Shown one piece after another: positions 1-64,000 of a stretch of DNA of 64,000 nt. The notes under the pieces are model-generated. The model saw only the letters and a program-made list of their open reading frames with translations. It had not been told where the DNA came from and did not search any database. The translations under genes and the position numbers were made by a program. Each line of letters begins with the position of its first letter. Position 1 is the stretch's first letter. This DNA comes from Flavobacterium nitrogenifigens (lineage in GTDB: Bacteria > Bacteroidota > Bacteroidia > Flavobacteriales > Flavobacteriaceae): positions 1-64,000 of the forward strand of contig NZ_QJRI01000166.1 in the NCBI RefSeq assembly GCF_003254565.1, read 5' to 3'.

Positions 1-1
1 G

Positions 2-178
2 GATTATATACATTTAAATCCTGTAAGGGCAGGCTATGTGAATCGAGCATCAGAATATATTTATTCAAGTGCAAGCAATTATATTAATGATCAAGGATTG
101 TTAAATATAGAAATAGCAGATAATCCAATTGTAGATGTTTTGAATTTAAAATCTGTTTTTCGTGATAATCTTTATTAG
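2..178 (+). CDS. REP-associated tyrosine transposase (Y1/IS200-like), C-terminal fragment at window edge
   Basis: The open frame enters from the left edge and ends at a TAG at 176-178. The visible 58 residues contain YIHLNPVRAG, then a YSSASNY block and a hydrophobic tail, which is the C-terminal signature of the Y1 transposase family used by REP-associated tyrosine transposases (RAYTs). The catalytic HUH motif and the tyrosine lie outside the window, so activity cannot be judged. The REP-like palindromes that follow immediately support the RAYT reading, since these enzymes are typically flanked by the palindromes they act on. An ordinary IS200/IS605 TnpA is the alternative. Confidence 0.8.
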   Translation, partial: DYIHLNPVRAGYVNRASEYIYSSASNYINDQGLLNIEIADNPIVDVLNLKSVFRDNLY

Positions 179-189
179 TAATTTTGAAT

Positions 190-204
190 AAAGTCGGAGA
201 CTTT
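190..204. repeat. Short REP-like palindrome
   Basis: AAAGTCGGAGACTTT is a perfect 6-bp inverted repeat around a 3-bp centre, 12 bp past the transposase stop. The same core recurs at 1090-1104 and 1153-1167 and within the longer repeats nearby. Confidence 0.75.
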
Positions 205-241
205 TAGAAGTGAACGGTTTAATGGACTGTTGCATAAAAAA

Positions 242-300
242 GCGCAAAGTCGGAGACATTTGCGCAGCGCTAGTGAAGAACACTTTGCGGAGCAGGGGAT
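242..300 (+). repeat. REP-like element, copy 1
   Basis: The element begins with a stem GCGCAAA (242-248) paired with TTTGCGC (259-265) around a loop containing GTCGGAGACA. A conserved tail with GCTAGTGAAG and ACTTTGCGGAGC follows. It is nearly identical to 1205-1265 and related to 415-490, 994-1050 and 1862-1917. Confidence 0.8.
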
Positions 301-414
301 TTTAAATGAGCAGAAGACATAAAAATCAAAATGAATAAATGTATTTAATTGGTATTGGATTTAGTTTTAAAAGAAAAAACTTTTAGATATTTACGCTTAA
401 AAGAAACTGAGTTG

Positions 415-490
415 GCACAAAGTCGGTCCTGAAAGCTTTCGGGATTGTGCAGCGCTAGTGAAGAGTGAAGAACACTTTGCGGAGCGTGGG
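415..490 (+). repeat. REP-like element, variant copy with compensatory stem
   Basis: The stem here is GCACAA (415-420) with TTGTGC (445-450), so both arms differ from copy 1 in a matching way. The loop holds an extra small palindrome, GAAAGCTTTC. The conserved tail is present, with a short duplication (GAAGAGTGAAGAAC). Confidence 0.75.
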
Positions 491-558
491 GGGTAACTGT
501 AGCTGGTGGCACTGCGGAAGCTGTTAAACGAAAAGAAGATAAAGCAAATGGAAAATAA
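469..558 (+). pseudogene. Possible C-terminal remnant of a displaced toxin or Rhs-type protein
   Basis: A frame open from 469 (preceded by TGA at 466-468) runs through the end of the repeat and encodes a Gly/Ala-rich then Lys/Glu-rich tail, VTVAGGTAEAVKRKEDKANG followed by K, ending in TAA at 556-558. Its stop overlaps the ATG of the next gene by 11 bp (548-558). That arrangement is typical of toxin C-termini and their immunity genes. It has no start codon and no recognisable domain. It could equally be noncoding sequence that happens to be open. Confidence 0.3.
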
Positions 559-883
559 ATTGAAACTTATAAATAGATACAAAAATAGTTTAATATGGAT
601 TGTGATTATTTTATTGATGTTTTGGTTTTTAGGAATTAGACCTGAAATTAGAGTTTCTGAATTAAAAGAAAACGGTAAACTAACCAAAGCTTATTTATAC
701 GAAGTTAAAAGAGTTGGGTCTAAAGGAACTATTAGAGGCTTTTATAGATTTAAAGTAAATAATAATCTTTATGAAGGATTTTATGATAATGATAATTTAA
801 AAATATCTGATAGTATTGATATAATATATCTTCCTGATAATCCTGAACGTAATCAAGCAAAACAATTTGTAGAAGACTATTAA
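548..883 (+). CDS. Small membrane-anchored protein, possible orphan immunity protein (DUF3592-like)
   Basis: The start chosen is the ATG at 548. An earlier in-frame ATG at 506 falls just after the repeat and would add 14 residues. The product is about 111 aa. One transmembrane helix (about residues 14-30, rich in I, L, W and F) is followed by a soluble beta-rich part with GFYRFKVNNNLYEGF and IIYLPDNPERNQAKQF. The closing pattern of a hydrophobic strand then YLPDNPE resembles DUF3592-type proteins. The neighbours are REP-like repeats and the overlapping fragment at 469-558. An immunity role is inferred only from that overlap and from the small size; nothing in the protein proves it. Confidence 0.55.
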   Translation: MENKLKLINRYKNSLIWIVIILLMFWFLGIRPEIRVSELKENGKLTKAYLYEVKRVGSKGTIRGFYRFKVNNNLYEGFYDNDNLKISDSIDIIYLPDNPERNQAKQFVEDY

Positions 884-993
884 AAGGAAAAATAGGATGG
901 TATTTAAGGGCTAGTGATATGAGATTTTTGTATTTCTAGCGTATTGAAAAAGAATAATTGTTGAAAATAATTTGGTAAAGGATGAGTATTATC

Positions 994-1050
994 GCCCTGC
1001 TTTCCGAAGAGTTCCTTATGAAAAGCTGCACAAATGTCTCTGACTTTGCG
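994..1050 (-). repeat. REP-like element, inverted copy
   Basis: Read on the minus strand this gives CGCAAAGTCAGAGACATTTG, then TGCAGC and a tail ending in CTTCGGAAAGCAGGGC, which matches the plus-strand copies in order and spacing. Opposite orientations in one intergenic cluster resemble REP pairs (BIMEs). Confidence 0.7.
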
Positions 1051-1089
1051 TAATTTTTTTTGTAGTTATTAGAATTTTGATACCTCACA

Positions 1090-1167
1090 AAAGTCTCCGA
1101 CTTTTTCCGTTCATACCTTGTTAGAATTTTTTCATTAGGAATTTTTTGTTTTAAAGTCAGAGACTTT
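1090..1167. repeat. Two short palindromes of the AAAGTCnnnGACTTT class
   Basis: AAAGTCTCCGACTTT (1090-1104) is the exact reverse complement of the 190-204 copy. AAAGTCAGAGACTTT (1153-1167) differs in the centre only. The 409-bp gap between the two small genes (884-1291) holds only these elements and the longer repeats. Confidence 0.7.
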
Positions 1168-1204
1168 AAGAACGTGTATGTTTTTAAGTACATTTGTTTG
1201 AAAG

Positions 1205-1265
1205 GCGCAAAGTCGGAGACATTTGCGCAGCGCTAGTGAAGAACACTTTGCGGAGCGGGGGATTT
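1205..1265 (+). repeat. REP-like element, near-identical to copy 1
   Basis: GCGCAAAGTCGGAGACATTT and its GCGCAGCGCTAGTGAAG tail repeat the 242-300 element almost base for base. It stops about 27 bp before the next gene. Confidence 0.8.
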
Positions 1266-1291
1266 TATCCACTAATAGAATAATCTAGTAT

Positions 1292-1741
1292 ATGAAAATA
1301 AGGAAATCAATCTTAATAATTACGATACTTATGTTATTGTGTAACATAAGTTGCATAGGGCAATCAAATTCAAATGTTAAGTTTAATAATCATGAGAAAA
1401 TCCTATATGACAAAAAAATCAAAGAAGTAGTTGAAGTAAAAGGAGTTATTAGGGTTTATTTTAAAGATTCAATAACTCTTGTGCCTTTGAAAACGGAGAT
1501 TATTGTTTTAAAATTTATTACTCCTAAGGCTTCCTCGGGCTGTTCTACTAATTTTTCTTATCTTTATTCTAAAAAAAGTAAGCTAAATAAATTTCAGAGG
1601 AAAGTAAAAGAAGAATATTCAAGAAGAATTGATTCTATTTTCAAAGGGGGTAATTATGAATTTGAAAATAAGAATGATAACAATAAGGTAGTAAATAGGA
1701 AGTTAGACTTTACTTTCTTTTACAAAATTTTACCTAAATAG
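1292..1741 (+). CDS. Small predicted lipoprotein of unknown function
   Basis: The 149-aa product starts with a lysine/arginine-containing hydrophobic leader and a lipobox-like LLCNISC (Cys at about residue 21), so it is probably lipid-anchored. The mature part is Lys-rich with no motif I recognise. GCSTNFSYLYSKKSKLNKFQ lies near the middle. It follows a REP-like element just as the 548-883 gene does, which suggests cargo-like orphan genes sitting between repeats. Function unknown. Confidence 0.6.
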   Translation: MKIRKSILIITILMLLCNISCIGQSNSNVKFNNHEKILYDKKIKEVVEVKGVIRVYFKDSITLVPLKTEIIVLKFITPKASSGCSTNFSYLYSKKSKLNKFQRKVKEEYSRRIDSIFKGGNYEFENKNDNNKVVNRKLDFTFFYKILPK

Positions 1742-1745
1742 TTAT

Positions 1746-1784
1746 GGTAATGTATCAGGGTAATGTATCAGGGTAATGTATCAG
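1746..1784 (+). repeat. Three tandem 13-bp copies of GGTAATGTATCAG
   Basis: GGTAATGTATCAG is repeated three times without interruption, starting 4 bp after the lipoprotein stop. The unit resembles the motif GGTAATATAGTATCAG found upstream of several genes in this window, minus the three bases ATA. Confidence 0.8.
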
Positions 1785-1861
1785 ATGTGTTGGTGGTTAA
1801 TTATTGCCTCTAACATTTACAGAAAATCAGATGTTTATATTAATATCGCATAAAAATTAAA

Positions 1862-1917
1862 CCCCCGCTCTCCGAAGAGTTCAACTGAAAAGCTGCGAAA
1901 ATCACATTTGCGCAGCA
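1862..1917 (-). repeat. REP-like element, diverged inverted copy
   Basis: The minus strand carries GCTGCGCAAATGTGATTTTC and a tail ending CTCTTCGGAGAGCGGGGG, a diverged relative of 994-1050. It lies between the small lipoprotein gene and the bioB terminator. Confidence 0.6.
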
Positions 1918-1940
1918 AAAGAAAAGTTTTTTACAAAAAA

Positions 1941-1984
1941 AAAACTGCACGATTCTGAAAGCTTTCAAAATTGTGCAGTTTTAC
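1941..1984 (-). terminator. Long hairpin downstream of bioB
   Basis: The arms AAAACTGCAC (1941-1950) and GTGCAGTTTT (1973-1982) close an inner, nearly palindromic segment containing GAAAGCTTTC. On the minus strand the stem is followed by a run of T from the plus-strand A tract at 1935-1944, as expected for a bioB terminator. The inner palindrome is shared with the REP-like copy at 415-490. Confidence 0.7.
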
Positions 1985-2012
1985 GGGCTATAAAGGGTGA
2001 TAAAAATTTGTT

Positions 2013-3002
2013 TTAGACTATCGAACAAGCGCTTTTATTTTCTTTTACCAAAGGCTTAAGTCCAAGATTTTGAAACATTTGCATGTCTTCTGAAAGTCCT
2101 GGATTTGGTGTTACCAATAAAGTTTCGCGCTCTCCTGTAAAGATAGAATTGGCGCCTGCCATAAAACACCAGGCTTGTTCTTCTTCGGTCATTTCGATCC
2201 GTCCGGCGCTTAAACGAACAATAGAAGCAGGCATAACAATACGCGCTGTAGCTATCATTCGAACCATATCCCAAATAGGCACTTTCGGATTGTTTTCTAA
2301 AGGCGTTCCTTTTACTCTTGCCAAGGCATTTACTGGAACAGATTCAGGGTGTACAGGCATGGTTGCTAAGGTTAATAGCATAGAAACTCTATCGCCATTA
2401 GATTCTCCAAGACCAATGATTCCGCCCGAACAAACCGTGATTCCTGCTTTTCTGACGTTGTTGATAGTGTCAAGACGTTGGTCAAACTTACGCGTGCTTA
2501 TTATTTCATCATAATAACTTTCAGATGTATCCAAATTATGGTTGTAAGCATACAAACCTGCTTCTTGAAGACGCACCGCTTGTTCTTCGGTAAGCATTCC
2601 TAGTGTGCAACAAACTTCTAAACCAAGATCGTTTACACCTTTTACCATTTCAATAACACGGTCAAAATCTTTGTTATCACGAACTTCGCGCCAAGCGGCA
2701 GCCATACAAAAACGAGAAGAACCGCCATCTTTCGCTTTTTGCGCATGTTCTAATACTTTTTCTGTCGGAAGTAGCGCCTGCACTTTGATATCGGTATGAT
2801 AACGCGCTGCTTGTCCGCAATATGAACAGTCTTCTGGACAACCGCCTGTTTTTACAGAAAGCAATGTGCAAACCTGTATTTCTGAAGGTTTGTGCCATTC
2901 TCTATGTACAGTTGCTGCCTGATAAACCAATTCTAAAAGAGGCTGATCGTAGATAGCTTGAATTTCTTCTTTTTTCCAGTCGTGTCTAATTTGAGTGTTC
3001 AT
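2013..3002 (-). CDS. bioB: Biotin synthase
   Basis: This 329-aa radical SAM enzyme inserts sulfur into dethiobiotin in the last step of biotin synthesis in the cytoplasm. The radical SAM cysteines are seen in [12 protein letters not shown] (C55, C59, C62), followed by AARYHT, both characteristic of BioB. The conserved NHNLDTS and GGIIGLGE stretches and the auxiliary-cluster arginine region (IVRLSAGR) are also present. Length is normal for the family. It stands alone here, without bioA, bioD or bioF beside it. A promoter with -7 and -33 elements sits just upstream, and the hairpin at 1941-1984 ends the transcript. Confidence 0.97.
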
Positions 3003-3032
3003 TTATTTTGATATGCTTTAATGATTTTGGAT

Positions 3033-3061
3033 CAAATGTATTATTTTACTGTATCATCAAA
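3033..3061 (-). promoter_or_regulatory. bioB promoter
   Basis: On the minus strand TACATTTG (3033-3040) fits the Bacteroidota -7 consensus TAnnTTTG. A TTTG element (3058-3061) lies 17 bp upstream. The 5' leader would be about 25 nt. Confidence 0.6.
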
Positions 3062-3149
3062 ATGTACCACTTTTTATATTTTGGGTAGACCGGTTAAAAA
3101 TAGTCTATCAAAATTTATGTATTTCTACGGATATATTTTATACGTAGAA

Positions 3150-3965
3150 TCTGCGAAAGAAAAATTCTATAGGTAAAATTATCTCTCGCAGATCTCGCAG
3201 ATTTAGCAGATTTTTTTGTTTAGATCTATTGATAATAACAAACAAATCTCCTTGATATACTGGGTGTAGACGCACTGCGGTGCGTCTCTACAGATATGCT
3301 TTGTGTATAAATTAATCTGTGTGGATCTGTTTAATTCTGCGAGAGAAAAATTCTATAGGTAAAATTATCTCTCGCAGATCTCGCAGATTTAGCAGATTTT
3401 TTTGTTTAAATCTATTGATAATAACAAACAAATCTCCTTGATATTGGGCGTAGACGCACTGCGGTGCGTCTCTACAGATATGCTTTGTGGATAAATTAAT
3501 CTGTGTAGATCTGTTTAATTCTGCGAGAGAAAAATTCTATAGGTAAAATTATCTCCCGCAGATCTCGCAGATTTAGCAGATTTTTTTTGTTTAAATCTAT
3601 TGATAGTAACAAACAAATCTCCTAGATATACTGGGCGTAGACGCACAGCGGTGCGTCTCTGCAGATATGCTTTATGTATAAATTAATCTATGTAGATCTG
3701 TTTAAATCTGCGAGAGAAAAATTCTATAGGTAAAATTATCTCTCGCAGATTTAGCAGATTTAGCAGATTTTTTTGTTTAAATCTATTGATAATAACAAAC
3801 AAATCTCCTTGATATACTGGGCGTAGACGCACTGCGGTGCGTCTCTACAGATATGCTTTGCGGATAAATTAATCTGTGTAGATCTGTTTAAATCTGCGAG
3901 AGAAAAAAAAGTAAAAATGGCTCTCGCAGATTTAGCAGATTTAGCAGATTTGTATCTGCATAAAG
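3150..3965. repeat. Four tandem copies of a repeat of about 186 bp plus a truncated fifth
   Basis: Units begin with TCTGCGAGAGAAAAATTCTA at 3150 (variant), 3336, 3520, 3707 and 3893, giving periods of 186, 184, 187 and 186 bp. Each full unit contains the palindrome AGACGCACTGCGGTGCGTCT and the phrase GCAGATTTAGCAGATTTTTT. The units are nearly identical with scattered point changes. The block fills the gap between bioB and the next locus (3003-4039). No ORF of interest is seen in it. Related sequence recurs at 15880-16060 and 35210-35600. Confidence 0.9.
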
Positions 3966-3980
3966 AACTATTTAAAAAAA

Positions 3981-4009
3981 CAAACCTCCAAGTATATTTT
4001 GGAGGTTTG
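3981..4009 (-). terminator. Terminator of the minus-strand glycan operon
   Basis: CAAACCTCCAA pairs with TTGGAGGTTTG around a short AT loop. On the minus strand it is followed by a run of seven T. It lies 30 bp past the stop of the 4040-6049 gene. Confidence 0.8.
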
Positions 4010-4039
4010 CATCAAAAAACAATAATTCAAAAAAAAAAA

Positions 4040-6049
4040 TTATAACTTAATATTTATGGTATTACCATCTTTAATAACCTTGTTGATTGTTAGCTTTTTT
4101 CCATCAGTTATTTTTAACTTTAGATTTTTGCCGGCTCTTTCAACTGTAATATCAAAATCACGTTCAAAAGCATGAATACGCTTTAATTTCATAGTAGACC
4201 AAGATTTAGGAAGTCTTGGCGTAAAATCGAAACTGTGCAAGCCTGTCGGACGAATACCAAACAAACCTTCTGTAAAAATTCGGCAATACAAACCGCTTTC
4301 AGCCGAAAGATGACGCTGGTCGCCTTCTGGATAGGCTTCTACAGGATAAGGAACGTGATCACCCAGTAGACGTCGGTTAGAATAATAATGCAAGAAATCG
4401 AGTGCTTTATCTGTTTCGCCAGCTGCAAGAACTCCTCTTAAAGCATACAAAGTAGAACGATCCCAGAATATTTTATCGCCGGCAACACTTGCAAGACCAT
4501 CTTTAGTCCATAATCTCGAAGAAAATAATGCGTCTATTGTTCCATCTTTTCGGTCATAAATGCCCATGGTAAGCGGGGTACAAATCCAAGCTCTTAAAAC
4601 ATCATTTTCTTTGTAATATTTATAAGTTTCAAAACCTTCCACTTTAGCTCCAAAATACTTTTCGATAGCCGTTCTTAGCTTTTCAGCTTCGGCTTTATAT
4701 GCTTTAAGCTGTGTTTCGTTTTTTTCTAAAACTTTACCTAGGTAAACAGCAGAATTTAAGGCGTCATAATATAAAGAAGAAGTATTAAGATTGGCTTTTC
4801 CTGCAGGAAGACGTCCTTCTAGCTCATCAGAATCTGAAGCCACTACGCCGTCAGCATTTATTTTTCTGCGGCAATATTCTAAGCACCATTCAATTAATGG
4901 CCATAATTGTTTTGCTTCATCTACATTTCCTCTCGAAAGCGCATAACGTGCAGCTCCATAAGCAATCATAGCACCATCTCCGCGATCTCCTGCGCCTGCC
5001 CAAATATCTGTTCCTTCAGCAACTATAGAACTCGGAATAGGTTTGTAATCTTTGTTCATGAATTTTGCGAATTGTAGATAGGCATTTAACGAAGCTTCAT
5101 TTCCATATTCGTAACCTAAATATGGAAAAAACGGACCAATATATTCCGCCTGATCATTTGCCCAAATAGCAGCGTAATACGATTCTCCGCCAGGCCCATG
5201 CATTGGACCGCCTTTGGTTTCAAAAATACTTTCTGCTGCTCTTATTTTCGCGAAAGCAAATTCGGTATTCAAAACCTGATCTGGCGTTTCCAAAATCAAT
5301 TTACTCCATATTTCACTGATCAATTCTAAACGTTTGTTTTTTTCTTCTTCGGCATTTACAGCAGGAACTGTTTCGTTTGCTTTCACACCTGAATAGATAA
5401 CAGAAAAACTAACCGTTTCATTTGGTTTCAGATTAAAACTTCCGTTATTAATAAGATCTGCATGAATACTGTAACTACCTTCAGTTCCCTTTGCTGGATC
5501 TGTGGCATAAACCGCATTCGATTTTGGAATTTCTACAATACAGTTTTTATCAGAGCTGTTTTTAATGGTATAGATTTCATTATAAACGGATAAAGCTGTA
5601 GAAGGAAAAAACTGTCTTGTAAGTTCAAGTTTGTCTGTCTTGCTTTTCACCAATAATGTTCCGTTTAAGGTTAAAGAAACTGTTTTTTCTGCTGGAATTG
5701 GTTTGTAATTTACTGTAACAAGATCAAAAGCATCCTGCGCAAACTGACGCGTTAAACTCGCATGCGTATTATTCGGAATGGTTCTCAGCATTGGCCAGAC
5801 TAAACTGCGTGTAGCATGAAATGAACCATCAGCCGCGACGCCATATCTCAGAACGCAAGAGATTCTTTTACCGCTCATTTCGATATGATCATCATGCGGA
5901 ATTGTACTGTTTATTTGCCAAGAAATAGAACCGTCGGTATTAATTTGCCAACGTTGGTCTTCCTGCGAAAATGCTGTATTTGCCATAAAGCATAAAGCAA
6001 TAAGGACAAACAAAATTGGTTTAAGTTTTTTTCTAGAAGATATCTTCAT
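4040..6049 (-). CDS. Secreted six-hairpin glycosidase-like protein, family unassigned
   Basis: The 669-aa product starts with a signal peptide (residues 1-28, ending NTAFSQ). A beta-sandwich-like N-terminal region (about 30-255) precedes an (alpha/alpha)6-type region (about 265-640). The latter has GGPMHGPGGESYYAAIWAND, GDRGDGAMIAYGAARYALSR, DSDELEGRLPAGKANL and a C-terminal LFGIRPTGLHSFDF, all typical of six-hairpin glycosidases such as the GH65/78/95 and debranching-enzyme C-domain relatives. I cannot assign a CAZy family. Acidic residues in WANDQAEY and DSDELEG are candidate catalytic positions. It is the last gene of the operon SusC-SusD-6106-4040, so it probably acts on the glycan captured by that SusCD pair. 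Substrate unknown. Confidence 0.75.
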   Translation of the reverse strand: MKISSRKKLKPILFVLIALCFMANTAFSQEDQRWQINTDGSISWQINSTIPHDDHIEMSGKRISCVLRYGVAADGSFHATRSLVWPMLRTIPNNTHASLTRQFAQDAFDLVTVNYKPIPAEKTVSLTLNGTLLVKSKTDKLELTRQFFPSTALSVYNEIYTIKNSSDKNCIVEIPKSNAVYATDPAKGTEGSYSIHADLINNGSFNLKPNETVSFSVIYSGVKANETVPAVNAEEEKNKRLELISEIWSKLILETPDQVLNTEFAFAKIRAAESIFETKGGPMHGPGGESYYAAIWANDQAEYIGPFFPYLGYEYGNEASLNAYLQFAKFMNKDYKPIPSSIVAEGTDIWAGAGDRGDGAMIAYGAARYALSRGNVDEAKQLWPLIEWCLEYCRRKINADGVVASDSDELEGRLPAGKANLNTSSLYYDALNSAVYLGKVLEKNETQLKAYKAEAEKLRTAIEKYFGAKVEGFETYKYYKENDVLRAWICTPLTMGIYDRKDGTIDALFSSRLWTKDGLASVAGDKIFWDRSTLYALRGVLAAGETDKALDFLHYYSNRRLLGDHVPYPVEAYPEGDQRHLSAESGLYCRIFTEGLFGIRPTGLHSFDFTPRLPKSWSTMKLKRIHAFERDFDITVERAGKNLKLKITDGKKLTINKVIKDGNTINIKL

Positions 6050-6105
6050 AGCGTTTTAATTTTAAATTGTGTCCATTGTATTAGTAGTACATTGAACGAG
6101 TTGTT

Positions 6106-7539
6106 TTAGCGAGAGGCTGCCGTTATTTTCTGGCCAGGATTCACACGAATTGTAATAGCAGTGTAGGGATTTCCCTTGTTGTCCTTTTCATGAATTACGG
6201 CAGCTTTTTTATCATTTATAAAAATGGAATTGTAATTTCCAGTAAACATAGCTTTCCATTCTATAAATTTTTCGCCTTTGTTGTGTAGTGTTGTTGTTTG
6301 GTTTTTGTGTTTTACAGCTAATGTTGTCTGTAACACGGGTAAATTGTCGACCTCAGAAATGCTATCTTTTTTTCCTCGATTTACTGTTGTTATTGTTTTT
6401 TTTGATGCATCTGGCTCTATTCCCATATAACCATGTATGATGCCTTCAATTACGCCGTATGAAACTTCTGGATATTCTCTTCTTTTGGTTTCAAGGGCTG
6501 TTAAGTGTAAAATGTATTCGTATGCTTTGTCTTCGTAACCATATTTATATAATAAAAAAGGGAGATAAGAGGCGTTTTCTACATTGCTTTTGGAAGAAAG
6601 AATGTTCTTAATTGTTTTTTCAGTTCTGTCTTTATTTGTTAAAGCATCAAACCATAATAAAAATAGTTCTCCAAAATCTTTGCTGAATTTACCGTCGGTG
6701 GTATAAATTACATTATAAGCCGAAGCGTTTTGATCCCACCAGATTTGTTCTATCTGTTCTTGGTATTGTATTGCTTTTTTCTCAAAGAAAGCTGCTTTTT
6801 CAAATTGCCCTTTTTCTTTTAAAATAGAAGAATAGGTAAGCAATCCTCTATAAATGGCTGCAACCAAATCTACCCCCATTTTTAAGCCTGGAATGCCTTC
6901 AGAATAAGAAGCCAAACCTCGACATTTATGAAAATCGTCTTTTATATTGAATGGAGCAGGAGAGTTTACAAATTCTGGTCTTGTTAGTAGAGAATCGGCT
7001 TGTAAAACCCAACGTTCTATATATGCTGTTGAAGATTTTTCGAAGAAATTTTCAAACTCAGGATTTTTGATATAATCTTCGTCGCCTGTCCATAAATACA
7101 ATCTCCAGCAGGCAAATATGACATCAAAATTGCTGTTGAGATTGTACCAGAATTCTTTATCGCTTCTGTAATCTTCAGGAGCTGGTTTTCCATATTTATT
7201 AATTTCCCAGTAAGAACACCAATCCTTACTTTCTGAAATGTTTTTAGCAAATAGCGAAAGCATATTTTTGTTTTCCTTACTAAGTCCAAGGATTTCTGCG
7301 CCAATGCTCTGATGAGATACATCGCGCATGCAAAATGCAGATCGAGAAGGCAGAGCCGCTTCATACCAAGGCCCAACAGGATCATTCGAATCTCCTTTAT
7401 AGCTCAACGCCATACTTTTGGCACGCTCAAAAGCCAGCTGAAGTGCTGGATCTGAAGATTTAAAAGTAACGGTTTCTTGACTATATGCGTGCAAAAAGAA
7501 ACAGCAATTGGCCAGTAGAACTAAAAAATGATTTTTCAT
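6106..7539 (-). CDS. Secreted six-hairpin glycosidase-like protein, second family, unassigned
   Basis: The 477-aa product has a signal peptide (residues 1-20, ending HAYSQ). DPVGPWYEAALPSRSAFCMR followed by DVSHQSIGAEILGL near residues 56-90 resembles the substrate-binding start of (alpha/alpha)6 glycosidases. WCSYWEINKYGKPAPEDYRS and the aromatic-rich FWYNLNSNFDVIFACWRLYL follow. The C-terminal 80 residues look like a small beta domain. It lies 87 bp after SusD and 56 bp before the 4040-6049 gene, in the same direction. The two probably act on the same glycan. No family or specificity is assigned; it could also be a non-catalytic paralogue. Confidence 0.65.
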   Translation of the reverse strand: MKNHFLVLLANCCFFLHAYSQETVTFKSSDPALQLAFERAKSMALSYKGDSNDPVGPWYEAALPSRSAFCMRDVSHQSIGAEILGLSKENKNMLSLFAKNISESKDWCSYWEINKYGKPAPEDYRSDKEFWYNLNSNFDVIFACWRLYLWTGDEDYIKNPEFENFFEKSSTAYIERWVLQADSLLTRPEFVNSPAPFNIKDDFHKCRGLASYSEGIPGLKMGVDLVAAIYRGLLTYSSILKEKGQFEKAAFFEKKAIQYQEQIEQIWWDQNASAYNVIYTTDGKFSKDFGELFLLWFDALTNKDRTEKTIKNILSSKSNVENASYLPFLLYKYGYEDKAYEYILHLTALETKRREYPEVSYGVIEGIIHGYMGIEPDASKKTITTVNRGKKDSISEVDNLPVLQTTLAVKHKNQTTTLHNKGEKFIEWKAMFTGNYNSIFINDKKAAVIHEKDNKGNPYTAITIRVNPGQKITAASR

Positions 7540-7578
7540 AAAGCTATTTTCGATTTGGATTGATGTAAATACATTTTA

Positions 7579-7612
7579 AAGCAAACCCATCGCCCTTAGA
7601 TGGGTTTGCTTA
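7579..7612 (-). terminator. Intra-operon hairpin after SusD
   Basis: AAGCAAACCCATC pairs with GATGGGTTTGCTT around a 7-bp loop. Only a weak T-rich tract follows on the minus strand. It may act as a partial terminator or an mRNA stabiliser, lowering expression of the two hydrolases relative to SusCD. Confidence 0.6.
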
Positions 7613-7626
7613 ATTGATTATAGTTT

Positions 7627-9327
7627 TTAATTATAACCTGGGTTCTGGGGTAAACCTGTTCTATTAGTCTCGTCTCTCGGAATAGGGAGCAGATAATGTT
7701 GTGGTTTGAAAATCCTTTCCTGAACTTTAGAATAGGTGTAAGTTTTAGAACCATCACTGTTTTTGGTAATAATTACGCCCATTAAAGGTTTATTTTCAGT
7801 TTCTTCGGCTATTTTCCAACGACGCACATCGTAGTAACGGAAACCTTCAAGACATAATTCAACTTGTCTTTCGTTGCGAATTTTATTCTCTAAAGCTGTT
7901 CCAGTTAAGCCAGTCAAAGGATTTGTAATTCCTGCGCGTTGTCTTAATAAGTTTAAATATTGAATGGCAGTTCCTTCATGCCCCAATTTAAATTCTGATT
8001 CAGCATAGTTCAAATAGATTTCTCCTAAACGAGAAATAATCCAAGCTTTATTAGTCTGCGTTTCATTATTGTAATTGTATGTTGTATCACAATATTTACG
8101 GAAAGTATAACGCGTTTTACTAGCATTCCAAGTATCCCATCCTTGAGGAGAATCTAAACCTCCTTCGTAGAACTCAGCTTTATTTGAGCTTCCTGCATCA
8201 TAACGATCTTGAAAGAACTCAGGTTTTCCATAAGCACGTCCGTCGTAAACGATATTTTTGTAAAAACGTGGATCTCTGTTTACATAAGGTTTCTGAGGAT
8301 CATAACCAGACGTTGGATCTGTAATGTCTTTTCCGTCAGCTGTTCCGTAAGCATCAATATGGCTTTGGCTTGGAGCAAAATTTGCCCATCCGTGGAAACC
8401 GCTTGGCGAATTAAACATTTCTACACCATTAAAAGCACTCCATTGAGGGTCTTTACTAGACAAACGAGAGAAGATCACTTCTGAATTGTTGGTAGTAAAA
8501 AGATCTTCGTACTTTTTGTCGTATAGCGAATACATATTTAAATCCATAACTGCTTTTGCAGCATCTGATGCTTTTTTCCATTTTGTCAGATCATTAGAAG
8601 GATTCCATTGCGGACTTGCTGCATAAAGTAACATTCTTGATTTTATAGCAAGAGCGGCGCCTTTTGTCACTCTTCCAAGATCTTTAGCTGTTAATGGAAG
8701 CAATTCAGCAGCTTTGTCTAATTCTCCAACCACAAAATCAGCACATTGATCATAAGAACTGCGGTCTACTTTAAAATTACTGTTTAAGTCAAAAGGCACA
8801 GTAACAAGAGGAACTCCTCCGTAATCACTAATTAATTTGAAATAAGCGTAAGCTCTTAAGAAAAGCACTTCACCTTTTAATCTATTTCTCCAAGCTTCGT
8901 CTCCAGGCACGTTATCAATTCGGGACAAAAAGATATTGCAATTTTGAATGGTAGCATAGGTAGGTTTCCATGTATTAAAATCTCCTGCGTTGTCTGGAGT
9001 TAGTGCTCCAGAATTAAGATTCCACACATCATAATCGTTAAAATTATTAAAGGCTTCATCACAGGCAGTAGATAAAATCCAGCTTCGGTTTGTTCTATCA
9101 TTCCAATTGTGCTGCGTACTTGGTAAAACTGTATATAGATTATTAGCGAAAGCTTCTGTAAGTTTTAAGTCATTCCACACATTTTCATCTGTATAAGAAT
9201 CCAAAGGCGCTTTATCTAAAGGATCTTCACTACAGGATGTTACAGCAGCAACAGCGATAAAAAGAGCAGCAGCCATTACTGCTTTCTTTTTTATATTTAT
9301 TAGTTTATTGATTTTATAATTTTTCAT
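7627..9327 (-). CDS. SusD/RagB-family outer-membrane glycan-binding lipoprotein
   Basis: The start chosen is the ATG at 9327, giving a 566-aa protein. An upstream in-frame ATG at 9357 would overlap the SusC end. The signal peptide ends in a lipobox AVTSC (Cys32), so the protein is a surface lipoprotein. SusD hallmarks include the N-terminal LDKAPLDSYTDENVW, LKGEVLFLRAYAYFKLISDY and the C-terminal RLGEIYLNYAESEFKLG and ERQVELCLEGFRYYDVRRWK. It follows SusC by 19 bp and would form its lid for glycan uptake. Confidence 0.95.
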   Translation of the reverse strand: MKNYKINKLINIKKKAVMAAALFIAVAAVTSCSEDPLDKAPLDSYTDENVWNDLKLTEAFANNLYTVLPSTQHNWNDRTNRSWILSTACDEAFNNFNDYDVWNLNSGALTPDNAGDFNTWKPTYATIQNCNIFLSRIDNVPGDEAWRNRLKGEVLFLRAYAYFKLISDYGGVPLVTVPFDLNSNFKVDRSSYDQCADFVVGELDKAAELLPLTAKDLGRVTKGAALAIKSRMLLYAASPQWNPSNDLTKWKKASDAAKAVMDLNMYSLYDKKYEDLFTTNNSEVIFSRLSSKDPQWSAFNGVEMFNSPSGFHGWANFAPSQSHIDAYGTADGKDITDPTSGYDPQKPYVNRDPRFYKNIVYDGRAYGKPEFFQDRYDAGSSNKAEFYEGGLDSPQGWDTWNASKTRYTFRKYCDTTYNYNNETQTNKAWIISRLGEIYLNYAESEFKLGHEGTAIQYLNLLRQRAGITNPLTGLTGTALENKIRNERQVELCLEGFRYYDVRRWKIAEETENKPLMGVIITKNSDGSKTYTYSKVQERIFKPQHYLLPIPRDETNRTGLPQNPGYN

Positions 9328-9346
9328 GTCTTGTTCTTTTACCTTG

Positions 9347-12300
9347 TTATAATTCAATGCTTACACCGATTCTGTAAATACGTGTTTGTGGATAAATTAC
9401 ACCTGTTTTATTGTTTGTTTCAGGATCTAAATTGTATTGTTTCATATGGTCAATAGAGAACAAATTAGTTCCTCCTGCATAAAATCTTGTATTTAATATT
9501 CCGAATCGTGATAGAAGTTTTTCAGGTAATGTATAAGAAACTTCTAAAGATTTTAATCTGAAGAAAGAAGCATCTTTTAACCAAAAATCGGCATCAATAT
9601 TGTTTCTTGGATCAGAATCATTGAAGGCAACAGGATATTTAGAATTTGGATTATCAGCAGTATATCTGTCTTCGTATAACCATCTTGGTGGCGCTACGAT
9701 AGCTCCTTGAGCTTGCGGAAGAATCATTTGTCTAGCTTTTGCCTGACCTGTCCAAAGCATGTCTACAGAAAAACCTTTGTATTCAGCTCTAATTGGAATA
9801 CCGTAAGCAATTTTTGGAGTTGCAGATTCTGGAATTCTCACTTTATCATTAGAAGTGATGTTTCCGTCACCGTCCGTATCTTTTACCCAAAGATCACCTG
9901 GTTTTGCTCCTTCAAAGTGTGGAGAATTGTCAACTTCGGCTTGAGTGCGGTAAATTCCGTTTGTTTGATAAACTAACCAAGAATCGATTGCTCTTCCAGT
10001 TGATTTTTGCCAAGCTGGAATGTTCGATGCTTCATCACGAAACAATACTTCACTTTGAGCATAAGTAAAATTAAAACCAACACTATATTTAAAACTATTG
10101 ATATTATCTGCATAATTAACAGACCAGTCAGTTCCTCTGTTTACGGTTTTTCCAATATTTTCTTTTGGAAGAGATAACCCTGTGTACAAAGGCACAGAAG
10201 CGTTTCTTGCCGCTAAGATGTCAGATCTTTTATTGCTGAAATAGTCAAAAGTCGCTGTTAACTTATTTCCAAAGAATCCAAAATCAAAACCAATGTTTTT
10301 AGAATCTTGTATTTCCCAAGTAATATTTGGGTTTGGAGTAGAAGAAAGATAAATGCTGTTGTTTAAGGTATAATCTGATCCAAAATAGCTGTACAACTGC
10401 TGATCTGTTGTTAGCTGGTATCTTGTTAAGAAAAGATATTGGTTTAATGCACCGTTAGTTTCTCTCATATCATCATTACCCATTTTTCCCCAAGAAGCTC
10501 TTATTTTTAGTAAATCAAATCCTTTAATATTGTTTTTGAAGAAAGATTCTTCAGAGATTTTCCAACCCGCACTTATAGATGGGAACATACCCCAACGAGT
10601 TGAAGAAGGGAAGTTGAATGATCCGTTGTAACGCGCAGTAACTTCTGCAAAATATTTATCATCAAAATTGTAAGCTACTCTTCCAAGGAAACTCTCACGT
10701 CCGTCTTGATAAGCGCCGCCAGTAGCATTTTGTCCTTTAGTGCTTCCGGTAAAAATCTGATCCAATTGATCACTCAATAAATCTCTTCTATAAGCATACG
10801 TTTCCGTTTTGTCTGTCGTAGTTTGCTCATATCCTACAAAAGCATTTACAGAGTGTTTGTCGAATTTACGATCGTACGCTAATTTTGCGAAATATGTATT
10901 TTGATTTGCTATCTGCTCATCCTGCATTACACTTATTATGCTGGTGCTATTTTTTACGTTATTATAGCTATCATTGGTTTTGTCATACGAGTAAGCGTCC
11001 CAAGGTTTTGTGAATTTCTTTTCACTGCGTACATTATAGTCAAATGCTGCATATCCGCTAAGCGATAATCCTTCAGTGATTCTAGGCAATTTTAACTCAA
11101 AACCGATTTTAGGATTTACAATTAAGTTAATCACTTTGTCATAACCTGCTGACGAAGAAGACATTAAAATTGGGTTTCTACCATTTGTAATACCTGATGA
11201 CGGAAGTCCGTTTTTCCAATATGCAGGAATAAAAGGATACATACTAACCGTTTCGTGCATGATGCTTCCAATACTTACTGCTGGATAGTTTCTGTCTTCT
11301 TTACGAGTAGCGATATCTAAGTTTACCTTAAAGTTTGAAGTGATGTTGACATCAATATTTGATCTTAAATTGAACTGTCTGTATCTCTCGTCACTATATC
11401 TAAGGTTACTTTCCTGATTTAAATATTGTCCAGAAAAGAAGTATTTTACCTGTTCATTACCTCCATTTACAGAAAGAGAAAGGTTGGCCTGTGGAGCATC
11501 TTTTCTATAAACTTGTTTCATCCAGTCTGTACTGGTATAGTTTGGATCGTTTCCAGCTTTGTACTTGTCAATTTCTGCCTGAGTATAAGGAAGCGTACTC
11601 CCTTTATGAGCATTAAGTTCGTTGTAATACGTCATGTATTCCCACGAATTAACTCTTTCGCTCATTCTCGTTAATTGCTGAACGCCATAAGATCCGTCAA
11701 CTTTGATTGTTGGAGCGCCAATTTTACCTCTTTTTGTGGTAACTAGAATTACTCCATTTGCAGAACGTACTCCATAAATAGCTGCCGATGCATCTTTTAG
11801 AACCGTCACAGATTCAATATCATCAGGGTTAATCCTGTTCAAATCACGGTCAGGAATACCATCAACAACTACAAGCGGACTTGTACCTCCACCAAATGAG
11901 TTGAAACCTCTAATTAAAAGACTTGAACTGTCATCACCAGGTCTTCCAGAACGGTTATTGGCAATTACTCCAGACATACGTCCAGCGATTCCGTTTGATA
12001 CGTTTGCAGATGCATTCTGAGTTAAAACACCTCCTTTAATCGATGCAATTGCTCCTGTTGTAGAAGCTTTTTTCTGTGTTCCGTACCCAACGACAACAAC
12101 TTCGTTCAGCGTTTGGTTCTGCTCTTCAAGCTGAACACTTATCGCTTGATCGGCAGGAATTTCTTTAGTTAAAAATCCAGTATAAGAAAACACAAGAATA
12201 CTGCTGGAATCGGGAACTTCGATAGTAAAATTACCATCAAAGTCTGTTACAGCTGTAATTTTTGTTCCTTTTACCAAAATGTTTACCCCCGGAAGCGGTT

Positions 12301-12541
12301 CTCCTTGTGAGCCAGTTACTTTTCCTTTTATTAGCTTTTCGAAGGCAAATGATACACTTTTGTTATTCGTCAGAGCTGAATTAGTAGTCAGTTTGTTAGA
12401 GAATTTATTCTCTTTTAACTCTGCCGCAAAAGAAGTTTGTAAAGTAAGTGCCAATAAGGCTCCCGATGTTAGTTTGGTAATCTTCCATCTCTCAGAAGAA
12501 AGCCAATCTTTTGTTGGTTTTTGTTTGGTTAATAAAATCAT
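9347..12541 (-). CDS. SusC/RagA-family TonB-dependent transporter
   Basis: The 1064-aa protein has a long signal peptide (to about residue 40, LQTSFAAEL) and a carboxypeptidase-D-like regulatory domain (about 72-150, KGKVTGSQGEPLPGVNILVK). A TonB-box-like LNEVVVVGYGTQKK is followed by a plug domain with PLVVVDGIPDRDLNRINPDD and VTVLKDASAAIYG. The long beta-barrel ends in the aromatic-flanked terminus IYRIGVSIEL. It has no STN domain, unlike the SusC at 18474. It is the first gene of the minus-strand operon, and the large 12542-13461 region upstream holds its promoter and candidate operators. Confidence 0.96.
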   Translation of the reverse strand: MILLTKQKPTKDWLSSERWKITKLTSGALLALTLQTSFAAELKENKFSNKLTTNSALTNNKSVSFAFEKLIKGKVTGSQGEPLPGVNILVKGTKITAVTDFDGNFTIEVPDSSSILVFSYTGFLTKEIPADQAISVQLEEQNQTLNEVVVVGYGTQKKASTTGAIASIKGGVLTQNASANVSNGIAGRMSGVIANNRSGRPGDDSSSLLIRGFNSFGGGTSPLVVVDGIPDRDLNRINPDDIESVTVLKDASAAIYGVRSANGVILVTTKRGKIGAPTIKVDGSYGVQQLTRMSERVNSWEYMTYYNELNAHKGSTLPYTQAEIDKYKAGNDPNYTSTDWMKQVYRKDAPQANLSLSVNGGNEQVKYFFSGQYLNQESNLRYSDERYRQFNLRSNIDVNITSNFKVNLDIATRKEDRNYPAVSIGSIMHETVSMYPFIPAYWKNGLPSSGITNGRNPILMSSSSAGYDKVINLIVNPKIGFELKLPRITEGLSLSGYAAFDYNVRSEKKFTKPWDAYSYDKTNDSYNNVKNSTSIISVMQDEQIANQNTYFAKLAYDRKFDKHSVNAFVGYEQTTTDKTETYAYRRDLLSDQLDQIFTGSTKGQNATGGAYQDGRESFLGRVAYNFDDKYFAEVTARYNGSFNFPSSTRWGMFPSISAGWKISEESFFKNNIKGFDLLKIRASWGKMGNDDMRETNGALNQYLFLTRYQLTTDQQLYSYFGSDYTLNNSIYLSSTPNPNITWEIQDSKNIGFDFGFFGNKLTATFDYFSNKRSDILAARNASVPLYTGLSLPKENIGKTVNRGTDWSVNYADNINSFKYSVGFNFTYAQSEVLFRDEASNIPAWQKSTGRAIDSWLVYQTNGIYRTQAEVDNSPHFEGAKPGDLWVKDTDGDGNITSNDKVRIPESATPKIAYGIPIRAEYKGFSVDMLWTGQAKARQMILPQAQGAIVAPPRWLYEDRYTADNPNSKYPVAFNDSDPRNNIDADFWLKDASFFRLKSLEVSYTLPEKLLSRFGILNTRFYAGGTNLFSIDHMKQYNLDPETNNKTGVIYPQTRIYRIGVSIEL

Positions 12542-12676
12542 GTTTTGTTGTTGGTTTTTGTTAGTTAGTAATTTATTCTCTCGTGGTCCGTTTTTTATCT
12601 TTTTTCATTTTTTGAAGAAACAAAATGCCTTGAGCTCCTGCAGATTGTTTATGGGAAAAGAGATAAATGTGAAATC

Positions 12677-12722
12677 CAAAAGTATAAATGTTTCTAAATC
12701 AACACATACCAGTACCTACCAG
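12677..12722 (-). promoter_or_regulatory. Promoter of the minus-strand SusCD operon with TACCAG direct repeats
   Basis: On the minus strand TACTTTTG (12677-12684) fits the -7 consensus. On the plus strand TACCAG occurs at 12707-12712 and 12717-12722, separated by another TACC, so the period is 10 bp and falls in the expected -33 region. A further TACCAG is at 13006-13011. These look like sites for a regulator bound on one helix face. The leader would be about 130 nt. Confidence 0.5.
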
Positions 12723-12933
12723 TTTTTTTGCGATATATGCAAAAAACAAGATGTATTTAAGGTAATATGAAAAATAAAGTGGATAATATATGCATAAAAC
12801 TCAACCAACCAAAGTCTTTGTAAATACGTAGATTTTTTCTTATTTTTTGCAGCAAATTTTATTTTTAAATTCCTTTTTTTGAAAACGGAGTGCAAATTTT
12901 TGTCGTAAAAACAGTCGATTTTGTTTTTAAAGT

Positions 12934-12950
12934 GGGTAATATAGTATCAG
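12934..12950 (+). promoter_or_regulatory. Candidate operator GGGTAATATAGTATCAG
   Basis: This 17-mer lies between the divergent SusC and alpha-galactosidase genes. It matches the site at 36568 for the first 16 bases and those at 45699 and 56371 closely. A looser copy follows at 13087. The rest of this 920-bp gap is AT-rich and shows no convincing gene. Confidence 0.5.
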
Positions 12951-13086
12951 AAATTTTTTAACAGTTTAATTTTGTTTTTTTTTCTGGCTTTTGTATTTCT
13001 AACCATACCAGTCGACGTTTTTTGGCTAATATGTAAGAGTAAACCTGCTTATGTTTGTTGGTGTTTTGGTATTAAAGACGTTTTTC

Positions 13087-13102
13087 AGGTAATAAAATAT
13101 CA
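13087..13102 (+). promoter_or_regulatory. Second candidate operator AGGTAATAAAATATCA
   Basis: It differs from the 12934 motif mainly in the centre (AAAA for TATAG-type spacing) and lies about 110 bp upstream of the alpha-galactosidase promoter. Confidence 0.4.
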
Positions 13103-13194
13103 TTATCTATAAAAAGTGATAAAAAAATGATAAAAGTCTCTTTTTAAAATGTTTCGGATAAAATCTTAAAAAAAGAAAAGAGTAAAGAGAAATA

Positions 13195-13224
13195 TTGGAT
13201 TTAATTATATTTATGCTACTTTTG
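13195..13224 (+). promoter_or_regulatory. Promoter of the alpha-galactosidase gene
   Basis: TTG (13195-13197) and TACTTTTG (13217-13224) are separated by 19 bp, a good match to the Bacteroidota -33/-7 promoter. The leader to the ATG at 13462 would be about 230 nt. Confidence 0.65.
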
Positions 13225-13461
13225 AATTTCATTTCTTCATAATTTAAAAATGGTATTAGAGCTCAAAACCATTTTTCTTATGAATTGTGCCATATATGTT
13301 CCTCTATTGGTATAAGAAAATGAATTTTTTCTCGTGGGTTTTATTGATAAATGTGAAGCACGGAGTTTCAAAAGGAATACAATTCTAATCTGAAAAGATT
13401 GTTATTGGCCTCTTTTAGAATCTTCCATAAAAGAACATTCACTATTGTTAATTAAAATTTT

Positions 13462-15666
13462 ATGAAAAAAGTACTATTCCTATTAGTTCTGACTACTTTA
13501 TTTTGGAAGACTAATGCACAAAATGATCCTATTGCTATAGAAACCCAGAATACGGCATTAATCTTAAAAGTAGCAAAAAACGGATTGCTTTACCAGTCTT
13601 ATTTAGGGACAAAACTTGAAGCTTCAGCATATAATGTGCTTTCTAAAGAAACCGAAAGAACGTTTGTTATAAACGACGGAAATCCATTGCTGAATCTAAG
13701 GCATCAGGCGTATCCAACTTACGGAACCGATAATTTATTCGAATCGGCTATAAGAATGACGCATAATGATGGGAATCCTGCTTTGGAGCTGATTTATGTA
13801 AGTCATCAGACCACTAAGATTGATGGTAATACGAGTGAAACTAGCATAAAAATGAAAGATCCAGTTTATCCTGTAGAAGTTACGCTTCACTATAAGTCTT
13901 TTTACAAAGAAAATGTTATTGAACAATGGACAGAGATTGTACATCGTGAAAAGAAACCAGTAACGTTGTACAACTATGCCTCGTCTATGCTGCATTTTGA
14001 TGCAGATAAATATTGGTTGACTCAGTTTCATGGTGATTGGGCAAAAGAGGTTAGAATGGAGGAAAGCGAATTAACGAGTGGAGCCAAAGTAATTGATTCT
14101 AAATTAGGTGTGAGAACCAATATGTACCAAACGCCAGTTTTCTTTTTAGCATTGAATGATAAGGCTAAAGAAAATACTGGAGAGCTTGTTGCAGGAACTA
14201 TTGCCTGGTCGGGAAATTTTAAATTTACTTTTGAACTGGATAACAAAAAATCACTGAGAATAAGCTCTGGAATAAACCCGTTTGCTTCAGAATATAGTCT
14301 TCAGCCGGGTGAAGTATTTACAACACCGTCGTTTATTTATACTTTTTCGAACAAAGGAAAAGGACAAGCAAGTAGAAATTTGCATTCATGGGCAAAAAAC
14401 TATGGCGTAAAAGATGGTGATAAATCTCGTTTGACTTTATTGAACAATTGGGAAACTACTTTTTTTAATTTTGATGAAAAGAAATTGACTGATATGTTTG
14501 AAGACTCTAAAACATTGGGCGTTGATATGTTTTTATTAGACGATGGGTGGTTTGGAAATAAGTACCCAAGAAGCGGAGATAAATCTGGTTTAGGAGATTG
14601 GGAGGCAACTAAAACAAAATTGCCAAATGGTTTAGGGTTTCTAATGCAACAAGCAGAAAAAACAGGAGTTAAATTCGGAATCTGGATTGAACCAGAAATG
14701 GTAAATCCGAAAAGTGAATTGTATGAAAAACATCCAGATTGGGTTTTAAAATTGCCAAATAGAGCAGAAAGCTACTATCGTACGCAATTGGTTTTAGATT
14801 TATCAAATCCTAAAGTGCAGGATTTTGTGTTTAAAACGGTAGACGATATTATGCAGACAAATGGCGGTGTAGCATTTTTTAAATGGGACTGTAACCGTAT
14901 GATGACCAATGCATATTCTACGTATTTAAAAAATCAGCAATCGCACTTATTTATTGAGTACACCAGAGGTTTGTATAAAGTTTTAGAAAGAATTAAAACC
15001 AAATATCCGCATTTGCCAATGATGCTTTGCGCAGGTGGAGGTGGAAGAACAGATTATGCTTTCTTAAAATATTTTACAGAGTTTTGGGCAAGTGACAATA
15101 CCGATCCTTACAACAGAGTATTTATTCAGTGGGGCTTCTCGCAGTTTTTTCCAGCTTTTTCGATTTGTAATCACGTAACATCATGGGGAAATCAGTCTAT
15201 TAAATTCAAAACAGATGTTGCCATGATGGGTAAATTAGGTTTTGATATTAATATCAAAGAGCTGAAAGAAAAAGAATTAAAATATACTCAAGATGCAGTT
15301 GCAAATTATAAAAGATTAAGTTCTGTAATCTGGCATGGAGATATTTACCGAATGGTTTCTCCTTACGAAGACAGCCGCGCCGTACTTATGTATGTTGACG
15401 AATCAAAAGACAAAGCCGTTTTATTTTCATATACGCTTCATCCGCTTTATGATCCGCAATATAATTTGGTTCGTTTTCAAGGTTTAGATGCCAATAAAAC
15501 CTATAAAGTAGAAGAAATTAATTTAATGCCTGAGGCAAAGAAAACCTTGCAAGAATCGGGAGAATCTTTTACAGGAGATTATTTGATGAATGTAGGTTTA
15601 AAAGTTTCCTCTTCGAAAGTAGAATCAAGTGTAGTACTTGAAATCACAGCAGTATCTGCAAATTAA
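13462..15666 (+). CDS. GH36 alpha-galactosidase, secreted
   Basis: The 734-aa product has a signal peptide (to about residue 20, FWKTNAQ), an N-terminal beta-supersandwich (about 25-320), a TIM barrel (about 325-640) and a C-terminal beta domain. The barrel contains FLLDDGWFGNKYPRSGDKSG, GIWIEPEMVNPKSELYEKHP and the nucleophile motif FFKWDCNR (D476). LCAGGGGRTD and the acid/base motif WASDNTD (D545) follow. All are GH36 hallmarks, and length is typical. It would remove terminal alpha-galactose in the periplasm or at the surface. It is transcribed away from the SusCD operon and shares its control region. A terminator follows at 15683. Confidence 0.95.
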   Translation: MKKVLFLLVLTTLFWKTNAQNDPIAIETQNTALILKVAKNGLLYQSYLGTKLEASAYNVLSKETERTFVINDGNPLLNLRHQAYPTYGTDNLFESAIRMTHNDGNPALELIYVSHQTTKIDGNTSETSIKMKDPVYPVEVTLHYKSFYKENVIEQWTEIVHREKKPVTLYNYASSMLHFDADKYWLTQFHGDWAKEVRMEESELTSGAKVIDSKLGVRTNMYQTPVFFLALNDKAKENTGELVAGTIAWSGNFKFTFELDNKKSLRISSGINPFASEYSLQPGEVFTTPSFIYTFSNKGKGQASRNLHSWAKNYGVKDGDKSRLTLLNNWETTFFNFDEKKLTDMFEDSKTLGVDMFLLDDGWFGNKYPRSGDKSGLGDWEATKTKLPNGLGFLMQQAEKTGVKFGIWIEPEMVNPKSELYEKHPDWVLKLPNRAESYYRTQLVLDLSNPKVQDFVFKTVDDIMQTNGGVAFFKWDCNRMMTNAYSTYLKNQQSHLFIEYTRGLYKVLERIKTKYPHLPMMLCAGGGGRTDYAFLKYFTEFWASDNTDPYNRVFIQWGFSQFFPAFSICNHVTSWGNQSIKFKTDVAMMGKLGFDINIKELKEKELKYTQDAVANYKRLSSVIWHGDIYRMVSPYEDSRAVLMYVDESKDKAVLFSYTLHPLYDPQYNLVRFQGLDANKTYKVEEINLMPEAKKTLQESGESFTGDYLMNVGLKVSSSKVESSVVLEITAVSAN

Positions 15667-15682
15667 GATTTTTTTTCTAAAA

Positions 15683-15740
15683 TAAAATCAGCTGTTTGAT
15701 CTCGTTTAAGATAATGAGATTAAGCAGCTGATTTATTTTT
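15683..15740 (+). terminator. Terminator of the alpha-galactosidase gene
   Basis: AAATCAGCTG pairs with CAGCTGATTT, with an extended inner stem (GATCTC/GAGATT), followed by ATTTTT. Confidence 0.8.
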
Positions 15741-15754
15741 AGACAGGTTCATTT

Positions 15755-16060
15755 AAGGAAAATCTAAGTTAATCTGCTTAATCTGCGTGAAATATTTTTA
15801 CGTCTAGATTTTTCACGCTCCCGATAGCTATCGGGATTAAAATGATTTTGGCAGATGTAGACAGATTTATTTTTAATCTGCAGAGACGAATCGCAGTGCG
15901 TCTACGCAACGTATATCCACAATACGTTAGAAGCGCTGGAGTGCGTCTCTACGGAAAATTGGAACGAAATCTTATTATATTAAAAATCTAATTTAATCGG
16001 CTCAATCTGCGTGAAATATTTTTACGTTAAGATTTTTCAGGCAGATTTAAAAATGATTAG
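15755..16060. repeat. Intergenic repeat region
   Basis: The stretch contains two copies of AATCTGCGTGAAATATTTTT and the small palindrome CCCGATAGCTATCGGG. Pieces GCAGAGACGAATCGCAGTGC and GCGTCTACGCAACGTATATC are shared with 35210-35290 and, loosely, with the tandem array at 3150-3965. The whole 15667-16367 gap holds only repeats, terminators and a promoter. Confidence 0.7.
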
Positions 16061-16106
16061 GACAATTCGTCAATTTTCTAAAACAGTTTACTTTTTTGGT
16101 AGCGAT

Positions 16107-16134
16107 AAAAAAAATGTGTTCGAGCACATTTTTT
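16107..16134. terminator. Strong bidirectional hairpin
   Basis: AAAAAAATGTG TTCGAG CACATTTTTT forms a perfect stem with A and T runs on both sides. It insulates the sigma-factor operon from upstream transcription. Confidence 0.75.
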
Positions 16135-16167
16135 GTGTTTTTCTTTTTTTTATTAAAACATAATATA

Positions 16168-16175
16168 TACATTTG
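16168..16175 (+). promoter_or_regulatory. Candidate -7 element of the sigma-factor gene
   Basis: TACATTTG matches TAnnTTTG. No clear -33 element is seen. The leader to the chosen start would be about 190 nt. Confidence 0.35.
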
Positions 16176-16367
16176 GTGCTAAATGATGATAATATTTATT
16201 AATTATAAAATTTTACATATAGATTATTGAATTATAATTGATGATGTGTAAAATGATTATTAATAATTGAATTTAGTGGATTGCCAATATGTTATTTTAA
16301 GACAAAAAGTGCAATTACTACTACAAGGTTAAAAAGTTGAAAAAAAATAGTTGCTCACTTTCTGGAT

Positions 16368-17033
16368 TTGAGCTTAGAGAATATTGATTTAAGATTTGTT
16401 TATTTTATAAAAAGTAACTACCCAGTGGCTAAAATTCACTCACAATTGATTTTACTAAATGAATCTGCTATTTTATCAAAAGTAGCGGCTGGTGACGAAT
16501 TGATGTATACAGAACTTGTCGAAAAATATTGGCAAAAAGTATTGCAGCATGCGCTCAGTTTTGTAAAATCATATCCAATTGCTGAGGAATTAACTCAAGA
16601 CGTCTTTCTTCAAATTTGGAATAAACGCGAAAAGTTAGCTGAAGTAAACAGCTTTGATAATTATCTTTTTATCATGAGCCGTAATTTGATTATTACTCAC
16701 ATTCGCAAAAAATTAGTTGAAACAGATTCGCTTAAGGGAGAAAAATTGCAAGAATTATTTTTTAAGCCCGATGAACAGTATGAGTTTAAAGAATTGGTTG
16801 AAATTATAAACGAAGGTGCCGCACTTTTGCAGGAACCAAGACGTTCTGTTTTCTTGTTAAGCCGAATGGAAGGTAGAGATACAGATTATATTAGTAAAGA
16901 ACTTGGTATTGCAACCAGAACGGTGCGCTGGCACTTATTACAGTCATTAAACTTCCTTAGAAACCATCTTCATAAAGAATATAATATCGATTTATTGATG
17001 TTAGTTTTATTCACCATGTATTTTTTTTCATAA
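16368..17033 (+). CDS. ECF-type RNA polymerase sigma factor (FecI-like)
   Basis: The product is at most 221 aa. Region 2 is visible as DELMYTELVEKYWQKVLQHA then IAEELTQDVFLQIWNKREKL. Region 4 is PRRSVFLLSRMEGRDTDYIS and the helix-turn-helix ELGIATRTVRWHLLQSLNFL. No in-frame ATG precedes the first conserved region: the frame opens after TGA at 16338, with CTG at 16362 and TTG at 16368, so a non-ATG start (TTG used here) is likely. The next gene is a FecR anti-sigma factor, then a SusC with an STN domain. This is the standard layout for cell-surface signalling in response to the SusC ligand. It probably activates the locus through 35127. Confidence 0.9.
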   Translation: MSLENIDLRFVYFIKSNYPVAKIHSQLILLNESAILSKVAAGDELMYTELVEKYWQKVLQHALSFVKSYPIAEELTQDVFLQIWNKREKLAEVNSFDNYLFIMSRNLIITHIRKKLVETDSLKGEKLQELFFKPDEQYEFKELVEIINEGAALLQEPRRSVFLLSRMEGRDTDYISKELGIATRTVRWHLLQSLNFLRNHLHKEYNIDLLMLVLFTMYFFS

Positions 17034-17120
17034 TTTTTTCATTTTTCATTGCCACTTTAACAACCAATCCTCGTCTTTATAATTGAAGGCATGTTTTGGC
17101 TATTCAAAAACCCCGTATGT

Positions 17121-18302
17121 ATGTATCAAAAAGAACAATTTAAAGTACTGATGGAGCAGTTTGTTTCAGGTGAGATTTCATCTGAAGGAAAAGCAACTTT
17201 ACTTGCAATGCTTGACAATCCTGAATATTCAGAGGGATTTGATGCCATTCTTCGGGAAAATTATGATTCTATTGAAATTCCGCCAGTAAGTCCTGAAGCG
17301 ACTGATAAATTTATAAGTGAGCTTAGAAAGAAAATGGATGTTTCTTCAGAAGAAGATGATTCACAATCGTCTGTTTTCAGTTTATTCAATTGGCGAAAAA
17401 TTGTGGTTGCGGCTAGTATTTTGGTTGTCATGGGGTACGGAATGCATCTTTTTATTCAAAATAAGGATAGACAGTCTTTGCAATTGGCATCAAAAAAGAT
17501 CGAAGATAAGGCGCCAGGAAAAACAGGTGCAATACTTACGCTTTCCAATGGTTCTAAAATAGTACTGGACAGTGTTGGCAACGGATTGTTGGCGAATCAA
17601 AGCCATACAACAGTTTCAAAAAAGAATGGAGGACTTGTATATAATGCAGATGACAATGCACAAGTGGTTTACAATACGATGACTACACCAAGAGCTCATC
17701 AATATCATCTACAATTATCAGATGGAACAAAAGTATGGCTTAATGCATCGTCATCAATCACTTTTCCAACTTCATTTGCAGTAAATGAGCGAAAAGTAAA
17801 GATAACTGGAGAAGTCTATTTTGAAGTAGCCAAAGACAAGAGTAGACCATTTAGGGTTTTGGTTAATGATATGCAAGTAAATGTATTGGGAACACATTTT
17901 AATGTAAACGCTTATGATGATGAGGCAGCCGTAAATACTACGCTTTTGGAAGGAAGTGTATTAATTACTGAGAAAAGTAAAAAAATACTTTTAAAACCGG
18001 GACAGCAGGCGCAAAAGCTTAAATCGGGGGCAATTGTTGTAAACGATAATGTAAACACAGATGAAGTAATAGGATGGAAAAACGGTTTGTTCTATTTTGA
18101 AAATGCAAATCTTCAGAAGGTTTTGCGCCAATTGAGCCGTTGGTATGATGTAGAAGTAGTGTACGAAAAAGGTGTGCCTTCAAGATCATTTGAAGGAGAA
18201 ATTCAAAGAGATCTTAATTTGTCGCAAGTACTGCGAATTTTAGAAAAAAATAGAGTTCATTTCAAAATTGAAGGTAAGATTTTGAGAGTGATGCCAGATT
18301 AA
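17121..18302 (+). CDS. FecR-type anti-sigma factor
   Basis: The start chosen is the ATG at 17121 (MYQKEQFKVLMEQF), 10 codons inside the longest frame; the product is about 393 aa. The cytoplasmic N-terminus (about 1-90) would hold the sigma factor. A single transmembrane helix follows (about 93-112, KIVVAASILVVMGYGMHLFI). The periplasmic FecR domain has YHLQLSDGTKVWLNASSSIT, EVYFEVAKDKSRPFRVLV and VLGTHFNVNAY. The C-terminal NLQKVLRQLSRWYDVEVVYE segment resembles the DUF4974 tail. It would relay the signal from the STN domain of the downstream SusC to the sigma factor encoded just upstream. Confidence 0.93.
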   Translation: MYQKEQFKVLMEQFVSGEISSEGKATLLAMLDNPEYSEGFDAILRENYDSIEIPPVSPEATDKFISELRKKMDVSSEEDDSQSSVFSLFNWRKIVVAASILVVMGYGMHLFIQNKDRQSLQLASKKIEDKAPGKTGAILTLSNGSKIVLDSVGNGLLANQSHTTVSKKNGGLVYNADDNAQVVYNTMTTPRAHQYHLQLSDGTKVWLNASSSITFPTSFAVNERKVKITGEVYFEVAKDKSRPFRVLVNDMQVNVLGTHFNVNAYDDEAAVNTTLLEGSVLITEKSKKILLKPGQQAQKLKSGAIVVNDNVNTDEVIGWKNGLFYFENANLQKVLRQLSRWYDVEVVYEKGVPSRSFEGEIQRDLNLSQVLRILEKNRVHFKIEGKILRVMPD

Positions 18303-18352
18303 ACAAAAGGATTAAATCCTTTTTAAAAATATTTATTTACGATTCATAAAAA

Positions 18353-18384
18353 AAGCCAGCTAATGTTGGTAGCATTTGCTGGCT
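18353..18384 (+). promoter_or_regulatory. Hairpin in the FecR-SusC gap
   Basis: AAGCCAGC (18353-18360) pairs with GCTGGCTT (18377-18384) around a 16-nt loop. A smaller AAAAGGATT/AATCCTTTTT stem with a T run lies at 18305-18325. The pair could limit read-through into the susC gene or stabilise its message. Confidence 0.45.
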
Positions 18385-18473
18385 TGTTCCTGAATGTAAG
18401 GAACGGTTATGGAAGAATAAATAAACAAACCAAGCAAGGAGAATTTAATATTAACCAAAACCATTACGAAAGT

Positions 18474-21400
18474 ATGAAATTATTACCAAAACCAAAGCCA
18501 AAGAATTATTGGCTTTCATCAAAAACCCGGAAAGTTATGAAATTAACCTCCATACTGGTTATTGCCATGACTTTACAAGTATCGGCATCAGTATCATCTC
18601 AGACTGTTACTTTTTCTGGAAAGAATGTCGCGGTTAAAAAAGTATTATCCGTCATAAAAAATCAAACAAATTATGTTTTTTTCTATGATGTTGAGATTCT
18701 GAAAAATCTTAAACCAATTTCTTTAAACGTTGTCAATGCTCCAATAGATAAAGTGTTGCAGCAGACTTTTGCTGACCAGTCTATTACTTGGATTATTGAA
18801 GGAAAGACAATCTCGTTTGCACTTAACGCAGAGAAAACGAAGAGCCCTAGTACAGTAATAATGCAAAAGCAGATTAAAGGTAAAGTGCTTGATGATGCAG
18901 GGATGCCTATTCCAGGAGCTAATGTTAAGGAAAAAAATGGAACAGCTTCTGTGCAAACGGATGTAGATGGAAGCTTTTCTATTACAGTACAGTCATCAAA
19001 TAGTATTTTGGTTATTTCTTATGTCGGCATGGAAACCAAAGAGGTAAAAGCATCTAGCGAGTTTCTATCTGTTACTTTGACTCCGCAAAAGCAAAAATTA
19101 GAAGAGGTTCTGGTGCAAGTTGCTTACGGAACGCAAAAGAAAAAGACACTTACTGGAGCACAGGCTTCTGTAACCCAAAAAGCACTTGAAGATCGTCCTA
19201 TTACAAGTTTGACAACAGGTCTTCAGGGAACAATGTCTGGGGTAACCGTTACTACGACCAATGGGCAGCCGGGAAAAGATGGCGCGTCTATAAAAATTCG
19301 TGGTATTGGTACTTTAAACAATAGCAATCCTTTAGTTGTAGTTGATGGGGTAATAGCGTCAATGAGTGAGGTGAATCCTTCTGATGTTGAGAATGTAACT
19401 GTTTTAAAAGATGCGGCTTCTTCGGCTATTTACGGTTCAAGAGCAGCAAACGGAGTGATTCTGGTTACTACTAAAAAAGGAAAAAAAGGAGGAGTTCAGG
19501 TGCATTTTGAATCTAATACAGGAATTCAAAATCTTGGGCCATTGCCAAGTTATTTACCTGCTTGGCAGCAAGCATCAATGTTTAATCAGGCAAAGCTGAA
19601 TGAAGGAACTTCTGCAGACAATTTGCCATGGAGTGCAGATAAAATTCAGAAATTAAAAGACGGAAGCGATCCCTATAATTACCCTGATACAGATTGGTTG
19701 GGGGCGTTTTATAAACGTGCGGCCTTACAGACCAATCATTATCTTAGAGTAAGCGGAGGTGATGGCAACTCACAATATTCTTTTTCTCTAGGGTATTTTG
19801 ATCAGAATGGTAATGTTGATGGTTTACGAAACCAAAAATATTCAAGCAGATTCAACATCAATTCAAAAGTGAGCGAAAAGTTAAGTGTCAATGGTAATAT
19901 TGCCTACCAATATATGCCTACGCAGGAGCCAATAAGTTCTTATTCGCCTAGCTTTAGTTCTATGTTAAAGCTTCTTAATCGTATTTCAAATACAGTGGTT
20001 AATCAATATCCAAATGGTCAGTATGGTTATGTTGGAGATGGAAACCCTATGGCTTGGCTAGATTCAGGTTCTGAAAATAAAACTATTGCCAATACCCTTA
20101 CAGCAAATATTGGTGCCGATTGGGAACTTGTAAAAAACTTGCATTTCAGACCAGCAGTACAATATCGCGGCACATCAAGCCAAAGAAAACAGTTCATGGA
20201 AAAAATCGAGTATTTTAGTCAGACAACTGGTGCAGCAACAAAAACTCAAGGACCAAACCAATTATACCAAGTTTGGGATAAAAATACCTATTACAATTTA
20301 CAGGCTTTACTAGACTATAAATTAGATTTGGGAGAAAATCATCATTTGACATTTCTAGGTGGAGCTACTAAAGAATATAGTCTTTATGAATATGTTTCTG
20401 CCTACAGACAAGATTTCTTAAATAACGAACTTACAGAAATAAATGCAGGTCCTTCAACTGGACAAAAATCAGAAGGTTATTCTAATGATTGGGCTCTACA
20501 AGGCTATTTTGGAAGATTTAATTACAATTATAATGATCGTTATTTGTTTGAAGCAAATTTCAGGTATGATGGTTCTTCTCGTTTTAAAGGAGACAATAGA
20601 TGGGCGTCATTCCCTTCGTTCTCCGCAGGTTGGAATATTTCTAACGAACAGTTTTTTGAGCCTGTTAAAGATGTAATTAATTCATTAAAATTTAGAGCAT
20701 CATGGGGTAAACTAGGAAATCAGCAAACAACGGTTAACGGAGTAGCTACGACTTACCCTACTTATGCAACTATTGAATCTGGAGAGGATTACTCTTTCAA
20801 TCAGTCTTTGGCTCCAGGTATTGCTCCTAATAGCGGTGCAAATAACGACGCTAAATGGGAAACTACTACAGCTACAGATTTTGGACTTGATATTTCGGTA
20901 CTAAACAACAGTTTGTCATTTACAGTTGATTATTTTACTAAGGATACAGATGATATCTTAATGACTTTACCAGTTGGAGAAGTATATGGTTTAAAGGCTC
21001 CGATTGTAAATGCTGGTTCAGTATCTAATAAAGGATGGGAATTTTCAGGAAGATACAGTACAAAAATCAATGATGTTAAACTTGATGTGGGGGCAAACCT
21101 TACATACATCAACAACGAAATTACCGATTTAAAAGGAGTAGGGCCAATAATTGGTTCTGGAAGTATAACATTTCAACAAGTTGGATACCCAATCAATTCT
21201 TTATATGGATATAAATGTGAGGGAATCTTTAGAACAAGCGAAGAAGTTGCTAATCATGCAAAACAAAATGCAAATACAGCTCCTGGAGACTTAAAGTACG
21301 AAGATATTAATCATGATGGTAAAATTGATGCCTCAGACAGAACCTATCTTGGAACTTATTTCCCTAAAACTACATACGGTTTTAATATTGGCGCAACTTA

Positions 21401-21845
21401 CAAAGCGTTTGAGGTCTCTGCATTTTTTCAAGGAGCAGCTGGCGTAAAAGCAAACGTATCAACTATGATTGGACAAATAGGAGGATCAAGTTCTAAACCG
21501 ACAACAGCATTTTTAGACAACTGGACGGTTGATAATCCAGATGCTTCTTTCCCTAGACTTTGGACTTCGTACAAGCAAAATGATCCAGAAAGCACGCCAT
21601 CATCTTTTTGGGTAAAAGACGCTTCTTATCTACGTTTGAAATCTTTAATGGTTGCTTTTAATTTTCCAGAAAGTCTGAATAAAAAGCTTGGAATTGCAAA
21701 TGCTAAGATTTATTACAGTGGACAGAATATTCTAACGTTTACCGATTTTTATTCTTGGATAGATCCAGAGGTAGGTTCGAACGCTAGTATTTATAGCTAT
21801 CCACAAGTAGTAACAAATTCGATTGGACTTAGTGTCAATTTTTAA
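18474..21845 (+). CDS. SusC/RagA TonB-dependent transporter with N-terminal STN signalling domain
   Basis: The start chosen is the ATG at 18474 (MKLLPKPKPKNYWLSS), giving about 1123 aa; the frame is open from 18363. After a signal peptide (to about residue 43) comes an STN domain (about 44-115, VTFSGKNVAVKKVLSVIKNQ), the contact point for FecR. The carboxypeptidase-like domain (KGKVLDDAGMPIPGANVKEK), a TonB-box region (EEVLVQVAYGTQKK), the plug (NPLVVVDGVIASMSEVNPSD) and the barrel, ending NSIGLSVNF, follow. It imports the oligosaccharide and reports its presence through the FecR/sigma pair encoded upstream. SusD follows after 25 bp. Confidence 0.96.
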   Translation: MKLLPKPKPKNYWLSSKTRKVMKLTSILVIAMTLQVSASVSSQTVTFSGKNVAVKKVLSVIKNQTNYVFFYDVEILKNLKPISLNVVNAPIDKVLQQTFADQSITWIIEGKTISFALNAEKTKSPSTVIMQKQIKGKVLDDAGMPIPGANVKEKNGTASVQTDVDGSFSITVQSSNSILVISYVGMETKEVKASSEFLSVTLTPQKQKLEEVLVQVAYGTQKKKTLTGAQASVTQKALEDRPITSLTTGLQGTMSGVTVTTTNGQPGKDGASIKIRGIGTLNNSNPLVVVDGVIASMSEVNPSDVENVTVLKDAASSAIYGSRAANGVILVTTKKGKKGGVQVHFESNTGIQNLGPLPSYLPAWQQASMFNQAKLNEGTSADNLPWSADKIQKLKDGSDPYNYPDTDWLGAFYKRAALQTNHYLRVSGGDGNSQYSFSLGYFDQNGNVDGLRNQKYSSRFNINSKVSEKLSVNGNIAYQYMPTQEPISSYSPSFSSMLKLLNRISNTVVNQYPNGQYGYVGDGNPMAWLDSGSENKTIANTLTANIGADWELVKNLHFRPAVQYRGTSSQRKQFMEKIEYFSQTTGAATKTQGPNQLYQVWDKNTYYNLQALLDYKLDLGENHHLTFLGGATKEYSLYEYVSAYRQDFLNNELTEINAGPSTGQKSEGYSNDWALQGYFGRFNYNYNDRYLFEANFRYDGSSRFKGDNRWASFPSFSAGWNISNEQFFEPVKDVINSLKFRASWGKLGNQQTTVNGVATTYPTYATIESGEDYSFNQSLAPGIAPNSGANNDAKWETTTATDFGLDISVLNNSLSFTVDYFTKDTDDILMTLPVGEVYGLKAPIVNAGSVSNKGWEFSGRYSTKINDVKLDVGANLTYINNEITDLKGVGPIIGSGSITFQQVGYPINSLYGYKCEGIFRTSEEVANHAKQNANTAPGDLKYEDINHDGKIDASDRTYLGTYFPKTTYGFNIGATYKAFEVSAFFQGAAGVKANVSTMIGQIGGSSSKPTTAFLDNWTVDNPDASFPRLWTSYKQNDPESTPSSFWVKDASYLRLKSLMVAFNFPESLNKKLGIANAKIYYSGQNILTFTDFYSWIDPEVGSNASIYSYPQVVTNSIGLSVNF

Positions 21846-21870
21846 TTAAAGACTTTTTAAACAATACGTT

Positions 21871-23481
21871 ATGAAGAAAATACTTCTTTTTATATTTTTT
21901 GCTGCTATCTTAAGTTTAGGTGGTTGTCAGGATGATTTTTTGGAAAGAACTCCAAAAGATGCTTATAGTGATGCTTCATTATGGTCTTCAAAAGCAGATG
22001 CTACAGCAGCCTTAAACGGATGCTATGCTGGCTGGGAAACTGGATCTGCTATTATTGGTGACGACTGTTTTACAGATAATGGTTTTGATCAATTTGGCTG
22101 GGACGGATATGAACCAATGGCCTCTGGATTAGTAACTCCAGGCGATGAGTGGTTTCCTAATTATTGGAGCTATAAAACCATTCAGCGATGCAACTGGTTT
22201 CTTAGCAATGTTGATAAGACGCCTTCATCTTCTTTGAATGAAGAATTAAAAAACAGAATGAAATCTGAAGTTCGTTTTTTGAGAGCTTATCAATATTATA
22301 AAATGACAAATTATTATGGAGATGTGCCTTTGGTTACAACGGCATTAACTCCAGCTGAGTCAAACACAATTGCTAGAACTCCAAAAGCAGAGGTTGTGGC
22401 ATTTATTATGTCAGAACTGGATGCAATTGCACCTTTTCTTCCAGTTAATTATTCAGGTGCAGATATAGGACGTATTACCAAAGGAGCTACACTGGGATTA
22501 AAGGCAAGAATTCAGCTTATTCAAGGTGATTATGCTGGAGCGGCAACAACTTCTGCATTATTAATGTCAGCTCCTTTTACATATAGTTTATTTCCAAATT
22601 TCGAGGAGCTTTTTAGACCAATGAATCATGATAATCAGGAAACATTGCTTAATTGCCAGTCTTTAAAAGATCTTAATTCTGAATGGTATCCAATAGTATA
22701 TGCGCCTAAATCACAAGGAGGATGGAGTTCTTATGCACCAACGCAATCACTTGTTGATACCTATGAAACGATTAATGGAAAAACAATAGAAGAAGATGCA
22801 ACCTATGACCCATTGCAACCTTACAAAAAAAGAGATCCACGTTTAGACATGAGTATCATTAGACCGGGATCTTTCTATATGGGATCTTACTTTGATCCGT
22901 ATCAGGGTGATGATGATTATAATTTAGTAATGGATAATACATCGCAAACAGGATATAATCTTAAAAAATACATTTCTAATCTGGACGATTATAGAGGAAC
23001 AGATTACGGTACTGATATTGACAATGTTGGTGGAGCTATAATGGTAATTAGATACGCAGAGGTTTTACTGACTTATGCAGAGGCCAAAATCGAGTTGAAT
23101 CAGCTTGATGAGTCTGTATATGATGCCATCAATAAAGTTAGAACCAGAGCCGGAATGCCTAATGTTGACAAAACGGTGTATAATAACCAGTCAAAAATGC
23201 GTGAGCTAATCCGTAGAGAGCGAAGAGTAGAATTAGCTTTTGAAGGATTAAGATTTATTGACACAAGACGCTGGAAAATTGCACAAGATGTGATGCCAGG
23301 TGTAGTAAAAGGAATTTTAGAAGGATCTGTAGATCATTCAAATGGTAATTTAACATTAATACCTAATACCGTTAAAGAGGTTACAACACGTGTTTTTACC
23401 AATCCTAAACATTATGTGCTGCCAATTAAGCAGAATGAAATAGATATCAATAAAAATTTGAAGCAAAATACTGGATACTAG
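21871..23481 (+). CDS. SusD/RagB-family glycan-binding lipoprotein
   Basis: The 536-aa product has a lipoprotein signal peptide with lipobox SLGGC (Cys19). FLERTPKDAYSDASLW, MKSEVRFLRAYQYYKMTNYY, VIRYAEVLLTYAEAKIELNQ and RRERRVELAFEGLRFIDTRR are SusD-family hallmarks. It sits directly after the STN-type SusC and is its expected partner. A terminator follows at 23533, so the hydrolase genes downstream may be transcribed partly from their own promoter. Confidence 0.95.
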   Translation: MKKILLFIFFAAILSLGGCQDDFLERTPKDAYSDASLWSSKADATAALNGCYAGWETGSAIIGDDCFTDNGFDQFGWDGYEPMASGLVTPGDEWFPNYWSYKTIQRCNWFLSNVDKTPSSSLNEELKNRMKSEVRFLRAYQYYKMTNYYGDVPLVTTALTPAESNTIARTPKAEVVAFIMSELDAIAPFLPVNYSGADIGRITKGATLGLKARIQLIQGDYAGAATTSALLMSAPFTYSLFPNFEELFRPMNHDNQETLLNCQSLKDLNSEWYPIVYAPKSQGGWSSYAPTQSLVDTYETINGKTIEEDATYDPLQPYKKRDPRLDMSIIRPGSFYMGSYFDPYQGDDDYNLVMDNTSQTGYNLKKYISNLDDYRGTDYGTDIDNVGGAIMVIRYAEVLLTYAEAKIELNQLDESVYDAINKVRTRAGMPNVDKTVYNNQSKMRELIRRERRVELAFEGLRFIDTRRWKIAQDVMPGVVKGILEGSVDHSNGNLTLIPNTVKEVTTRVFTNPKHYVLPIKQNEIDINKNLKQNTGY

Positions 23482-23532
23482 TGTTTTGTAGGTTTTTGTT
23501 TTTTTGTTTTTAGTTTTGAATTAAATAGAGAG

Positions 23533-23555
23533 AGAGGAGCTCCGGCTCCTCTTTT
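23533..23555 (+). terminator. Terminator after SusD
   Basis: AGAGGAGC pairs with GCTCCTCT around CTCCG, followed by TTTTT. It separates the SusCD unit from the hydrolase genes. Confidence 0.75.
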
Positions 23556-23719
23556 TAATTTTTATAGTTTGCCGTTATGGTTTCTCGGAGCAGTTGTGCC
23601 TAGTACATTTTAATTGCTAAAAGTAGAGAAACTAAAAAATAAAAAGCAGAAAAGTTCTATTGTAGAATTGTTGATGCTATGGCGAACTATCAGATAGATA
23701 ATTTTAATAAAATGCATTT

Positions 23720-26700
23720 ATGAAAAAAGTATTTCTGTTGTTGCTTTTCGTTTTTTCTGCAAAAACAACAATACTTACAGCACAAACAACATTGCCAATA
23801 TGGACACCCGATAATGGCGACGGGACTTTTAAAAACCCATTGCTGTGGGGTGATTGGCCCGATCCTGATTTGATTCGTGTTGGGGATGAATTTTATTTTG
23901 TTTCTACCAGTATGCATTATGTGCCCGGATGTCCAATTCTGAAGTCGAAAGATTTGGTCAATTGGGAAATGGCAGGTTATGCAGTAGATAAATACAATGA
24001 AGATCAACGCTACAATCTACAAGGAGGAGACCGATACCTGAGAGGTTCTTGGGCAGCGACAATTCGTCATCATAACGGATTGTTTTATGTCGGGTTTTGT
24101 ACGCCAAACTGGGATAAAGAAAAAGGGAATTTTTCGATATGTACAGCAAAAAACATCAATGGTCCCTGGACTAGAACTATTTTTCCAGAATACTTATATG
24201 ACCCAGGTTTGTTTTTTGATGATAACGGAAAAGTATATGTGGCGCATGGACAGCAAAAATTGTATATAACAGAACTAAATGCCGATGCTTTATCTGTTAA
24301 AACTCCTCAAAAAGAAATTTACGATAATCGAGAGTATCCTTATCTCGAAGGATCGCATATGTATAAAGTAAATGGAAAATATTACATTTTGGGTTCTACA
24401 GGAGGTACAAAAGGGCGACAAGTCTGTTTGAGATCTGATAATATTTATGGGCCTTATGAATCTAAAGTAGTTATTAATGATGATCATACTTATCCCGGAA
24501 ATGGTTTGCATCAGGGCGGAATGGTGCAGTTAAAAGACGGATCATGGTGGTTTATCATTATGCAGGATCGTGGACCAATTGGCCGTACGCCAAATTTAGA
24601 ACCTGTGACCTGGGTTGATGGATGGCCAATGTTAGGTGTTAACGGCAAAGGAGTGGAAACGCATAAAAAGCCTATTGTCAATGAAACATCTACGATCAAA
24701 GTTCCTGCTGCATCTGATGAATTCAACAATTCAAATCTTGGATTACAATGGCAGTGGAATCACAATCCCAATGATAAAAAATGGTCACTTAAAGAGCATA
24801 AAGGTTATATGCGATTAAAGGCGTTGAAAGCCAGTAGACTTTACGAAGCCCAAAATACTTTAACCCAAAGAGTTCAAGGACCATATTCAACAGGAACTGT
24901 AGAAATGAATGTGAACGGTTTAAAGGATGGGAACACCGCTGGTTTTGGTATTTTTCAGATTCCTTATGCGTATGTAGCTGTACAACAAAAAGGAAAAGAA
25001 AAAAATCTGGTGATGGTGAATAATGATACTATCATAACATCAATAAAATTTACTGGAAATACCGTTTGGCTTAAAGCCAATGTAACGCACGAGAACTATA
25101 TCGCAACTTTTGAATACAGTACTGATGGCAAAAAATTTCAGCCTATCGGGAATACTTTAAAAATGGGACTTGGTTTAGACTGGACAGCCAATCGTTTTGC
25201 TTTGTTTAATTTTAGTACCACAACTGCAGGCGTGGATGGATTTGCCGATTTTAACTGGTTTCATTTCAATAATGAAAATGCATTCAAAAAAGAAGAAGCG
25301 TCAGTGATTCCAAAGAAATTTGCACATCCTGATCGTGTTCGTTATGACGGAAAAGGAATGTATATTGAAGGAAAAGAATTTTTTACCTATAGTGCCGCAT
25401 TCCATTATTTCCGTTGCCCAAAAGAACTTTGGAGAGATCGGTTTAAAAAAATCAAAGAAGCTGGTTTTAATACTGTCGAGACTTATGTGCCCTGGAACTG
25501 GCATGAACGTGAAATGCCAGACAATATTAACGATTATTCTAAACTTGATTTTACAGATTTACTGGCTTGGTTAAAAATGGCGCACGAAGAGTTTGGTTTC
25601 TATACCATTGTTCGTCCGGGGCCTTTTATTTGTGCTGAGTGGTCAGGAGGCGGTTATCCGCAATGGCTGGCAAAATACAGTCCCGAAAAAGAAACTTTTT
25701 GGCTTCGCAGTGCCGATCCCGAACATATAAAATGGTCACAGCATTGGTATAGTGCCGTATGCAAAGCATTAGAAAACGAACAAATTTCGCGTAAAGCAAA
25801 AGGAGAAAAAGGCATTATTCTGTTGCAGATCGAAAACGAATACGATGCCGATGAATCTGCCAACAAAGAAGTTCTTTTAAAAGGACTTTACAAATCAGTT
25901 AAAGAAAACGGAATTGATGTACCGATGTTCACTTGTCTGACCAATGAATGCCGTAACAGTAAAGATGCTGAATTATCTCAGGTTTTTGATTGCGATAATT
26001 ATTATGTAGGTCTTAATGAAGCTCCGGGTTGTGCTATCAGAATGGCAGATCTGAGAAATAAACAACCTAATGCACCAGGATTTGTAACTGAACTTCAGGG
26101 TGGATGGTTTTCTTTGGTTAATGGAAGATTGAGCGAAGATAATTATTCAGATGCGCGTCATTACAAAGCAATCAATCTAATGAGTTTATTAGGTGGAGCT
26201 TCTGGAATAAATGCTTATATGTTTTTTGGAGGAACCCATTTTGAAGGATGGGGAGCCCGCGGCATGACAACTTCATACGATTATAATGCACCCATTAGAG
26301 AAAATGGAGATTTAAGTGCGAAATATTATGTTGCAAAAGAAATTGGAGATTTCTTAAAAATATATGGTACAAAATTAATGCAATCTGAAGGCGGACCATG
26401 TGATTTGAGTATAGATGGGAAACCAGCTCCGAAAAACCTTTTTGGTGGAGTTCGTATGGCTGCCGATGGAACAAAATTTGTCTTCCTGCATAATACAGAT
26501 GATAAAAATCTGATATCAGGAAAAGTAACTCTTATTCCAGGAAAAATCAATAGAATCAGCGAACCAATTTATAACATTAATCAGAATGGCGAGAAAGTCT
26601 TAATTGAAACGACAGGAGCAAATTCAAAAGAAATTATAAATATTCCTGCTTTTAATGTCGATTTCAAACTAGCTGATCTTGATGCAAAAGTATTGGTAAT

Positions 26701-27682
26701 TCCACCCGGAAAGAATCCTTCGGAAGGCGAGTGGTGGCCAAAGAATAATACTATTGAAAAAAAGAATTCAGCTCAGAAAAGCATTCGTATTTCAAAAGTA
26801 TTAATGAAAGATGATCCGAAAGAAAGTGCGGTATGGCAGCCTTTGAAAGCAGCAACTTCGCTTTCAGAAAACGGAGTAAATGATTTTAGATACAGCTATT
26901 ATAAAACAAGCATTACACTTACAAGAGAACAAGCGATTAGTCAAAATAAGCTATTGTTCAATATGTTTACCCGTGACATTGTTAATGCAGAGGTAAATGG
27001 GCAAATGGCCAAAAGAATAGCTCCGGATAAAGCCGATGCGCAATCTTGGCCAACCCGTGATTGTTTTATCCGTATTGGATCAGAGGTGTTTGATAATCAG
27101 TTTGACGTGTCTGGATTATTGAAAGAAGGAAACAACGAAATTATAGTAGTTTATGAAAACTTAGGACATGCACATGGTTATATGCCAATGGAAGAATTGG
27201 CAGGTATAAGACGTGCAGGTTTATCGGATTCTACGGCTAAAATAAACTTCGAACTGAAATGGGAAATTGCTAAAGATTTAGGGGGTATTACAGCAGGATT
27301 TACCAAACCAGAATTGAAAACTTCTAAATGGAAAAAAATTAATCTTGATACCACAACAGAACTCTTGAAGAAAGGAAACGGAGCTCCAGTTAAAGCAGAT
27401 CCAACCAATTTAGTTACGTGGTATCGTGCAGAATTTGAACTCAACGAAAATGCTGATGCTGAAAAAACATGGAAACTTTTAATTAATGCTTCAGGTAATG
27501 GCTATATGTATTTGAACGGACATAATATTGGCAGACATTGGGAGGTGGGGCCGCAACGCGAATTCTATTTGCCGGAATGCTGGCTTCGTTTTGGAAAGAA
27601 CGAAAAAAATGTCATTAGCATTCAGCTTCGCCAAACCATAAATGGTGCGGAGATAAAAGGAATGGAAGTAAGAGAATATTGA
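23720..27682 (+). CDS. Two-enzyme fusion: GH43 glycosidase plus GH35 beta-galactosidase
   Basis: The 1320-aa product has a signal peptide (to about residue 27). Residues about 30-320 form a GH43 five-bladed propeller: WPDPDLIRVGDEFYFVS (base candidate D48), DPGLFFDDNG and LEGSHMYKVNGKYY (acid candidate E210). Residues about 330-515 look like the C-terminal beta-sandwich of GH43 enzymes. From about 533 a GH35 enzyme begins (EFFTYSAAFHYFRCPKELWR, VRPGPFICAEWSGGGYPQWL), with acid/base IENEY (E707) and nucleophile VTELQGG (E791). Beta domains run to the end, including GYMYLNGHNIGRHWEVGPQR. GH43 members are mostly arabinofuranosidases, xylosidases or galactosidases, so arabinogalactan-type chains are a plausible target. 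The frame is unbroken across the junction. Confidence 0.92.
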   Translation: MKKVFLLLLFVFSAKTTILTAQTTLPIWTPDNGDGTFKNPLLWGDWPDPDLIRVGDEFYFVSTSMHYVPGCPILKSKDLVNWEMAGYAVDKYNEDQRYNLQGGDRYLRGSWAATIRHHNGLFYVGFCTPNWDKEKGNFSICTAKNINGPWTRTIFPEYLYDPGLFFDDNGKVYVAHGQQKLYITELNADALSVKTPQKEIYDNREYPYLEGSHMYKVNGKYYILGSTGGTKGRQVCLRSDNIYGPYESKVVINDDHTYPGNGLHQGGMVQLKDGSWWFIIMQDRGPIGRTPNLEPVTWVDGWPMLGVNGKGVETHKKPIVNETSTIKVPAASDEFNNSNLGLQWQWNHNPNDKKWSLKEHKGYMRLKALKASRLYEAQNTLTQRVQGPYSTGTVEMNVNGLKDGNTAGFGIFQIPYAYVAVQQKGKEKNLVMVNNDTIITSIKFTGNTVWLKANVTHENYIATFEYSTDGKKFQPIGNTLKMGLGLDWTANRFALFNFSTTTAGVDGFADFNWFHFNNENAFKKEEASVIPKKFAHPDRVRYDGKGMYIEGKEFFTYSAAFHYFRCPKELWRDRFKKIKEAGFNTVETYVPWNWHEREMPDNINDYSKLDFTDLLAWLKMAHEEFGFYTIVRPGPFICAEWSGGGYPQWLAKYSPEKETFWLRSADPEHIKWSQHWYSAVCKALENEQISRKAKGEKGIILLQIENEYDADESANKEVLLKGLYKSVKENGIDVPMFTCLTNECRNSKDAELSQVFDCDNYYVGLNEAPGCAIRMADLRNKQPNAPGFVTELQGGWFSLVNGRLSEDNYSDARHYKAINLMSLLGGASGINAYMFFGGTHFEGWGARGMTTSYDYNAPIRENGDLSAKYYVAKEIGDFLKIYGTKLMQSEGGPCDLSIDGKPAPKNLFGGVRMAADGTKFVFLHNTDDKNLISGKVTLIPGKINRISEPIYNINQNGEKVLIETTGANSKEIINIPAFNVDFKLADLDAKVLVIPPGKNPSEGEWWPKNNTIEKKNSAQKSIRISKVLMKDDPKESAVWQPLKAATSLSENGVNDFRYSYYKTSITLTREQAISQNKLLFNMFTRDIVNAEVNGQMAKRIAPDKADAQSWPTRDCFIRIGSEVFDNQFDVSGLLKEGNNEIIVVYENLGHAHGYMPMEELAGIRRAGLSDSTAKINFELKWEIAKDLGGITAGFTKPELKTSKWKKINLDTTTELLKKGNGAPVKADPTNLVTWYRAEFELNENADAEKTWKLLINASGNGYMYLNGHNIGRHWEVGPQREFYLPECWLRFGKNEKNVISIQLRQTINGAEIKGMEVREY

Positions 27683-27769
27683 TTAGTAGAAAGTGGTTTA
27701 GTATTATAACCAGTTCTTTAATCATAAAAAAGGTAAAATCAATTATTGATCTGTCTAAAAAATGTAATA

Positions 27770-30121
27770 ATGAAAAACACAATTGCACTTTTAACCTTGC
27801 TGTTTATTGTAGGAACAGCTTCATCACAAAATAAAACAGCAAGTCAATTATCAGTAAATCAGACAGCCAATTTCGAAATAGGAGAAAATGATTTCATGCT
27901 TAACGGAAAGCCATATGTTGTAAGATGTGGTGAAATGCATTTTGCAAGAATTCCTAAAGAATATTGGGTGCATCGTTTAAAAATGGCAAAAGCGATGGGA
28001 TTAAATACGGTTTGTGCCTATTTGTTTTGGAATATGCATGAGCCAGAACCAGGAAAATTTAACTGGACAGGAATGGCTGATGCTGCTGAATTTTGCAAAC
28101 TGGCACAACAAGAGGGATTGTACGTTATTTTGCGTCCGGGGCCTTATGCTTGTGCAGAATGGGATTTTGGAGGTTTTCCGTGGTGGCTTCTTAAAAAGAA
28201 AGACATTAAACTTCGTACGCAAGATCCTTATTATTTGGAGCGCTGTCGCATATATTTAAAAGAGGTCGGACGCGTTTTGGCTCCATATCAAATCAATAAT
28301 GGAGGCAATATTATAATGACTCAGGTAGAGAACGAATATGGTTCTTATGGAACAGATAAAGAATATTTGGGTAAAATAAGAGATTATTTGAAAGAGGCAG
28401 GCTTTACTGTTCCGCTTTTTACTTGTGATGGGCCTTCACAGTTAAAAAATGATGTGAGAGAGGATATTTTTAGTGTAGTAAACTTTGGAGGAAATCCTGA
28501 ATCAGCTTTTAAATCATTAAGAGAAATTCGTCCTAAAGGTCCTTTAATGTGCGGAGAATATTATCCCGGTTGGTTTGACTCTTGGGGAACTAAGCATCAT
28601 ACGGGTTCTGTTGACAATGTAGCAAAAGAAATAAAATATATGTTAGACCATAAAGCGTCTTTCAGTATATATATGGCTCATGGCGGTACTACATTTGGAA
28701 TGTGGACAGGCGCTAACAGTCCACCTTATTTGCCTCAGACTTCAAGCTATGATTATGACGCTCCAATTAGTGAAGCAGGGTGGGATACAGAGAAGTTTTA
28801 TGCCTTGCGTAAACTATTTGCAGGTTATTTACAGGTAGGACAAACATTGCCAGAAGTTCCTGCGAGAAATAAAGTCATCAAAATACCAGAATTTGCTACT
28901 ACAAAAGTGGCTCCTTTATTTTCTAATCTTCCCGATTTTATTGAAGATAGAAATCCGCAGAACATGGAAGAATACAATCAGGGATTCGGAAGTATTTTGT
29001 ACCGAACAACTTTGAAGGGAGGAAAAGCAGCTACTTTAAACATAAAAGAAATACACGATTATGCATGGATTTTTATTGATGGAAAAAAAATAGCAAGTCT
29101 TGACCGAAGAAAAGAAGAAAACAGTTGTCAAATACCTGCCACAAGAAAAGGAGCCGTTTTGGATATTTTGGTTGAAGCAACGGGCAGAGTAAATTATGGC
29201 GGGGCATTACATGATAGAAAAGGTATTACCGAAAAGGTATTTCTAACCGATATTGATTCAAAAAGTATTGATTTATATAACTGGAAAGTTTTTCCAATTG
29301 CCTTAAACAATAACAAAACTCCTGATCATTTAAAATTCGAAGCAGGAAATACAACAATGCCTGCCTTTCATAAAGGAAACTTCGTACTAGACGAAACAGG
29401 CGACACATTTCTAAATGTATCTACTTGGGGTAAAGGTTTGGTTTGGATAAACGGGCATTGTTTAGGCAGATTTTGGAATATTGGACCTACACAATCGATG
29501 TATGTTCCAGGACCTTGGCTTAAAAAAGGAAATAACGAGGTGGTTGTTTTAGACTATATGGGGCCTTCAAAAAATATACTGTCAGGAATGGAACTTCCTA
29601 TACTTGATGCTTTAGCGCCTTCTTTAGTAAGAACAAAGCACAAAAAAGAGAATCAAAAATTGCAGTTGCAAAATCAGGCGCCTGCATTTACTGGTAAAGC
29701 TAAACCTTCGATTGAATGGCAGGAAGCAAAGTTTAAAAGTGTAAATGGACGTTATGTATGTTTTGAAGCTTTAAACGGATATCAGGAAGATGCCCCTTAC
29801 GCTTGTTTAGCCGAGTTATATCTTTTTGACGAAAATGGAAAAGAAATTCCGCGTGCCAAATGGAAAGTGGTTTATGCTGACAGCGAAGAAATAGAAAGCG
29901 AAGACGGAAAGGCAGATAATGTGTTTGATTTGCAAAGTACCACGTATTGGCATACTCAATATTCAGAAACAGAAGACAGCTTCCCTCATCAGATTGTAAT
30001 TGATTTAGGAAACATTAAAAGCGTTGGTGGAATGAAGTTTCTTCCACGTCAAAATTCTCCAAACGGACAAATAAAAGAGTATAACATTTATATCAGCAAA
30101 GAACAATTTAAGGGTTTATAA
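27770..30121 (+). CDS. GH35 beta-galactosidase with C-terminal discoidin-like domain
   Basis: The start chosen is the ATG at 27770 (MKNTIALLTLLF), giving about 783 aa with a signal peptide ending TASSQ. The GH35 barrel covers about residues 25-350: GEMHFARIPKEYWVHRLKMA, RPGPYACAEWDFGGFPWWLL, VENEYGSYG (acid/base E189) and GEYYPGWFDSWG (nucleophile E263). Jelly-roll domains follow, with GKGLVWINGHCLGRFWNIGP. The last 110 residues (TYWHTQYSETEDSFPHQIVI, DLGNIKSVGGMKFLPRQ) resemble an F5/8 type C carbohydrate-binding domain. It releases terminal beta-galactose. It lies 87 bp after the GH43-GH35 fusion and 31 bp before the GH2 gene. Confidence 0.94.
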   Translation: MKNTIALLTLLFIVGTASSQNKTASQLSVNQTANFEIGENDFMLNGKPYVVRCGEMHFARIPKEYWVHRLKMAKAMGLNTVCAYLFWNMHEPEPGKFNWTGMADAAEFCKLAQQEGLYVILRPGPYACAEWDFGGFPWWLLKKKDIKLRTQDPYYLERCRIYLKEVGRVLAPYQINNGGNIIMTQVENEYGSYGTDKEYLGKIRDYLKEAGFTVPLFTCDGPSQLKNDVREDIFSVVNFGGNPESAFKSLREIRPKGPLMCGEYYPGWFDSWGTKHHTGSVDNVAKEIKYMLDHKASFSIYMAHGGTTFGMWTGANSPPYLPQTSSYDYDAPISEAGWDTEKFYALRKLFAGYLQVGQTLPEVPARNKVIKIPEFATTKVAPLFSNLPDFIEDRNPQNMEEYNQGFGSILYRTTLKGGKAATLNIKEIHDYAWIFIDGKKIASLDRRKEENSCQIPATRKGAVLDILVEATGRVNYGGALHDRKGITEKVFLTDIDSKSIDLYNWKVFPIALNNNKTPDHLKFEAGNTTMPAFHKGNFVLDETGDTFLNVSTWGKGLVWINGHCLGRFWNIGPTQSMYVPGPWLKKGNNEVVVLDYMGPSKNILSGMELPILDALAPSLVRTKHKKENQKLQLQNQAPAFTGKAKPSIEWQEAKFKSVNGRYVCFEALNGYQEDAPYACLAELYLFDENGKEIPRAKWKVVYADSEEIESEDGKADNVFDLQSTTYWHTQYSETEDSFPHQIVIDLGNIKSVGGMKFLPRQNSPNGQIKEYNIYISKEQFKGL

Positions 30122-30152
30122 GCTGAAGATTGTTTAGTCCTAAAAAATTAAA

Positions 30153-33131
30153 ATGATTATGTTCAAAATCAATCAATATTTGGTTCTGTTATGCTTCTTT
30201 TTTTTGCAGAGTAATTTAGGAGCATTTGCTCAGAAGTCAGCATCAAAAAGAATAACGGTATCTGCTAAGAATCCTAGGAATGCTTTAAATTTAAATACCA
30301 ACTGGGCTTTTTTTAGAGGTGATGCCAAGGGAGCAGAAACAGTAAATTATCAGGACAAAGACTGGGCTTCGATCAGTATTCCGCATACCATGCGTCTTGA
30401 AAAAAAACACAATGGAGGCAATGCCATTTATCAGGGAATTGGCTGGTATCGCCGTTATTTTAAATTGGATAAACAGAATCAAAACAAAAGAATCACCTTA
30501 AACTTTGAAGGGGTTCAGATGAATTGTGAAGTGTTTTTGAATGGAGAAAAACTAACTACGCATTATGGTGGCTACCTTGGTTTTGTGATCGACATAACCA
30601 ATAGGGTTAAGTATGATAATAACAACGTTTTGGCCGTTAGAGTTTCTAGTGAAAATGATCCATTAACGCCACCAGGAAAACCGCAATCTGGCTTGGATTT
30701 TTATTATTATGGCGGAATTTATCGTAATGTAGATCTTATTGTAACAAATAAACTGTATATCTCAGATGCGCTCGAAGCAAATAAAATTGCAGGAGGAGGA
30801 CTTTTTATTACGTATCCAAAAGTGAGTAATGATAAAGCAGAAGTAACCATAAAAACGCATGTTGTCAATCAGACCAAAGAAAATAAACCAGTTCTTTTAA
30901 AAACAACTATCAGGAATAAAGAGGGAGTAGAAGTTGCAAAGATGAGCACTACAGCATCTTTTTTTGGAGAAAAAGACTTTTTGCAAAATTTTACTGTTTT
31001 AAAACCGAAATTATGGCATCCGGATCATCCTTATTTATATCAAGTCGTTTCTGAAATTTATGAGGGTAAAGAGCTTATAGATGTGAAGACAACAAAAATA
31101 GGAGTCCGCTCGATTTCTTTTAAATCACCGACAGGAGAAGCAGACGGTTTTTATATCAATGGTAAAAAGCTCTATCTGCGTGGAGCAAACCGCCATCAAA
31201 GTTATCAGAATATTGGAGATGCAGCATCAAATTCGATGCAGTATCGTGATGCTTTACAAATCAAAAAAGGAGGGTTTAATGCTGTAAGAGCGTCTCATTA
31301 TCCTCAATCTCCAGCTTTTTTAGATGCTTGTGACGAGATTGGTTTGCTGGTTATTGAATGTGAGCCGAGCTGGCAGTTTTTTAATAAAGATTCTGTTTTT
31401 ATAGCACGCACGCATCAAAATGTGAGAGAAATGATTAGAAGAGACCGTAACAGGCCTTCAGTTTTTTTATGGGAAACTTCTCTTAACGAATCACCTACGC
31501 CAGATTATTGGGCAAAAGAAATAGTAAAGATTGCACATCAGGAAATGCCAAACGATCAAATGTTTACTTCTGATGATTTCTTTGCAAAAGGGAGAAAATT
31601 CTATGATGTAAGTTACAAAGTAATTAACGAAGATGGTACAGATCCTATGATTACAATGCCTTCGCTTACCCGTGAATGGGGGGACACTTGGATGGCAGAT
31701 CCTGAAAAAGAAAATGGACTTAGAGCTTCGCGAATTTATACCGAAAAAGGACTTTTAGCACAATGTTATTTAAGACAAAATGCACTTAACGGAAGTATGC
31801 TCGAAGAAGAAGGAGCCTACTGGGATCATGCCAGACTCGATGCCAATAAAAGAATTGGAGGATATTTTTTATGGAGTTACAACGATTACACGAGAGGAAC
31901 CGACAGCATCACGGCTTTTAGCGGAGTGGTAGATATAGACCGTTATGAGAAATTTGGATACTATCAGCTTAAAGCGATGCAGGACGCTCGAAACCCTGTT
32001 TACGGACCAATGATATATGTGGCCAGTTACAATAATCGCCCAGATCTGGATTCGGTTATAACTGTTTTTTCTAACTGTGATAAGGTTCGATTATATCGTA
32101 ATGATGTATTTGTCGGTGAAATGACAAGAAAGGAGAATGCTAAAACAGCTCCTTTTGTAGCAGCCAAAGGCGGAAGCCCGTATTTTAAGTTTAGGACAAA
32201 TGGTTATCAAGCTGGTGAATTAAAGGCAGAAGGGATAATCAACGGAAAGGTGGTTTGTTCTCATGCTATTAAAACTCCGGGTGAAGCAGATCATCTCGAA
32301 ATAGAAGTTGCAGATCGTGGAATTAATCCAATCGCGGATGGCTCTGATATGGTTCCTTTTTATATTAAAGTTTGTGATAAAAATGGAACTGTTCTCAGTA
32401 ATAAAAATGCATTAGAATCGTATCAAGTTAATGTAGAAGTTTTAGGAAACGGAAGATTGATTGGCGCAAATATTCCACGCGTTAAAATAGCTGCACAACA
32501 AACAGAGGGCGGAATCGGGTATGGAATAATCCAGACAACGAATCAAGCTGGAGATATTGTAATAACAGCTTCTAGTCAAGGGCTTAAATCAGCCAAAACA
32601 ACTATTAAAACGGTCCAATACCAGGGAGAATATGTTCCAGACGGTGATCATGCAAAGTGGGACGAAGAGAAAGAAACCAGTAGTGAGCAGTCATTTTCAA
32701 ATAAAACAAAATCAGAAGCATTGCCTCCAGTTATAAAACTTGTTGCAAATCAAGTAAGTTTTTCAACTAAAATTGATAACAAAGGATTGGAGAATATTTT
32801 AGACGCAAATCCGTCAACATTGTGGTCGTCTTTAAAAAAAGATTTGCCAGTTGTAATGCAAATAGATTTGGGAAAAAAAATGATGCTGCAAGGAAGTAAA
32901 ATCGTTTGGGGAAAAGATAGCGATTGGTATACCTATTCTCTAGAAGTCTCAGAGGATGGCGCAAAATGGTCTAATGTGTTTAAGGAAATAAAAGTTTCTG
33001 GTCAGGATTACAAACCTTTACTATTTAAGTATGAAAACATAAAATATGTGAGAGTAATTATTTTGGATGTACAGCCTGAGAATAGTAAAACAGCAATCAA
33101 AGACATTGAATTATACGGTGTTCCAATGTAA
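30153..33131 (+). CDS. GH2 beta-galactosidase-like enzyme with C-terminal discoidin-like domain
   Basis: The 992-aa product has a signal peptide (ending LGAFAQ). The GH2 sugar-binding domain (about 40-200) has WYRRYFKLDKQNQNKRITLN. It is followed by an Ig-like domain and a TIM barrel (about 325-620) with YLRGANRHQSYQNIGDAASN, the acid/base region LWETSLNES (E446) and nucleophile SLTREWG (E508). Additional Ig-like domains follow. The last 140 residues (ENILDANPSTLWSSLKKDLP, then YSLEVSEDGAKWSNVFKE) form an F5/8 type C-like module. The canonical GH2 motif before the acid/base is altered to WETSLNE, so specificity may differ from LacZ. The ATG two codons later (30159) is an alternative start. 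Confidence 0.9.
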   Translation: MIMFKINQYLVLLCFFFLQSNLGAFAQKSASKRITVSAKNPRNALNLNTNWAFFRGDAKGAETVNYQDKDWASISIPHTMRLEKKHNGGNAIYQGIGWYRRYFKLDKQNQNKRITLNFEGVQMNCEVFLNGEKLTTHYGGYLGFVIDITNRVKYDNNNVLAVRVSSENDPLTPPGKPQSGLDFYYYGGIYRNVDLIVTNKLYISDALEANKIAGGGLFITYPKVSNDKAEVTIKTHVVNQTKENKPVLLKTTIRNKEGVEVAKMSTTASFFGEKDFLQNFTVLKPKLWHPDHPYLYQVVSEIYEGKELIDVKTTKIGVRSISFKSPTGEADGFYINGKKLYLRGANRHQSYQNIGDAASNSMQYRDALQIKKGGFNAVRASHYPQSPAFLDACDEIGLLVIECEPSWQFFNKDSVFIARTHQNVREMIRRDRNRPSVFLWETSLNESPTPDYWAKEIVKIAHQEMPNDQMFTSDDFFAKGRKFYDVSYKVINEDGTDPMITMPSLTREWGDTWMADPEKENGLRASRIYTEKGLLAQCYLRQNALNGSMLEEEGAYWDHARLDANKRIGGYFLWSYNDYTRGTDSITAFSGVVDIDRYEKFGYYQLKAMQDARNPVYGPMIYVASYNNRPDLDSVITVFSNCDKVRLYRNDVFVGEMTRKENAKTAPFVAAKGGSPYFKFRTNGYQAGELKAEGIINGKVVCSHAIKTPGEADHLEIEVADRGINPIADGSDMVPFYIKVCDKNGTVLSNKNALESYQVNVEVLGNGRLIGANIPRVKIAAQQTEGGIGYGIIQTTNQAGDIVITASSQGLKSAKTTIKTVQYQGEYVPDGDHAKWDEEKETSSEQSFSNKTKSEALPPVIKLVANQVSFSTKIDNKGLENILDANPSTLWSSLKKDLPVVMQIDLGKKMMLQGSKIVWGKDSDWYTYSLEVSEDGAKWSNVFKEIKVSGQDYKPLLFKYENIKYVRVIILDVQPENSKTAIKDIELYGVPM

Positions 33132-33261
33132 ATGAGAAATTTTTATAGAGGTTCCATAAGTACGAAAATGAACCAAAGTAGACCTTATGAATAATAAGAG
33201 AAAATTGAAATACAACAGTGTTATTTCTAAGAAAAAAATATAATAATCTAAATATCATCAA

Positions 33262-35127
33262 ATGAAAAAAAGTCTTTTTATTTTATCTGTTTTCCTTTTG
33301 CTGGTCGGAAAAGCAAATGCGCAAACAAAACATACATTTGCTATTAAAGATAGCAATTTTGTATTAGACGGCAAGCCTATTCAAATTCATAGTGGCGAGA
33401 TGCATTACGCCAGAATTCCAAAAGAATATTGGCGTCATCGCTTGCAAATGATGAAAGCCATGGGGTTAAATGCCGTGGCAACGTATGTTTTTTGGAATTA
33501 TCATGAGACCGCTCCCGGAGTATGGGACTTTAAAACCGAAAATAGAAACGTAGCAGAATATATCAAAATAGCTCAAGAAGAAGGGCTTTATGTAATATTA
33601 CGCCCTGGTCCGTATGTTTGTGCCGAATGGGAGTTTGGTGGCTATCCTTGGTTTTTACAAAAAGTGCCAGACATGGTAATTAGAGGAAATAACAAACAGT
33701 ATTTGGCAGCGACAAAAGCATATTTTACAGCACTTTATGGACAGGTGAAAAATTTACTGGTAACCAATGGCGGACCAATTATCATGGTTCAGGGCGAAAA
33801 CGAATTTGGTTCGTATGTTGCGCAACGCAAAGATATTTCGATAGAAGAACATAAAAAATACAGCGCTGCGGTTTTCCAACAACTAAAAGATGTAGGTTTT
33901 AATGTGCCATTTTTTACATCAGACGGAAGCTGGTTATTTGCTGAAGGTGCACTTCCAGGGGCTTTGCCAACCGCTAACGGAGAAGACGATGTTACGAAGT
34001 TAAAAGAAGTAGTAAACAAATTTAATGGAGGAAAGGGGCCTTATATGGTTGCCGAATTTTATCCAGGCTGGCTGGATCACTGGGCAGAACCTTTTCCAAA
34101 AGTAAGTGCAGAAGAAGTGGCAAAACAAACTAAAAAGTATCTTGATGCTGGCGTTTCTTTTAACTATTATATGGTTCATGGAGGAACAAATTTCGGATTT
34201 ACCTCCGGTGCTAATTATGACGGAAATCATGATATTCAACCTGATTTAACTTCATATGATTATGACGCTCCAATTAGTGAGGCGGGCTGGGCAACCGAAA
34301 AGTATAATGCTCTTCGAGATTTATTAAAAACAGCAAATACACCTAATGTTCCCGCAAAAATTAATGTCATTGCAATACCAGAAATCAAATTAACTAAAGC
34401 AGTAGCTTTAGAATCATTGAAAAATAAAATTAAGCCGGTAAACAATGAAAAACCAATGACTTTTGAAGAATTGAATCAAGGGCACGGTTATGTTTGGTAC
34501 AGCAAAAAATTCAAACAGCCTATTAGCGGAAAATTAGAGCTAAAAGGACTTCGCGATTATGCTATTGTTTATGTTAATGGACAAAAAGTAGCGGAATTGA
34601 ATAGTTATTACAAAAACTATGAATGTACGATTGATGTTCCTTTTAATGCAACTTTAGACATTATCGTCGAAAACATGGGGCGTATTAATTACGGAGCAAA
34701 AATCATCAATAGTACAAAAGGTATAATTTCGCCTGTAATCATCAACGGGCAAACCATAACTGGCGACTGGAATATGTATCCTTTGCCAATGGATAAAATG
34801 CCAAATCTTGCTGAAGCTAAAAACAATGCAAAAGCGGGACAGCCAGCTCTTTACCAAGGGACTTTTAATTTGGCTAAAAAAGGAGATACTTTTCTTGATA
34901 TGCGTGATTGGGGAAAAGGAATTGTATTTATCAACGGAATCAATATTGGACGTTACTGGAGCGTTGGGCCACAACAAACCTTATATGTGCCAGGATGTTG
35001 GCTGAAGGAGGGAAGTAATGAAATTGTAATTTTTGAGCAAAAAAATGACAAAATTCAAACAAGTGTAAAATCGACTGAAACTCCAATTCTAGAGGATTTA
35101 CAGCCTGAAAAAGGTGAAGTTAAGTAA
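33262..35127 (+). CDS. GH35 beta-galactosidase
   Basis: The 621-aa product has a signal peptide (ending GKANAQ). The GH35 barrel (about 25-350) has SGEMHYARIPKEYWRHRLQM, RPGPYVCAEWEFGGYPWFLQ, QGENEFGSYV (acid/base E181) and VAEFYPGWLDHW (nucleophile E265). Jelly-roll domains follow, with GKGIVFINGINIGRYWSVGP. It lacks the C-terminal discoidin-like domain of the 27770 paralogue. This is the third GH35 domain in the locus and the last hydrolase gene before the terminator at 35153. Different linkage preferences among the three are likely but not readable from sequence. Confidence 0.94.
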   Translation: MKKSLFILSVFLLLVGKANAQTKHTFAIKDSNFVLDGKPIQIHSGEMHYARIPKEYWRHRLQMMKAMGLNAVATYVFWNYHETAPGVWDFKTENRNVAEYIKIAQEEGLYVILRPGPYVCAEWEFGGYPWFLQKVPDMVIRGNNKQYLAATKAYFTALYGQVKNLLVTNGGPIIMVQGENEFGSYVAQRKDISIEEHKKYSAAVFQQLKDVGFNVPFFTSDGSWLFAEGALPGALPTANGEDDVTKLKEVVNKFNGGKGPYMVAEFYPGWLDHWAEPFPKVSAEEVAKQTKKYLDAGVSFNYYMVHGGTNFGFTSGANYDGNHDIQPDLTSYDYDAPISEAGWATEKYNALRDLLKTANTPNVPAKINVIAIPEIKLTKAVALESLKNKIKPVNNEKPMTFEELNQGHGYVWYSKKFKQPISGKLELKGLRDYAIVYVNGQKVAELNSYYKNYECTIDVPFNATLDIIVENMGRINYGAKIINSTKGIISPVIINGQTITGDWNMYPLPMDKMPNLAEAKNNAKAGQPALYQGTFNLAKKGDTFLDMRDWGKGIVFINGINIGRYWSVGPQQTLYVPGCWLKEGSNEIVIFEQKNDKIQTSVKSTETPILEDLQPEKGEVK

Positions 35128-35152
35128 GAATGATTATTTTTCGTAAATAACA

Positions 35153-35188
35153 AAAAAGACTTTGATTTCATCAGAAATCAAAGTCTTT
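35153..35188 (+). terminator. Terminator of the hydrolase operon
   Basis: AAAGACTTTGATTTC and GAAATCAAAGTCTTT pair perfectly around ATCA. It is a strong hairpin 26 bp after the GH35 stop. Confidence 0.8.
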
Positions 35189-35209
35189 GATTATGATATA
35201 AGGTTTAAT

Positions 35210-35600
35210 CTGTAGAGATATACCGCAGAGTGTCTACGCAACGTATATCTGCAATACATTAGACGCACTGCAATGCGTCTCTACCTTGTTTTTTTTTCTC
35301 TCACAGCTTTTAAAATCCTTTTAATCTTAATAATCTGTGGCTAAAAAAACTTTGCGGTTTAGCGACTTTGCGAGCATTTTTCTTTCGCAGATTTAGCAGA
35401 TTTTATAGATTTTTTTGATCTGCTTTAATCATTTAAAATCTACATGAAATTTTTATGCGCACAGATTATAAAAATCCTTTTAATCTTAATAATCTGTGGC
35501 TAAAAAAACTTTGCGGTTTAGCGACTTTGCAAGCATTTTTCTCTCGCAGATTTTGCAGATTTTTTTATATCCGTTTTAATCATTTTAATCCCAATAGCTA
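35210..35600. repeat. Intergenic repeat region with a 159-bp tandem duplication
   Basis: AATCCTTTTAATCTTAATAA starts at 35314 and again at 35473. Each copy continues through TTTGCGGTTTAGCGACTTTG and a GCAGATTT tract. Before it, 35215-35285 holds a relative of the GACGCACTGC.GTGCGTCTCTAC palindrome of 3150-3965. After it comes CCCAATAGCTATCGGGAG, related to the 15830 palindrome. I saw no gene in this 500-bp gap. Confidence 0.8.
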
Positions 35601-35630
35601 TCGGGAGCATGAAACATTTGTGATGATGAA

Positions 35631-36476
35631 TTACAAATTCAGTTTTCTATATTGTAAAGGCGAAAGTTGTTTTAATTCCTTAAACTTTCGATTAAAATTG
35701 GAAATATTATTGAAACCACATAATTCGGCAATTTCCAAAACAGAGAGTTCTTCATTATTAGATAATAATTTTGCCGCTCTTTCAATACGTACTTCAATTA
35801 GAAATTGAAAAAAAGACTTGTTGGTCCGGACTTTAAAATACCGGCAAAAGGCATTTTTCGTCATACTGGCAATCGAAGCAATTTCATCAAGCGTGATATT
35901 TTTGTGGAAATTGGTCATTACATATTCAAAAACAATCTGCATTCTTTTTCCTTCGTTATCTGTTATTTTCTTTTGATATAAATAATTAGAAAGCGGAGTA
36001 GTTTCTGATGTAGAGAGCCATTTTAAAATATCCAGAAATAATATAAAACGCGTATAGCTGTCAGCTTTTTTTAGTTTCTTAAAATACTTGACTACTTTTT
36101 TGGGCGCGTTATGAATTATGAATCCGTTTTTACTGCTTTCTAGAATGGGATGGATATTTCTAAAAGTAGGCAACTCAAAAAAATCTCTTCCGAACGAATT
36201 GAATGTAAAGAATAAAGTACGCATTACAGAAATTACATTTTCTTGAATGTCGCTTCTAAAAACATGTGGCAAATTGCTTCCAATTACGAGTATATCGCCT
36301 TCATGATATTGAGAAATAGTATCACCGGCAAAAACGGCTCCTTCTCCTTTTTCTATAAAACTAATTTGAATTTCTTCATGCTGATGCAGTTTATCATAGA
36401 ATGATACTTCGATATCTTCTTGATATATAAGGGGATCTTCTCCAGATTTTGGAATTTTAAATGGGAAAACTTTCAT
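35631..36476 (-). CDS. AraC-family transcriptional regulator
   Basis: The 281-aa product has an N-terminal cupin-like sensor region (about 25-110, LHQHEEIQISFIEKGEGAVF and HEGDILVIGSNLPHVF). The two AraC helix-turn-helix motifs are in about 185-281 (TLDEIASIASMTKNAFCRYF and VLEIAELCGFNNISNFNRKF, ending SPLQYRKL). It is transcribed divergently from the hydroxyproline genes. That position, together with the candidate operator between them, makes it the likely regulator of the pathway. The ligand could be hydroxyproline or a pathway intermediate. It could also control the peptide-uptake genes, if those motif copies are real sites. Confidence 0.92.
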   Translation of the reverse strand: MKVFPFKIPKSGEDPLIYQEDIEVSFYDKLHQHEEIQISFIEKGEGAVFAGDTISQYHEGDILVIGSNLPHVFRSDIQENVISVMRTLFFTFNSFGRDFFELPTFRNIHPILESSKNGFIIHNAPKKVVKYFKKLKKADSYTRFILFLDILKWLSTSETTPLSNYLYQKKITDNEGKRMQIVFEYVMTNFHKNITLDEIASIASMTKNAFCRYFKVRTNKSFFQFLIEVRIERAAKLLSNNEELSVLEIAELCGFNNISNFNRKFKELKQLSPLQYRKLNL

Positions 36477-36498
36477 ATAGTGGTTAGTTAGTTATGAT

Positions 36499-36506
36499 CA
36501 AATATA
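36499..36506 (-). promoter_or_regulatory. -7 element of the AraC regulator gene
   Basis: On the minus strand TATATTTG matches TAnnTTTG, 23 bp upstream of the ATG. Confidence 0.5.
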
Positions 36507-36567
36507 TTGTATTTGAATAAAAAAATGATGCTATAATGTTCAGTTTTTTAAAATTTACCACTATAGA

Positions 36568-36583
36568 GGGTAATATAGTATCA
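36568..36583 (+). promoter_or_regulatory. Candidate operator GGGTAATATAGTATCA
   Basis: The site lies in the gap between the divergent AraC and hydroxyproline genes, 43 bp upstream of the -7 element of the latter. A half-like GTGGTAATTTTTAAAGGG follows at 36588. The location suits an activator site. The same sequence is at 12934. Confidence 0.55.
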
Positions 36584-36625
36584 TTTTGTGGTAATTTTTA
36601 AAGGGTGCGCTCTGTTGTTTCTAGA

Positions 36626-36633
36626 TAATTTTG
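36626..36633 (+). promoter_or_regulatory. -7 element of the hydroxyproline operon
   Basis: TAATTTTG matches TAnnTTTG, 23 bp before the ATG at 36656. There is no good -33 element at the usual spacing, consistent with an activator-dependent promoter. Confidence 0.5.
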
Positions 36634-36655
36634 GCCTTAATAAAAAAATAAAATT

Positions 36656-37570
36656 ATGAGTATTCAATGGAATGGCGTTATGCCAGCGGTAACTACAAAA
36701 TTTACTGCAGATGACAAATTAGACTTCAATATGTTTGAAGTTAATATGAAGGCACAATTAAATGCTGGAGTTTCAGGAATTATTTTAGGAGGGACTTTAG
36801 GTGAAGCCAGTACACTTTTAGAAGAAGAAAAAAGAGAATTAGTAAAACATACTGTTTCACTAACAGAAAATAAAGTGCCTGTAATTATGAATATTGCAGA
36901 GCAGTCTACAAAAAATGCAATTTTGGCCGCTAATAAAGCTGAACAAGATGGAGCAAAAGGATTAATGATGCTTCCTCCAATGCGTTACAAAGCGTCTGAT
37001 TTTGAAACGGTTACTTTTTATAGTGAAGTGGCAAAAAACACTTCTCTTCCTATTATGGTTTACAACAATCCAGTTGACTATAAAATTGAAGTTACTCTAG
37101 ATATGTTTGAAGAATTATTAAAATACGATAACATTCAAGCAGTAAAAGAATCAACTAGAGATATCTCTAACATAACTAGAATGATCAACCGTTTTGGAGA
37201 TCGTTTAAAAATATTATCAGGAGTAGATACATTAGCATTAGAAAGCTTATTTATGGGTTCTGATGGATGGGTTTCTGGATTGGTTTGCGCTTTCCCAGAA
37301 GAAACAGTGGCAATTTACAAATTGGCAAAAGCAGGAAGATTTGATGAAGCGTTGAAAATCTACAGATGGTTCTTACCTTTATTAGAATTGGATATTAATG
37401 CATTTTTAGTTCAGAATATCAAATTGGCAGAAGTTGCAACAGGAATTGGTTCAGAATATGTTCGTGCGCCAAGATTACCATTGCAAGGAGCAGAAAGAGA
37501 AAGAGTTTTAGCGATTATCGCTGAAGGATTGCGCACAAGACCAACTTTACCAGATTATAAAAATTTATAA
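36656..37570 (+). CDS. DHDPS/NAL-family lyase, probable 1-pyrroline-4-hydroxy-2-carboxylate deaminase
   Basis: The 304-aa product is a class I aldolase-fold protein: GGTLGEASTLLEEEKRELVK near residue 41, PIMVYNNPVDY near 125 and the Schiff-base lysine in QAVKEST (K164). The family includes dihydrodipicolinate synthase and N-acetylneuraminate lyase. The flanking hydroxyproline genes point to the deaminase that converts 1-pyrroline-4-hydroxy-2-carboxylate to 2-oxoglutarate semialdehyde with loss of ammonia. It is the first gene after the AraC-controlled intergenic region. Family membership is clear; the precise reaction rests on context. Confidence 0.85.
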   Translation: MSIQWNGVMPAVTTKFTADDKLDFNMFEVNMKAQLNAGVSGIILGGTLGEASTLLEEEKRELVKHTVSLTENKVPVIMNIAEQSTKNAILAANKAEQDGAKGLMMLPPMRYKASDFETVTFYSEVAKNTSLPIMVYNNPVDYKIEVTLDMFEELLKYDNIQAVKESTRDISNITRMINRFGDRLKILSGVDTLALESLFMGSDGWVSGLVCAFPEETVAIYKLAKAGRFDEALKIYRWFLPLLELDINAFLVQNIKLAEVATGIGSEYVRAPRLPLQGAERERVLAIIAEGLRTRPTLPDYKNL

Positions 37571-37601
37571 TAGCATATTTAAAAGATTGGCTTTGCTTTT
37601 T

Positions 37602-37740
37602 TAGTTTTCAGTCTCGGTTCTCAGCTTTCAGTCGCAGTCTCAGTTTTTCAGTTTCCATTTACAGTCAGGGTTTTCGGTTACTGTGTTTACTGGGGCTGCG
37701 ACTGAAACTTGAGACTAAAACCGTGGCTGAAAACTAAAAT
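37602..37740. repeat. Low-complexity inverted repeat
   Basis: TTTTAGTTTTCAGTCTCGG at the left is mirrored by GGCTGAAAACTAAAATGG at the right. CAGTCGCAGTCTCAG in the left half is mirrored by GCTGCGACTGAAACTTGAGA. The element fills the 199-bp gap between the lyase and aldehyde dehydrogenase genes and contains no gene. Confidence 0.7.
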
Positions 37741-37769
37741 GGCATTTAATTCATTTATAAGAAAAAAAC

Positions 37770-39353
37770 ATGATTACAGGAAAAAATTATATAGGAAGCC
37801 AGCTAAAAGCAGGCGGTACAAAAATACTAAAAACGTTTAATCCGCTATTGAATACAGAAAATCCATGGGTTTTTACAGAGGCAACTCAAGATGAAATTGA
37901 AGAAGCGGTTGCGCTAGCCAATCAAGCATTTGCGAGTTATAAAAATTATTCTGGTATTGAAAAAGCTAAATTTTTAAACGCTATTGCTGATGAAATTTTA
38001 GCATTAGGAGATGATCTTTTAGTTCAATATTGTACAGAATCGGGTTACCCGAGAGGTAGAGCAGAAGGAGAACGCGGAAGAACAATTGGCCAATTGAAAG
38101 CTTTTGCCGATATGCTTACAGAAGGAAGCTGGGTGCAAGCTACAATAGATACAGCAATAATTGACAGACAGCCTGCGCCAAAAGAAGACTTACGCAAAAT
38201 GTTAACACCTCTAGGGCCAATTGTGGTTTTTGGATCAAGTAACTTTCCTTTTGCATTCTCTACAAGCGGAGGAGATACAGCTTCAGCTTTGGCTGCAGGT
38301 TGTCCAGTTATTGTAAAAAGCCACTCTATGCATATAGGAACAGGCGAAATGGTCGCTTCTGCAATCATAAAAGCGGCTCAGAAAACCAATATGCCAGAAG
38401 GTGTTTTTTCTAACCTTATCGGTGATGGAAGAACGCTTGGAACAAGTTTGGTAAAACATCCATTGGTAAAAGGAGTAGGCTTTACCGGAAGCATTAAAGG
38501 CGGCCGCGCTTTGTGTGATTTAGCTGCACAGCGCCCAGAACCAATTCCGGTATTTGCCGAAATGGGAAGTATAAATCCAGTGGTATTATTGCCTAATGCT
38601 TTGAAAAAAAATAGCCAAAAATGGGCAACGGCTTATGCAGGTTCTATTACTTTGGGAGCAGGGCAATTTTGCACGAATCCAGGGTTATTGCTTGCTTTGA
38701 AAGGAGAAGAATTAAATGATTTTACTGAAAAGTTGGATCAGGCAATCGAAACAATTCAACCTGGCTGTATGCTTCATCCTTCTATTTATGCTGATTTTAA
38801 TAACGGAATTGCAAAAATAGAAGAGCAGAATGGAGTTTCAAGAATAGCGCAATTTAAAGGAGAGACAACACCAAATCACGGTGCTTCAACTGTTTTAAAA
38901 GTTGATGGGAAAGAATTTTTAAAAAATGCAGTATTGCACAATGAAGTTTTTGGACCATTTTCTATTTTAATTGAATGCGAAAATGAAGCCGAATTAATAG
39001 AGGTAATTTCTAAGCTAGAAGGACAGCTGACAGGAACAATCATAAGTGAGGAGAACGAAATTGAATCTCATAAAGGAATAATTGGAGCTTTACAAAATCG
39101 CGTAGGTCGTTTGATCTATAATGGTGTGCCAACAGGTGTAGAAGTTTGTGCTTCAATGCTTCATGGCGGACCTTATCCTGCATCTTCAGATTCACGCTAC
39201 ACAGCAGTTGGTATAGATGCAGTGTATAGATGGGTGCGACCAGTAAGTTTTCAGAATTGGCCAGATCATTTGCTGCCAGCTGAATTACAAAACGAGAATC
39301 CGCTGCAAATTGTTCGTACAGTAAATAATAAACTAACACTATCTCAAATATAA
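37770..39353 (+). CDS. 2-oxoglutarate semialdehyde dehydrogenase-type aldehyde dehydrogenase
   Basis: The 527-aa product is an aldehyde dehydrogenase with VFGSSNFPFAFSTSGGDTAS (cofactor and substrate region, about 152-171), the general-base motif FAEMGSINP (E264) and the nucleophile GAGQFCTNPG (C301). Its length and the CTNPG motif fit the semialdehyde dehydrogenases of hydroxyproline and sugar-acid pathways. It would oxidise the deaminase product to 2-oxoglutarate with NAD(P). The next gene starts one base after its stop. Confidence 0.88.
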   Translation: MITGKNYIGSQLKAGGTKILKTFNPLLNTENPWVFTEATQDEIEEAVALANQAFASYKNYSGIEKAKFLNAIADEILALGDDLLVQYCTESGYPRGRAEGERGRTIGQLKAFADMLTEGSWVQATIDTAIIDRQPAPKEDLRKMLTPLGPIVVFGSSNFPFAFSTSGGDTASALAAGCPVIVKSHSMHIGTGEMVASAIIKAAQKTNMPEGVFSNLIGDGRTLGTSLVKHPLVKGVGFTGSIKGGRALCDLAAQRPEPIPVFAEMGSINPVVLLPNALKKNSQKWATAYAGSITLGAGQFCTNPGLLLALKGEELNDFTEKLDQAIETIQPGCMLHPSIYADFNNGIAKIEEQNGVSRIAQFKGETTPNHGASTVLKVDGKEFLKNAVLHNEVFGPFSILIECENEAELIEVISKLEGQLTGTIISEENEIESHKGIIGALQNRVGRLIYNGVPTGVEVCASMLHGGPYPASSDSRYTAVGIDAVYRWVRPVSFQNWPDHLLPAELQNENPLQIVRTVNNKLTLSQI

Positions 39354-39354
39354 A

Positions 39355-40365
39355 ATGGTAAAGAAAACTTTTTTTTGCGTAGATGCTCATACGTGCGGGA
39401 ATCCAGTTAGGGTTGTTGCCGGTGGCGGACCAAATCTACAAGGCAATTCGATGAGCGAAAAACGGCAGCATTTCTTAAAAGAATATGACTGGATTCGTAA
39501 AGGATTAATGTTTGAACCAAGAGGGCACGATATGATGAGCGGAAGCATTTTGTATCCGCCAAATAATCCTGATAATGATTTTGGAATTTTGTTTATTGAA
39601 ACTTCTGGCTGTCTGCCAATGTGCGGACACGGAACAATTGGAACTATTACAATTGCTGTCGAAGAAGGTTTGGTGACTCCAAAAGTTCCCGGAATTATCA
39701 AAATGGAAGCGCCTGCAGGTTTAGTGCATATCGAATATCAACAAACAGGCAAAAAGGTAGATTGGGTACGTCTGACCAACGTAAAATCTTATCTAGCTGC
39801 AGAAGGACTTACTATTGATTGTCCAGAATTGGGCGAAATTGTTTTTGATGTGGCTTACGGAGGAAATTACTATGCCATTGTCGATCCGCAAAAGAATTTT
39901 TCTGGTGTTCAAGATTTTACAGCAAGTAAAATTGTTCAGTATAGCCAAGAAGTGCGCAAAAAGATTAACGAAAAATATCCAGATTATTTCATTCATCCAG
40001 AAAATGATACAATTCGAGATGTATCACATATGTTATGGACAGGATCGCCTATAGATCCAACATCATCTGGTAGAAATGCGGTTTTTTATGGCGACAAAGC
40101 AATCGACCGTTCACCTTGTGGAACAGGAACATCAGCCCGAATAGCACAATTGCATGCTAAAGGGAAATTGAAAAAAGGAGAAGAGTTTATTCACGAAAGT
40201 TATATTGGAAGTAAGTTTATTGGAAAAGTCGTCGAAGAAACTTCTATCGGAGATATTCCAGCTATTGTTCCAAGCATTCAAGGATGGGCAAAAGTATACG
40301 GATATAATAATATTATAATTAATGAAAGTGACGATCCATATGCATTTGGATTTCAAGTTATTTAA
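39355..40365 (+). CDS. 4-hydroxyproline 2-epimerase
   Basis: The 336-aa product belongs to the proline racemase family. Both catalytic cysteines are seen: LPMCGHGTIG (C90) and DRSPCGTGTS (C255). A two-Cys pair indicates a racemase or epimerase rather than the Cys/Thr dehydratases. The start CVDAHTCGNPVRVVAGGGPN is typical of hydroxyproline epimerases. It would convert trans-4-hydroxy-L-proline to cis-4-hydroxy-D-proline, the first step of the pathway. It is translationally close to the dehydrogenase (1 bp gap). Proline racemase activity is possible but less likely, given the neighbours. Confidence 0.92.
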   Translation: MVKKTFFCVDAHTCGNPVRVVAGGGPNLQGNSMSEKRQHFLKEYDWIRKGLMFEPRGHDMMSGSILYPPNNPDNDFGILFIETSGCLPMCGHGTIGTITIAVEEGLVTPKVPGIIKMEAPAGLVHIEYQQTGKKVDWVRLTNVKSYLAAEGLTIDCPELGEIVFDVAYGGNYYAIVDPQKNFSGVQDFTASKIVQYSQEVRKKINEKYPDYFIHPENDTIRDVSHMLWTGSPIDPTSSGRNAVFYGDKAIDRSPCGTGTSARIAQLHAKGKLKKGEEFIHESYIGSKFIGKVVEETSIGDIPAIVPSIQGWAKVYGYNNIIINESDDPYAFGFQVI

Positions 40366-40453
40366 AAATCAGTTTATAATATAATTAAGCTGTTGGTTAA
40401 ATTAAATTATTGTTTTTTGAATAGTCTCTAGTTTTAACTAAGGGATTTTAGAA

Positions 40454-40522
40454 ATTGTAAATAGGATGGGCTTTAGCCAAATTAACGTGGTTGTTGTTTA
40501 AGCTAAAACCATCTTTTACAAT
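40454..40522. repeat. Imperfect palindrome
   Basis: ATTGTAAATAGGATGGGCTT TAGC is mirrored by GCTAAAACCATCTTTTACAA T around a 20-bp centre. It interrupts the hydroxyproline cluster together with the element at 40607. Confidence 0.65.
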
Positions 40523-40606
40523 TTTAATTGCCACAATCTAAAGATCAATGTCTTAAGTTAAGAGATTTTCAATTTCAGATTTGAGCATAGAATAAATAGT
40601 ATTTAG

Positions 40607-40686
40607 ACATAGCCCGTGCTTTCAACCACGAGTTTATATAGATTGTTTTTTGATTACATACCCGTGGTTGAAACCACGGGCTATGT
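40607..40686. repeat. Long REP-like hairpin
   Basis: ACATAGCCCGTG CTTTCAACCACG on the left is mirrored by CGTGGTTGAAACCACGGG CTATGT on the right, and the right arm is itself palindromic. A relative (ACATAGCCAATGGTTTCAAC) is at 54824. The rest of the 454-bp gap (40366-40819) shows no gene. Confidence 0.8.
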
Positions 40687-40819
40687 TTAAAAATGGATGC
40701 AAAAAAATACTAAGCAAAGTCCAAGGCAATTAATTTTTAACTTAATGAAACATATAATCTAATCCAACAGATTTAAAATATAATTAGTAGTTCAAAGAAC
40801 TCTTAACGAAATAAAATTT

Positions 40820-42055
40820 ATGAAAAAAGTTGCTGTTATCGGCGGTGGAATTATTGGCTTATGTTCTGCCTATTATCTTGCAAAGGAAGGTTACGAGGTG
40901 AGTGTATTTGATGAATCTGATATGAACAATGGCTGTTCGTACGGAAACGCAGGTATGATTGTACCATCGCACATTATTCCGCTGGCACAGCCGGGTATGA
41001 TTGCTCAAGGAATAAAATGGATGTTTGACAGCCGTAGTCCATTTTATGTAAAACCACGTTTAAGTAAAGATTTAATAAACTGGGGAATGCAGTTTTACAA
41101 GCATGCCAATTTGCGCCATGTAGAAAATGCAATGCCCGCTTTAAGAGATCTTTCTTTATTAAGTAAAGAATTATATCAGGATTTTGCCAAAGAGAATAAT
41201 TCTTTTTTTTATGAAGAAAAAGGGCTTTTAATGCTTTATAAAAGTGATAAAGTAGGAGAAGAAATGCATCACGAAGGAAAAGAAGCAGAACGTCTAGGGC
41301 TTGAAGTAGATTATCTCTCAAAATCTGAAGTGGCACTTTTAGAAAAAGGAACCAATACAAATGTAATTGGAGGAGTTCATTATAAAAGCGATGCACATTT
41401 GTATCCTCAAAAATTTATGGCTTTTATAAAACAAGAATTGTCTCGTTTAAAAGTCGAAATTCACTCACAAACCAGCGTTAAAGATTTTGTTTTAGAAGGA
41501 AATAAAATTGAAAAAATTGTTACCGATAAAGGGCTTTTTAGAACTGACGAAGTGGTTTTGGCATCAGGATCTTGGAGTCCTTTTTTGGCTAAAAAGTTAA
41601 ATATCTCAATTTCTATTTTACCAGGAAAAGGATACAGTTTTACTTTAAAAGATAAATCCCAAAAACCTAGTATTCCGTCTATTTTATGTGAAGGAAAAGT
41701 AGCTGTAACTCCAATGGCAAATGATATTAGATTTGGAGGAACTATGGAGATTACTCACACCAAAGACAATAAAATAAACGCAAACAGGCTTCAAGGAATT
41801 ATAAATAGCATTAATGATTTCTATCCAGATATGAAAGTGGAGATGCCAAAAACCGAAGATACTTGGTTTGGCTTTAGACCATGTACGCCATCGGGAATGC
41901 CAATTATTGCTAGAGACAAAAAAATCGTAAATTTGACCTTAGCAACAGGACATGCCATGATGGGATTAAGTCTCGCACCGGCAACAGGAAAAATTATAAC
42001 AGAAATTATTTCTGGCAAACCGACTTCTGTAGCTATTGACAGATTCCAAATATAA
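40820..42055 (+). CDS. FAD-dependent D-amino acid dehydrogenase, probable D-hydroxyproline dehydrogenase
   Basis: The 411-aa product is a DadA/glycine-oxidase-like flavoprotein. It has the FAD-binding VAVIGGGIIGLCSAYYLAKE at residues 4-23, SYGNAGMIVPSHI, LASGSWSP near 251 and the C-terminal LATGHAMMGLSLAPATGKI. No signal peptide or obvious transmembrane helix is present. In this setting it would oxidise cis-4-hydroxy-D-proline to 1-pyrroline-4-hydroxy-2-carboxylate, the step between the epimerase and the deaminase. It is separated from the epimerase by 454 bp of repeats and followed 3 bp later by aminopeptidase P. The substrate assignment is from context. Confidence 0.87.
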   Translation: MKKVAVIGGGIIGLCSAYYLAKEGYEVSVFDESDMNNGCSYGNAGMIVPSHIIPLAQPGMIAQGIKWMFDSRSPFYVKPRLSKDLINWGMQFYKHANLRHVENAMPALRDLSLLSKELYQDFAKENNSFFYEEKGLLMLYKSDKVGEEMHHEGKEAERLGLEVDYLSKSEVALLEKGTNTNVIGGVHYKSDAHLYPQKFMAFIKQELSRLKVEIHSQTSVKDFVLEGNKIEKIVTDKGLFRTDEVVLASGSWSPFLAKKLNISISILPGKGYSFTLKDKSQKPSIPSILCEGKVAVTPMANDIRFGGTMEITHTKDNKINANRLQGIINSINDFYPDMKVEMPKTEDTWFGFRPCTPSGMPIIARDKKIVNLTLATGHAMMGLSLAPATGKIITEIISGKPTSVAIDRFQI

Positions 42056-42058
42056 AAT

Positions 42059-43360
42059 ATGAGATACAATGCGATTCCGGTTTCTTTATTTATAGAAAAC
42101 CGAAAAAGATTTACCCAAAAAATGAAGCCAAATAGTTTGGCTATTCTGACTTCAAACGACGTAATGCCCAATAACGCAGATGATGTTATGGGCTTTTCGC
42201 AAAACAATGATTTGTTTTATTTGTCAGGAATTGATCAAGATGAGACCATTTTGGTGTTATTTCCAGATGCTTTTAAAGAAGAAAACAAGATCATACTTTT
42301 TGTAAAAGAAGCAAATGAACATACACTTCTTTGGGATGGTAATTTTTTGACTAAAGAACAAGCAACAGCTATTTCCGGAATCCAGAATATCAAATGGCTT
42401 CACGAATTTGAAAAGACTTTACAGCTTTTTGCTTTTGAAGCTGACATTATCTATTTAGGTCACAATGAGCATATCAAAAGGGTAACTTCTGAAATGGAAA
42501 CCAGACAAGACCGAATGATTAAATGGTGCAACGAAAAATATCCATTGCATCAATACGATCGTGCTGCAAAAATAACGCGCGAATTGCGTCCAATTAAATC
42601 AAACGAAGAGGTTGATTTAATTAAAAAAGCAACAGCACTTAGCGTTGAAGGTTTTCATAGAATTTTAGGCGCAATACGTCCGAATATAAAAGAATACGAA
42701 TTAGAAGCTGAATTGCTGTACGCCACTGTAAAAAACGGAGGGACGAGACAAGCATTTAGATCAATTGTTGCATCTGGCGTAAATGCCTGCTCATTGCATT
42801 ATAATACCAATGATGATATTTGTAGAGAGAATGAAATGGTTCTTGTTGATTTTGGAAGCTGTTATGCCAACTATAACTCAGATACCACAAGATGTATTCC
42901 GGTTAACGGAACTTTCAGTCCGAGACAAAAAGAGGTTTACGAATCTGTTTTGCATTGTCTAAAAGAAGGCTCAAAATTATTGAAGCCTGGAGTTTTGTCG
43001 AAAGATTATGAACTTCAAATGGCAAAATTAATTGAAGCTGAATTGGTAAAACTGGGACTTATTACAGAAGAAGAAATTAAATCTCAAGATCCAGAAAAAC
43101 CTGCTTACAAGAAATATTTCATGCATGGAACTGCGCATCATTTAGGACTTGATGTTCATGATGTTGGTTTGTATTCAAGACCTTTTGAAAAGGGAATGGT
43201 GCTTACTTGCGAACCCGGAATTTACATTAGAGAAGAAGGAATAGGATGCCGTTTAGAAAATGATTATTTGATAACGGAAAATGGAAACATTAATTTAAGT
43301 GAAGCCATGCCTATAGAAATCGGCGAAATTGAAAATTTAATTAAAAATAAAAAAGGATAA
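42059..43360 (+). CDS. Xaa-Pro aminopeptidase (aminopeptidase P, M24B)
   Basis: The 433-aa product has an aminopeptidase P N-terminal domain (about 1-150, VMGFSQNNDLFYLSGIDQDE) and a pita-bread catalytic domain (about 180-425). Metal ligands lie in LVDFGSCYANYNSDTTR, HGTAHHLGLDVHDVG, TCEPGIYI and RLENDYL. It lacks a signal peptide, so it acts in the cytoplasm, cleaving N-terminal residues from Xaa-Pro and probably Xaa-Hyp peptides. It is coupled to the flavoenzyme (3 bp upstream) and to DPP IV (1 bp downstream). That coupling ties peptide breakdown to hydroxyproline catabolism. Confidence 0.95.
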   Translation: MRYNAIPVSLFIENRKRFTQKMKPNSLAILTSNDVMPNNADDVMGFSQNNDLFYLSGIDQDETILVLFPDAFKEENKIILFVKEANEHTLLWDGNFLTKEQATAISGIQNIKWLHEFEKTLQLFAFEADIIYLGHNEHIKRVTSEMETRQDRMIKWCNEKYPLHQYDRAAKITRELRPIKSNEEVDLIKKATALSVEGFHRILGAIRPNIKEYELEAELLYATVKNGGTRQAFRSIVASGVNACSLHYNTNDDICRENEMVLVDFGSCYANYNSDTTRCIPVNGTFSPRQKEVYESVLHCLKEGSKLLKPGVLSKDYELQMAKLIEAELVKLGLITEEEIKSQDPEKPAYKKYFMHGTAHHLGLDVHDVGLYSRPFEKGMVLTCEPGIYIREEGIGCRLENDYLITENGNINLSEAMPIEIGEIENLIKNKKG

Positions 43361-43361
43361 G

Positions 43362-45518
43362 ATGAGAAAGTATTTGTTGTTGGTACTGTTTATATGTACA
43401 TCTGTTTTCGCACAGAAGATTGATATTAACAATCTAAATTGGTTACCAAATTCTCATTCTTTTTGGGTGAATCAAGACAGTAACGTAGTCGTTTATGATG
43501 TTGATAAGCTAGATAAACAAAACACTATTTTATCGAAAGCACAATTAGCATCAGCAGGATTTACAGGCGAAATCGAACAATTGGTTTGGAACGACTCCAA
43601 AACAAAAGTATTAGTCTATACAAATTCTAAGAAAGTATGGAGAGACAATACTAGAGGTGATTATTGGTATTTTGATTTGGTTACAGGAAAAGGAAAACAA
43701 TTAGGCAAAAACTTGGATGTGTCATCCTTAATGTTCGCCAAATTTTCTAGCGATAATGAAAATGTTGCTTATGTTTCAAAACACAACATATATGTTGAAA
43801 ATCTGAATTCTGGAAAAATTATTCCAGTAACCACAGACGGTACAGATAAAATCATCAACGGAACTTTTGATTGGGTTTATGAGGAAGAATTGGCTGCCCG
43901 TGATGGTTTTAGATGGAGTCCAGACGGAAAAAGCATTGCTTTTTGGAGAGTAGATGCTACTTCTACTAGATTTCATTTCATGATTAATAATACAGATTCG
44001 TTGTATCCGACAATTATTCCTGTAGAATATCCAAAAGCAGGAGATAAACCTTCTTCTGTAAAAATCGGAATTGTAAATATTGATTCTCTTCAAACGAATT
44101 GGTTAAATATTCCTGGAGAACCGGATAATAATTATTTGGTTCGAATGAAATGGCTTAGCAATGAATCTATTATGGTGGTTCAGTTAAATAGAAACCAAAA
44201 TCAGGTTACGATGTACGATTGCAATGCAAAATCGGGTGCAGCGAGAGTGATTTATAAAGAAGAATCAAAAGCATGGATTGACGTGTTTGATACTTCTGCT
44301 GGTGAATATGATGTTTTTCCTTGCCAGTTTGTAGACAACGGAAAAGCCTTTTTATGGAATTCTGATGCAGACGGATGGATGCATATTTACAAAATAAGCC
44401 TTGACGGAAAATCAAAAGAGTTAATCACTAAAACTAATTTTGATGCTTATTTTAAAGCCTACAACGAAAAAACAAAAACAATATATTTTATTGCTAGTCC
44501 AGAAGATGCTACTCAGCGTTATTTGTATGAAACGAATTTAAGTTCGAAAAAAACAAAAAGAATAACTCCAGAAACTTTTGACGGTTCAAACCGATATGTT
44601 TTTTCTACAGATGCAGCTTATGCAAGACATACCAATTCTAGCATTTCGAGAGACTACAACCAGAGATTGATAGCTTTGTCTGGTCATCAAAAGATTTATC
44701 CAAAAGAAGCAGACGTTTTTGCAGCTCCAAGACGAAATTATTCGATGGAGAAGTTTAAAGTAAAAACTGAAGATGGAGTTGAAATTGATGGTGTAATGGC
44801 AAAACCATTGGATTTTGATCCTTCAAAAAAATATCCTGTTTTCTTCTATGTTTATGGAGAACCAATGGCTTCAGTAGCCAATGACAAACCGTATTTTAAT
44901 GGTTTTATCGCTGAATTGATTCCAAAAGGATATATCGGAATTGCTATGGATAATAGAGGAACTCCTGTAATGAAAGGAACACAGTGGAGAAAATCTATTT
45001 ACAAAAATATAGGGATTATCAATACGCGTGATCAGGCAATGGCGGCAAAAGAGGTTTTAAAATGGAACTTTATTGATTCTGATCGTGTGGCGATTCATGG
45101 CTGGAGCGGCGGTGGAGCAGTAACTTTAAATCTGATGTTTCAGTATCCAGAAATCTACAAAGCTGGGGTTGCCATTGCAGCAGTAACAGATCAGCATTTT
45201 TATGATAATATTTATACAGAACGTTATATGGGATTGCCAGACGAAAATCAGGCAGCTTATATTCAGGCATCTCCTGTAACTCACGCAAAAAATCTGAAAG
45301 GGAATTTATTGTATATTCATGGAACAGGCGATGATAATGTGCATTATAAAAATGCAGAAGTTTTAATTAATGAATTGATCAAATACGATAAAATGTTCGA
45401 TTTAATGATTTATCCAAATCGTTCTCATAGTATTGATGAAGGAGAAGGGACAGAAAAACATCTGACAGATACTTTTATCAGATTTATTGAGAAAAATTGC
45501 CCGCCAGGAGCAAAATAA
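43362..45518 (+). CDS. Dipeptidyl peptidase IV (S9B)
   Basis: The 718-aa product has a signal peptide (to about residue 18, SVFAQ). The beta-propeller (about 35-450) carries FDWVYEEELAARDGFRWSPD, whose paired glutamates (E174-E176 region) bind the free N-terminus. The alpha/beta-hydrolase domain has GWSGGG (Ser582), GTGDDNVHY and NRSHSI. It removes Xaa-Pro dipeptides from peptides in the periplasm or at the surface. As last gene of the flavoenzyme-M24-DPP IV run, it ends in a terminator at 45541. Family identification is firm; a preference for Xaa-Hyp is inferred. Confidence 0.95.
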   Translation: MRKYLLLVLFICTSVFAQKIDINNLNWLPNSHSFWVNQDSNVVVYDVDKLDKQNTILSKAQLASAGFTGEIEQLVWNDSKTKVLVYTNSKKVWRDNTRGDYWYFDLVTGKGKQLGKNLDVSSLMFAKFSSDNENVAYVSKHNIYVENLNSGKIIPVTTDGTDKIINGTFDWVYEEELAARDGFRWSPDGKSIAFWRVDATSTRFHFMINNTDSLYPTIIPVEYPKAGDKPSSVKIGIVNIDSLQTNWLNIPGEPDNNYLVRMKWLSNESIMVVQLNRNQNQVTMYDCNAKSGAARVIYKEESKAWIDVFDTSAGEYDVFPCQFVDNGKAFLWNSDADGWMHIYKISLDGKSKELITKTNFDAYFKAYNEKTKTIYFIASPEDATQRYLYETNLSSKKTKRITPETFDGSNRYVFSTDAAYARHTNSSISRDYNQRLIALSGHQKIYPKEADVFAAPRRNYSMEKFKVKTEDGVEIDGVMAKPLDFDPSKKYPVFFYVYGEPMASVANDKPYFNGFIAELIPKGYIGIAMDNRGTPVMKGTQWRKSIYKNIGIINTRDQAMAAKEVLKWNFIDSDRVAIHGWSGGGAVTLNLMFQYPEIYKAGVAIAAVTDQHFYDNIYTERYMGLPDENQAAYIQASPVTHAKNLKGNLLYIHGTGDDNVHYKNAEVLINELIKYDKMFDLMIYPNRSHSIDEGEGTEKHLTDTFIRFIEKNCPPGAK

Positions 45519-45540
45519 AAAAAACTACATATCATAAAAG

Positions 45541-45578
45541 AAAGGAGAATTTCATCAAATTGAAATTCTCCTTTTTTT
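45541..45578 (+). terminator. Terminator after DPP IV
   Basis: AAAGGAGAATTTCA pairs with TGAAATTCTCCTTT around TCAAAT, followed by more T. Confidence 0.85.
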
Positions 45579-45635
45579 ATGTATTTATTTCTTTCTGTTT
45601 TAAGTTAAGTGTTTGATTTCTAAATTTTTTCTAAA

Positions 45636-45715
45636 TGGTAATATAGTAAATGTGTAATTGCGAAATTGGCATTTATAGGGTAATATAAGCAGGTTTTTCG
45701 GTAATATATTATCAG
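45636..45715 (+). promoter_or_regulatory. Cluster of three GGTAATATA-type motifs upstream of SusC
   Basis: TGGTAATATAGTAAA (45636-45650), GGGTAATATAAGCA (45678) and CGGTAATATATTATCAG (45699-45715) are regularly spaced at about 42 and 21 bp, that is, on the same helix face. A near -7 element AATATTTG follows at 45736-45743. This is the densest set of the motif in the window. Confidence 0.55.
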
Positions 45716-45767
45716 AAAAATTATCTAAAAAGCAAAATATTTGCCACATTAATTATAAAACCATTTT

Positions 45768-48700
45768 ATGAAATTCAAGATTAATGTTAGAAAAATTGCA
45801 GTACTCTTTTTTGTACTGTTGACTAAACTGACTTTTGCCCAAGATCGGGTGGTGTCAGGAATTGTTTCAGATGAGAATGGAGTTCCATTGCCAGGTGTGG
45901 GTATACTGGTAAAAGGAACTCAAACAGGTTCTCAGACTGATTTTGATGGGAAATATTCAATAAAAGCTGATGCAAATGCGGTTCTTGTGTTTAGCTTTAT
46001 TGGAATGCAGACAAAAGAAGTTCCTGCTCGTAGTAATAGCGTAAATGTAAAAATGTCTGCAGGTTCTACGCAATTGCAGGAAATCGTAGTTACAGCATTA
46101 GGGCTTAAAAGAGAGAAAAAATCTCTAGGTTATGCCACACAAGAAATAAACGGAGATCAGCTTACAAAAATAAATACAGGTAACGTTTCGAATAATATTT
46201 CTGGAAAAATTGCCGGTGTAGAAATTAGAAGAAATAATAATATTGGCGGTTCTACCAATGTTGTCATTCGTGGTACTAGTTCGTTAACAGGAAGTAATCA
46301 AGCTTTATGGGTTGTTGATGGAATTGTATTAAACAATGACAACACCAATACAGCAGATCAAAAATCAGGAGGAAACAAAGGAGGTTACGATTACGGAAAT
46401 GCCGCTTCAGATATAAACCCAGATGATATTGAAACCATGAACGTCTTAAAAGGCGCAGCGGCTACAGCATTGTATGGGTCAAGAGCGTCAAATGGGGTTA
46501 TCATCGTGACGCTAAAAAAAGGAAGCAAAACTAAAGGCGGATTAGGATTTGATTTTAGTTCAGGAGTTAATATTGGAGTAGTGGATAAAAAGACCTTGCC
46601 AGAGTATCAAAAACAATACGGAGGAGGATATGGTGATTTTTATGGTACAGTTGATTTAGGTAGTGGTGTTCATCCTTATACAGCAACCGATGATGCTGCT
46701 TGGGGGCCAAAATTTGATCCTTCATTGTTGGTTTATAATTGGAATTCGTTTTATCCAGAATTGCCAACTTATGGTAAAGCAACTCCATATACTGCTGTTA
46801 AAAATGATCCAAACAGTTTTTATCAAAACAGTTTAACGTACATTAATAGCATCTCTTTTTCTGGTGCGAATGATCAGGGGGATTTTAGATTTGGATATAC
46901 CAATTACAATCAGCAGCAGGCAATTCTTCCAAATAGTAACAACAGAAAAGACAACTTTAATTTTTCTGGAAGTTATAAAGTTACGCCAAAAACGAGAATT
47001 TCGACATCAGCAAATTATTTGACATCTGATGCTATTGGAATGAACGAAACAGGATATGGAGATGGAGGAAATAACTATTTAAGCAGTGTTAGACAATGGT
47101 ACACAACTAACGCCGATTTTCAAGATCTAAAAGATGCTTACGAATTAACCCGTAAAAATACCACTTGGAATGTATATGGACCAACAGATTTAAGAGTTCA
47201 GTTTCATGACAATCCATATTTTCAACGTGCCAATAATTACAACTCATTAAAAAGAGATCGTTTCTTTGGTAATGTAGTGGTGAAAACAGAAGTTACAAAC
47301 TGGTTTGATATTATGGGGCGTGGTGCTGTAGATTTTTATCATCAATTACAGGAAGAACGTATTGCTGTAGGTTCTAAAAGAACACCAAATGGTCTTGGTC
47401 AATATTCTAGATTTGATAAAAATTTCCGCGAGATCAATTTAGATTTAGTGCTTAATTTTAAAACGGCTATTACTGATGGAATCAGTTTTAATGGTATGTT
47501 AGGAGGAAACTCTAGACGTTCTGTTAACAATTCTATCTATGCATTAACAAATGGAGGATTGGTTGTTCCTGGAATTTATGCATTGAATAACTCAATTGAT
47601 GGAATTACAAATCCAGAAGAAATCCAGCAAACTATAGGGACTAATAGTGTTTATGGGATGGCGAGTTTTAATTTCCTTGACACATATTTCCTTGAGGGAA
47701 CGTATAGAGTAGATCAATCGTCTACTTTGCCAAAAGACAATAATACCTATTCTTATCCATCGATTACGGCAACTTATATTTTTAGTAACCATATTAAAGC
47801 AGATTGGCTATCATTTGGTAAGTTGCGTTTGAATTATGCTGAAACAGGAAACGATGCCCCATTTGGAGTGACTTCTACGCTGTATCCTAAAAATTTCAAT
47901 TTTGGAGGTAGAGTACGTTTTTCTACAGATAATGATAAAAGTAATTCTGACTTGAAAAGTGAGTTGACAAAAGGGGTAGAGGCTGGTCTTGAACTTAAGT
48001 TTTTCAAAAACAGATTAGGAATTGATTTCTCTTACTACAAAACGAATACAACAAATCAGATTCTTTCTATTGAAACTCCAACACAAACAGGATATACAAG
48101 AGCATGGATCAATGCTGGAGATGTTCAAAACAAAGGATTTGAGGTAACATTAAATGCAACTCCAATAAAAACTAAAGATTTTTCATGGCAGGCTACAGTG
48201 AACTGGTCAACTAATAAAAATGAGGTAATCTCTTTAGGAGGAGCTAGCCAGATTTCATTAGGATCGTTCCAAGGAGTAAATTATGTGGCTGAAGTTGGCA
48301 AACCTATAGGACAGCTAGTGGGTTCTGGATATACATATTTAAACGGAGAAAAAGTAATTCGTTCAAATGGAAGATACTTGCAAACTGCTGGAACTGTAAT
48401 TGGAAATGTTGCGCCAGATTGGATTGGCGGTTTCAATAACGTTTTAACGTACAAAAACATTTCCTTCAATTTCTTAATTGATGTTAAAAAAGGAGGAGAT
48501 GTGTATTCTTTAGATCAGCAATACGGACATGCAACAGGAATTTACGAGAGTACAGTGAGTAAAAATCATAATGGAGTTCCTCAGCGCGAACCAGTTGCTG
48601 ATGGTGGTGGAATATTGCTAGACGGTGTAAAACAAGATGGTACGCCAAATAATGTAACGGTAAGTGTAACTGGAGCAGACGGATACTATTTTTACAATTC

Positions 48701-48971
48701 TATGCCTCAACAAGAGTATGTATATGATGCATCATATGTAAAGCTGCGTGAGGTTGGATTGAGTTATAAACTGCCAAAAAGATTTATAGAAAACACTTTT
48801 ATCAGCAATATGGTTTTTGCTGTAAACGGAAGTAATCTATGGATCATTCATAAAAACTTACCATATGCAGATCCAGAAGCAGGAGCGTCTTCAGGTAATT
48901 TGCAAGGCTTTCAAACTGGAGTGTTGCCAACAACAAAAGAGTACAGTTTTACTATGAAAGTTCAATTCTAA
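45768..48971 (+). CDS. SusC/RagA TonB-dependent transporter, predicted peptide uptake
   Basis: The 1067-aa product has a signal peptide (to about residue 24, LTFAQ). The carboxypeptidase-like domain (VSGIVSDENGVPLPGVGILV), TonB-box region LQEIVVTALGLKREKKSLGY, plug (NQALWVVDGIVLNNDNTNTA, NVLKGAAATALYGSRASNG) and a barrel ending SFTMKVQF follow. TALGLKREKKSLGYA is a variant common in RagA-like transporters. It has no STN domain. Its SusD partner belongs to the subgroup often linked to peptides, and peptidase genes flank the pair, so it probably imports Pro/Hyp-rich oligopeptides. That substrate is an inference. Confidence 0.95.
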   Translation: MKFKINVRKIAVLFFVLLTKLTFAQDRVVSGIVSDENGVPLPGVGILVKGTQTGSQTDFDGKYSIKADANAVLVFSFIGMQTKEVPARSNSVNVKMSAGSTQLQEIVVTALGLKREKKSLGYATQEINGDQLTKINTGNVSNNISGKIAGVEIRRNNNIGGSTNVVIRGTSSLTGSNQALWVVDGIVLNNDNTNTADQKSGGNKGGYDYGNAASDINPDDIETMNVLKGAAATALYGSRASNGVIIVTLKKGSKTKGGLGFDFSSGVNIGVVDKKTLPEYQKQYGGGYGDFYGTVDLGSGVHPYTATDDAAWGPKFDPSLLVYNWNSFYPELPTYGKATPYTAVKNDPNSFYQNSLTYINSISFSGANDQGDFRFGYTNYNQQQAILPNSNNRKDNFNFSGSYKVTPKTRISTSANYLTSDAIGMNETGYGDGGNNYLSSVRQWYTTNADFQDLKDAYELTRKNTTWNVYGPTDLRVQFHDNPYFQRANNYNSLKRDRFFGNVVVKTEVTNWFDIMGRGAVDFYHQLQEERIAVGSKRTPNGLGQYSRFDKNFREINLDLVLNFKTAITDGISFNGMLGGNSRRSVNNSIYALTNGGLVVPGIYALNNSIDGITNPEEIQQTIGTNSVYGMASFNFLDTYFLEGTYRVDQSSTLPKDNNTYSYPSITATYIFSNHIKADWLSFGKLRLNYAETGNDAPFGVTSTLYPKNFNFGGRVRFSTDNDKSNSDLKSELTKGVEAGLELKFFKNRLGIDFSYYKTNTTNQILSIETPTQTGYTRAWINAGDVQNKGFEVTLNATPIKTKDFSWQATVNWSTNKNEVISLGGASQISLGSFQGVNYVAEVGKPIGQLVGSGYTYLNGEKVIRSNGRYLQTAGTVIGNVAPDWIGGFNNVLTYKNISFNFLIDVKKGGDVYSLDQQYGHATGIYESTVSKNHNGVPQREPVADGGGILLDGVKQDGTPNNVTVSVTGADGYYFYNSMPQQEYVYDASYVKLREVGLSYKLPKRFIENTFISNMVFAVNGSNLWIIHKNLPYADPEAGASSGNLQGFQTGVLPTTKEYSFTMKVQF

Positions 48972-48984
48972 AAAAAATAAAGAC

Positions 48985-50442
48985 ATGAAAATTATAAAAA
49001 CAATATTTTTTGCAGGAGCTGTTTTATGTGCAGTAGCTTCATGTGATAACTTGGATGACATGAATAAGAATGAAAAAGCTTATGAAACGGCCCTTCCAAG
49101 TGCCTTGATGACTAGTGCACAAGTGAATTATGCTTACTTTCTAACGAATGCTTCAGTAAATTCAAATAATTTCAGAGCTTATGCGCAACATTGGTCAACA
49201 GCAACTTATACAGATGAGGCTAATTATAATCAGGCAAAAAGAAATTTAGGAAGCTCACATGCTGTACTATTATATCGTGACGTGCTTCAAGATTTAATAA
49301 ATGCACAAAATCAGATTCAAAATACGAAAGTGTTAGGGCCAATTGAAGAAGGTGTAAAGAAAAACCAGCTTGCTATTTTAGAAGTGCAGATCATAATGGC
49401 TTATCAAACTCTGGTAGATTTGTTTGGTAACGTTGCCTATTCACAGGCTTTTGATATTAAAAAATTTCCACTTCCTAAGTATGATGATGCTAAAACAATC
49501 TATTTTGATTTAGCTTCTCGTTTGGATGTTGCCATTGCAGCTTTAGATGACGAAAATGAAAGTTTTGGAGGTGCTGATCTGATTTTTAACGGAAACGTAG
49601 CAAAATGGAAAATATTGGCTAACAGCGTAAAGCTTAAAATGGGATTGCATCTAGCTGATGTTGATGCTGCAAAAGCAAAAGCAATGGTGGAGAGTGCTTT
49701 TAACTCAGGAGTGATGAGTAAAGAAACTGATACTGCATTGTTTCAGTATTTTTCTTCAAATGTAGATATGAATCCGCTATACGATAGTTTAGTAAGTGAG
49801 AATCAGATCAATATTGCAGAGTTTTTTGTTAATGAGTTAAACGGAAAAGAAGATCCTAGACGTGATTTTTTCTTTAATCCAGAATCAAAAATAAATGGCG
49901 AATATAAAGGTGCACCTTATGCACAACAGGTTACTTACGCCAATTATACTAATACAGGTAAAAGATTAAGAGAAAAAACAAACCCTGGCGTAATATTCGA
50001 TTATACTGAAACTTGTTTTTTATTGGCCGATGCGGCAAGCCGAGGCTTTAATGTAGGTGCTGATGCTGCAACATATTATGCAAAAGGAATAGAAGCAAGC
50101 ATGAAATTTTGGGGAGTTGCAAGCGCTGATATTCAAACTTACTTAGCACGCACTGATGTGGCTTTTGCAACTGCAACAGGAACAGACAAACAGAAAATTG
50201 CATACCAACTTTGGATAGCATACTACAATCGTGGTTTTGAAGCGTGGACAGAGTATAGAAGACTAGATTATCCAATACTTGTGGCACCTCCAACAGCTGT
50301 GCAAGAAGCTGATGGTAAAGTTCCAGTTAGAAACATTTATTCTACATCTGATAAGACACTGAATGCCGCTAATTATGAAGCAGCTTCAACAGCAATTGGA
50401 GGAGATTTAATGACAACAAAGATTTTTTGGGACAAATTTTAA
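48985..50442 (+). CDS. SusD/RagB-like lipoprotein (SusD-like_2 type)
   Basis: The 485-aa product has a lipobox VASC (Cys20). LDDMNKNEKAYETALPSALM, NNFRAYAQHWSTATYTDEAN and the C-terminal YNRGFEAWTEYRRLDYPILV match the SusD-like_2 branch, which differs from the two glycan-type SusD proteins in this window. It follows SusC after 13 bp. This branch often accompanies peptidase genes, which agrees with the context. The terminator at 50472 closes the pair. Confidence 0.92.
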   Translation: MKIIKTIFFAGAVLCAVASCDNLDDMNKNEKAYETALPSALMTSAQVNYAYFLTNASVNSNNFRAYAQHWSTATYTDEANYNQAKRNLGSSHAVLLYRDVLQDLINAQNQIQNTKVLGPIEEGVKKNQLAILEVQIIMAYQTLVDLFGNVAYSQAFDIKKFPLPKYDDAKTIYFDLASRLDVAIAALDDENESFGGADLIFNGNVAKWKILANSVKLKMGLHLADVDAAKAKAMVESAFNSGVMSKETDTALFQYFSSNVDMNPLYDSLVSENQINIAEFFVNELNGKEDPRRDFFFNPESKINGEYKGAPYAQQVTYANYTNTGKRLREKTNPGVIFDYTETCFLLADAASRGFNVGADAATYYAKGIEASMKFWGVASADIQTYLARTDVAFATATGTDKQKIAYQLWIAYYNRGFEAWTEYRRLDYPILVAPPTAVQEADGKVPVRNIYSTSDKTLNAANYEAASTAIGGDLMTTKIFWDKF

Positions 50443-50471
50443 TTTTGAGTTAGTTTAATTTGTTTTTTGAG

Positions 50472-50498
50472 ACCAGCACTTTTAAGTGCTGGTTTTTT
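50472..50498 (+). terminator. Terminator after SusD
   Basis: ACCAGCACTT pairs with AAGTGCTGGT around TTT-A, followed by TTTTTT. Confidence 0.85.
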
Positions 50499-50707
50499 AT
50501 TTTTCCAGTATTTGCAAGGGTCGACTGATATTTATGATTCATTTTGTAAGGTTTGTTTTTAATATTTTATTATGATTATTTTTTTATTATATGTTTTTTT
50601 AAGGTTAAAAATATGATAATTATGTATTATTTCTGAATAAAATACTATCAAAAAGATAGAAGCTTGTGCGGTAACTTTGATTGTTACTAATTAAAAAACC
50701 TAAACAA

Positions 50708-53700
50708 ATGAAATTAAAATTACTAATCTGCTTTCTGATTTTCAGTTCATTGAAAGTTAGCGCACAAGGTTTGCCTTGTCGGACAAGCGAAGAAAATGAA
50801 AAAGTGTACCGGAATAATCCACACGCACTTCAAGAGAAAAAGAACTTTGATGTTTTTAGTAAAAATTTTGCAGCACAGCGTAAATCTTCAACGGCAAAAG
50901 CGGCTGCAGTTACTTACACAATTCCAGTAGTATTTCATATTTATGGTGATGTGCAAGGCGGAAAAACGGTTACATACGAGAAGATTGTAAACCACTTAGC
51001 TCAGCTTAATGATGATTTTAATGGACGTAATGCAGATTATCAAACTGTTGAATCATTTTTTCAAGCACGCCGCGGAACGCTGAATATTGAATTTAAGCTT
51101 GCGAAAAAAGATCCTAATGGTGGTTGTACGACAGGTGTTGTTTTTCATCCAACTAAAAACGGTTACGGAAACGGTGGAGGCTACGATGACCAGATTGCAG
51201 CTGATGCTTGGGACAACACCAAATATATGAATGTCTATATACAGAATGATTTGTATAATGATGGCGCTACGAATAATTCAGGTGTGGCTTGGTATCCAAG
51301 TTCAGACATGACAGCAAACAATACAGCTCGTGTTGTTTTTAACGGAGCTTATTTATATGATAACTCCTATAGTAAAGAATTCTCAGCAACGCTTACTCAC
51401 GAATTCGGGCACTTTCTTAATCTGATTCATACTTTTGAAGGAGGTTGTACAGGAACTGATGAAGTTGCTGATACTCCTGCGGAAGACGGAAAGCATACTT
51501 TAGGATGTACTCCTGGAACAAATTGCAGTGGCGATAAAGTAAATTTTGAAAATTACATGGGATACAATGGAGCACAAGGGTGCTACAAAATGTATACACA
51601 AGGTCAGATTGATAGAATGTTGGCGGCTCTGGAACACCCTGCGAGAAAATCGCTGTGGCAAGCACAAAACTTAATTGATACAGGTGTAAATTCTACAGGA
51701 AGTACACTTACTGCTTCGGCTGTAGCTTTTAAAGAAGCGATTGTAAATGACGGTTCTTTTGATACTTCATCCATAATCAAATTAAACGGAACTAAAACTT
51801 TTGCGGTTTCTTCTGGAACAATGACAGCAGGAACTCATTTTACACATACTTTTCCAGCAGGAATTACACCTGTCCTTACTGTAAACTCCAACAATCAAAT
51901 TACAGTTACATTAACTGGGAAAGCAACAAATCATGCATTAAGCAACAATGCATCGGGTGGAATTAGTTTTTTGCCAGCAGCTTTTGCAGGCGGAACAGCT
52001 GATTTATCTTGTACTTCTTTATACTTTAATTTTAAATTCTCAGACCCATACGGAATCTTCTTTGTTGACATGCCAGATGTTACGGTTTCGTCAGCATTGA
52101 CATGGAAATATTTTGAAATCGCAAAAGGAGATGATCGTGCATTTGGAGGCTGGCGTTATGCAGCGAATGCTTTAAAAATTGAAACGTATGCAAAGAAACT
52201 AGTTTGCGAAACGGGTACTAGAAATATTTCATTATTGAATGCAAACACAGCAGTTGGTCCAACAAGCAATATGACTGCTCCAGGTGCTTATCCAAATCAG
52301 TTAGATTTAAGAACAGCGAGTTACACGGCTTGGGATGGAAAAACTGGTTATGTAGGATTTGATTATTTAATGGATGGTCTTACCTGTTATGGATGGTTTA
52401 AAGTAAAAGTAAACGCTGATGGTGATGGATATACAATTTTGGAGTATGCTTATAATACAAAACCGAACACTCCAATTTATACAGGAATGACCGATAAAAC
52501 GGCAACAACTTTATCACCAGAAACATTGTATGAAGCTGAAGTAAATGATGGAAGTGTAACTTCAACGGCAATAATTGCTTTGAGCACTAATAATGGCACA
52601 TTTACAAAAAGCAGTGGCACTTTTACAGCAGGAACCGATTATACAATTACAGGCGTACCTGCTGGTTTAACTGCAGTTTTAACTCTTGAAAGCAATTCTA
52701 AAACGGTACTTTCTTTTACAGGAAAAGCAACTGCACACAATACAACAAACGATGCTGTTATTACAGTTACGTTTAAAGATGCTGCCATTACAGGCGGAAT
52801 ATCGACTTTGGATACCGCTACTAAAACAATCAATTTAAAATTCGATGCGCCTTATGGAGTATTTTATGTAAACAATCCAGATTATACGGCCAATGCAGCA
52901 TCAACTTGGCAGTATTTTGATATGGGTATTGGAGACAATACGGAGTATGGAGCATGGCAATATGCGGCGGCAGCTTTAAAAATAGAAACTTACGGAAAAA
53001 GACTGGTTTCTGAAGCGGGAACAAGAAATATATCTTTCTTATCACAAGGTACTTCTATTGGAGCTTCTAGTAATTTTGCCGCACCTGGAGCATATCCAAA
53101 TCAATTAGATTTGAGAACAGCTACTTATACAAATTGGGATAATAAAACAGGATATGTTGGTTTTGAATATACAAGCAGAGGACGTGTTTGCTACGGATGG
53201 ATGCATGTAAAAGTAGAAGGTGGCGGAGTAGGGTATACTGTGTTGGATTATGCTTATAACACCAAACCAAATGAACCAATTTTAGCAGGTGTACAAACAA
53301 CAAATACAGTATTGGCTCCAACAAATTTAACAGCAACGGTGACTAATTTACAAGCTGTGCTTAACTGGACTAATAATGCTACAAATGCTACAAATGTAAT
53401 TATCGAAAGAGCAGGTTCAGATGATGTTTATGCTGAAATTGCGACACTAGCTAACAATGTAGCTACTTATACTAATACAGGTTTAACTGCGGACAGCACT
53501 TATAAATATAGAGCTAGAGCAAAATCAGGGGCTGATTATTCTGCTTATTCAAATGTGGCTACTGTGACAATTCCTGCGGCTCCATTATGCAGTGCGCAAG
53601 GAACAAACGGTTACGAATTTATAAGTTCTGTTGCAGTAGGAAGTTTTGTAAATGCATCAGGAAAAGAAACAAACGGTTATGCAGATTATACTTCAAAAGT

Positions 53701-54553
53701 GATTACTTTAAATCCGAATGCAAATACAAGCGTTACTTTAACTCCAGGTTTTAGTGGTTCTGCCTACACAGAATATTGGGGAGTTTGGATTGACTACAAT
53801 AAAAACAATCAGTTTGAAGCATCTGAAAGAGTAATTAATAATGTTTCATCAAACGCTGCAGTAATTACAAGTTTTACACCTGCATCATTTACAGGTACTA
53901 CTAAAATGAGAGTTGTAATGAAGTATAATGCCAATCCGTCTTCAACTTGTGGAAATCTAGGAGATGGTGAAATCGAAGATTATACGGTTCAAGCAGGAAC
54001 TTCTGTTCCACCAAATCCTGCAACATTGACAATTCCTGCTAATCTTGGAAATGCAGGAGTGTATTCATCAGGATTTTATGCTTCTTGGGCAACATCTACA
54101 GATGCTGCATCTTATGAAGTGCAATTGAATACTTCATCAGGATGGACATCTGCAGGAACTTCTACAACATATTATTTATGGATTCCGAAACAAGGAACTC
54201 AAACCGTATATGAATTTAGAGTAAGAGCAATAAATGGAACGGCTTTTAGCGAATGGAGCGCTTCTCATACAATTGATCTACAATCTGGAAGTGCTGGTTT
54301 GCCAGGCATAAATACAAATACTGCAAAAGCATTTACAATGTATCCAAACCCAGCTTCAGATGTTGTAAACTTTACTTTTGAAAACATTGATATCAATAAA
54401 GTTAAAGTGTCAATTTATAACAGCACAGGTCACTTGGTAGATACGTTACATAATACAACCGTTTATTCTCTTAAATATTTAAATAAAGGAGTTTATATTG
54501 TTGTGGCTACAGATGGAAAATTTGTAGAAAAGAAAAAATTATTGGTTGAGTAA
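50708..54553 (+). CDS. Secreted M43 (pappalysin-type) metalloprotease with repeats, GEVED domain and T9SS sorting domain
   Basis: The start chosen is the ATG at 50708, giving about 1281 aa with a signal peptide ending VSAQG. The zinc site THEFGHFLNLIHTFEGGC (H231, E232, H235, H241) and a downstream CYKMYTQGQIDRM Met-turn region are M43-type. Two homologous blocks of about 265 aa follow (about 330-595 and 600-865), each with NDGS, FTGKAT, YGKRLV or YAKKLV and GAYPNQLDLRTA. Then come an Fn3-like domain (APTNLTATVTNLQAVLNWTN), a GEVED domain (YWGVWIDYNKNNQFEASERV, ending DGEIEDYTV), a second Fn3-like domain and a type IX secretion C-terminal domain (MYPNPASDVVNF to the end). It probably starts extracellular breakdown of the protein whose peptides enter through the preceding SusCD. 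Confidence 0.92.
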   Translation: MKLKLLICFLIFSSLKVSAQGLPCRTSEENEKVYRNNPHALQEKKNFDVFSKNFAAQRKSSTAKAAAVTYTIPVVFHIYGDVQGGKTVTYEKIVNHLAQLNDDFNGRNADYQTVESFFQARRGTLNIEFKLAKKDPNGGCTTGVVFHPTKNGYGNGGGYDDQIAADAWDNTKYMNVYIQNDLYNDGATNNSGVAWYPSSDMTANNTARVVFNGAYLYDNSYSKEFSATLTHEFGHFLNLIHTFEGGCTGTDEVADTPAEDGKHTLGCTPGTNCSGDKVNFENYMGYNGAQGCYKMYTQGQIDRMLAALEHPARKSLWQAQNLIDTGVNSTGSTLTASAVAFKEAIVNDGSFDTSSIIKLNGTKTFAVSSGTMTAGTHFTHTFPAGITPVLTVNSNNQITVTLTGKATNHALSNNASGGISFLPAAFAGGTADLSCTSLYFNFKFSDPYGIFFVDMPDVTVSSALTWKYFEIAKGDDRAFGGWRYAANALKIETYAKKLVCETGTRNISLLNANTAVGPTSNMTAPGAYPNQLDLRTASYTAWDGKTGYVGFDYLMDGLTCYGWFKVKVNADGDGYTILEYAYNTKPNTPIYTGMTDKTATTLSPETLYEAEVNDGSVTSTAIIALSTNNGTFTKSSGTFTAGTDYTITGVPAGLTAVLTLESNSKTVLSFTGKATAHNTTNDAVITVTFKDAAITGGISTLDTATKTINLKFDAPYGVFYVNNPDYTANAASTWQYFDMGIGDNTEYGAWQYAAAALKIETYGKRLVSEAGTRNISFLSQGTSIGASSNFAAPGAYPNQLDLRTATYTNWDNKTGYVGFEYTSRGRVCYGWMHVKVEGGGVGYTVLDYAYNTKPNEPILAGVQTTNTVLAPTNLTATVTNLQAVLNWTNNATNATNVIIERAGSDDVYAEIATLANNVATYTNTGLTADSTYKYRARAKSGADYSAYSNVATVTIPAAPLCSAQGTNGYEFISSVAVGSFVNASGKETNGYADYTSKVITLNPNANTSVTLTPGFSGSAYTEYWGVWIDYNKNNQFEASERVINNVSSNAAVITSFTPASFTGTTKMRVVMKYNANPSSTCGNLGDGEIEDYTVQAGTSVPPNPATLTIPANLGNAGVYSSGFYASWATSTDAASYEVQLNTSSGWTSAGTSTTYYLWIPKQGTQTVYEFRVRAINGTAFSEWSASHTIDLQSGSAGLPGINTNTAKAFTMYPNPASDVVNFTFENIDINKVKVSIYNSTGHLVDTLHNTTVYSLKYLNKGVYIVVATDGKFVEKKKLLVE

Positions 54554-54578
54554 TAAGTTAATTTAGTTAAAAATGAAA

Positions 54579-54612
54579 AAGGGCTGTCTACGAAAATGGG
54601 CAGCCTTATTTT
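54579..54612 (+). terminator. Terminator after the metalloprotease
   Basis: AAGGGCTGTC and GGGCAGCCTT pair with one mismatch around ACGAAAAT, followed by ATTTTTTTT. Confidence 0.75.
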
Positions 54613-54639
54613 TTTTAATTCTATTGACGTAGAAATATT

Positions 54640-54955
54640 TCACTCCTACGGAGCTTTCTCTGGATTCATAAAATTTATTTCTATAAAGATATAGCCCCAC
54701 TGAGGCTTTTTTATATTTGGAAATTGTATTTTTTCTATAAATATTCTACTTCTCCGAAGCATTTAAAATATTAGAAAAAACTTTAGTGGAGTGGATATTT
54801 AATAAAAATCAAATTTAAATTTAAACATAGCCAATGGTTTCAACCATTGGAACACAAAGAGAATCACCAGATGTTAAAAAGCTTCAGAGAAGCATAATAT
54901 TTATAGAATAAAACATCATTAAAGATCAAAAAGCTCCAGAGGAGCGACATATATC
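54640..54955. repeat. Intergenic repeat region
   Basis: Pieces include ACTCCTACGGAGCTTTC, ACATAGCCAATGGTTTCAAC with its CCATTGG arm (54824-54850), and AAAGCTCCAGAGGAGCGACA (54929), the last nearly identical to 62766. TATTCTACTTCTCCGAAGCA (54745) is similar to 62861. No gene is seen in this gap. Confidence 0.7.
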
Positions 54956-54962
54956 TAATAAA

Positions 54963-54994
54963 AAAAGAGCCATCTTAATAGATGGCTCTTTTGA
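54963..54994 (-). terminator. Terminator of the minus-strand M24 gene
   Basis: AAAAGAGCCATC pairs with GATGGCTCTTTT around TTAATA. The A run on the left gives a T run for minus-strand transcripts. Confidence 0.8.
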
Positions 54995-55021
54995 AAATAT
55001 TAAATCAAAATTATTTAAAGC

Positions 55022-56233
55022 TTATAAACCAAACGGATTATCAATGCTCTGCATTGGTTCTGTAAACCATTTTGGACCTTCAGCCGTCATATAAAAATGA
55101 TCTTCATGGCGAATACCAAATTGACCCGGCATACAGATCATAGGCTCATTACTAACTACCATTCCTTCTTTTAAAATAGTTTGATTGCCTCTTACTAAAT
55201 AAGGATATTCATGAATATCTAAACCTGTTCCATGACCCACTCGGTGTGGCAATCCTGGAATTTCATAATCTCCGCTTAAACCAGCTTCTGTCAAAACTTT
55301 ACGAGCGGCATCATCTACAGAACCACATGTTGCTCCAATTTGAGCGGCATCAAAAGCTGCTTTTTGAGTTGCTTTTTCAAGATTCCATATTTTTCTGTGC
55401 TCGTCACTTGGAGTTCCATATACATAAGTTCTGGTAATATCAGATAAATAGCCTTCTAAGCGACATCCTGTATCAATCAAAACAACATCATTATTAACTA
55501 AATTTTGAGGAGCAGTAACTCCATGCGGATACTGAGAATCTTCTCCGAAAAGAACAATACAGAAATAAGAACCAGATGGAATACCAGCCTTAATATGTGC
55601 TCTATGAATGAAATCTACAACTGTACTTACTGGAATGCCTGGATATAATATACTAGCAGCTGCTTTTTGAACCACCATAGTAATATCTTTCGCTTTTTGA
55701 ATAATAGCAATTTCATTCGCCGATTTATGCATTCTGCACCCTGCTGTTATTGGCTGAGCATTTACAAAACTAAAGTTTGAATTCGCTTTTGAGATCGCGT
55801 CAATTAGAAAAAAAGCAGCCGATTCATCCAAGGCAATAGTACCATCAGTGATATTTTTACTTTTTAGAATATTGCCAAATAATTCAGAAGGACTCTCGTG
55901 TTCTTCCCAAAAGTTTAAATTTCCTTCAATTTTCATGAAAGTCTTAAAAGTTCCTTCTTCAAATTTTGGAACAATATATTCAACCGTTTCATCTTCAAGA
56001 ATTATGGCGCCAACCATACGCTCAGACGGATTCCATTTTGTTCCTGTAAAATAATACAGATTTGTTCCAGCATTTACATAAAGCGCTTTGCAATTTTGTT
56101 CTTTCATTAAAGAAACTGCTTTTTTGATACGCTGTTTGTATTCTAGAAGCGCTATTGGCACGACATCAAGTGTCATGTTTTGTATTTTTCCTAATTCGAT
56201 ATCTATAGTTGATCCGCCAACTCCAATTGCCAT
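55022..56233 (-). CDS. Xaa-Pro peptidase (M24)
   Basis: The 403-aa product has a creatinase/prolidase-type N-terminal domain (about 25-165, LYYFTGTKWNPSERMVGAII) and an M24 catalytic domain. Metal ligands are in VLIDTGCRLEGYLSDITRTY, RVGHGTGLDIHEYPYL, SNEPMICMPG and GIRHEDHF. It has no signal peptide, so it acts in the cytoplasm. It is a second M24 peptidase in the locus and diverges from the S37 gene. It may act on Xaa-Pro dipeptides (prolidase) or longer peptides, complementing the 42059 enzyme. Confidence 0.92.
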   Translation of the reverse strand: MAIGVGGSTIDIELGKIQNMTLDVVPIALLEYKQRIKKAVSLMKEQNCKALYVNAGTNLYYFTGTKWNPSERMVGAIILEDETVEYIVPKFEEGTFKTFMKIEGNLNFWEEHESPSELFGNILKSKNITDGTIALDESAAFFLIDAISKANSNFSFVNAQPITAGCRMHKSANEIAIIQKAKDITMVVQKAAASILYPGIPVSTVVDFIHRAHIKAGIPSGSYFCIVLFGEDSQYPHGVTAPQNLVNNDVVLIDTGCRLEGYLSDITRTYVYGTPSDEHRKIWNLEKATQKAAFDAAQIGATCGSVDDAARKVLTEAGLSGDYEIPGLPHRVGHGTGLDIHEYPYLVRGNQTILKEGMVVSNEPMICMPGQFGIRHEDHFYMTAEGPKWFTEPMQSIDNPFGL

Positions 56234-56370
56234 TTTTTATTTTTTAGGTTAGTATTTAATTATAGTGTAAATTATAAAATTGACGCAAAGTTCAATTTTT
56301 CAATAAAATTAAAGGATTATTTTTATTTTGTCCTATGTTGATGCAAACTAGATAAAATATTACATTTTAA

Positions 56371-56387
56371 GGGTAATATAATATCAG
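56371..56387 (+). promoter_or_regulatory. Candidate operator GGGTAATATAATATCAG
   Basis: The motif lies between the divergent M24 and S37 peptidase genes, 54 bp before the S37 ATG. It differs by one base from the site at 12934. Confidence 0.5.
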
Positions 56388-56440
56388 TTTTTGCTGGATA
56401 TTGCACTTACTTTTAAAATTTTAAAATAACAAGATTAAAA

Positions 56441-57721
56441 ATGAATCGAAAATCCTTTATTATTACGCTGTTCTTTCTTTTCCTGAACATTTTTGCAGTT
56501 TCTGCACAGGAATCTTCAGCAAATCTACAGCAAAAATTGACTGAATTATTCCCAAAAGCTATCATAACGCGAATTGATAATTTAGAAAACTATACCGAAT
56601 CGTATCAAATAATTTTAGACGAGCCTCTAGATCACAAACACCCAGAAAAAGGAACTTTTCAGCATTATATTTATCTGTCGCATTTAGGTTATGACAGACC
56701 AACCGTAATTGAGACTCATGGTTACAATACAGAAAATATAAAAAGTGAAGTCAGCAGTTTGCTACAGGCCAATCAGGTTGCGGTTGAATATCGTTTTTAC
56801 GGAAAATCAAGACCAAACCCGATTCAATGGGAATATCTGACCAATGATCAGGCGATTGAAGATTATCATAACATTGTTACTAAACTGAAAAAAATATATT
56901 CAGGAAAATGGATTTCAACAGGAATCAGCAAAGGAGGAGAAACATCCCTAATTTATAAATTAATCTATCCAAACGATATTGATGTGGCAATGCCGTATGT
57001 TGCTCCGTTAATTAATACTTGCGAAGATCCGAGAACTATAACTCACACCAGAACAGTTGGAACGGAAGAATGCAGAGCAAAAATAACAGCTTTCCAAAGA
57101 GCTGTTCTGCAAAATAGAGAAGCTGTCTTAGAGGTTTTTAAAGAGTATTCAGCTGAGAAAAAGATGCAATTTACAGAAGTTCCATTCGCGGAAGCATTGG
57201 AATATGCTGTTTTAGAATTTCCTTTTTCGTTTTGGCAATGGGGAGGAAAATGCGATGAAATTCCGCCAGTAAACGCCTCTGCAAAAGAGCTTTTCGATTA
57301 TTTGAATAAAATTGTTGGAGTAGGAACTTACAATGATAAAATGTCGTTTGTGTATTTGCCTTCTTATTACCAGCATTTAAGCGAATTGGGGTATTATGGT
57401 TTTGATCTTGAACCGGTTGCCGATTTGTTGACTATTGTAAAAAGCAGTTCTAATGCGCGATTTGCGCCTAAAGATGTTGTGATAAAATATAATCCAAAAT
57501 ACATTAAAAAAGTGCGCAAATATGTTGAGAATAAAGGAGATAAAATTTTATATATCTACGGAGGTTATGATACTTGGTTCTCATGTTCTCCAACACCAAA
57601 GTCAAGTGTTGATGCACTAAAAATGGTACTTCCGCAAGGAAGCCATTCAACCAGAGTAAAACATTTTTCTGCGGAAGACCAGAAATTGATTATGGACACA
57701 TTGAAAAAGTGGCTTAATTAA
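56441..57721 (+). CDS. Secreted S37 (PS-10-like) tripeptidyl aminopeptidase
   Basis: The 426-aa product has a signal peptide (to about residue 23, AVSAQ). IILDEPLDHKHPEKGTFQHY and VIETHGYNTENIKSEVSSLL are followed by AVEYRFYGKSRPNPIQWEYL and the nucleophile elbow STGISKGGETSLIY (Ser163). GGYDTWFSCSPTP and the terminal GSHSTRVKHF (His) follow. This pattern matches peptidase family S37, whose members remove N-terminal tripeptides, often with Pro at P1. It probably supplies short Pro/Hyp peptides in the periplasm. S28 prolyl carboxypeptidase is the nearest alternative fold. Confidence 0.88.
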   Translation: MNRKSFIITLFFLFLNIFAVSAQESSANLQQKLTELFPKAIITRIDNLENYTESYQIILDEPLDHKHPEKGTFQHYIYLSHLGYDRPTVIETHGYNTENIKSEVSSLLQANQVAVEYRFYGKSRPNPIQWEYLTNDQAIEDYHNIVTKLKKIYSGKWISTGISKGGETSLIYKLIYPNDIDVAMPYVAPLINTCEDPRTITHTRTVGTEECRAKITAFQRAVLQNREAVLEVFKEYSAEKKMQFTEVPFAEALEYAVLEFPFSFWQWGGKCDEIPPVNASAKELFDYLNKIVGVGTYNDKMSFVYLPSYYQHLSELGYYGFDLEPVADLLTIVKSSSNARFAPKDVVIKYNPKYIKKVRKYVENKGDKILYIYGGYDTWFSCSPTPKSSVDALKMVLPQGSHSTRVKHFSAEDQKLIMDTLKKWLN

Positions 57722-57992
57722 AAAAAAGCAACAGATAAAATATTATATTACTAATTGCGTTTATGTTTCTAATAATTTTTGTCAAGTGAAATTTTACTTG
57801 GCAGAAATTATTTTTTTGATTTATTGATGAGAAAAAAAAGTCCGTAGCTAAAAACGGATAATATTAACAGAGGATGTAGCATTTCAACATTAAATCAGGT
57901 ATTTTAATCGATTATTAACAGATAATATTGTTGTTTTCAGATATTTATAATATCTTTAACTTATGATATGGGAATTGTATAACATTTGTGTA

Positions 57993-58000
57993 TAATTTTG
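57993..58000 (+). promoter_or_regulatory. Candidate promoter in the 57722-58058 gap
   Basis: TAATTTTG matches TAnnTTTG, with a TTG at 57975-57977. It is 59 bp before the ATG of the L,D-transpeptidase-like gene. I see nothing else in the 337-bp gap apart from an AT-rich inverted CAAGTGAAATTTTACTTGG. Confidence 0.5.
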
Positions 58001-58058
58001 CAACAGAAAATTATCAATGATCCCAAGTCATAACTATTAACTTAACATTTTGCCGGAT

Positions 58059-58661
58059 ATGAGAGTATTTTTATTGGCACTGCTTTTTTCCTTAAGTTCA
58101 TTTACTTCATTAAGTATGAGGGACGAGGATGAAATTTTAGACGAAGTCGAATTCGCAAGACTCACTGAGCATGTGAATGAGATTAAGGCTTTTACGGCGT
58201 CAAATCACAAGTATAGCAACAAAATTGCTTTTCTTGTTGATATGAAAATTAAATCAGGAAGAAATCGTTTTTTTGTTTACGATCTAGAAAATAATCAAAT
58301 TCTTGATCAAGGTTTGGTTGCACATGGAAAAGGATCTGAAACTGGAATAAAAGGCGACATTTTACAATTTAGTAATGCTCCAGAATCTAACTGCACTGCA
58401 CTAGGAAGATATTCTGTAGAAAAACCATATAAAGGTATATTCGGAAAAGCTTTCAGACTTGCTGGATTGGACGAAACGAATAATAATGCTATGAAACGTG
58501 CTATCGTATTGCATTCTTACAAAGAGGTTCCATCTGATGAAAAAGAATACTACATCATCAATAGCCACGGCTGTCCGATGGTTAGTCAAGAATTTTTAGG
58601 TAGACTTTCAAAATATATAGAAAGTACAAACTCTAAAATCTTATTATCTGTTTATTATTAA
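58059..58661 (+). CDS. Murein L,D-transpeptidase catalytic domain-like protein
   Basis: The start chosen is the ATG at 58059; a TTG three codons earlier is in frame. The product is 200 aa with a signal peptide (to about residue 20, SLSMRDE). RFFVYDLENNQILDQGLVAH, GKGSETGIKGD, SNCTALGRYSV and the closing INSHGCPMVSQEFLG are the YkuD_2-type catalytic region, with Ser-His-Gly-Cys as the likely nucleophile site. It would act on peptidoglycan cross-links in the periplasm. It is a single gene with its own promoter and terminator and has no obvious link to the peptide locus. Confidence 0.88.
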   Translation: MRVFLLALLFSLSSFTSLSMRDEDEILDEVEFARLTEHVNEIKAFTASNHKYSNKIAFLVDMKIKSGRNRFFVYDLENNQILDQGLVAHGKGSETGIKGDILQFSNAPESNCTALGRYSVEKPYKGIFGKAFRLAGLDETNNNAMKRAIVLHSYKEVPSDEKEYYIINSHGCPMVSQEFLGRLSKYIESTNSKILLSVYY

Positions 58662-58684
58662 ATAGTAAGACCAAAATATAAATG

Positions 58685-58714
58685 TAAAAAGAGAACTTAG
58701 GTTCTCTTTTTTTG
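58685..58714 (+). terminator. Terminator after the L,D-transpeptidase-like gene
   Basis: AAAAAGAGAAC pairs with GTTCTCTTTTTTT around a 4-bp loop. Confidence 0.8.
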
Positions 58715-58878
58715 TATTAATAAATTAGATTTTCATTTTTTGCTATATCTCAAAATCATGACCGTTTTCTATAAATGCTCTTATTAGCAATAAATTAGGA
58801 TAAACTTAACTTGTGTGATAAAACTTATAAAAGATACAAGTTGTAAATTAGTAGAATAGTAATTTAAAAGTTTATTTT

Positions 58879-59904
58879 ATGAAAGCAGTACGTTTTTTTG
58901 GACACAAAGATGTCCGCGTTGTTAATGATATTGAAAGACCTGTTCCTAAAGGTGATGAAGTTTTGTTAAAAATTGGCGGAGCTGGTGTTTGTCACTCAGA
59001 CCTGCATATTATAGATGAAGGAACAGTGGTTGGAACCGTTTTTACGTTAGGACACGAAAATGCTGGATGGATCGAAGAAATAGGAGAGAATGTCGAAGGG
59101 TATAAAAAAGGAGATGCAGTTCTGGTATATGGTCCGTGGGGCTGTGGGCATTGCAAACCTTGCCAGCAGTCAAAAGAAAATTATTGTGATCATCAATCTG
59201 AACAAGCTTATGGTGGCGGTTTAGGTTTAGACGGAGGTATGGCCGATTATATGCTGGTGCCGTCTTCTAGACTTTTAGTGCCAATATATGACTTAGATCC
59301 TGTTATTGCAGCTCCATTGACAGATGCTGCGCTTACGCCTTATTCTGCTATAAAACGTTCGCTTCCTAAATTAATGGCTGACGAATATGTTGTAGTAATT
59401 GGTGTCGGGGGATTAGGCCATGTTGCGTTACAGATATTAAGAGAAATAAGCGGAGCAGAAATCATTGCCTGCGATGTGACAGAAGATAAATTGGCTTTTG
59501 CAAAAGAATTGGGTGCGGCTTATGTAATTAATTCTAAAGACGCCGATGCTGCAGAACAAATTCAGAAAATTACTGGAATCAAAAAAGCAAAAGTAGTTCT
59601 AGATTTTGTTGGAGCAACTTCTACGATAGATTTAGGAACAAAAGTAGTGAGCCTTGATGGAGATCTTACTATTGTTGGTCTTGGTGGAGGACATTATCAA
59701 TATAGCATGAATGGATTGCCTTTTGGGGTGAGCATGACCAATCCGTATTGGGGATCAAGAACAGAACTTATGGAAGTGGTTGGTTTGGCAAGACAAAAGA
59801 AAATTCATATCGAAATTGAAAAACATAAACTTGACGAAGCTAATGAAGTGTACGATAGGATGCGTCAAGGAAAAATAAAAGGAAGAGCAGTTTTAATACC
59901 TTAA
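58879..59904 (+). CDS. Zinc-dependent NAD(P) alcohol dehydrogenase
   Basis: The 341-aa product is a medium-chain dehydrogenase. The catalytic zinc ligands are in GVCHSDLH (C38) and LGHENAGWIEEIG. The structural zinc site has four cysteines in GPWGCGHCKPCQQSKENYC. The Rossmann fold carries VVVIGVGGLGHVALQIL (about 172-188). Length is typical. It resembles AdhP and archaeal-type ADHs acting on simple alcohols or aldehydes. It is not obviously part of the attenuated unit downstream, which has its own promoter. Confidence 0.93.
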   Translation: MKAVRFFGHKDVRVVNDIERPVPKGDEVLLKIGGAGVCHSDLHIIDEGTVVGTVFTLGHENAGWIEEIGENVEGYKKGDAVLVYGPWGCGHCKPCQQSKENYCDHQSEQAYGGGLGLDGGMADYMLVPSSRLLVPIYDLDPVIAAPLTDAALTPYSAIKRSLPKLMADEYVVVIGVGGLGHVALQILREISGAEIIACDVTEDKLAFAKELGAAYVINSKDADAAEQIQKITGIKKAKVVLDFVGATSTIDLGTKVVSLDGDLTIVGLGGGHYQYSMNGLPFGVSMTNPYWGSRTELMEVVGLARQKKIHIEIEKHKLDEANEVYDRMRQGKIKGRAVLIP

Positions 59905-59935
59905 AAATTAATATTTATAGATTAAAAAATAGCTC

Positions 59936-59943
59936 TATATTTG
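59936..59943 (+). promoter_or_regulatory. Promoter -7 element for the isoleucine leader region
   Basis: TATATTTG matches TAnnTTTG, 18 bp before the ATG of the first leader peptide. Transcription would start almost at the leader, as expected for an attenuator. Confidence 0.6.
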
Positions 59944-59961
59944 CGACATCAAATCAAGCAA

Positions 59962-60015
59962 ATGAAAAATAGTATTAACATCGCTTCAATTATTATCACA
60001 ATTATCATTCGATAG
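59962..60015 (+). CDS. Isoleucine-rich leader peptide 1
   Basis: A 17-aa peptide, MKNSINIASIIITIIIR, then TAG. Eight of 17 residues are Ile, in two clusters of three plus two singles. It is followed 44 bp later by a strong terminator and lies upstream of an IlvN-like gene. This is the classic layout of amino-acid attenuation, in which ribosome stalling at scarce Ile-tRNA would prevent terminator formation. It starts 18 bp after a promoter-like element. Short ORFs can arise by chance, but the Ile density and the second copy downstream make that unlikely. Confidence 0.85.
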   Translation: MKNSINIASIIITIIIR

Positions 60016-60059
60016 TAGTGAAGGGGTGTTATATAAATAAGTAAAATATACAGTTTAGA

Positions 60060-60089
60060 AAAACCTCCCTTTTAAGGGAGGTTTTTTTG
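60060..60089 (+). terminator. Attenuator terminator 1
   Basis: AAACCTCCC pairs with GGGAGGTTT around TTTTAA, followed by a T run. It lies between the two leader peptides. Confidence 0.85.
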
Positions 60090-60101
60090 TTTACAGCAAG
60101 T

Positions 60102-60161
60102 ATGAAAAATTCAATTCAGAATAGCATTATTATTTCAATTATCATTATTCGTATCACATGA
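60102..60161 (+). CDS. Isoleucine-rich leader peptide 2
   Basis: A 19-aa peptide, MKNSIQNSIIISIIIIRIT, then TGA. Nine residues are Ile, including runs of three and four. It shares MKNSI with leader 1 and a similar Ile block ending in R, so the two look like a duplication. A second terminator follows at 60189. Two leader/terminator modules in series upstream of one gene suggest two-step Ile-responsive attenuation. Confidence 0.85.
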   Translation: MKNSIQNSIIISIIIIRIT

Positions 60162-60188
60162 CGAGTCAGGATTCTATTGTCTATGCAT

Positions 60189-60226
60189 AAAAGCCTTTCT
60201 CAATCAAATGTGAAAGGCTTTTTTAT
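60189..60226 (+). terminator. Attenuator terminator 2
   Basis: AAAAGCCTTTC pairs with GAAAGGCTTTT around CAATCAAATGT, followed by more T. It is 47 bp before the IlvN-like ATG. Confidence 0.85.
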
Positions 60227-60272
60227 TTCCAATTAACCCATTCAAAAAAGAAGCACAAATAAAAATCAAGAA

Positions 60273-60779
60273 ATGAAAAACGAATTTACTCTTACCATTT
60301 ATTCTGTAGATCAATTAAGATTAATCACGAGACTGAGCTCAATGTTTATAAGAAAACAGATAGTCGTTTTGAGTCTTAATATGTCTATTTGCGAAATAGA
60401 TAAAATGTACAGACACACGATCGTAGTAAATGAAACTTTAGATACTGTCATAAATATAGCAGCACAGATAGAGAAAATTATTGAGGTTTATAAATGCTAT
60501 TTTCATCTGAATGAAGAGATTGTTTTTAGACAAACTGCTTTATTTAAAATTCCGACCGCTTTATTGATGGAAAACATCAATATGGAATTAATGCTTAGGG
60601 AAAATGAACTTAAAATTTCAGAAATTCACAAAGAGTATACGATATTGCAAGCTACAGGAACAGACAATGAAATTGAGGTTTTAACCAAAGAATTAAATTC
60701 ATTAGGATTGATTGAGTTTGTTACAAGTTCAAGAATTGCTCTTGAGAAATCTAATAAGGGTTTTTGCATAGAAATTTAA
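60273..60779 (+). CDS. IlvN-like acetolactate synthase regulatory (ACT) subunit, orphan and divergent
   Basis: The 168-aa product has an N-terminal ACT domain (about 5-78, FTLTIYSVDQLRLITRLSSM and HTIVVNETLDTVINIAAQIE). The C-terminal half aligns by eye with the acetolactate synthase small subunit (RQTALFKIPTALLMEN, LNSLGLIEFVTSSRIALEKS). The usual GLLNRIS of the ACT loop is replaced here by LRLITRLS, so effector binding may be altered. No ilvB, ilvC or ilvD lies nearby; the next gene is an MscS channel. Control by two Ile leader peptides supports a role in branched-chain amino acid synthesis. It could be a second small subunit acting on an IlvB encoded elsewhere. Confidence 0.85.
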   Translation: MKNEFTLTIYSVDQLRLITRLSSMFIRKQIVVLSLNMSICEIDKMYRHTIVVNETLDTVINIAAQIEKIIEVYKCYFHLNEEIVFRQTALFKIPTALLMENINMELMLRENELKISEIHKEYTILQATGTDNEIEVLTKELNSLGLIEFVTSSRIALEKSNKGFCIEI

Positions 60780-60872
60780 AGAATGATGTGATTCTGTTTT
60801 TTCTTACGGAAATCTTGCTGTTTTTCTTCAATATTTAGTATTTTTAATAGTCATTACTAAAGCAGATAGAGT

Positions 60873-62654
60873 ATGGTTTCAGGTACAAAACGGATATTGT
60901 TTTTTTTCTTGTTGAGTTTGACTTTTCTAGTCAACACCAATACAGCCGAAGCACAGCTTTTAGGCGCAGCAAAGACAACCGAAGAGCCAGTTAAAGTTCC
61001 AGATGATTCGCTAGGAAGAAGAACACCTCAAGGAACAGTCAACGGATTCATCAAAGCACTGGGCGATCAGAATTATCTGCGTGCCAGTCAGTATCTTGTT
61101 TTGAGCAAACGTTCCTATCGTAAAACAGCCGAAAGAATTGAAATAGCAAAGACTTTTCAGAAACTTTTGGATCAGGGAGGTAATTTTTCGCCATCATCTA
61201 TTTTAAGTAATAAAGAACTAGGACGTTTAGATGATAATCTGACAACGGGTATTGATTTGGTTGGAAATGTATCTACAGATAAAATAGACATACAGCTTTA
61301 TTTAGAAAATCAATCAGATGACAGCGAGCCGGCATTATGGCTTTTTTCTGCAGAAACAGTAGAAGCAATTCGTGGAGCAGATATTAGCGGAGAAAAAACT
61401 TTTTTAGATAGGGTATTGCCTAAATTTCTAAAAGATAGAAAATTAGGAAATGTTCCAATTGGCCACTGGGGAGTGGTGGTAGTAATGGCAGTTGTCACAT
61501 ACTTATTGTCGAGACTTCTTATTTTCGTACTCATTTTTCTAATTCAAAAAGTGTGGAAGAAAGCAGATACTGAAAAAGGAACCGCAATTATAGACGCTTT
61601 TACTCTGCCAGTTCAGATGTATCTAACGGTGATTTTATTCGTAGCTTTTACGCAGCGAATGGGAATTTCAATAATAGTTCGTCAGCGATTTAGCATAATC
61701 ATAATCACGATCGGAATTGTAGCTTTTTTGATCCTGCTTTGGAGAATGACCGATTTTGTGAGTATGTATACTCGAAGCAGAATGAACAATAGAGGACGTG
61801 CTTCTGCAGTGTCTGCGGTTTTGTTTTTAAGCCGTACGATGAAAGCCGCAATTGTCGTTATTGGGATTATCGCACTCTTGGGAATTATTGGAGTTGATGT
61901 TACTGCGGGACTTGCCGCACTGGGAATTGGGGGGATTGCCTTGGCTCTAGGAGCGCAAAAAACGATAGAAAATTTTGTGGGAAGTGTAAGTCTTATTGCA
62001 GATCAGCCATTGCGTGTTGGAGATTATTGTCGAGTTGATGATATAAAAGGAACCGTAGAAGCAATCGGAATGCGCTCTACCACACTTCGTACACCAGCCC
62101 GTACTATTGTAACAATTCCGAATGGTCAGCTTTCAGCTAGTAAAATAGAAAATTATGCACATCGCGACCGTTTTATATTCAATCCGATTTTTGGTTTTAG
62201 AATGGAAACAACTCCAGATCAGATGCGTTATCTTTTAGTGGAATTAAAATCTTTACTGCTTGCGCATCCTTCGGTTATAAATACTCCGCCAATAGTGCGT
62301 TTTACGGGGATTACTGCCGATGCATTAAAAGTTGAGATTACCGCTTATATTGAAGCAATAAATTTTGAAACATCACAAGAGGTTCAAGAGGATCTTTTAC
62401 TGCGAATGCTTGATATTATTGAAAGCAGTGGCACGTCTTTGGCTTATCCTTCACAAACACTTTATATGACTAGGGATACTCCGGTTTCTAATGAAAAAGC
62501 GGAAGCAGTTGCTAAAACTGTTAAAAAATGGAAGAAGAATGGTGAATTACAGCTGCCTAAGTTTGATCCAAAACGTGTAGAAGAATTAAAAGGAAGCATA
62601 AAATATCCTGACGAAGGCAGTTTTAATCCTGACGATGAGGAAACTTTGTTGTAA
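60873..62654 (+). CDS. MscS-family mechanosensitive ion channel
   Basis: The 593-aa product has a signal peptide or first helix (about 7-25). A periplasmic N-terminal domain (about 30-190) is followed by several transmembrane helices (about 193-220, 243-263, 270-292, 320-345). The pore helix is GLAALGIGGIALALGAQKTI (starting at residue 346), then ENFVGS. The cytoplasmic beta domain (VGDYCRVDDIKGTVEAIGMR, TIPNGQLSASKIENYAHRDR) and an alpha/beta tail follow. It is longer than E. coli MscS because of the N-terminal domain and extra helices. It would release solutes on hypo-osmotic shock. It begins 93 bp after the IlvN-like gene and could share its transcript. Confidence 0.93.
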   Translation: MVSGTKRILFFFLLSLTFLVNTNTAEAQLLGAAKTTEEPVKVPDDSLGRRTPQGTVNGFIKALGDQNYLRASQYLVLSKRSYRKTAERIEIAKTFQKLLDQGGNFSPSSILSNKELGRLDDNLTTGIDLVGNVSTDKIDIQLYLENQSDDSEPALWLFSAETVEAIRGADISGEKTFLDRVLPKFLKDRKLGNVPIGHWGVVVVMAVVTYLLSRLLIFVLIFLIQKVWKKADTEKGTAIIDAFTLPVQMYLTVILFVAFTQRMGISIIVRQRFSIIIITIGIVAFLILLWRMTDFVSMYTRSRMNNRGRASAVSAVLFLSRTMKAAIVVIGIIALLGIIGVDVTAGLAALGIGGIALALGAQKTIENFVGSVSLIADQPLRVGDYCRVDDIKGTVEAIGMRSTTLRTPARTIVTIPNGQLSASKIENYAHRDRFIFNPIFGFRMETTPDQMRYLLVELKSLLLAHPSVINTPPIVRFTGITADALKVEITAYIEAINFETSQEVQEDLLLRMLDIIESSGTSLAYPSQTLYMTRDTPVSNEKAEAVAKTVKKWKKNGELQLPKFDPKRVEELKGSIKYPDEGSFNPDDEETLL

Positions 62655-62764
62655 AAAGAATAGACTGTTTCAAAAAGATAGATTTTTAATTGGAACGAAA
62701 TATTCTTTATATGTAAAACCCCAGCGGGGTAAAATATTTATAGAATTACAATAAGACAAATAAA

Positions 62765-62830
62765 AAAAGCTCCGGAGGAGCGACATATTTTTTCTACAGC
62801 CTTGAAATATGTCGCTCCTCCGGAGCTTTG
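62765..62830. repeat. Long perfect inverted repeat with palindromic arms
   Basis: AAAGCTCCGGAGGAGCGACA TAT on the left is mirrored by ATATGTCGCTCCTCCGGAGC TTT on the right around about 16 bp. Each arm contains the small palindrome GCTCCGGAGGAGC-like core. A related arm is at 54929. It also stands at the end of two convergent genes and may stop both transcripts. Confidence 0.8.
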
Positions 62831-62933
62831 TGTTATAAAGATTTATCTTTTGCTATAAATATTTAGCTTCTCCGAAGCTTAAAAAAAAGCGGTCCTTTTG
62901 AACAACATATTTTTGTTTTGTAACAGTTTTAAT

Positions 62934-64000
62934 TTAGCTTTTAGATTCTTTTACAATTTCCATATTTCCGTCATTTTGTTTTACAATTTTCCAATCAGGA
63001 TTTAACTCTATTTCGTAAAATTCGTTTGTAACTCTTGTTCCTTCAATTTTAGAAGGAAGCGGAAAAACAAAATAAGTTTTGCCATCTTTATCATAACTTA
63101 AAATACCAGCTTTTCCCAATTGATTTTTCCCTTCGATAGTAGCAAAATTTCCAAAGTTATTTCCCGATTTATCACGCCCTTTAATACTAGAATACACAAT
63201 TCCTTTATCATTTAAAGTTAGCGTTCCATTCATATTAAAAGTGCGTCCGTAATGGTCAATATCGGTAAGAGCGACTTTTAGGATTGGTTTATTGATTAGC
63301 AATTTGGAGTAATAAGAAATCAGCTTTTTTTGTTCTTCTTTCCGAGCAATTTCTTGTTTGTTTATTTCGATAAAATTATTTCTGGATTTGGCTAATTGTA
63401 GTTGCTTTTTAGTGATAGTTAATTTTGATTTTAAAATCATAACTTCATAAATATCAGCGAAATTATAAATTTTATCTAAACTTTTTCTCCAAGTAATATT
63501 CAAATAGTCAAAAATCAATCCATAGGCTGGTCCTGTGGCATAGGGAAAAGGTCTGGTGTAGGTTTTTGCTTCTTCTCGCTGGTTAATTTCTTCTATAGCT
63601 TTTTCATATTTATTGTCATAAGAAGAGAGAACTAAACCAGTATAATTTGCCAAGCCTTCCAACGTTTCTATTTCCAGTTCATCATTCAGATATTTTGAAT
63701 ATTGATGCTGTCTTTCTTTTCGAAAAAGAACAGCATCTTTTAAATAATTTTTAACCTCATTGATATTTCTTTTTTCGATAACAGCTTTCAAAGTATTTTT
63801 TAATGCCTGATATTCCAATCTCAATAAAATGCGTGCATTGGTTTCGTCAAGATATTCAATCGGGTTTCCATTAAACTTTCGATACTTCATTTGAAGCAAA
63901 TGAAACAACTCATGAATAATCGTTGCACTTTTATCGTCCAGATAATTATTCAGAACCGTGGCATATTCTTTCCCTTCATACTTTTGTGTGGTATTGACAA
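62934..64000 (-). CDS. Gluzincin-type zinc metallopeptidase, N-terminus outside the window
   Basis: The frame runs from the right edge to the stop at 62934; about 354 residues are visible. Near the edge is TIIHELFHLLQM, giving the HExxH zinc motif (HELFH). About 85 residues on, LEIETLEGLANYTGL supplies the likely third ligand (E) in a form seen in M1/M48-like gluzincins. A helical region follows, then a C-terminal beta domain of about 120 residues (IDHYGRTFNMNGTLTLNDKG onward). A TTG at 63906-63908 starts the longest frame after that motif, but it would cut HExxH, so the gene must begin to the right. The family is not resolved. It converges on the MscS gene. Confidence 0.75.
   Translation of the reverse strand, partial: VNTTQKYEGKEYATVLNNYLDDKSATIIHELFHLLQMKYRKFNGNPIEYLDETNARILLRLEYQALKNTLKAVIEKRNINEVKNYLKDAVLFRKERQHQYSKYLNDELEIETLEGLANYTGLVLSSYDNKYEKAIEEINQREEAKTYTRPFPYATGPAYGLIFDYLNITWRKSLDKIYNFADIYEVMILKSKLTITKKQLQLAKSRNNFIEINKQEIARKEEQKKLISYYSKLLINKPILKVALTDIDHYGRTFNMNGTLTLNDKGIVYSSIKGRDKSGNNFGNFATIEGKNQLGKAGILSYDKDGKTYFVFPLPSKIEGTRVTNEFYEIELNPDWKIVKQNDGNMEIVKESKS

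Follow-up and report, generated by a model that had tools for sequence, protein, structure and literature searches.

Several described systems share parts of the locus reported here. In Flavobacterium collinsii, TRV642_0198-0209 is listed as a predicted oligopeptide PUL (polysaccharide utilisation locus) of 12 locus tags, in a paper that cites BT_2263-2264 and RagAB as oligopeptide importers and whose main text makes no mention of hydroxyproline (Hyp), collagen, gelatin or cytophagalysin (PMC10132118). In F. psychrophilum, a collagenase and a SusCD system have been proposed to work jointly on collagen peptides (PMC9723704). Colwellia carries an M9-collagenase cluster of ∼21 kb with a 4-hydroxyproline epimerase, a D-Hyp dehydrogenase, a ketoglutaric acid dehydrogenase and a hydroxyproline dipeptidase (PMC7883544), and published fragments of cytophagalysin (CPL1) from Cytophaga sp. 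L43-1 cleaved gelatin, not native type-I collagen (PMC11674741).

Here we describe twelve genes, from an AraC-type regulator to an S37 peptidase, at positions 35631-57721 of the window, by which we mean the whole 64,000-nucleotide stretch of Flavobacterium nitrogenifigens DNA (contig NZ_QJRI01000166.1) that was analysed. As in a PUL, there is a SusCD pair, a set of substrate-processing enzymes and a dedicated regulator, with peptidases in place of glycosidases, and we consider the stretch to be probably a collagen/gelatin-peptide utilisation locus, a variant of the peptide-type PULs. Judged from gene content, the F. collinsii PUL appears to be the same locus: its 12 tags equal the gene number from AraC to S37 in the window and include five peptidases of the S9, S37, M24 and M43 families, a SusC (0202) and an IPR041662 SusD (0201), although it has been described only as likely serving oligopeptide uptake (PMC10132118). 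The F. psychrophilum system likewise pairs a collagenase with SusCD, but its genes are presented as a co-expression cluster and the main text is without hydroxyproline (PMC9723704). The Colwellia cluster is similar in its secreted collagenase, TonB-dependent receptor (in BB5) and hydroxyproline enzymes, but it belongs to the Gammaproteobacteria, includes an MFS transporter and, in its published description, has no SusD (PMC7883544). Assignment of the locus to this Colwellia type was rejected, as its protease is of family M43 and not M9. The first-pass annotation had called the coupling of SusCD to hydroxyproline catabolism little described; as far as these publications go, the F. collinsii, F. 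psychrophilum and Colwellia systems precede it in part, while the hydroxyproline link in Bacteroidota seems new and, together with the modularity of the catabolic core, is what looks novel here.

The hydroxyproline catabolic core

The twelve genes that the first-pass annotation named are all present where it had placed them, and each matches its family. The AraC-type regulator (35631..36476, minus strand; HTH_18 1.9e-19, with a weak cupin/AraC_binding domain) is divergent from the catabolic genes, which follow on the plus strand: a DHDPS-family lyase (36656..37570; PF00701 3e-57), an aldehyde dehydrogenase (ALDH, 37770..39353; Aldedh, PF00171 1.8e-47), an epimerase (39355..40365; Pro_racemase 1.7e-125) and a DadA-like FAD enzyme (40820..42055; DAO 3e-64). 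All four enzyme families of the route from trans-4-Hyp to 2-oxoglutarate therefore adjoin one another. The gap between epimerase and DadA contains a REP/BIME-like inverted pair (40610..40683, no strand assigned) with 13 genome-wide matches at no more than one mismatch, and none for the reversed pattern.

Assignment of the epimerase as a 4-hydroxyproline epimerase is supported by a curated model and by diagnostic residues. It scores 587.6 bits against the curated 4-hydroxyproline epimerase model NF010578 (cut-off 376) and contains the Cys-Cys catalytic pair, Cys90 (MCGH) and Cys255 (DRSPCGTG). Its substrate sites are Ser62, His225 and Tyr245 when mapped on structure 6j7c, which we take to be T. 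litoralis ProR with numbering in agreement with the epimerase study cited next. Hydroxyproline epimerases have a residue other than Phe at site 1, His at site 4 and Cys or Tyr at site 5, and the three window residues fit this type at the sites discussed there (PMC4364671).

Gene context suggests that the lyase is a Pyr4H2C deaminase, the ALDH a 2-oxoglutarate semialdehyde dehydrogenase and the DadA-like enzyme a D-hydroxyproline dehydrogenase. No NCBIfam model over its cut-off names any of them as a hydroxyproline enzyme: the lyase has no model above cut-off, the ALDH reaches 108 bits against NF042993 (cut-off 770) and the DadA-like enzyme 258.7 bits against PRK00711 (cut-off 383). That the epimerase alone of the four is named by a curated model counts against the collagen/gelatin reading.

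Comparison extended to 37 epimerase loci of the order (from 36 genomes besides that of the window), 80 named loci spanning only 10 kb each side, and 53 wider-phylum loci. Every one of the 37 order-level loci has DHDPS and ALDH as well as the epimerase, and 35 have a DadA-like enzyme, a grouping that exceeds chance; a matching AraC gene is found in 31. At the identity cut-offs used, the corresponding wider-phylum counts out of 53 are 43 for DHDPS, 33 for DadA and 30 for ALDH. Two of the 37 order-level and four of the 80 named loci also contain a proline-racemase homologue of the Cys/Thr kind, next to a gene of the ornithine-cyclodeaminase family. The trans-3-hydroxyproline-type genes of F. nitrogenifigens itself sit on another contig, the best match of its Cys/Thr homologue being trans-3-hydroxy-L-proline dehydratase, below cut-off. 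3-Hyp is a collagen residue, and the presence of such genes inside some loci thus fits the collagen reading.

The core enzymes might instead serve free Hyp or small Hyp compounds such as hydroxyproline betaine, with the peptidases incidental to them. Many epimerase loci of other families do lack a peptidase or SusCD neighbour among their labelled genes, but in the window the Xaa-Pro aminopeptidase begins 3 bp past DadA, a relative of it at 60% identity or more occurs in 36/80 named and 6/37 order-level loci, and none of the twelve genes matches a betaine demethylase; we regard this explanation as very improbable.

Importer and peptidases

DadA, the Xaa-Pro aminopeptidase (M24 + AMP_N, 42059..43360; PF00557 1.1e-54, PF05195 4.1e-28) and a DPP IV-like S9 peptidase (43362..45518; DPPIV_N PF00930 2.9e-81, PF00326 8.1e-43), all on the plus strand, are separated by 1-3 bp. 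The SusC-type TonB-dependent importer (45768..48971, plus strand; TIGR04056 583.9 bits, cut-off 368) is followed after 13 bp by a SusD-like_2 lipoprotein lid (48985..50442, plus strand; PF12771 4e-128) with a lipobox-like VASC near its N-terminus, and both TIGR04056 and TIGR04057 are over cut-off in the pair. Beyond the M43 protease discussed below lie an M24 prolidase-like peptidase (M24b; 55022..56233, minus strand; PF00557 6.6e-52, Creatinase_N 2.1e-16) and the S37 peptidase (56441..57721, plus strand; PF05576 6.2e-57), for which a sequence search yielded no solved relative. Inspection by eye found signal peptides at the N-termini of DPP IV, which would place it in the periplasm, and of S37, and none at those of the Xaa-Pro aminopeptidase and M24b. 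A profile search of the twelve genes gave no match to an inner-membrane peptide or amino-acid carrier, and to call the locus complete, as had been done initially, was too strong.

Among solved structures (11 distinct sequences matched), the best for SusC is BT_2264, at 402 bits over residues 80-1067, with the next chain at 133 bits, and we infer a peptide-type importer of the BT_2264 group; SusD prefers 5j5u (144 bits) over BT_2263 (84 bits). To our knowledge, neither BT_2263-2264 nor RagAB is coupled to hydroxyproline catabolism. With six candidates scored per genome, nine of 121 Flavobacterium genomes have SusC relatives of at least 59% identity. Each of the nine also possesses the epimerase, which is present in 20 of the 121, and in eight the two genes lie within 5.5 kb (Fisher 1.5e-8, relatedness ignored). 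The orthologue of G694 (65%) lies away from the epimerase, adjoining another SusCD pair. The window SusC type (at least 55%) stands at the epimerase in 4/37 order-level, 18/80 named and 0/53 wider-phylum loci, and SusCD pairs of other classes do so in a further 8, 12 and 2, respectively.

The M43 protease (50708..54553, plus strand; PF05572 3.9e-66, Por_Secre_tail 2.5e-11) combines M43, fn3 and GEVED domains with a T9SS tail. ATG at 50708 is a likelier start than TTG at 50681: the product then begins with a signal peptide, judged by eye, and has 1281 residues, against 1282 in CPL1. A comparison by length, domains and published landmark residues shows a common catalytic domain, FNIII, T9SS-like tail and nearly all landmarks (PMC11674741): Q20, N328, Cys24/140/247/267/273/292, Tyr286 and the loop ends L131/G143 fall at CPL1 positions, later cysteines are displaced by 1-2 (435, 961 and 1081 versus 434, 963 and 1083 in CPL1), and the activation site A66-E67 is not kept, reading A66-V67. 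We infer a gelatinase of cytophagalysin type, with activity predicted, which makes collagen or gelatin the likely substrate.

With scoring limited to two candidates per genome, M43 matches of at least 50% identity occurred in 13 of 296 genomes of the order, every one with a copy no more than 10.4 kb from the epimerase (Fisher 2e-13, relatedness ignored). A second family holds six of the 13, with relatives of ∼715 aa and fewer domains; a seventh genome of that family (G040) has the epimerase and no M43 match of that kind. G176 has an additional, unlinked partial match (59%), and G085, a genome without the epimerase, has a relative at 34%. The first-pass annotation had made conservation of gene order beyond close relatives a condition for its reading; the core and the M43 link reach further, whereas the window SusCD type is found at the epimerase only within Flavobacterium. 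The substance of the first-pass reading, in which hydroxyproline catabolism stands beside a secreted protease and a peptide-type SusCD, is upheld by sequence and comparison and can be sharpened to collagen/gelatin.

These surveys bear on whether the locus is a general peptide-scavenging cluster that imports and trims any oligopeptide and merely neighbours a hydroxyproline operon under its own control. Many Flavobacterium genomes that lack the epimerase have SusC homologues at 44-52% identity, which would agree with this, as would the room for separate promoters (249 bp before SusC, 265 bp before the M43 ATG), the opposite strand of M24b, and the naming of the F. collinsii locus as an oligopeptide PUL by its authors, with no finer specificity (PMC10132118). 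However, the closer SusC relatives and the M43 matches keep company with the epimerase without exception at genome level, SusC adjoining it in eight of nine genomes, and DadA, the Xaa-Pro aminopeptidase and DPP IV are tightly spaced; we think such a cluster distinctly unlikely.

Possible alternative front ends

In other genomes this core is accompanied by GH127, Svx-like peptidases and a different class of SusCD. Twelve of the 80 genomes have GH127 no more than 15 kb from the epimerase, and the window-type SusC or M43 never shares a locus with GH127 (0 of 170: 37 order-level, 80 named with 10 kb each side, 53 wider). Tentatively, and at a little under even confidence, we propose that the Bacteroidota hydroxyproline operon acts as an exchangeable core for catabolism, combined with either a collagen or a plant-extensin front end, the two avoiding each other. 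The collagen front end, exemplified by the window, would consist of a cytophagalysin-type M43, a BT_2264-like SusCD, S37 and sometimes trans-3-Hyp genes; the plant-extensin front end, in F. soyae-like genomes, of GH127, the other SusCD class, an Svx-like peptidase, GH43, GH42, GH36 and an amino-acid permease. The proposal is made less probable by the tested GH127 proteins, which among named NCBIfam models come nearest to aceric acid hydrolase and not to an extensin enzyme. Window-type DPP IV (at least 60%) was found in two named GH127 loci, so DPP IV is not specific to one locus type.

The window locus might itself serve plant hydroxyproline-rich glycoproteins (extensins, AGPs), with its peptidases acting on the backbone and the upstream GH36, GH43-GH35, GH2 and GH35 (13462-35127) removing the sugars. 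The window GH36 (13462-15666), upstream of AraC, is 74% identical to that of the plant-type locus G261, which contains GH127, GH43, GH42 and an Svx-like protein, and a GH36 immediately precedes AraC in 5/80 named loci and G018; the GH127 genes near epimerases and the DPP IV shared with GH127 loci point the same way. However, L108-L112 and G018 lack the upstream PUL (16-35 kb) in the stretch from GH36 to AraC, so that it is separable from the locus, a search of the window found neither GH127 nor Svx-like sequence, and both the gelatinase type of the M43 and the separation of window-type SusC and M43 from GH127 argue against a plant substrate, which we consider unlikely.

Proposed pathway and significance

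On the collagen/gelatin reading, the M43 protease, exported by the type IX system, would cleave extracellular gelatin or denatured collagen, as its match to CPL1 suggests, and Pro/Hyp-rich oligopeptides would cross the outer membrane through the BT_2264-like SusC and its SusD lid, by analogy with their relatives. DPP IV and S37, which bear signal peptides, may trim them in the periplasm, and the products would be taken up by an inner-membrane carrier encoded elsewhere, none having been found in the locus. In the cytoplasm, the Xaa-Pro aminopeptidase and the prolidase-like M24 would free Hyp and Pro, and the epimerase and the putative D-Hyp dehydrogenase, Pyr4H2C deaminase and semialdehyde dehydrogenase, the last three placed by context, would convert trans-4-hydroxy-L-proline to 2-oxoglutarate. 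The probable signal for the divergent AraC regulator is Hyp or an intermediate of the pathway. Besides the lack of a carrier among the twelve genes and of curated models naming the other three enzymes, several observations weigh against this reading: the window SusC type stands at the epimerase in a minority of loci, the G694, G176, G085 and G040 cases depart from the linkage pattern, CPL1 fragments left native type-I collagen uncut, the activation site differs, the second-family M43 relatives are shorter, SusD prefers 5j5u, the trans-3-hydroxyproline-type genes sit on another contig, and a GH36 similar to that of a plant-type locus lies upstream.

In a phylum whose known loci mostly concern polysaccharides, this one would provide a testable path by which an animal structural protein feeds the TCA cycle, and would give cytophagalysin-type gelatinases, so far studied as enzymes, a place in a nutritional pathway. 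If the proposal of exchangeable front ends is true, gene neighbourhood would reveal whether the Hyp-rich protein that a bacterium feeds on is of animal or plant origin, and collagen feeders may be distinguishable from plant-extensin feeders by their genomes.

Organisation of the locus

The window forms part of a 113,637-base contig of a 5.44 Mb genome, and the epimerase encoded in it shares 99% identity with its counterparts in Flavobacterium sp. LHD-85 and F. sharifuzzamanii. Family searches of the window genes returned, for 35631-57721, the same gene list that the first-pass annotation had read there, and the observation of the locus is confirmed. For the M43 gene, the ATG at 50708 is the most likely start codon. 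N-termini judged by eye indicate signal peptides on DPP IV, SusC, M43 and S37 and a lipobox on SusD; by the same judgement, neither M24 peptidase and none of the hydroxyproline enzymes has a signal peptide. A sequence search found no solved relative of the S37 peptidase.

The DadA-like, aminopeptidase P and DPP IV genes are spaced 1-3 bp apart and SusC and SusD are separated by 13 bp, with larger gaps before DadA (454 bp), SusC (249 bp) and the M43 ATG (265 bp). The 454-bp gap between epimerase and DadA contains a REP/BIME-like inverted pair (CCCGTGGTTGAAACCACGGG) at 40610-40683, which has 13 genome-wide matches at no more than one mismatch; two more REP-like inverted pairs, about 50 bp apart, lie on contigs C116 and C124. 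A scan with the Bacteroidete-type promoter motif was uninformative, with one match in the locus gaps (55033, minus strand) against 21 in the window. The locus had been called complete, which it is to a lesser degree than claimed, as family searches gave no inner-membrane carrier match among its twelve genes; the GH127-type locus, in contrast, has an amino-acid permease after DadA.

Hydroxyproline catabolism

The epimerase scores 587.6 bits on NF010578 (cut-off 376). Alignment to the Thermococcus litoralis proline racemase places Ser62, His225 and Tyr245 at sites for which PMC4364671 gives, respectively, a racemase Phe, a HypE-specific His and a HypE Cys/Tyr. None of the other three pathway enzymes exceeds the cut-off of any NCBIfam model, and the roles of the DHDPS-family lyase, ALDH and DadA-like enzyme are assigned by context. 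With locus genes labelled at identity cut-offs of our own choice, the epimerase is accompanied by DHDPS and ALDH in 37/37 and by DadA in 35/37 order-level loci (drawn from 36 further genomes in the order), and labelled DHDPS, DadA and ALDH occur in 43, 33 and 30 of the 53 wider-phylum loci. The ALDH and epimerase genes flank a gene for a DUF885 protein in 15/80 named and 8/37 order-level loci (L144, L143 and L145 among others). One flavobacterial-looking epimerase locus, at 88% identity, comes from a Limnohabitans-labelled MAG (L140), a label that is probably a binning mix-up.

The same genome encodes a second member of the proline-racemase family, with a Cys/Thr catalytic pair (G000:C66:132377-133369, L106). 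Its best model is trans-3-hydroxy-L-proline dehydratase, at 368 bits and below the 540 cut-off, and downstream lie a gene of the ornithine-cyclodeaminase family and one for an MFS carrier. Inside the 4-hydroxyproline locus of relatives, a Cys/Thr gene accompanied by an ornithine-cyclodeaminase-family neighbour is present in 2/37 order-level and 4/80 named cases; two further named loci end within the Cys/Thr gene, and 2/53 wider loci have it without that neighbour.

The M43 protease and the collagen question

PMC11674741 describes cytophagalysin as a 1282-residue protein composed of a prosegment, an M43 catalytic domain, eight Ig-like domains and a T9SS-like tail. The enzyme degrades gelatin, and native collagen cleavage was not reproduced with the fragments tested. 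The window M43, at 1281 residues, agrees with the positions given in that paper at Q20, N328, Tyr286 and Cys24, 140, 247, 267, 273 and 292, and shares the LNR-like loop L131-G143. Later cysteines are offset by one or two residues (435, 961 and 1081 in the window M43 versus 434, 963 and 1083), and the activation site reported for cytophagalysin differs. The earlier interpretation, in which a hydroxyproline-rich protein is taken from secreted cleavage through TonB-dependent import to the TCA cycle, was mostly right, and the cytophagalysin-type M43 sharpens it to collagen or gelatin.

When two candidates per genome were scored, an M43 of at least 50% identity was present in 13/296 genomes of the order, every one of which has a copy 1.4-10.4 kb from an epimerase. 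Six of these 13 genomes belong to another family, where the M43 is shorter (about 715 aa) and, in the one case examined, carries its own T9SS tail. G176 has a second, partial copy at 59% that is unlinked to the epimerase, G085 has a 34% relative and no epimerase, and G040, a genome of the second family, has an epimerase and lacks such an M43.

The SusCD importer

The alignment of SusC with BT_2264 spans 80-1067 and scores 402 bits, against 133 bits for the next solved chain; a solved-structure search places SusD nearer 5j5u than BT_2263. BT_2263-2264 and RagAB are oligopeptide importers according to the work cited in PMC10132118. SusC at 59% identity or more occurs in 9/121 Flavobacterium genomes, all nine of which have the epimerase, versus 20/121 overall; the two genes lie 3.2-5.5 kb apart in eight, and in the ninth (G694) SusC and epimerase are on different contigs, SusC having a second SusCD pair as its neighbour. 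Because many genomes that lack the epimerase have homologues at 44-52% identity, and paralogues of this kind are found on contigs C169 and C129 of the window's own genome, the window SusCD looks, from sequence comparison, like a specialised derivative of a more general importer.

Synteny across Bacteroidota, which the first-pass annotation had proposed as a check, gave a divided answer. The core and the M43 link reach beyond Flavobacterium, whereas window-type SusC (at least 55% identity) stands at the epimerase in 4/37 order-level, 18/80 named and 0/53 wider-phylum loci, all 18 carrying labels of Flavobacterium or its MAGs. Further epimerase loci (8 order-level, 12 named and 2 wider-phylum) have a SusCD pair of another class.

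Upstream region

A GH36 alpha-galactosidase-like gene at 13462-15666 is 74% identical to the GH36 of the GH127-type locus of G261, and GH36 immediately precedes AraC in loci L108-L112 and in G018. The polysaccharide utilisation genes that intervene in the window (GH43-GH35, GH35, GH2 and SusCD, 16-35 kb) were considered as part of the locus and are treated as separate because L108-L112 and G018 lack them between GH36 and AraC. Within this region, 23720-27682 encodes fused GH43 and GH35 catalytic domains in one 1320-aa protein. Further upstream, at 4040-7539, proteins of 669 and 477 aa follow a SusCD pair. Neither matches a Pfam family over its cut-off or an NCBIfam family, and a structure-sequence search with the 669-aa protein gave no convincing solved relative; weak GH65C and trehalase matches hint that the two may be novel glycosidases. 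A relative of the 669-aa protein adjoins AraC in 1/80 named loci.

Relation to previous reports

PMC10132118 describes F. collinsii TRV642_0198-0209, with S9, S37, M24 and M43 peptidases plus SusCD, as likely serving oligopeptide uptake; from its twelve tags and our twelve genes we infer that this is the same locus. PMC9723704 proposes a collagenase plus SusCD in F. psychrophilum, and PMC7883544 presents a Colwellia M9-collagenase cluster with a TonB receptor and hydroxyproline catabolism. The coupling, previously thought little described, is less new than claimed; for Bacteroidota, a search largely outside subscription journals gave, among the papers listed, none that tied hydroxyproline catabolism to SusCD or GH127.

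The GH127-type front end

Downstream of the core, G261 (F. soyae-like), G002 and G143 encode a permease, an S9 peptidase, GH127, a DUF885 protein, a DUF5695 protein, GH42 (in two of the three), GH43, M24 and GH36, with an other-class SusCD upstream of AraC. We regard the G261 locus (L045/L082) as a candidate plant-extensin locus. A T9SS-tailed protein of G261 reaches 211.7 bits with the Svx model, short of the cut-off of 625, and is therefore termed Svx-like rather than proven Svx; G002 has a close relative of it, and the match in G143 is weaker. According to PMC13164431, extensins are cleaved by Svx of Pectobacterium. Svx-like sequences occur in 6/170 loci, all six with GH127.

We counted 96 GH127 genes in 41/80 epimerase genomes, of which 14 (from 12 genomes) are no more than 15 kb away from the epimerase, versus 0.61 expected at random, a figure uncorrected for relatedness. 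This count covers 80 of 90 epimerase-bearing genomes (absent are G040, G197, G257, G031, G115, G207, G208, G307, G412 and G638) and leaves matches under about 90 bits uncounted; 51/80 genomes exceed the family cut-off. A 190-bit match in G353, broken by stops and on another contig than the epimerase, was excluded, and two matches within a single open frame of G429 were counted as one. At the level of loci, GH127 is found in 3/37 order-level, 22/80 named and 7/53 wider epimerase loci, with a SusCD pair also present in 3/3, 11/22 and 0/7 of these.

All seven GH127 proteins scanned have aceric acid hydrolase as their nearest NCBIfam model, always below its 950-bit cut-off (484-488 bits for the two of the L195/L198 kind, 97 bits for the 1017-aa Flavobacterium type). 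Aceric acid belongs to pectic RG-II, and on these model matches some of the GH127 may serve pectin, counter to the extensin reading. L194, L195, L196 and L198 (family f17) each have a GH127, about 668 aa long, one or two genes upstream of the hydroxyproline core; that of L198 is best matched by 6ex6 ('six-hairpin glycosidase', 753 bits), ahead of the arabinofuranosidases 4qjy (480) and 3wkw (382). A third arrangement, in G158 (L039/L076), joins the core with S9, DUF885, a permease, M61 and M1 peptidases, SusCD and an M4-type T9SS-tailed protease, and has a GH127 about 22 kb away.

Possible exclusion between front ends

Window-type SusC and GH127, present in 18 and 22 of the 80 named and in 4 and 3 of the 37 order-level loci, never share a locus in these sets, where named loci extend only 10 kb to each side and distant modules may thus be missed. 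Nor does M43 or S37 share a locus with GH127 among those examined. Type specificity does not extend to every peptidase, as two of the named GH127 loci contain window-type DPP IV. The bolder point of the analysis is that different front ends may be swapped around one catabolic core.
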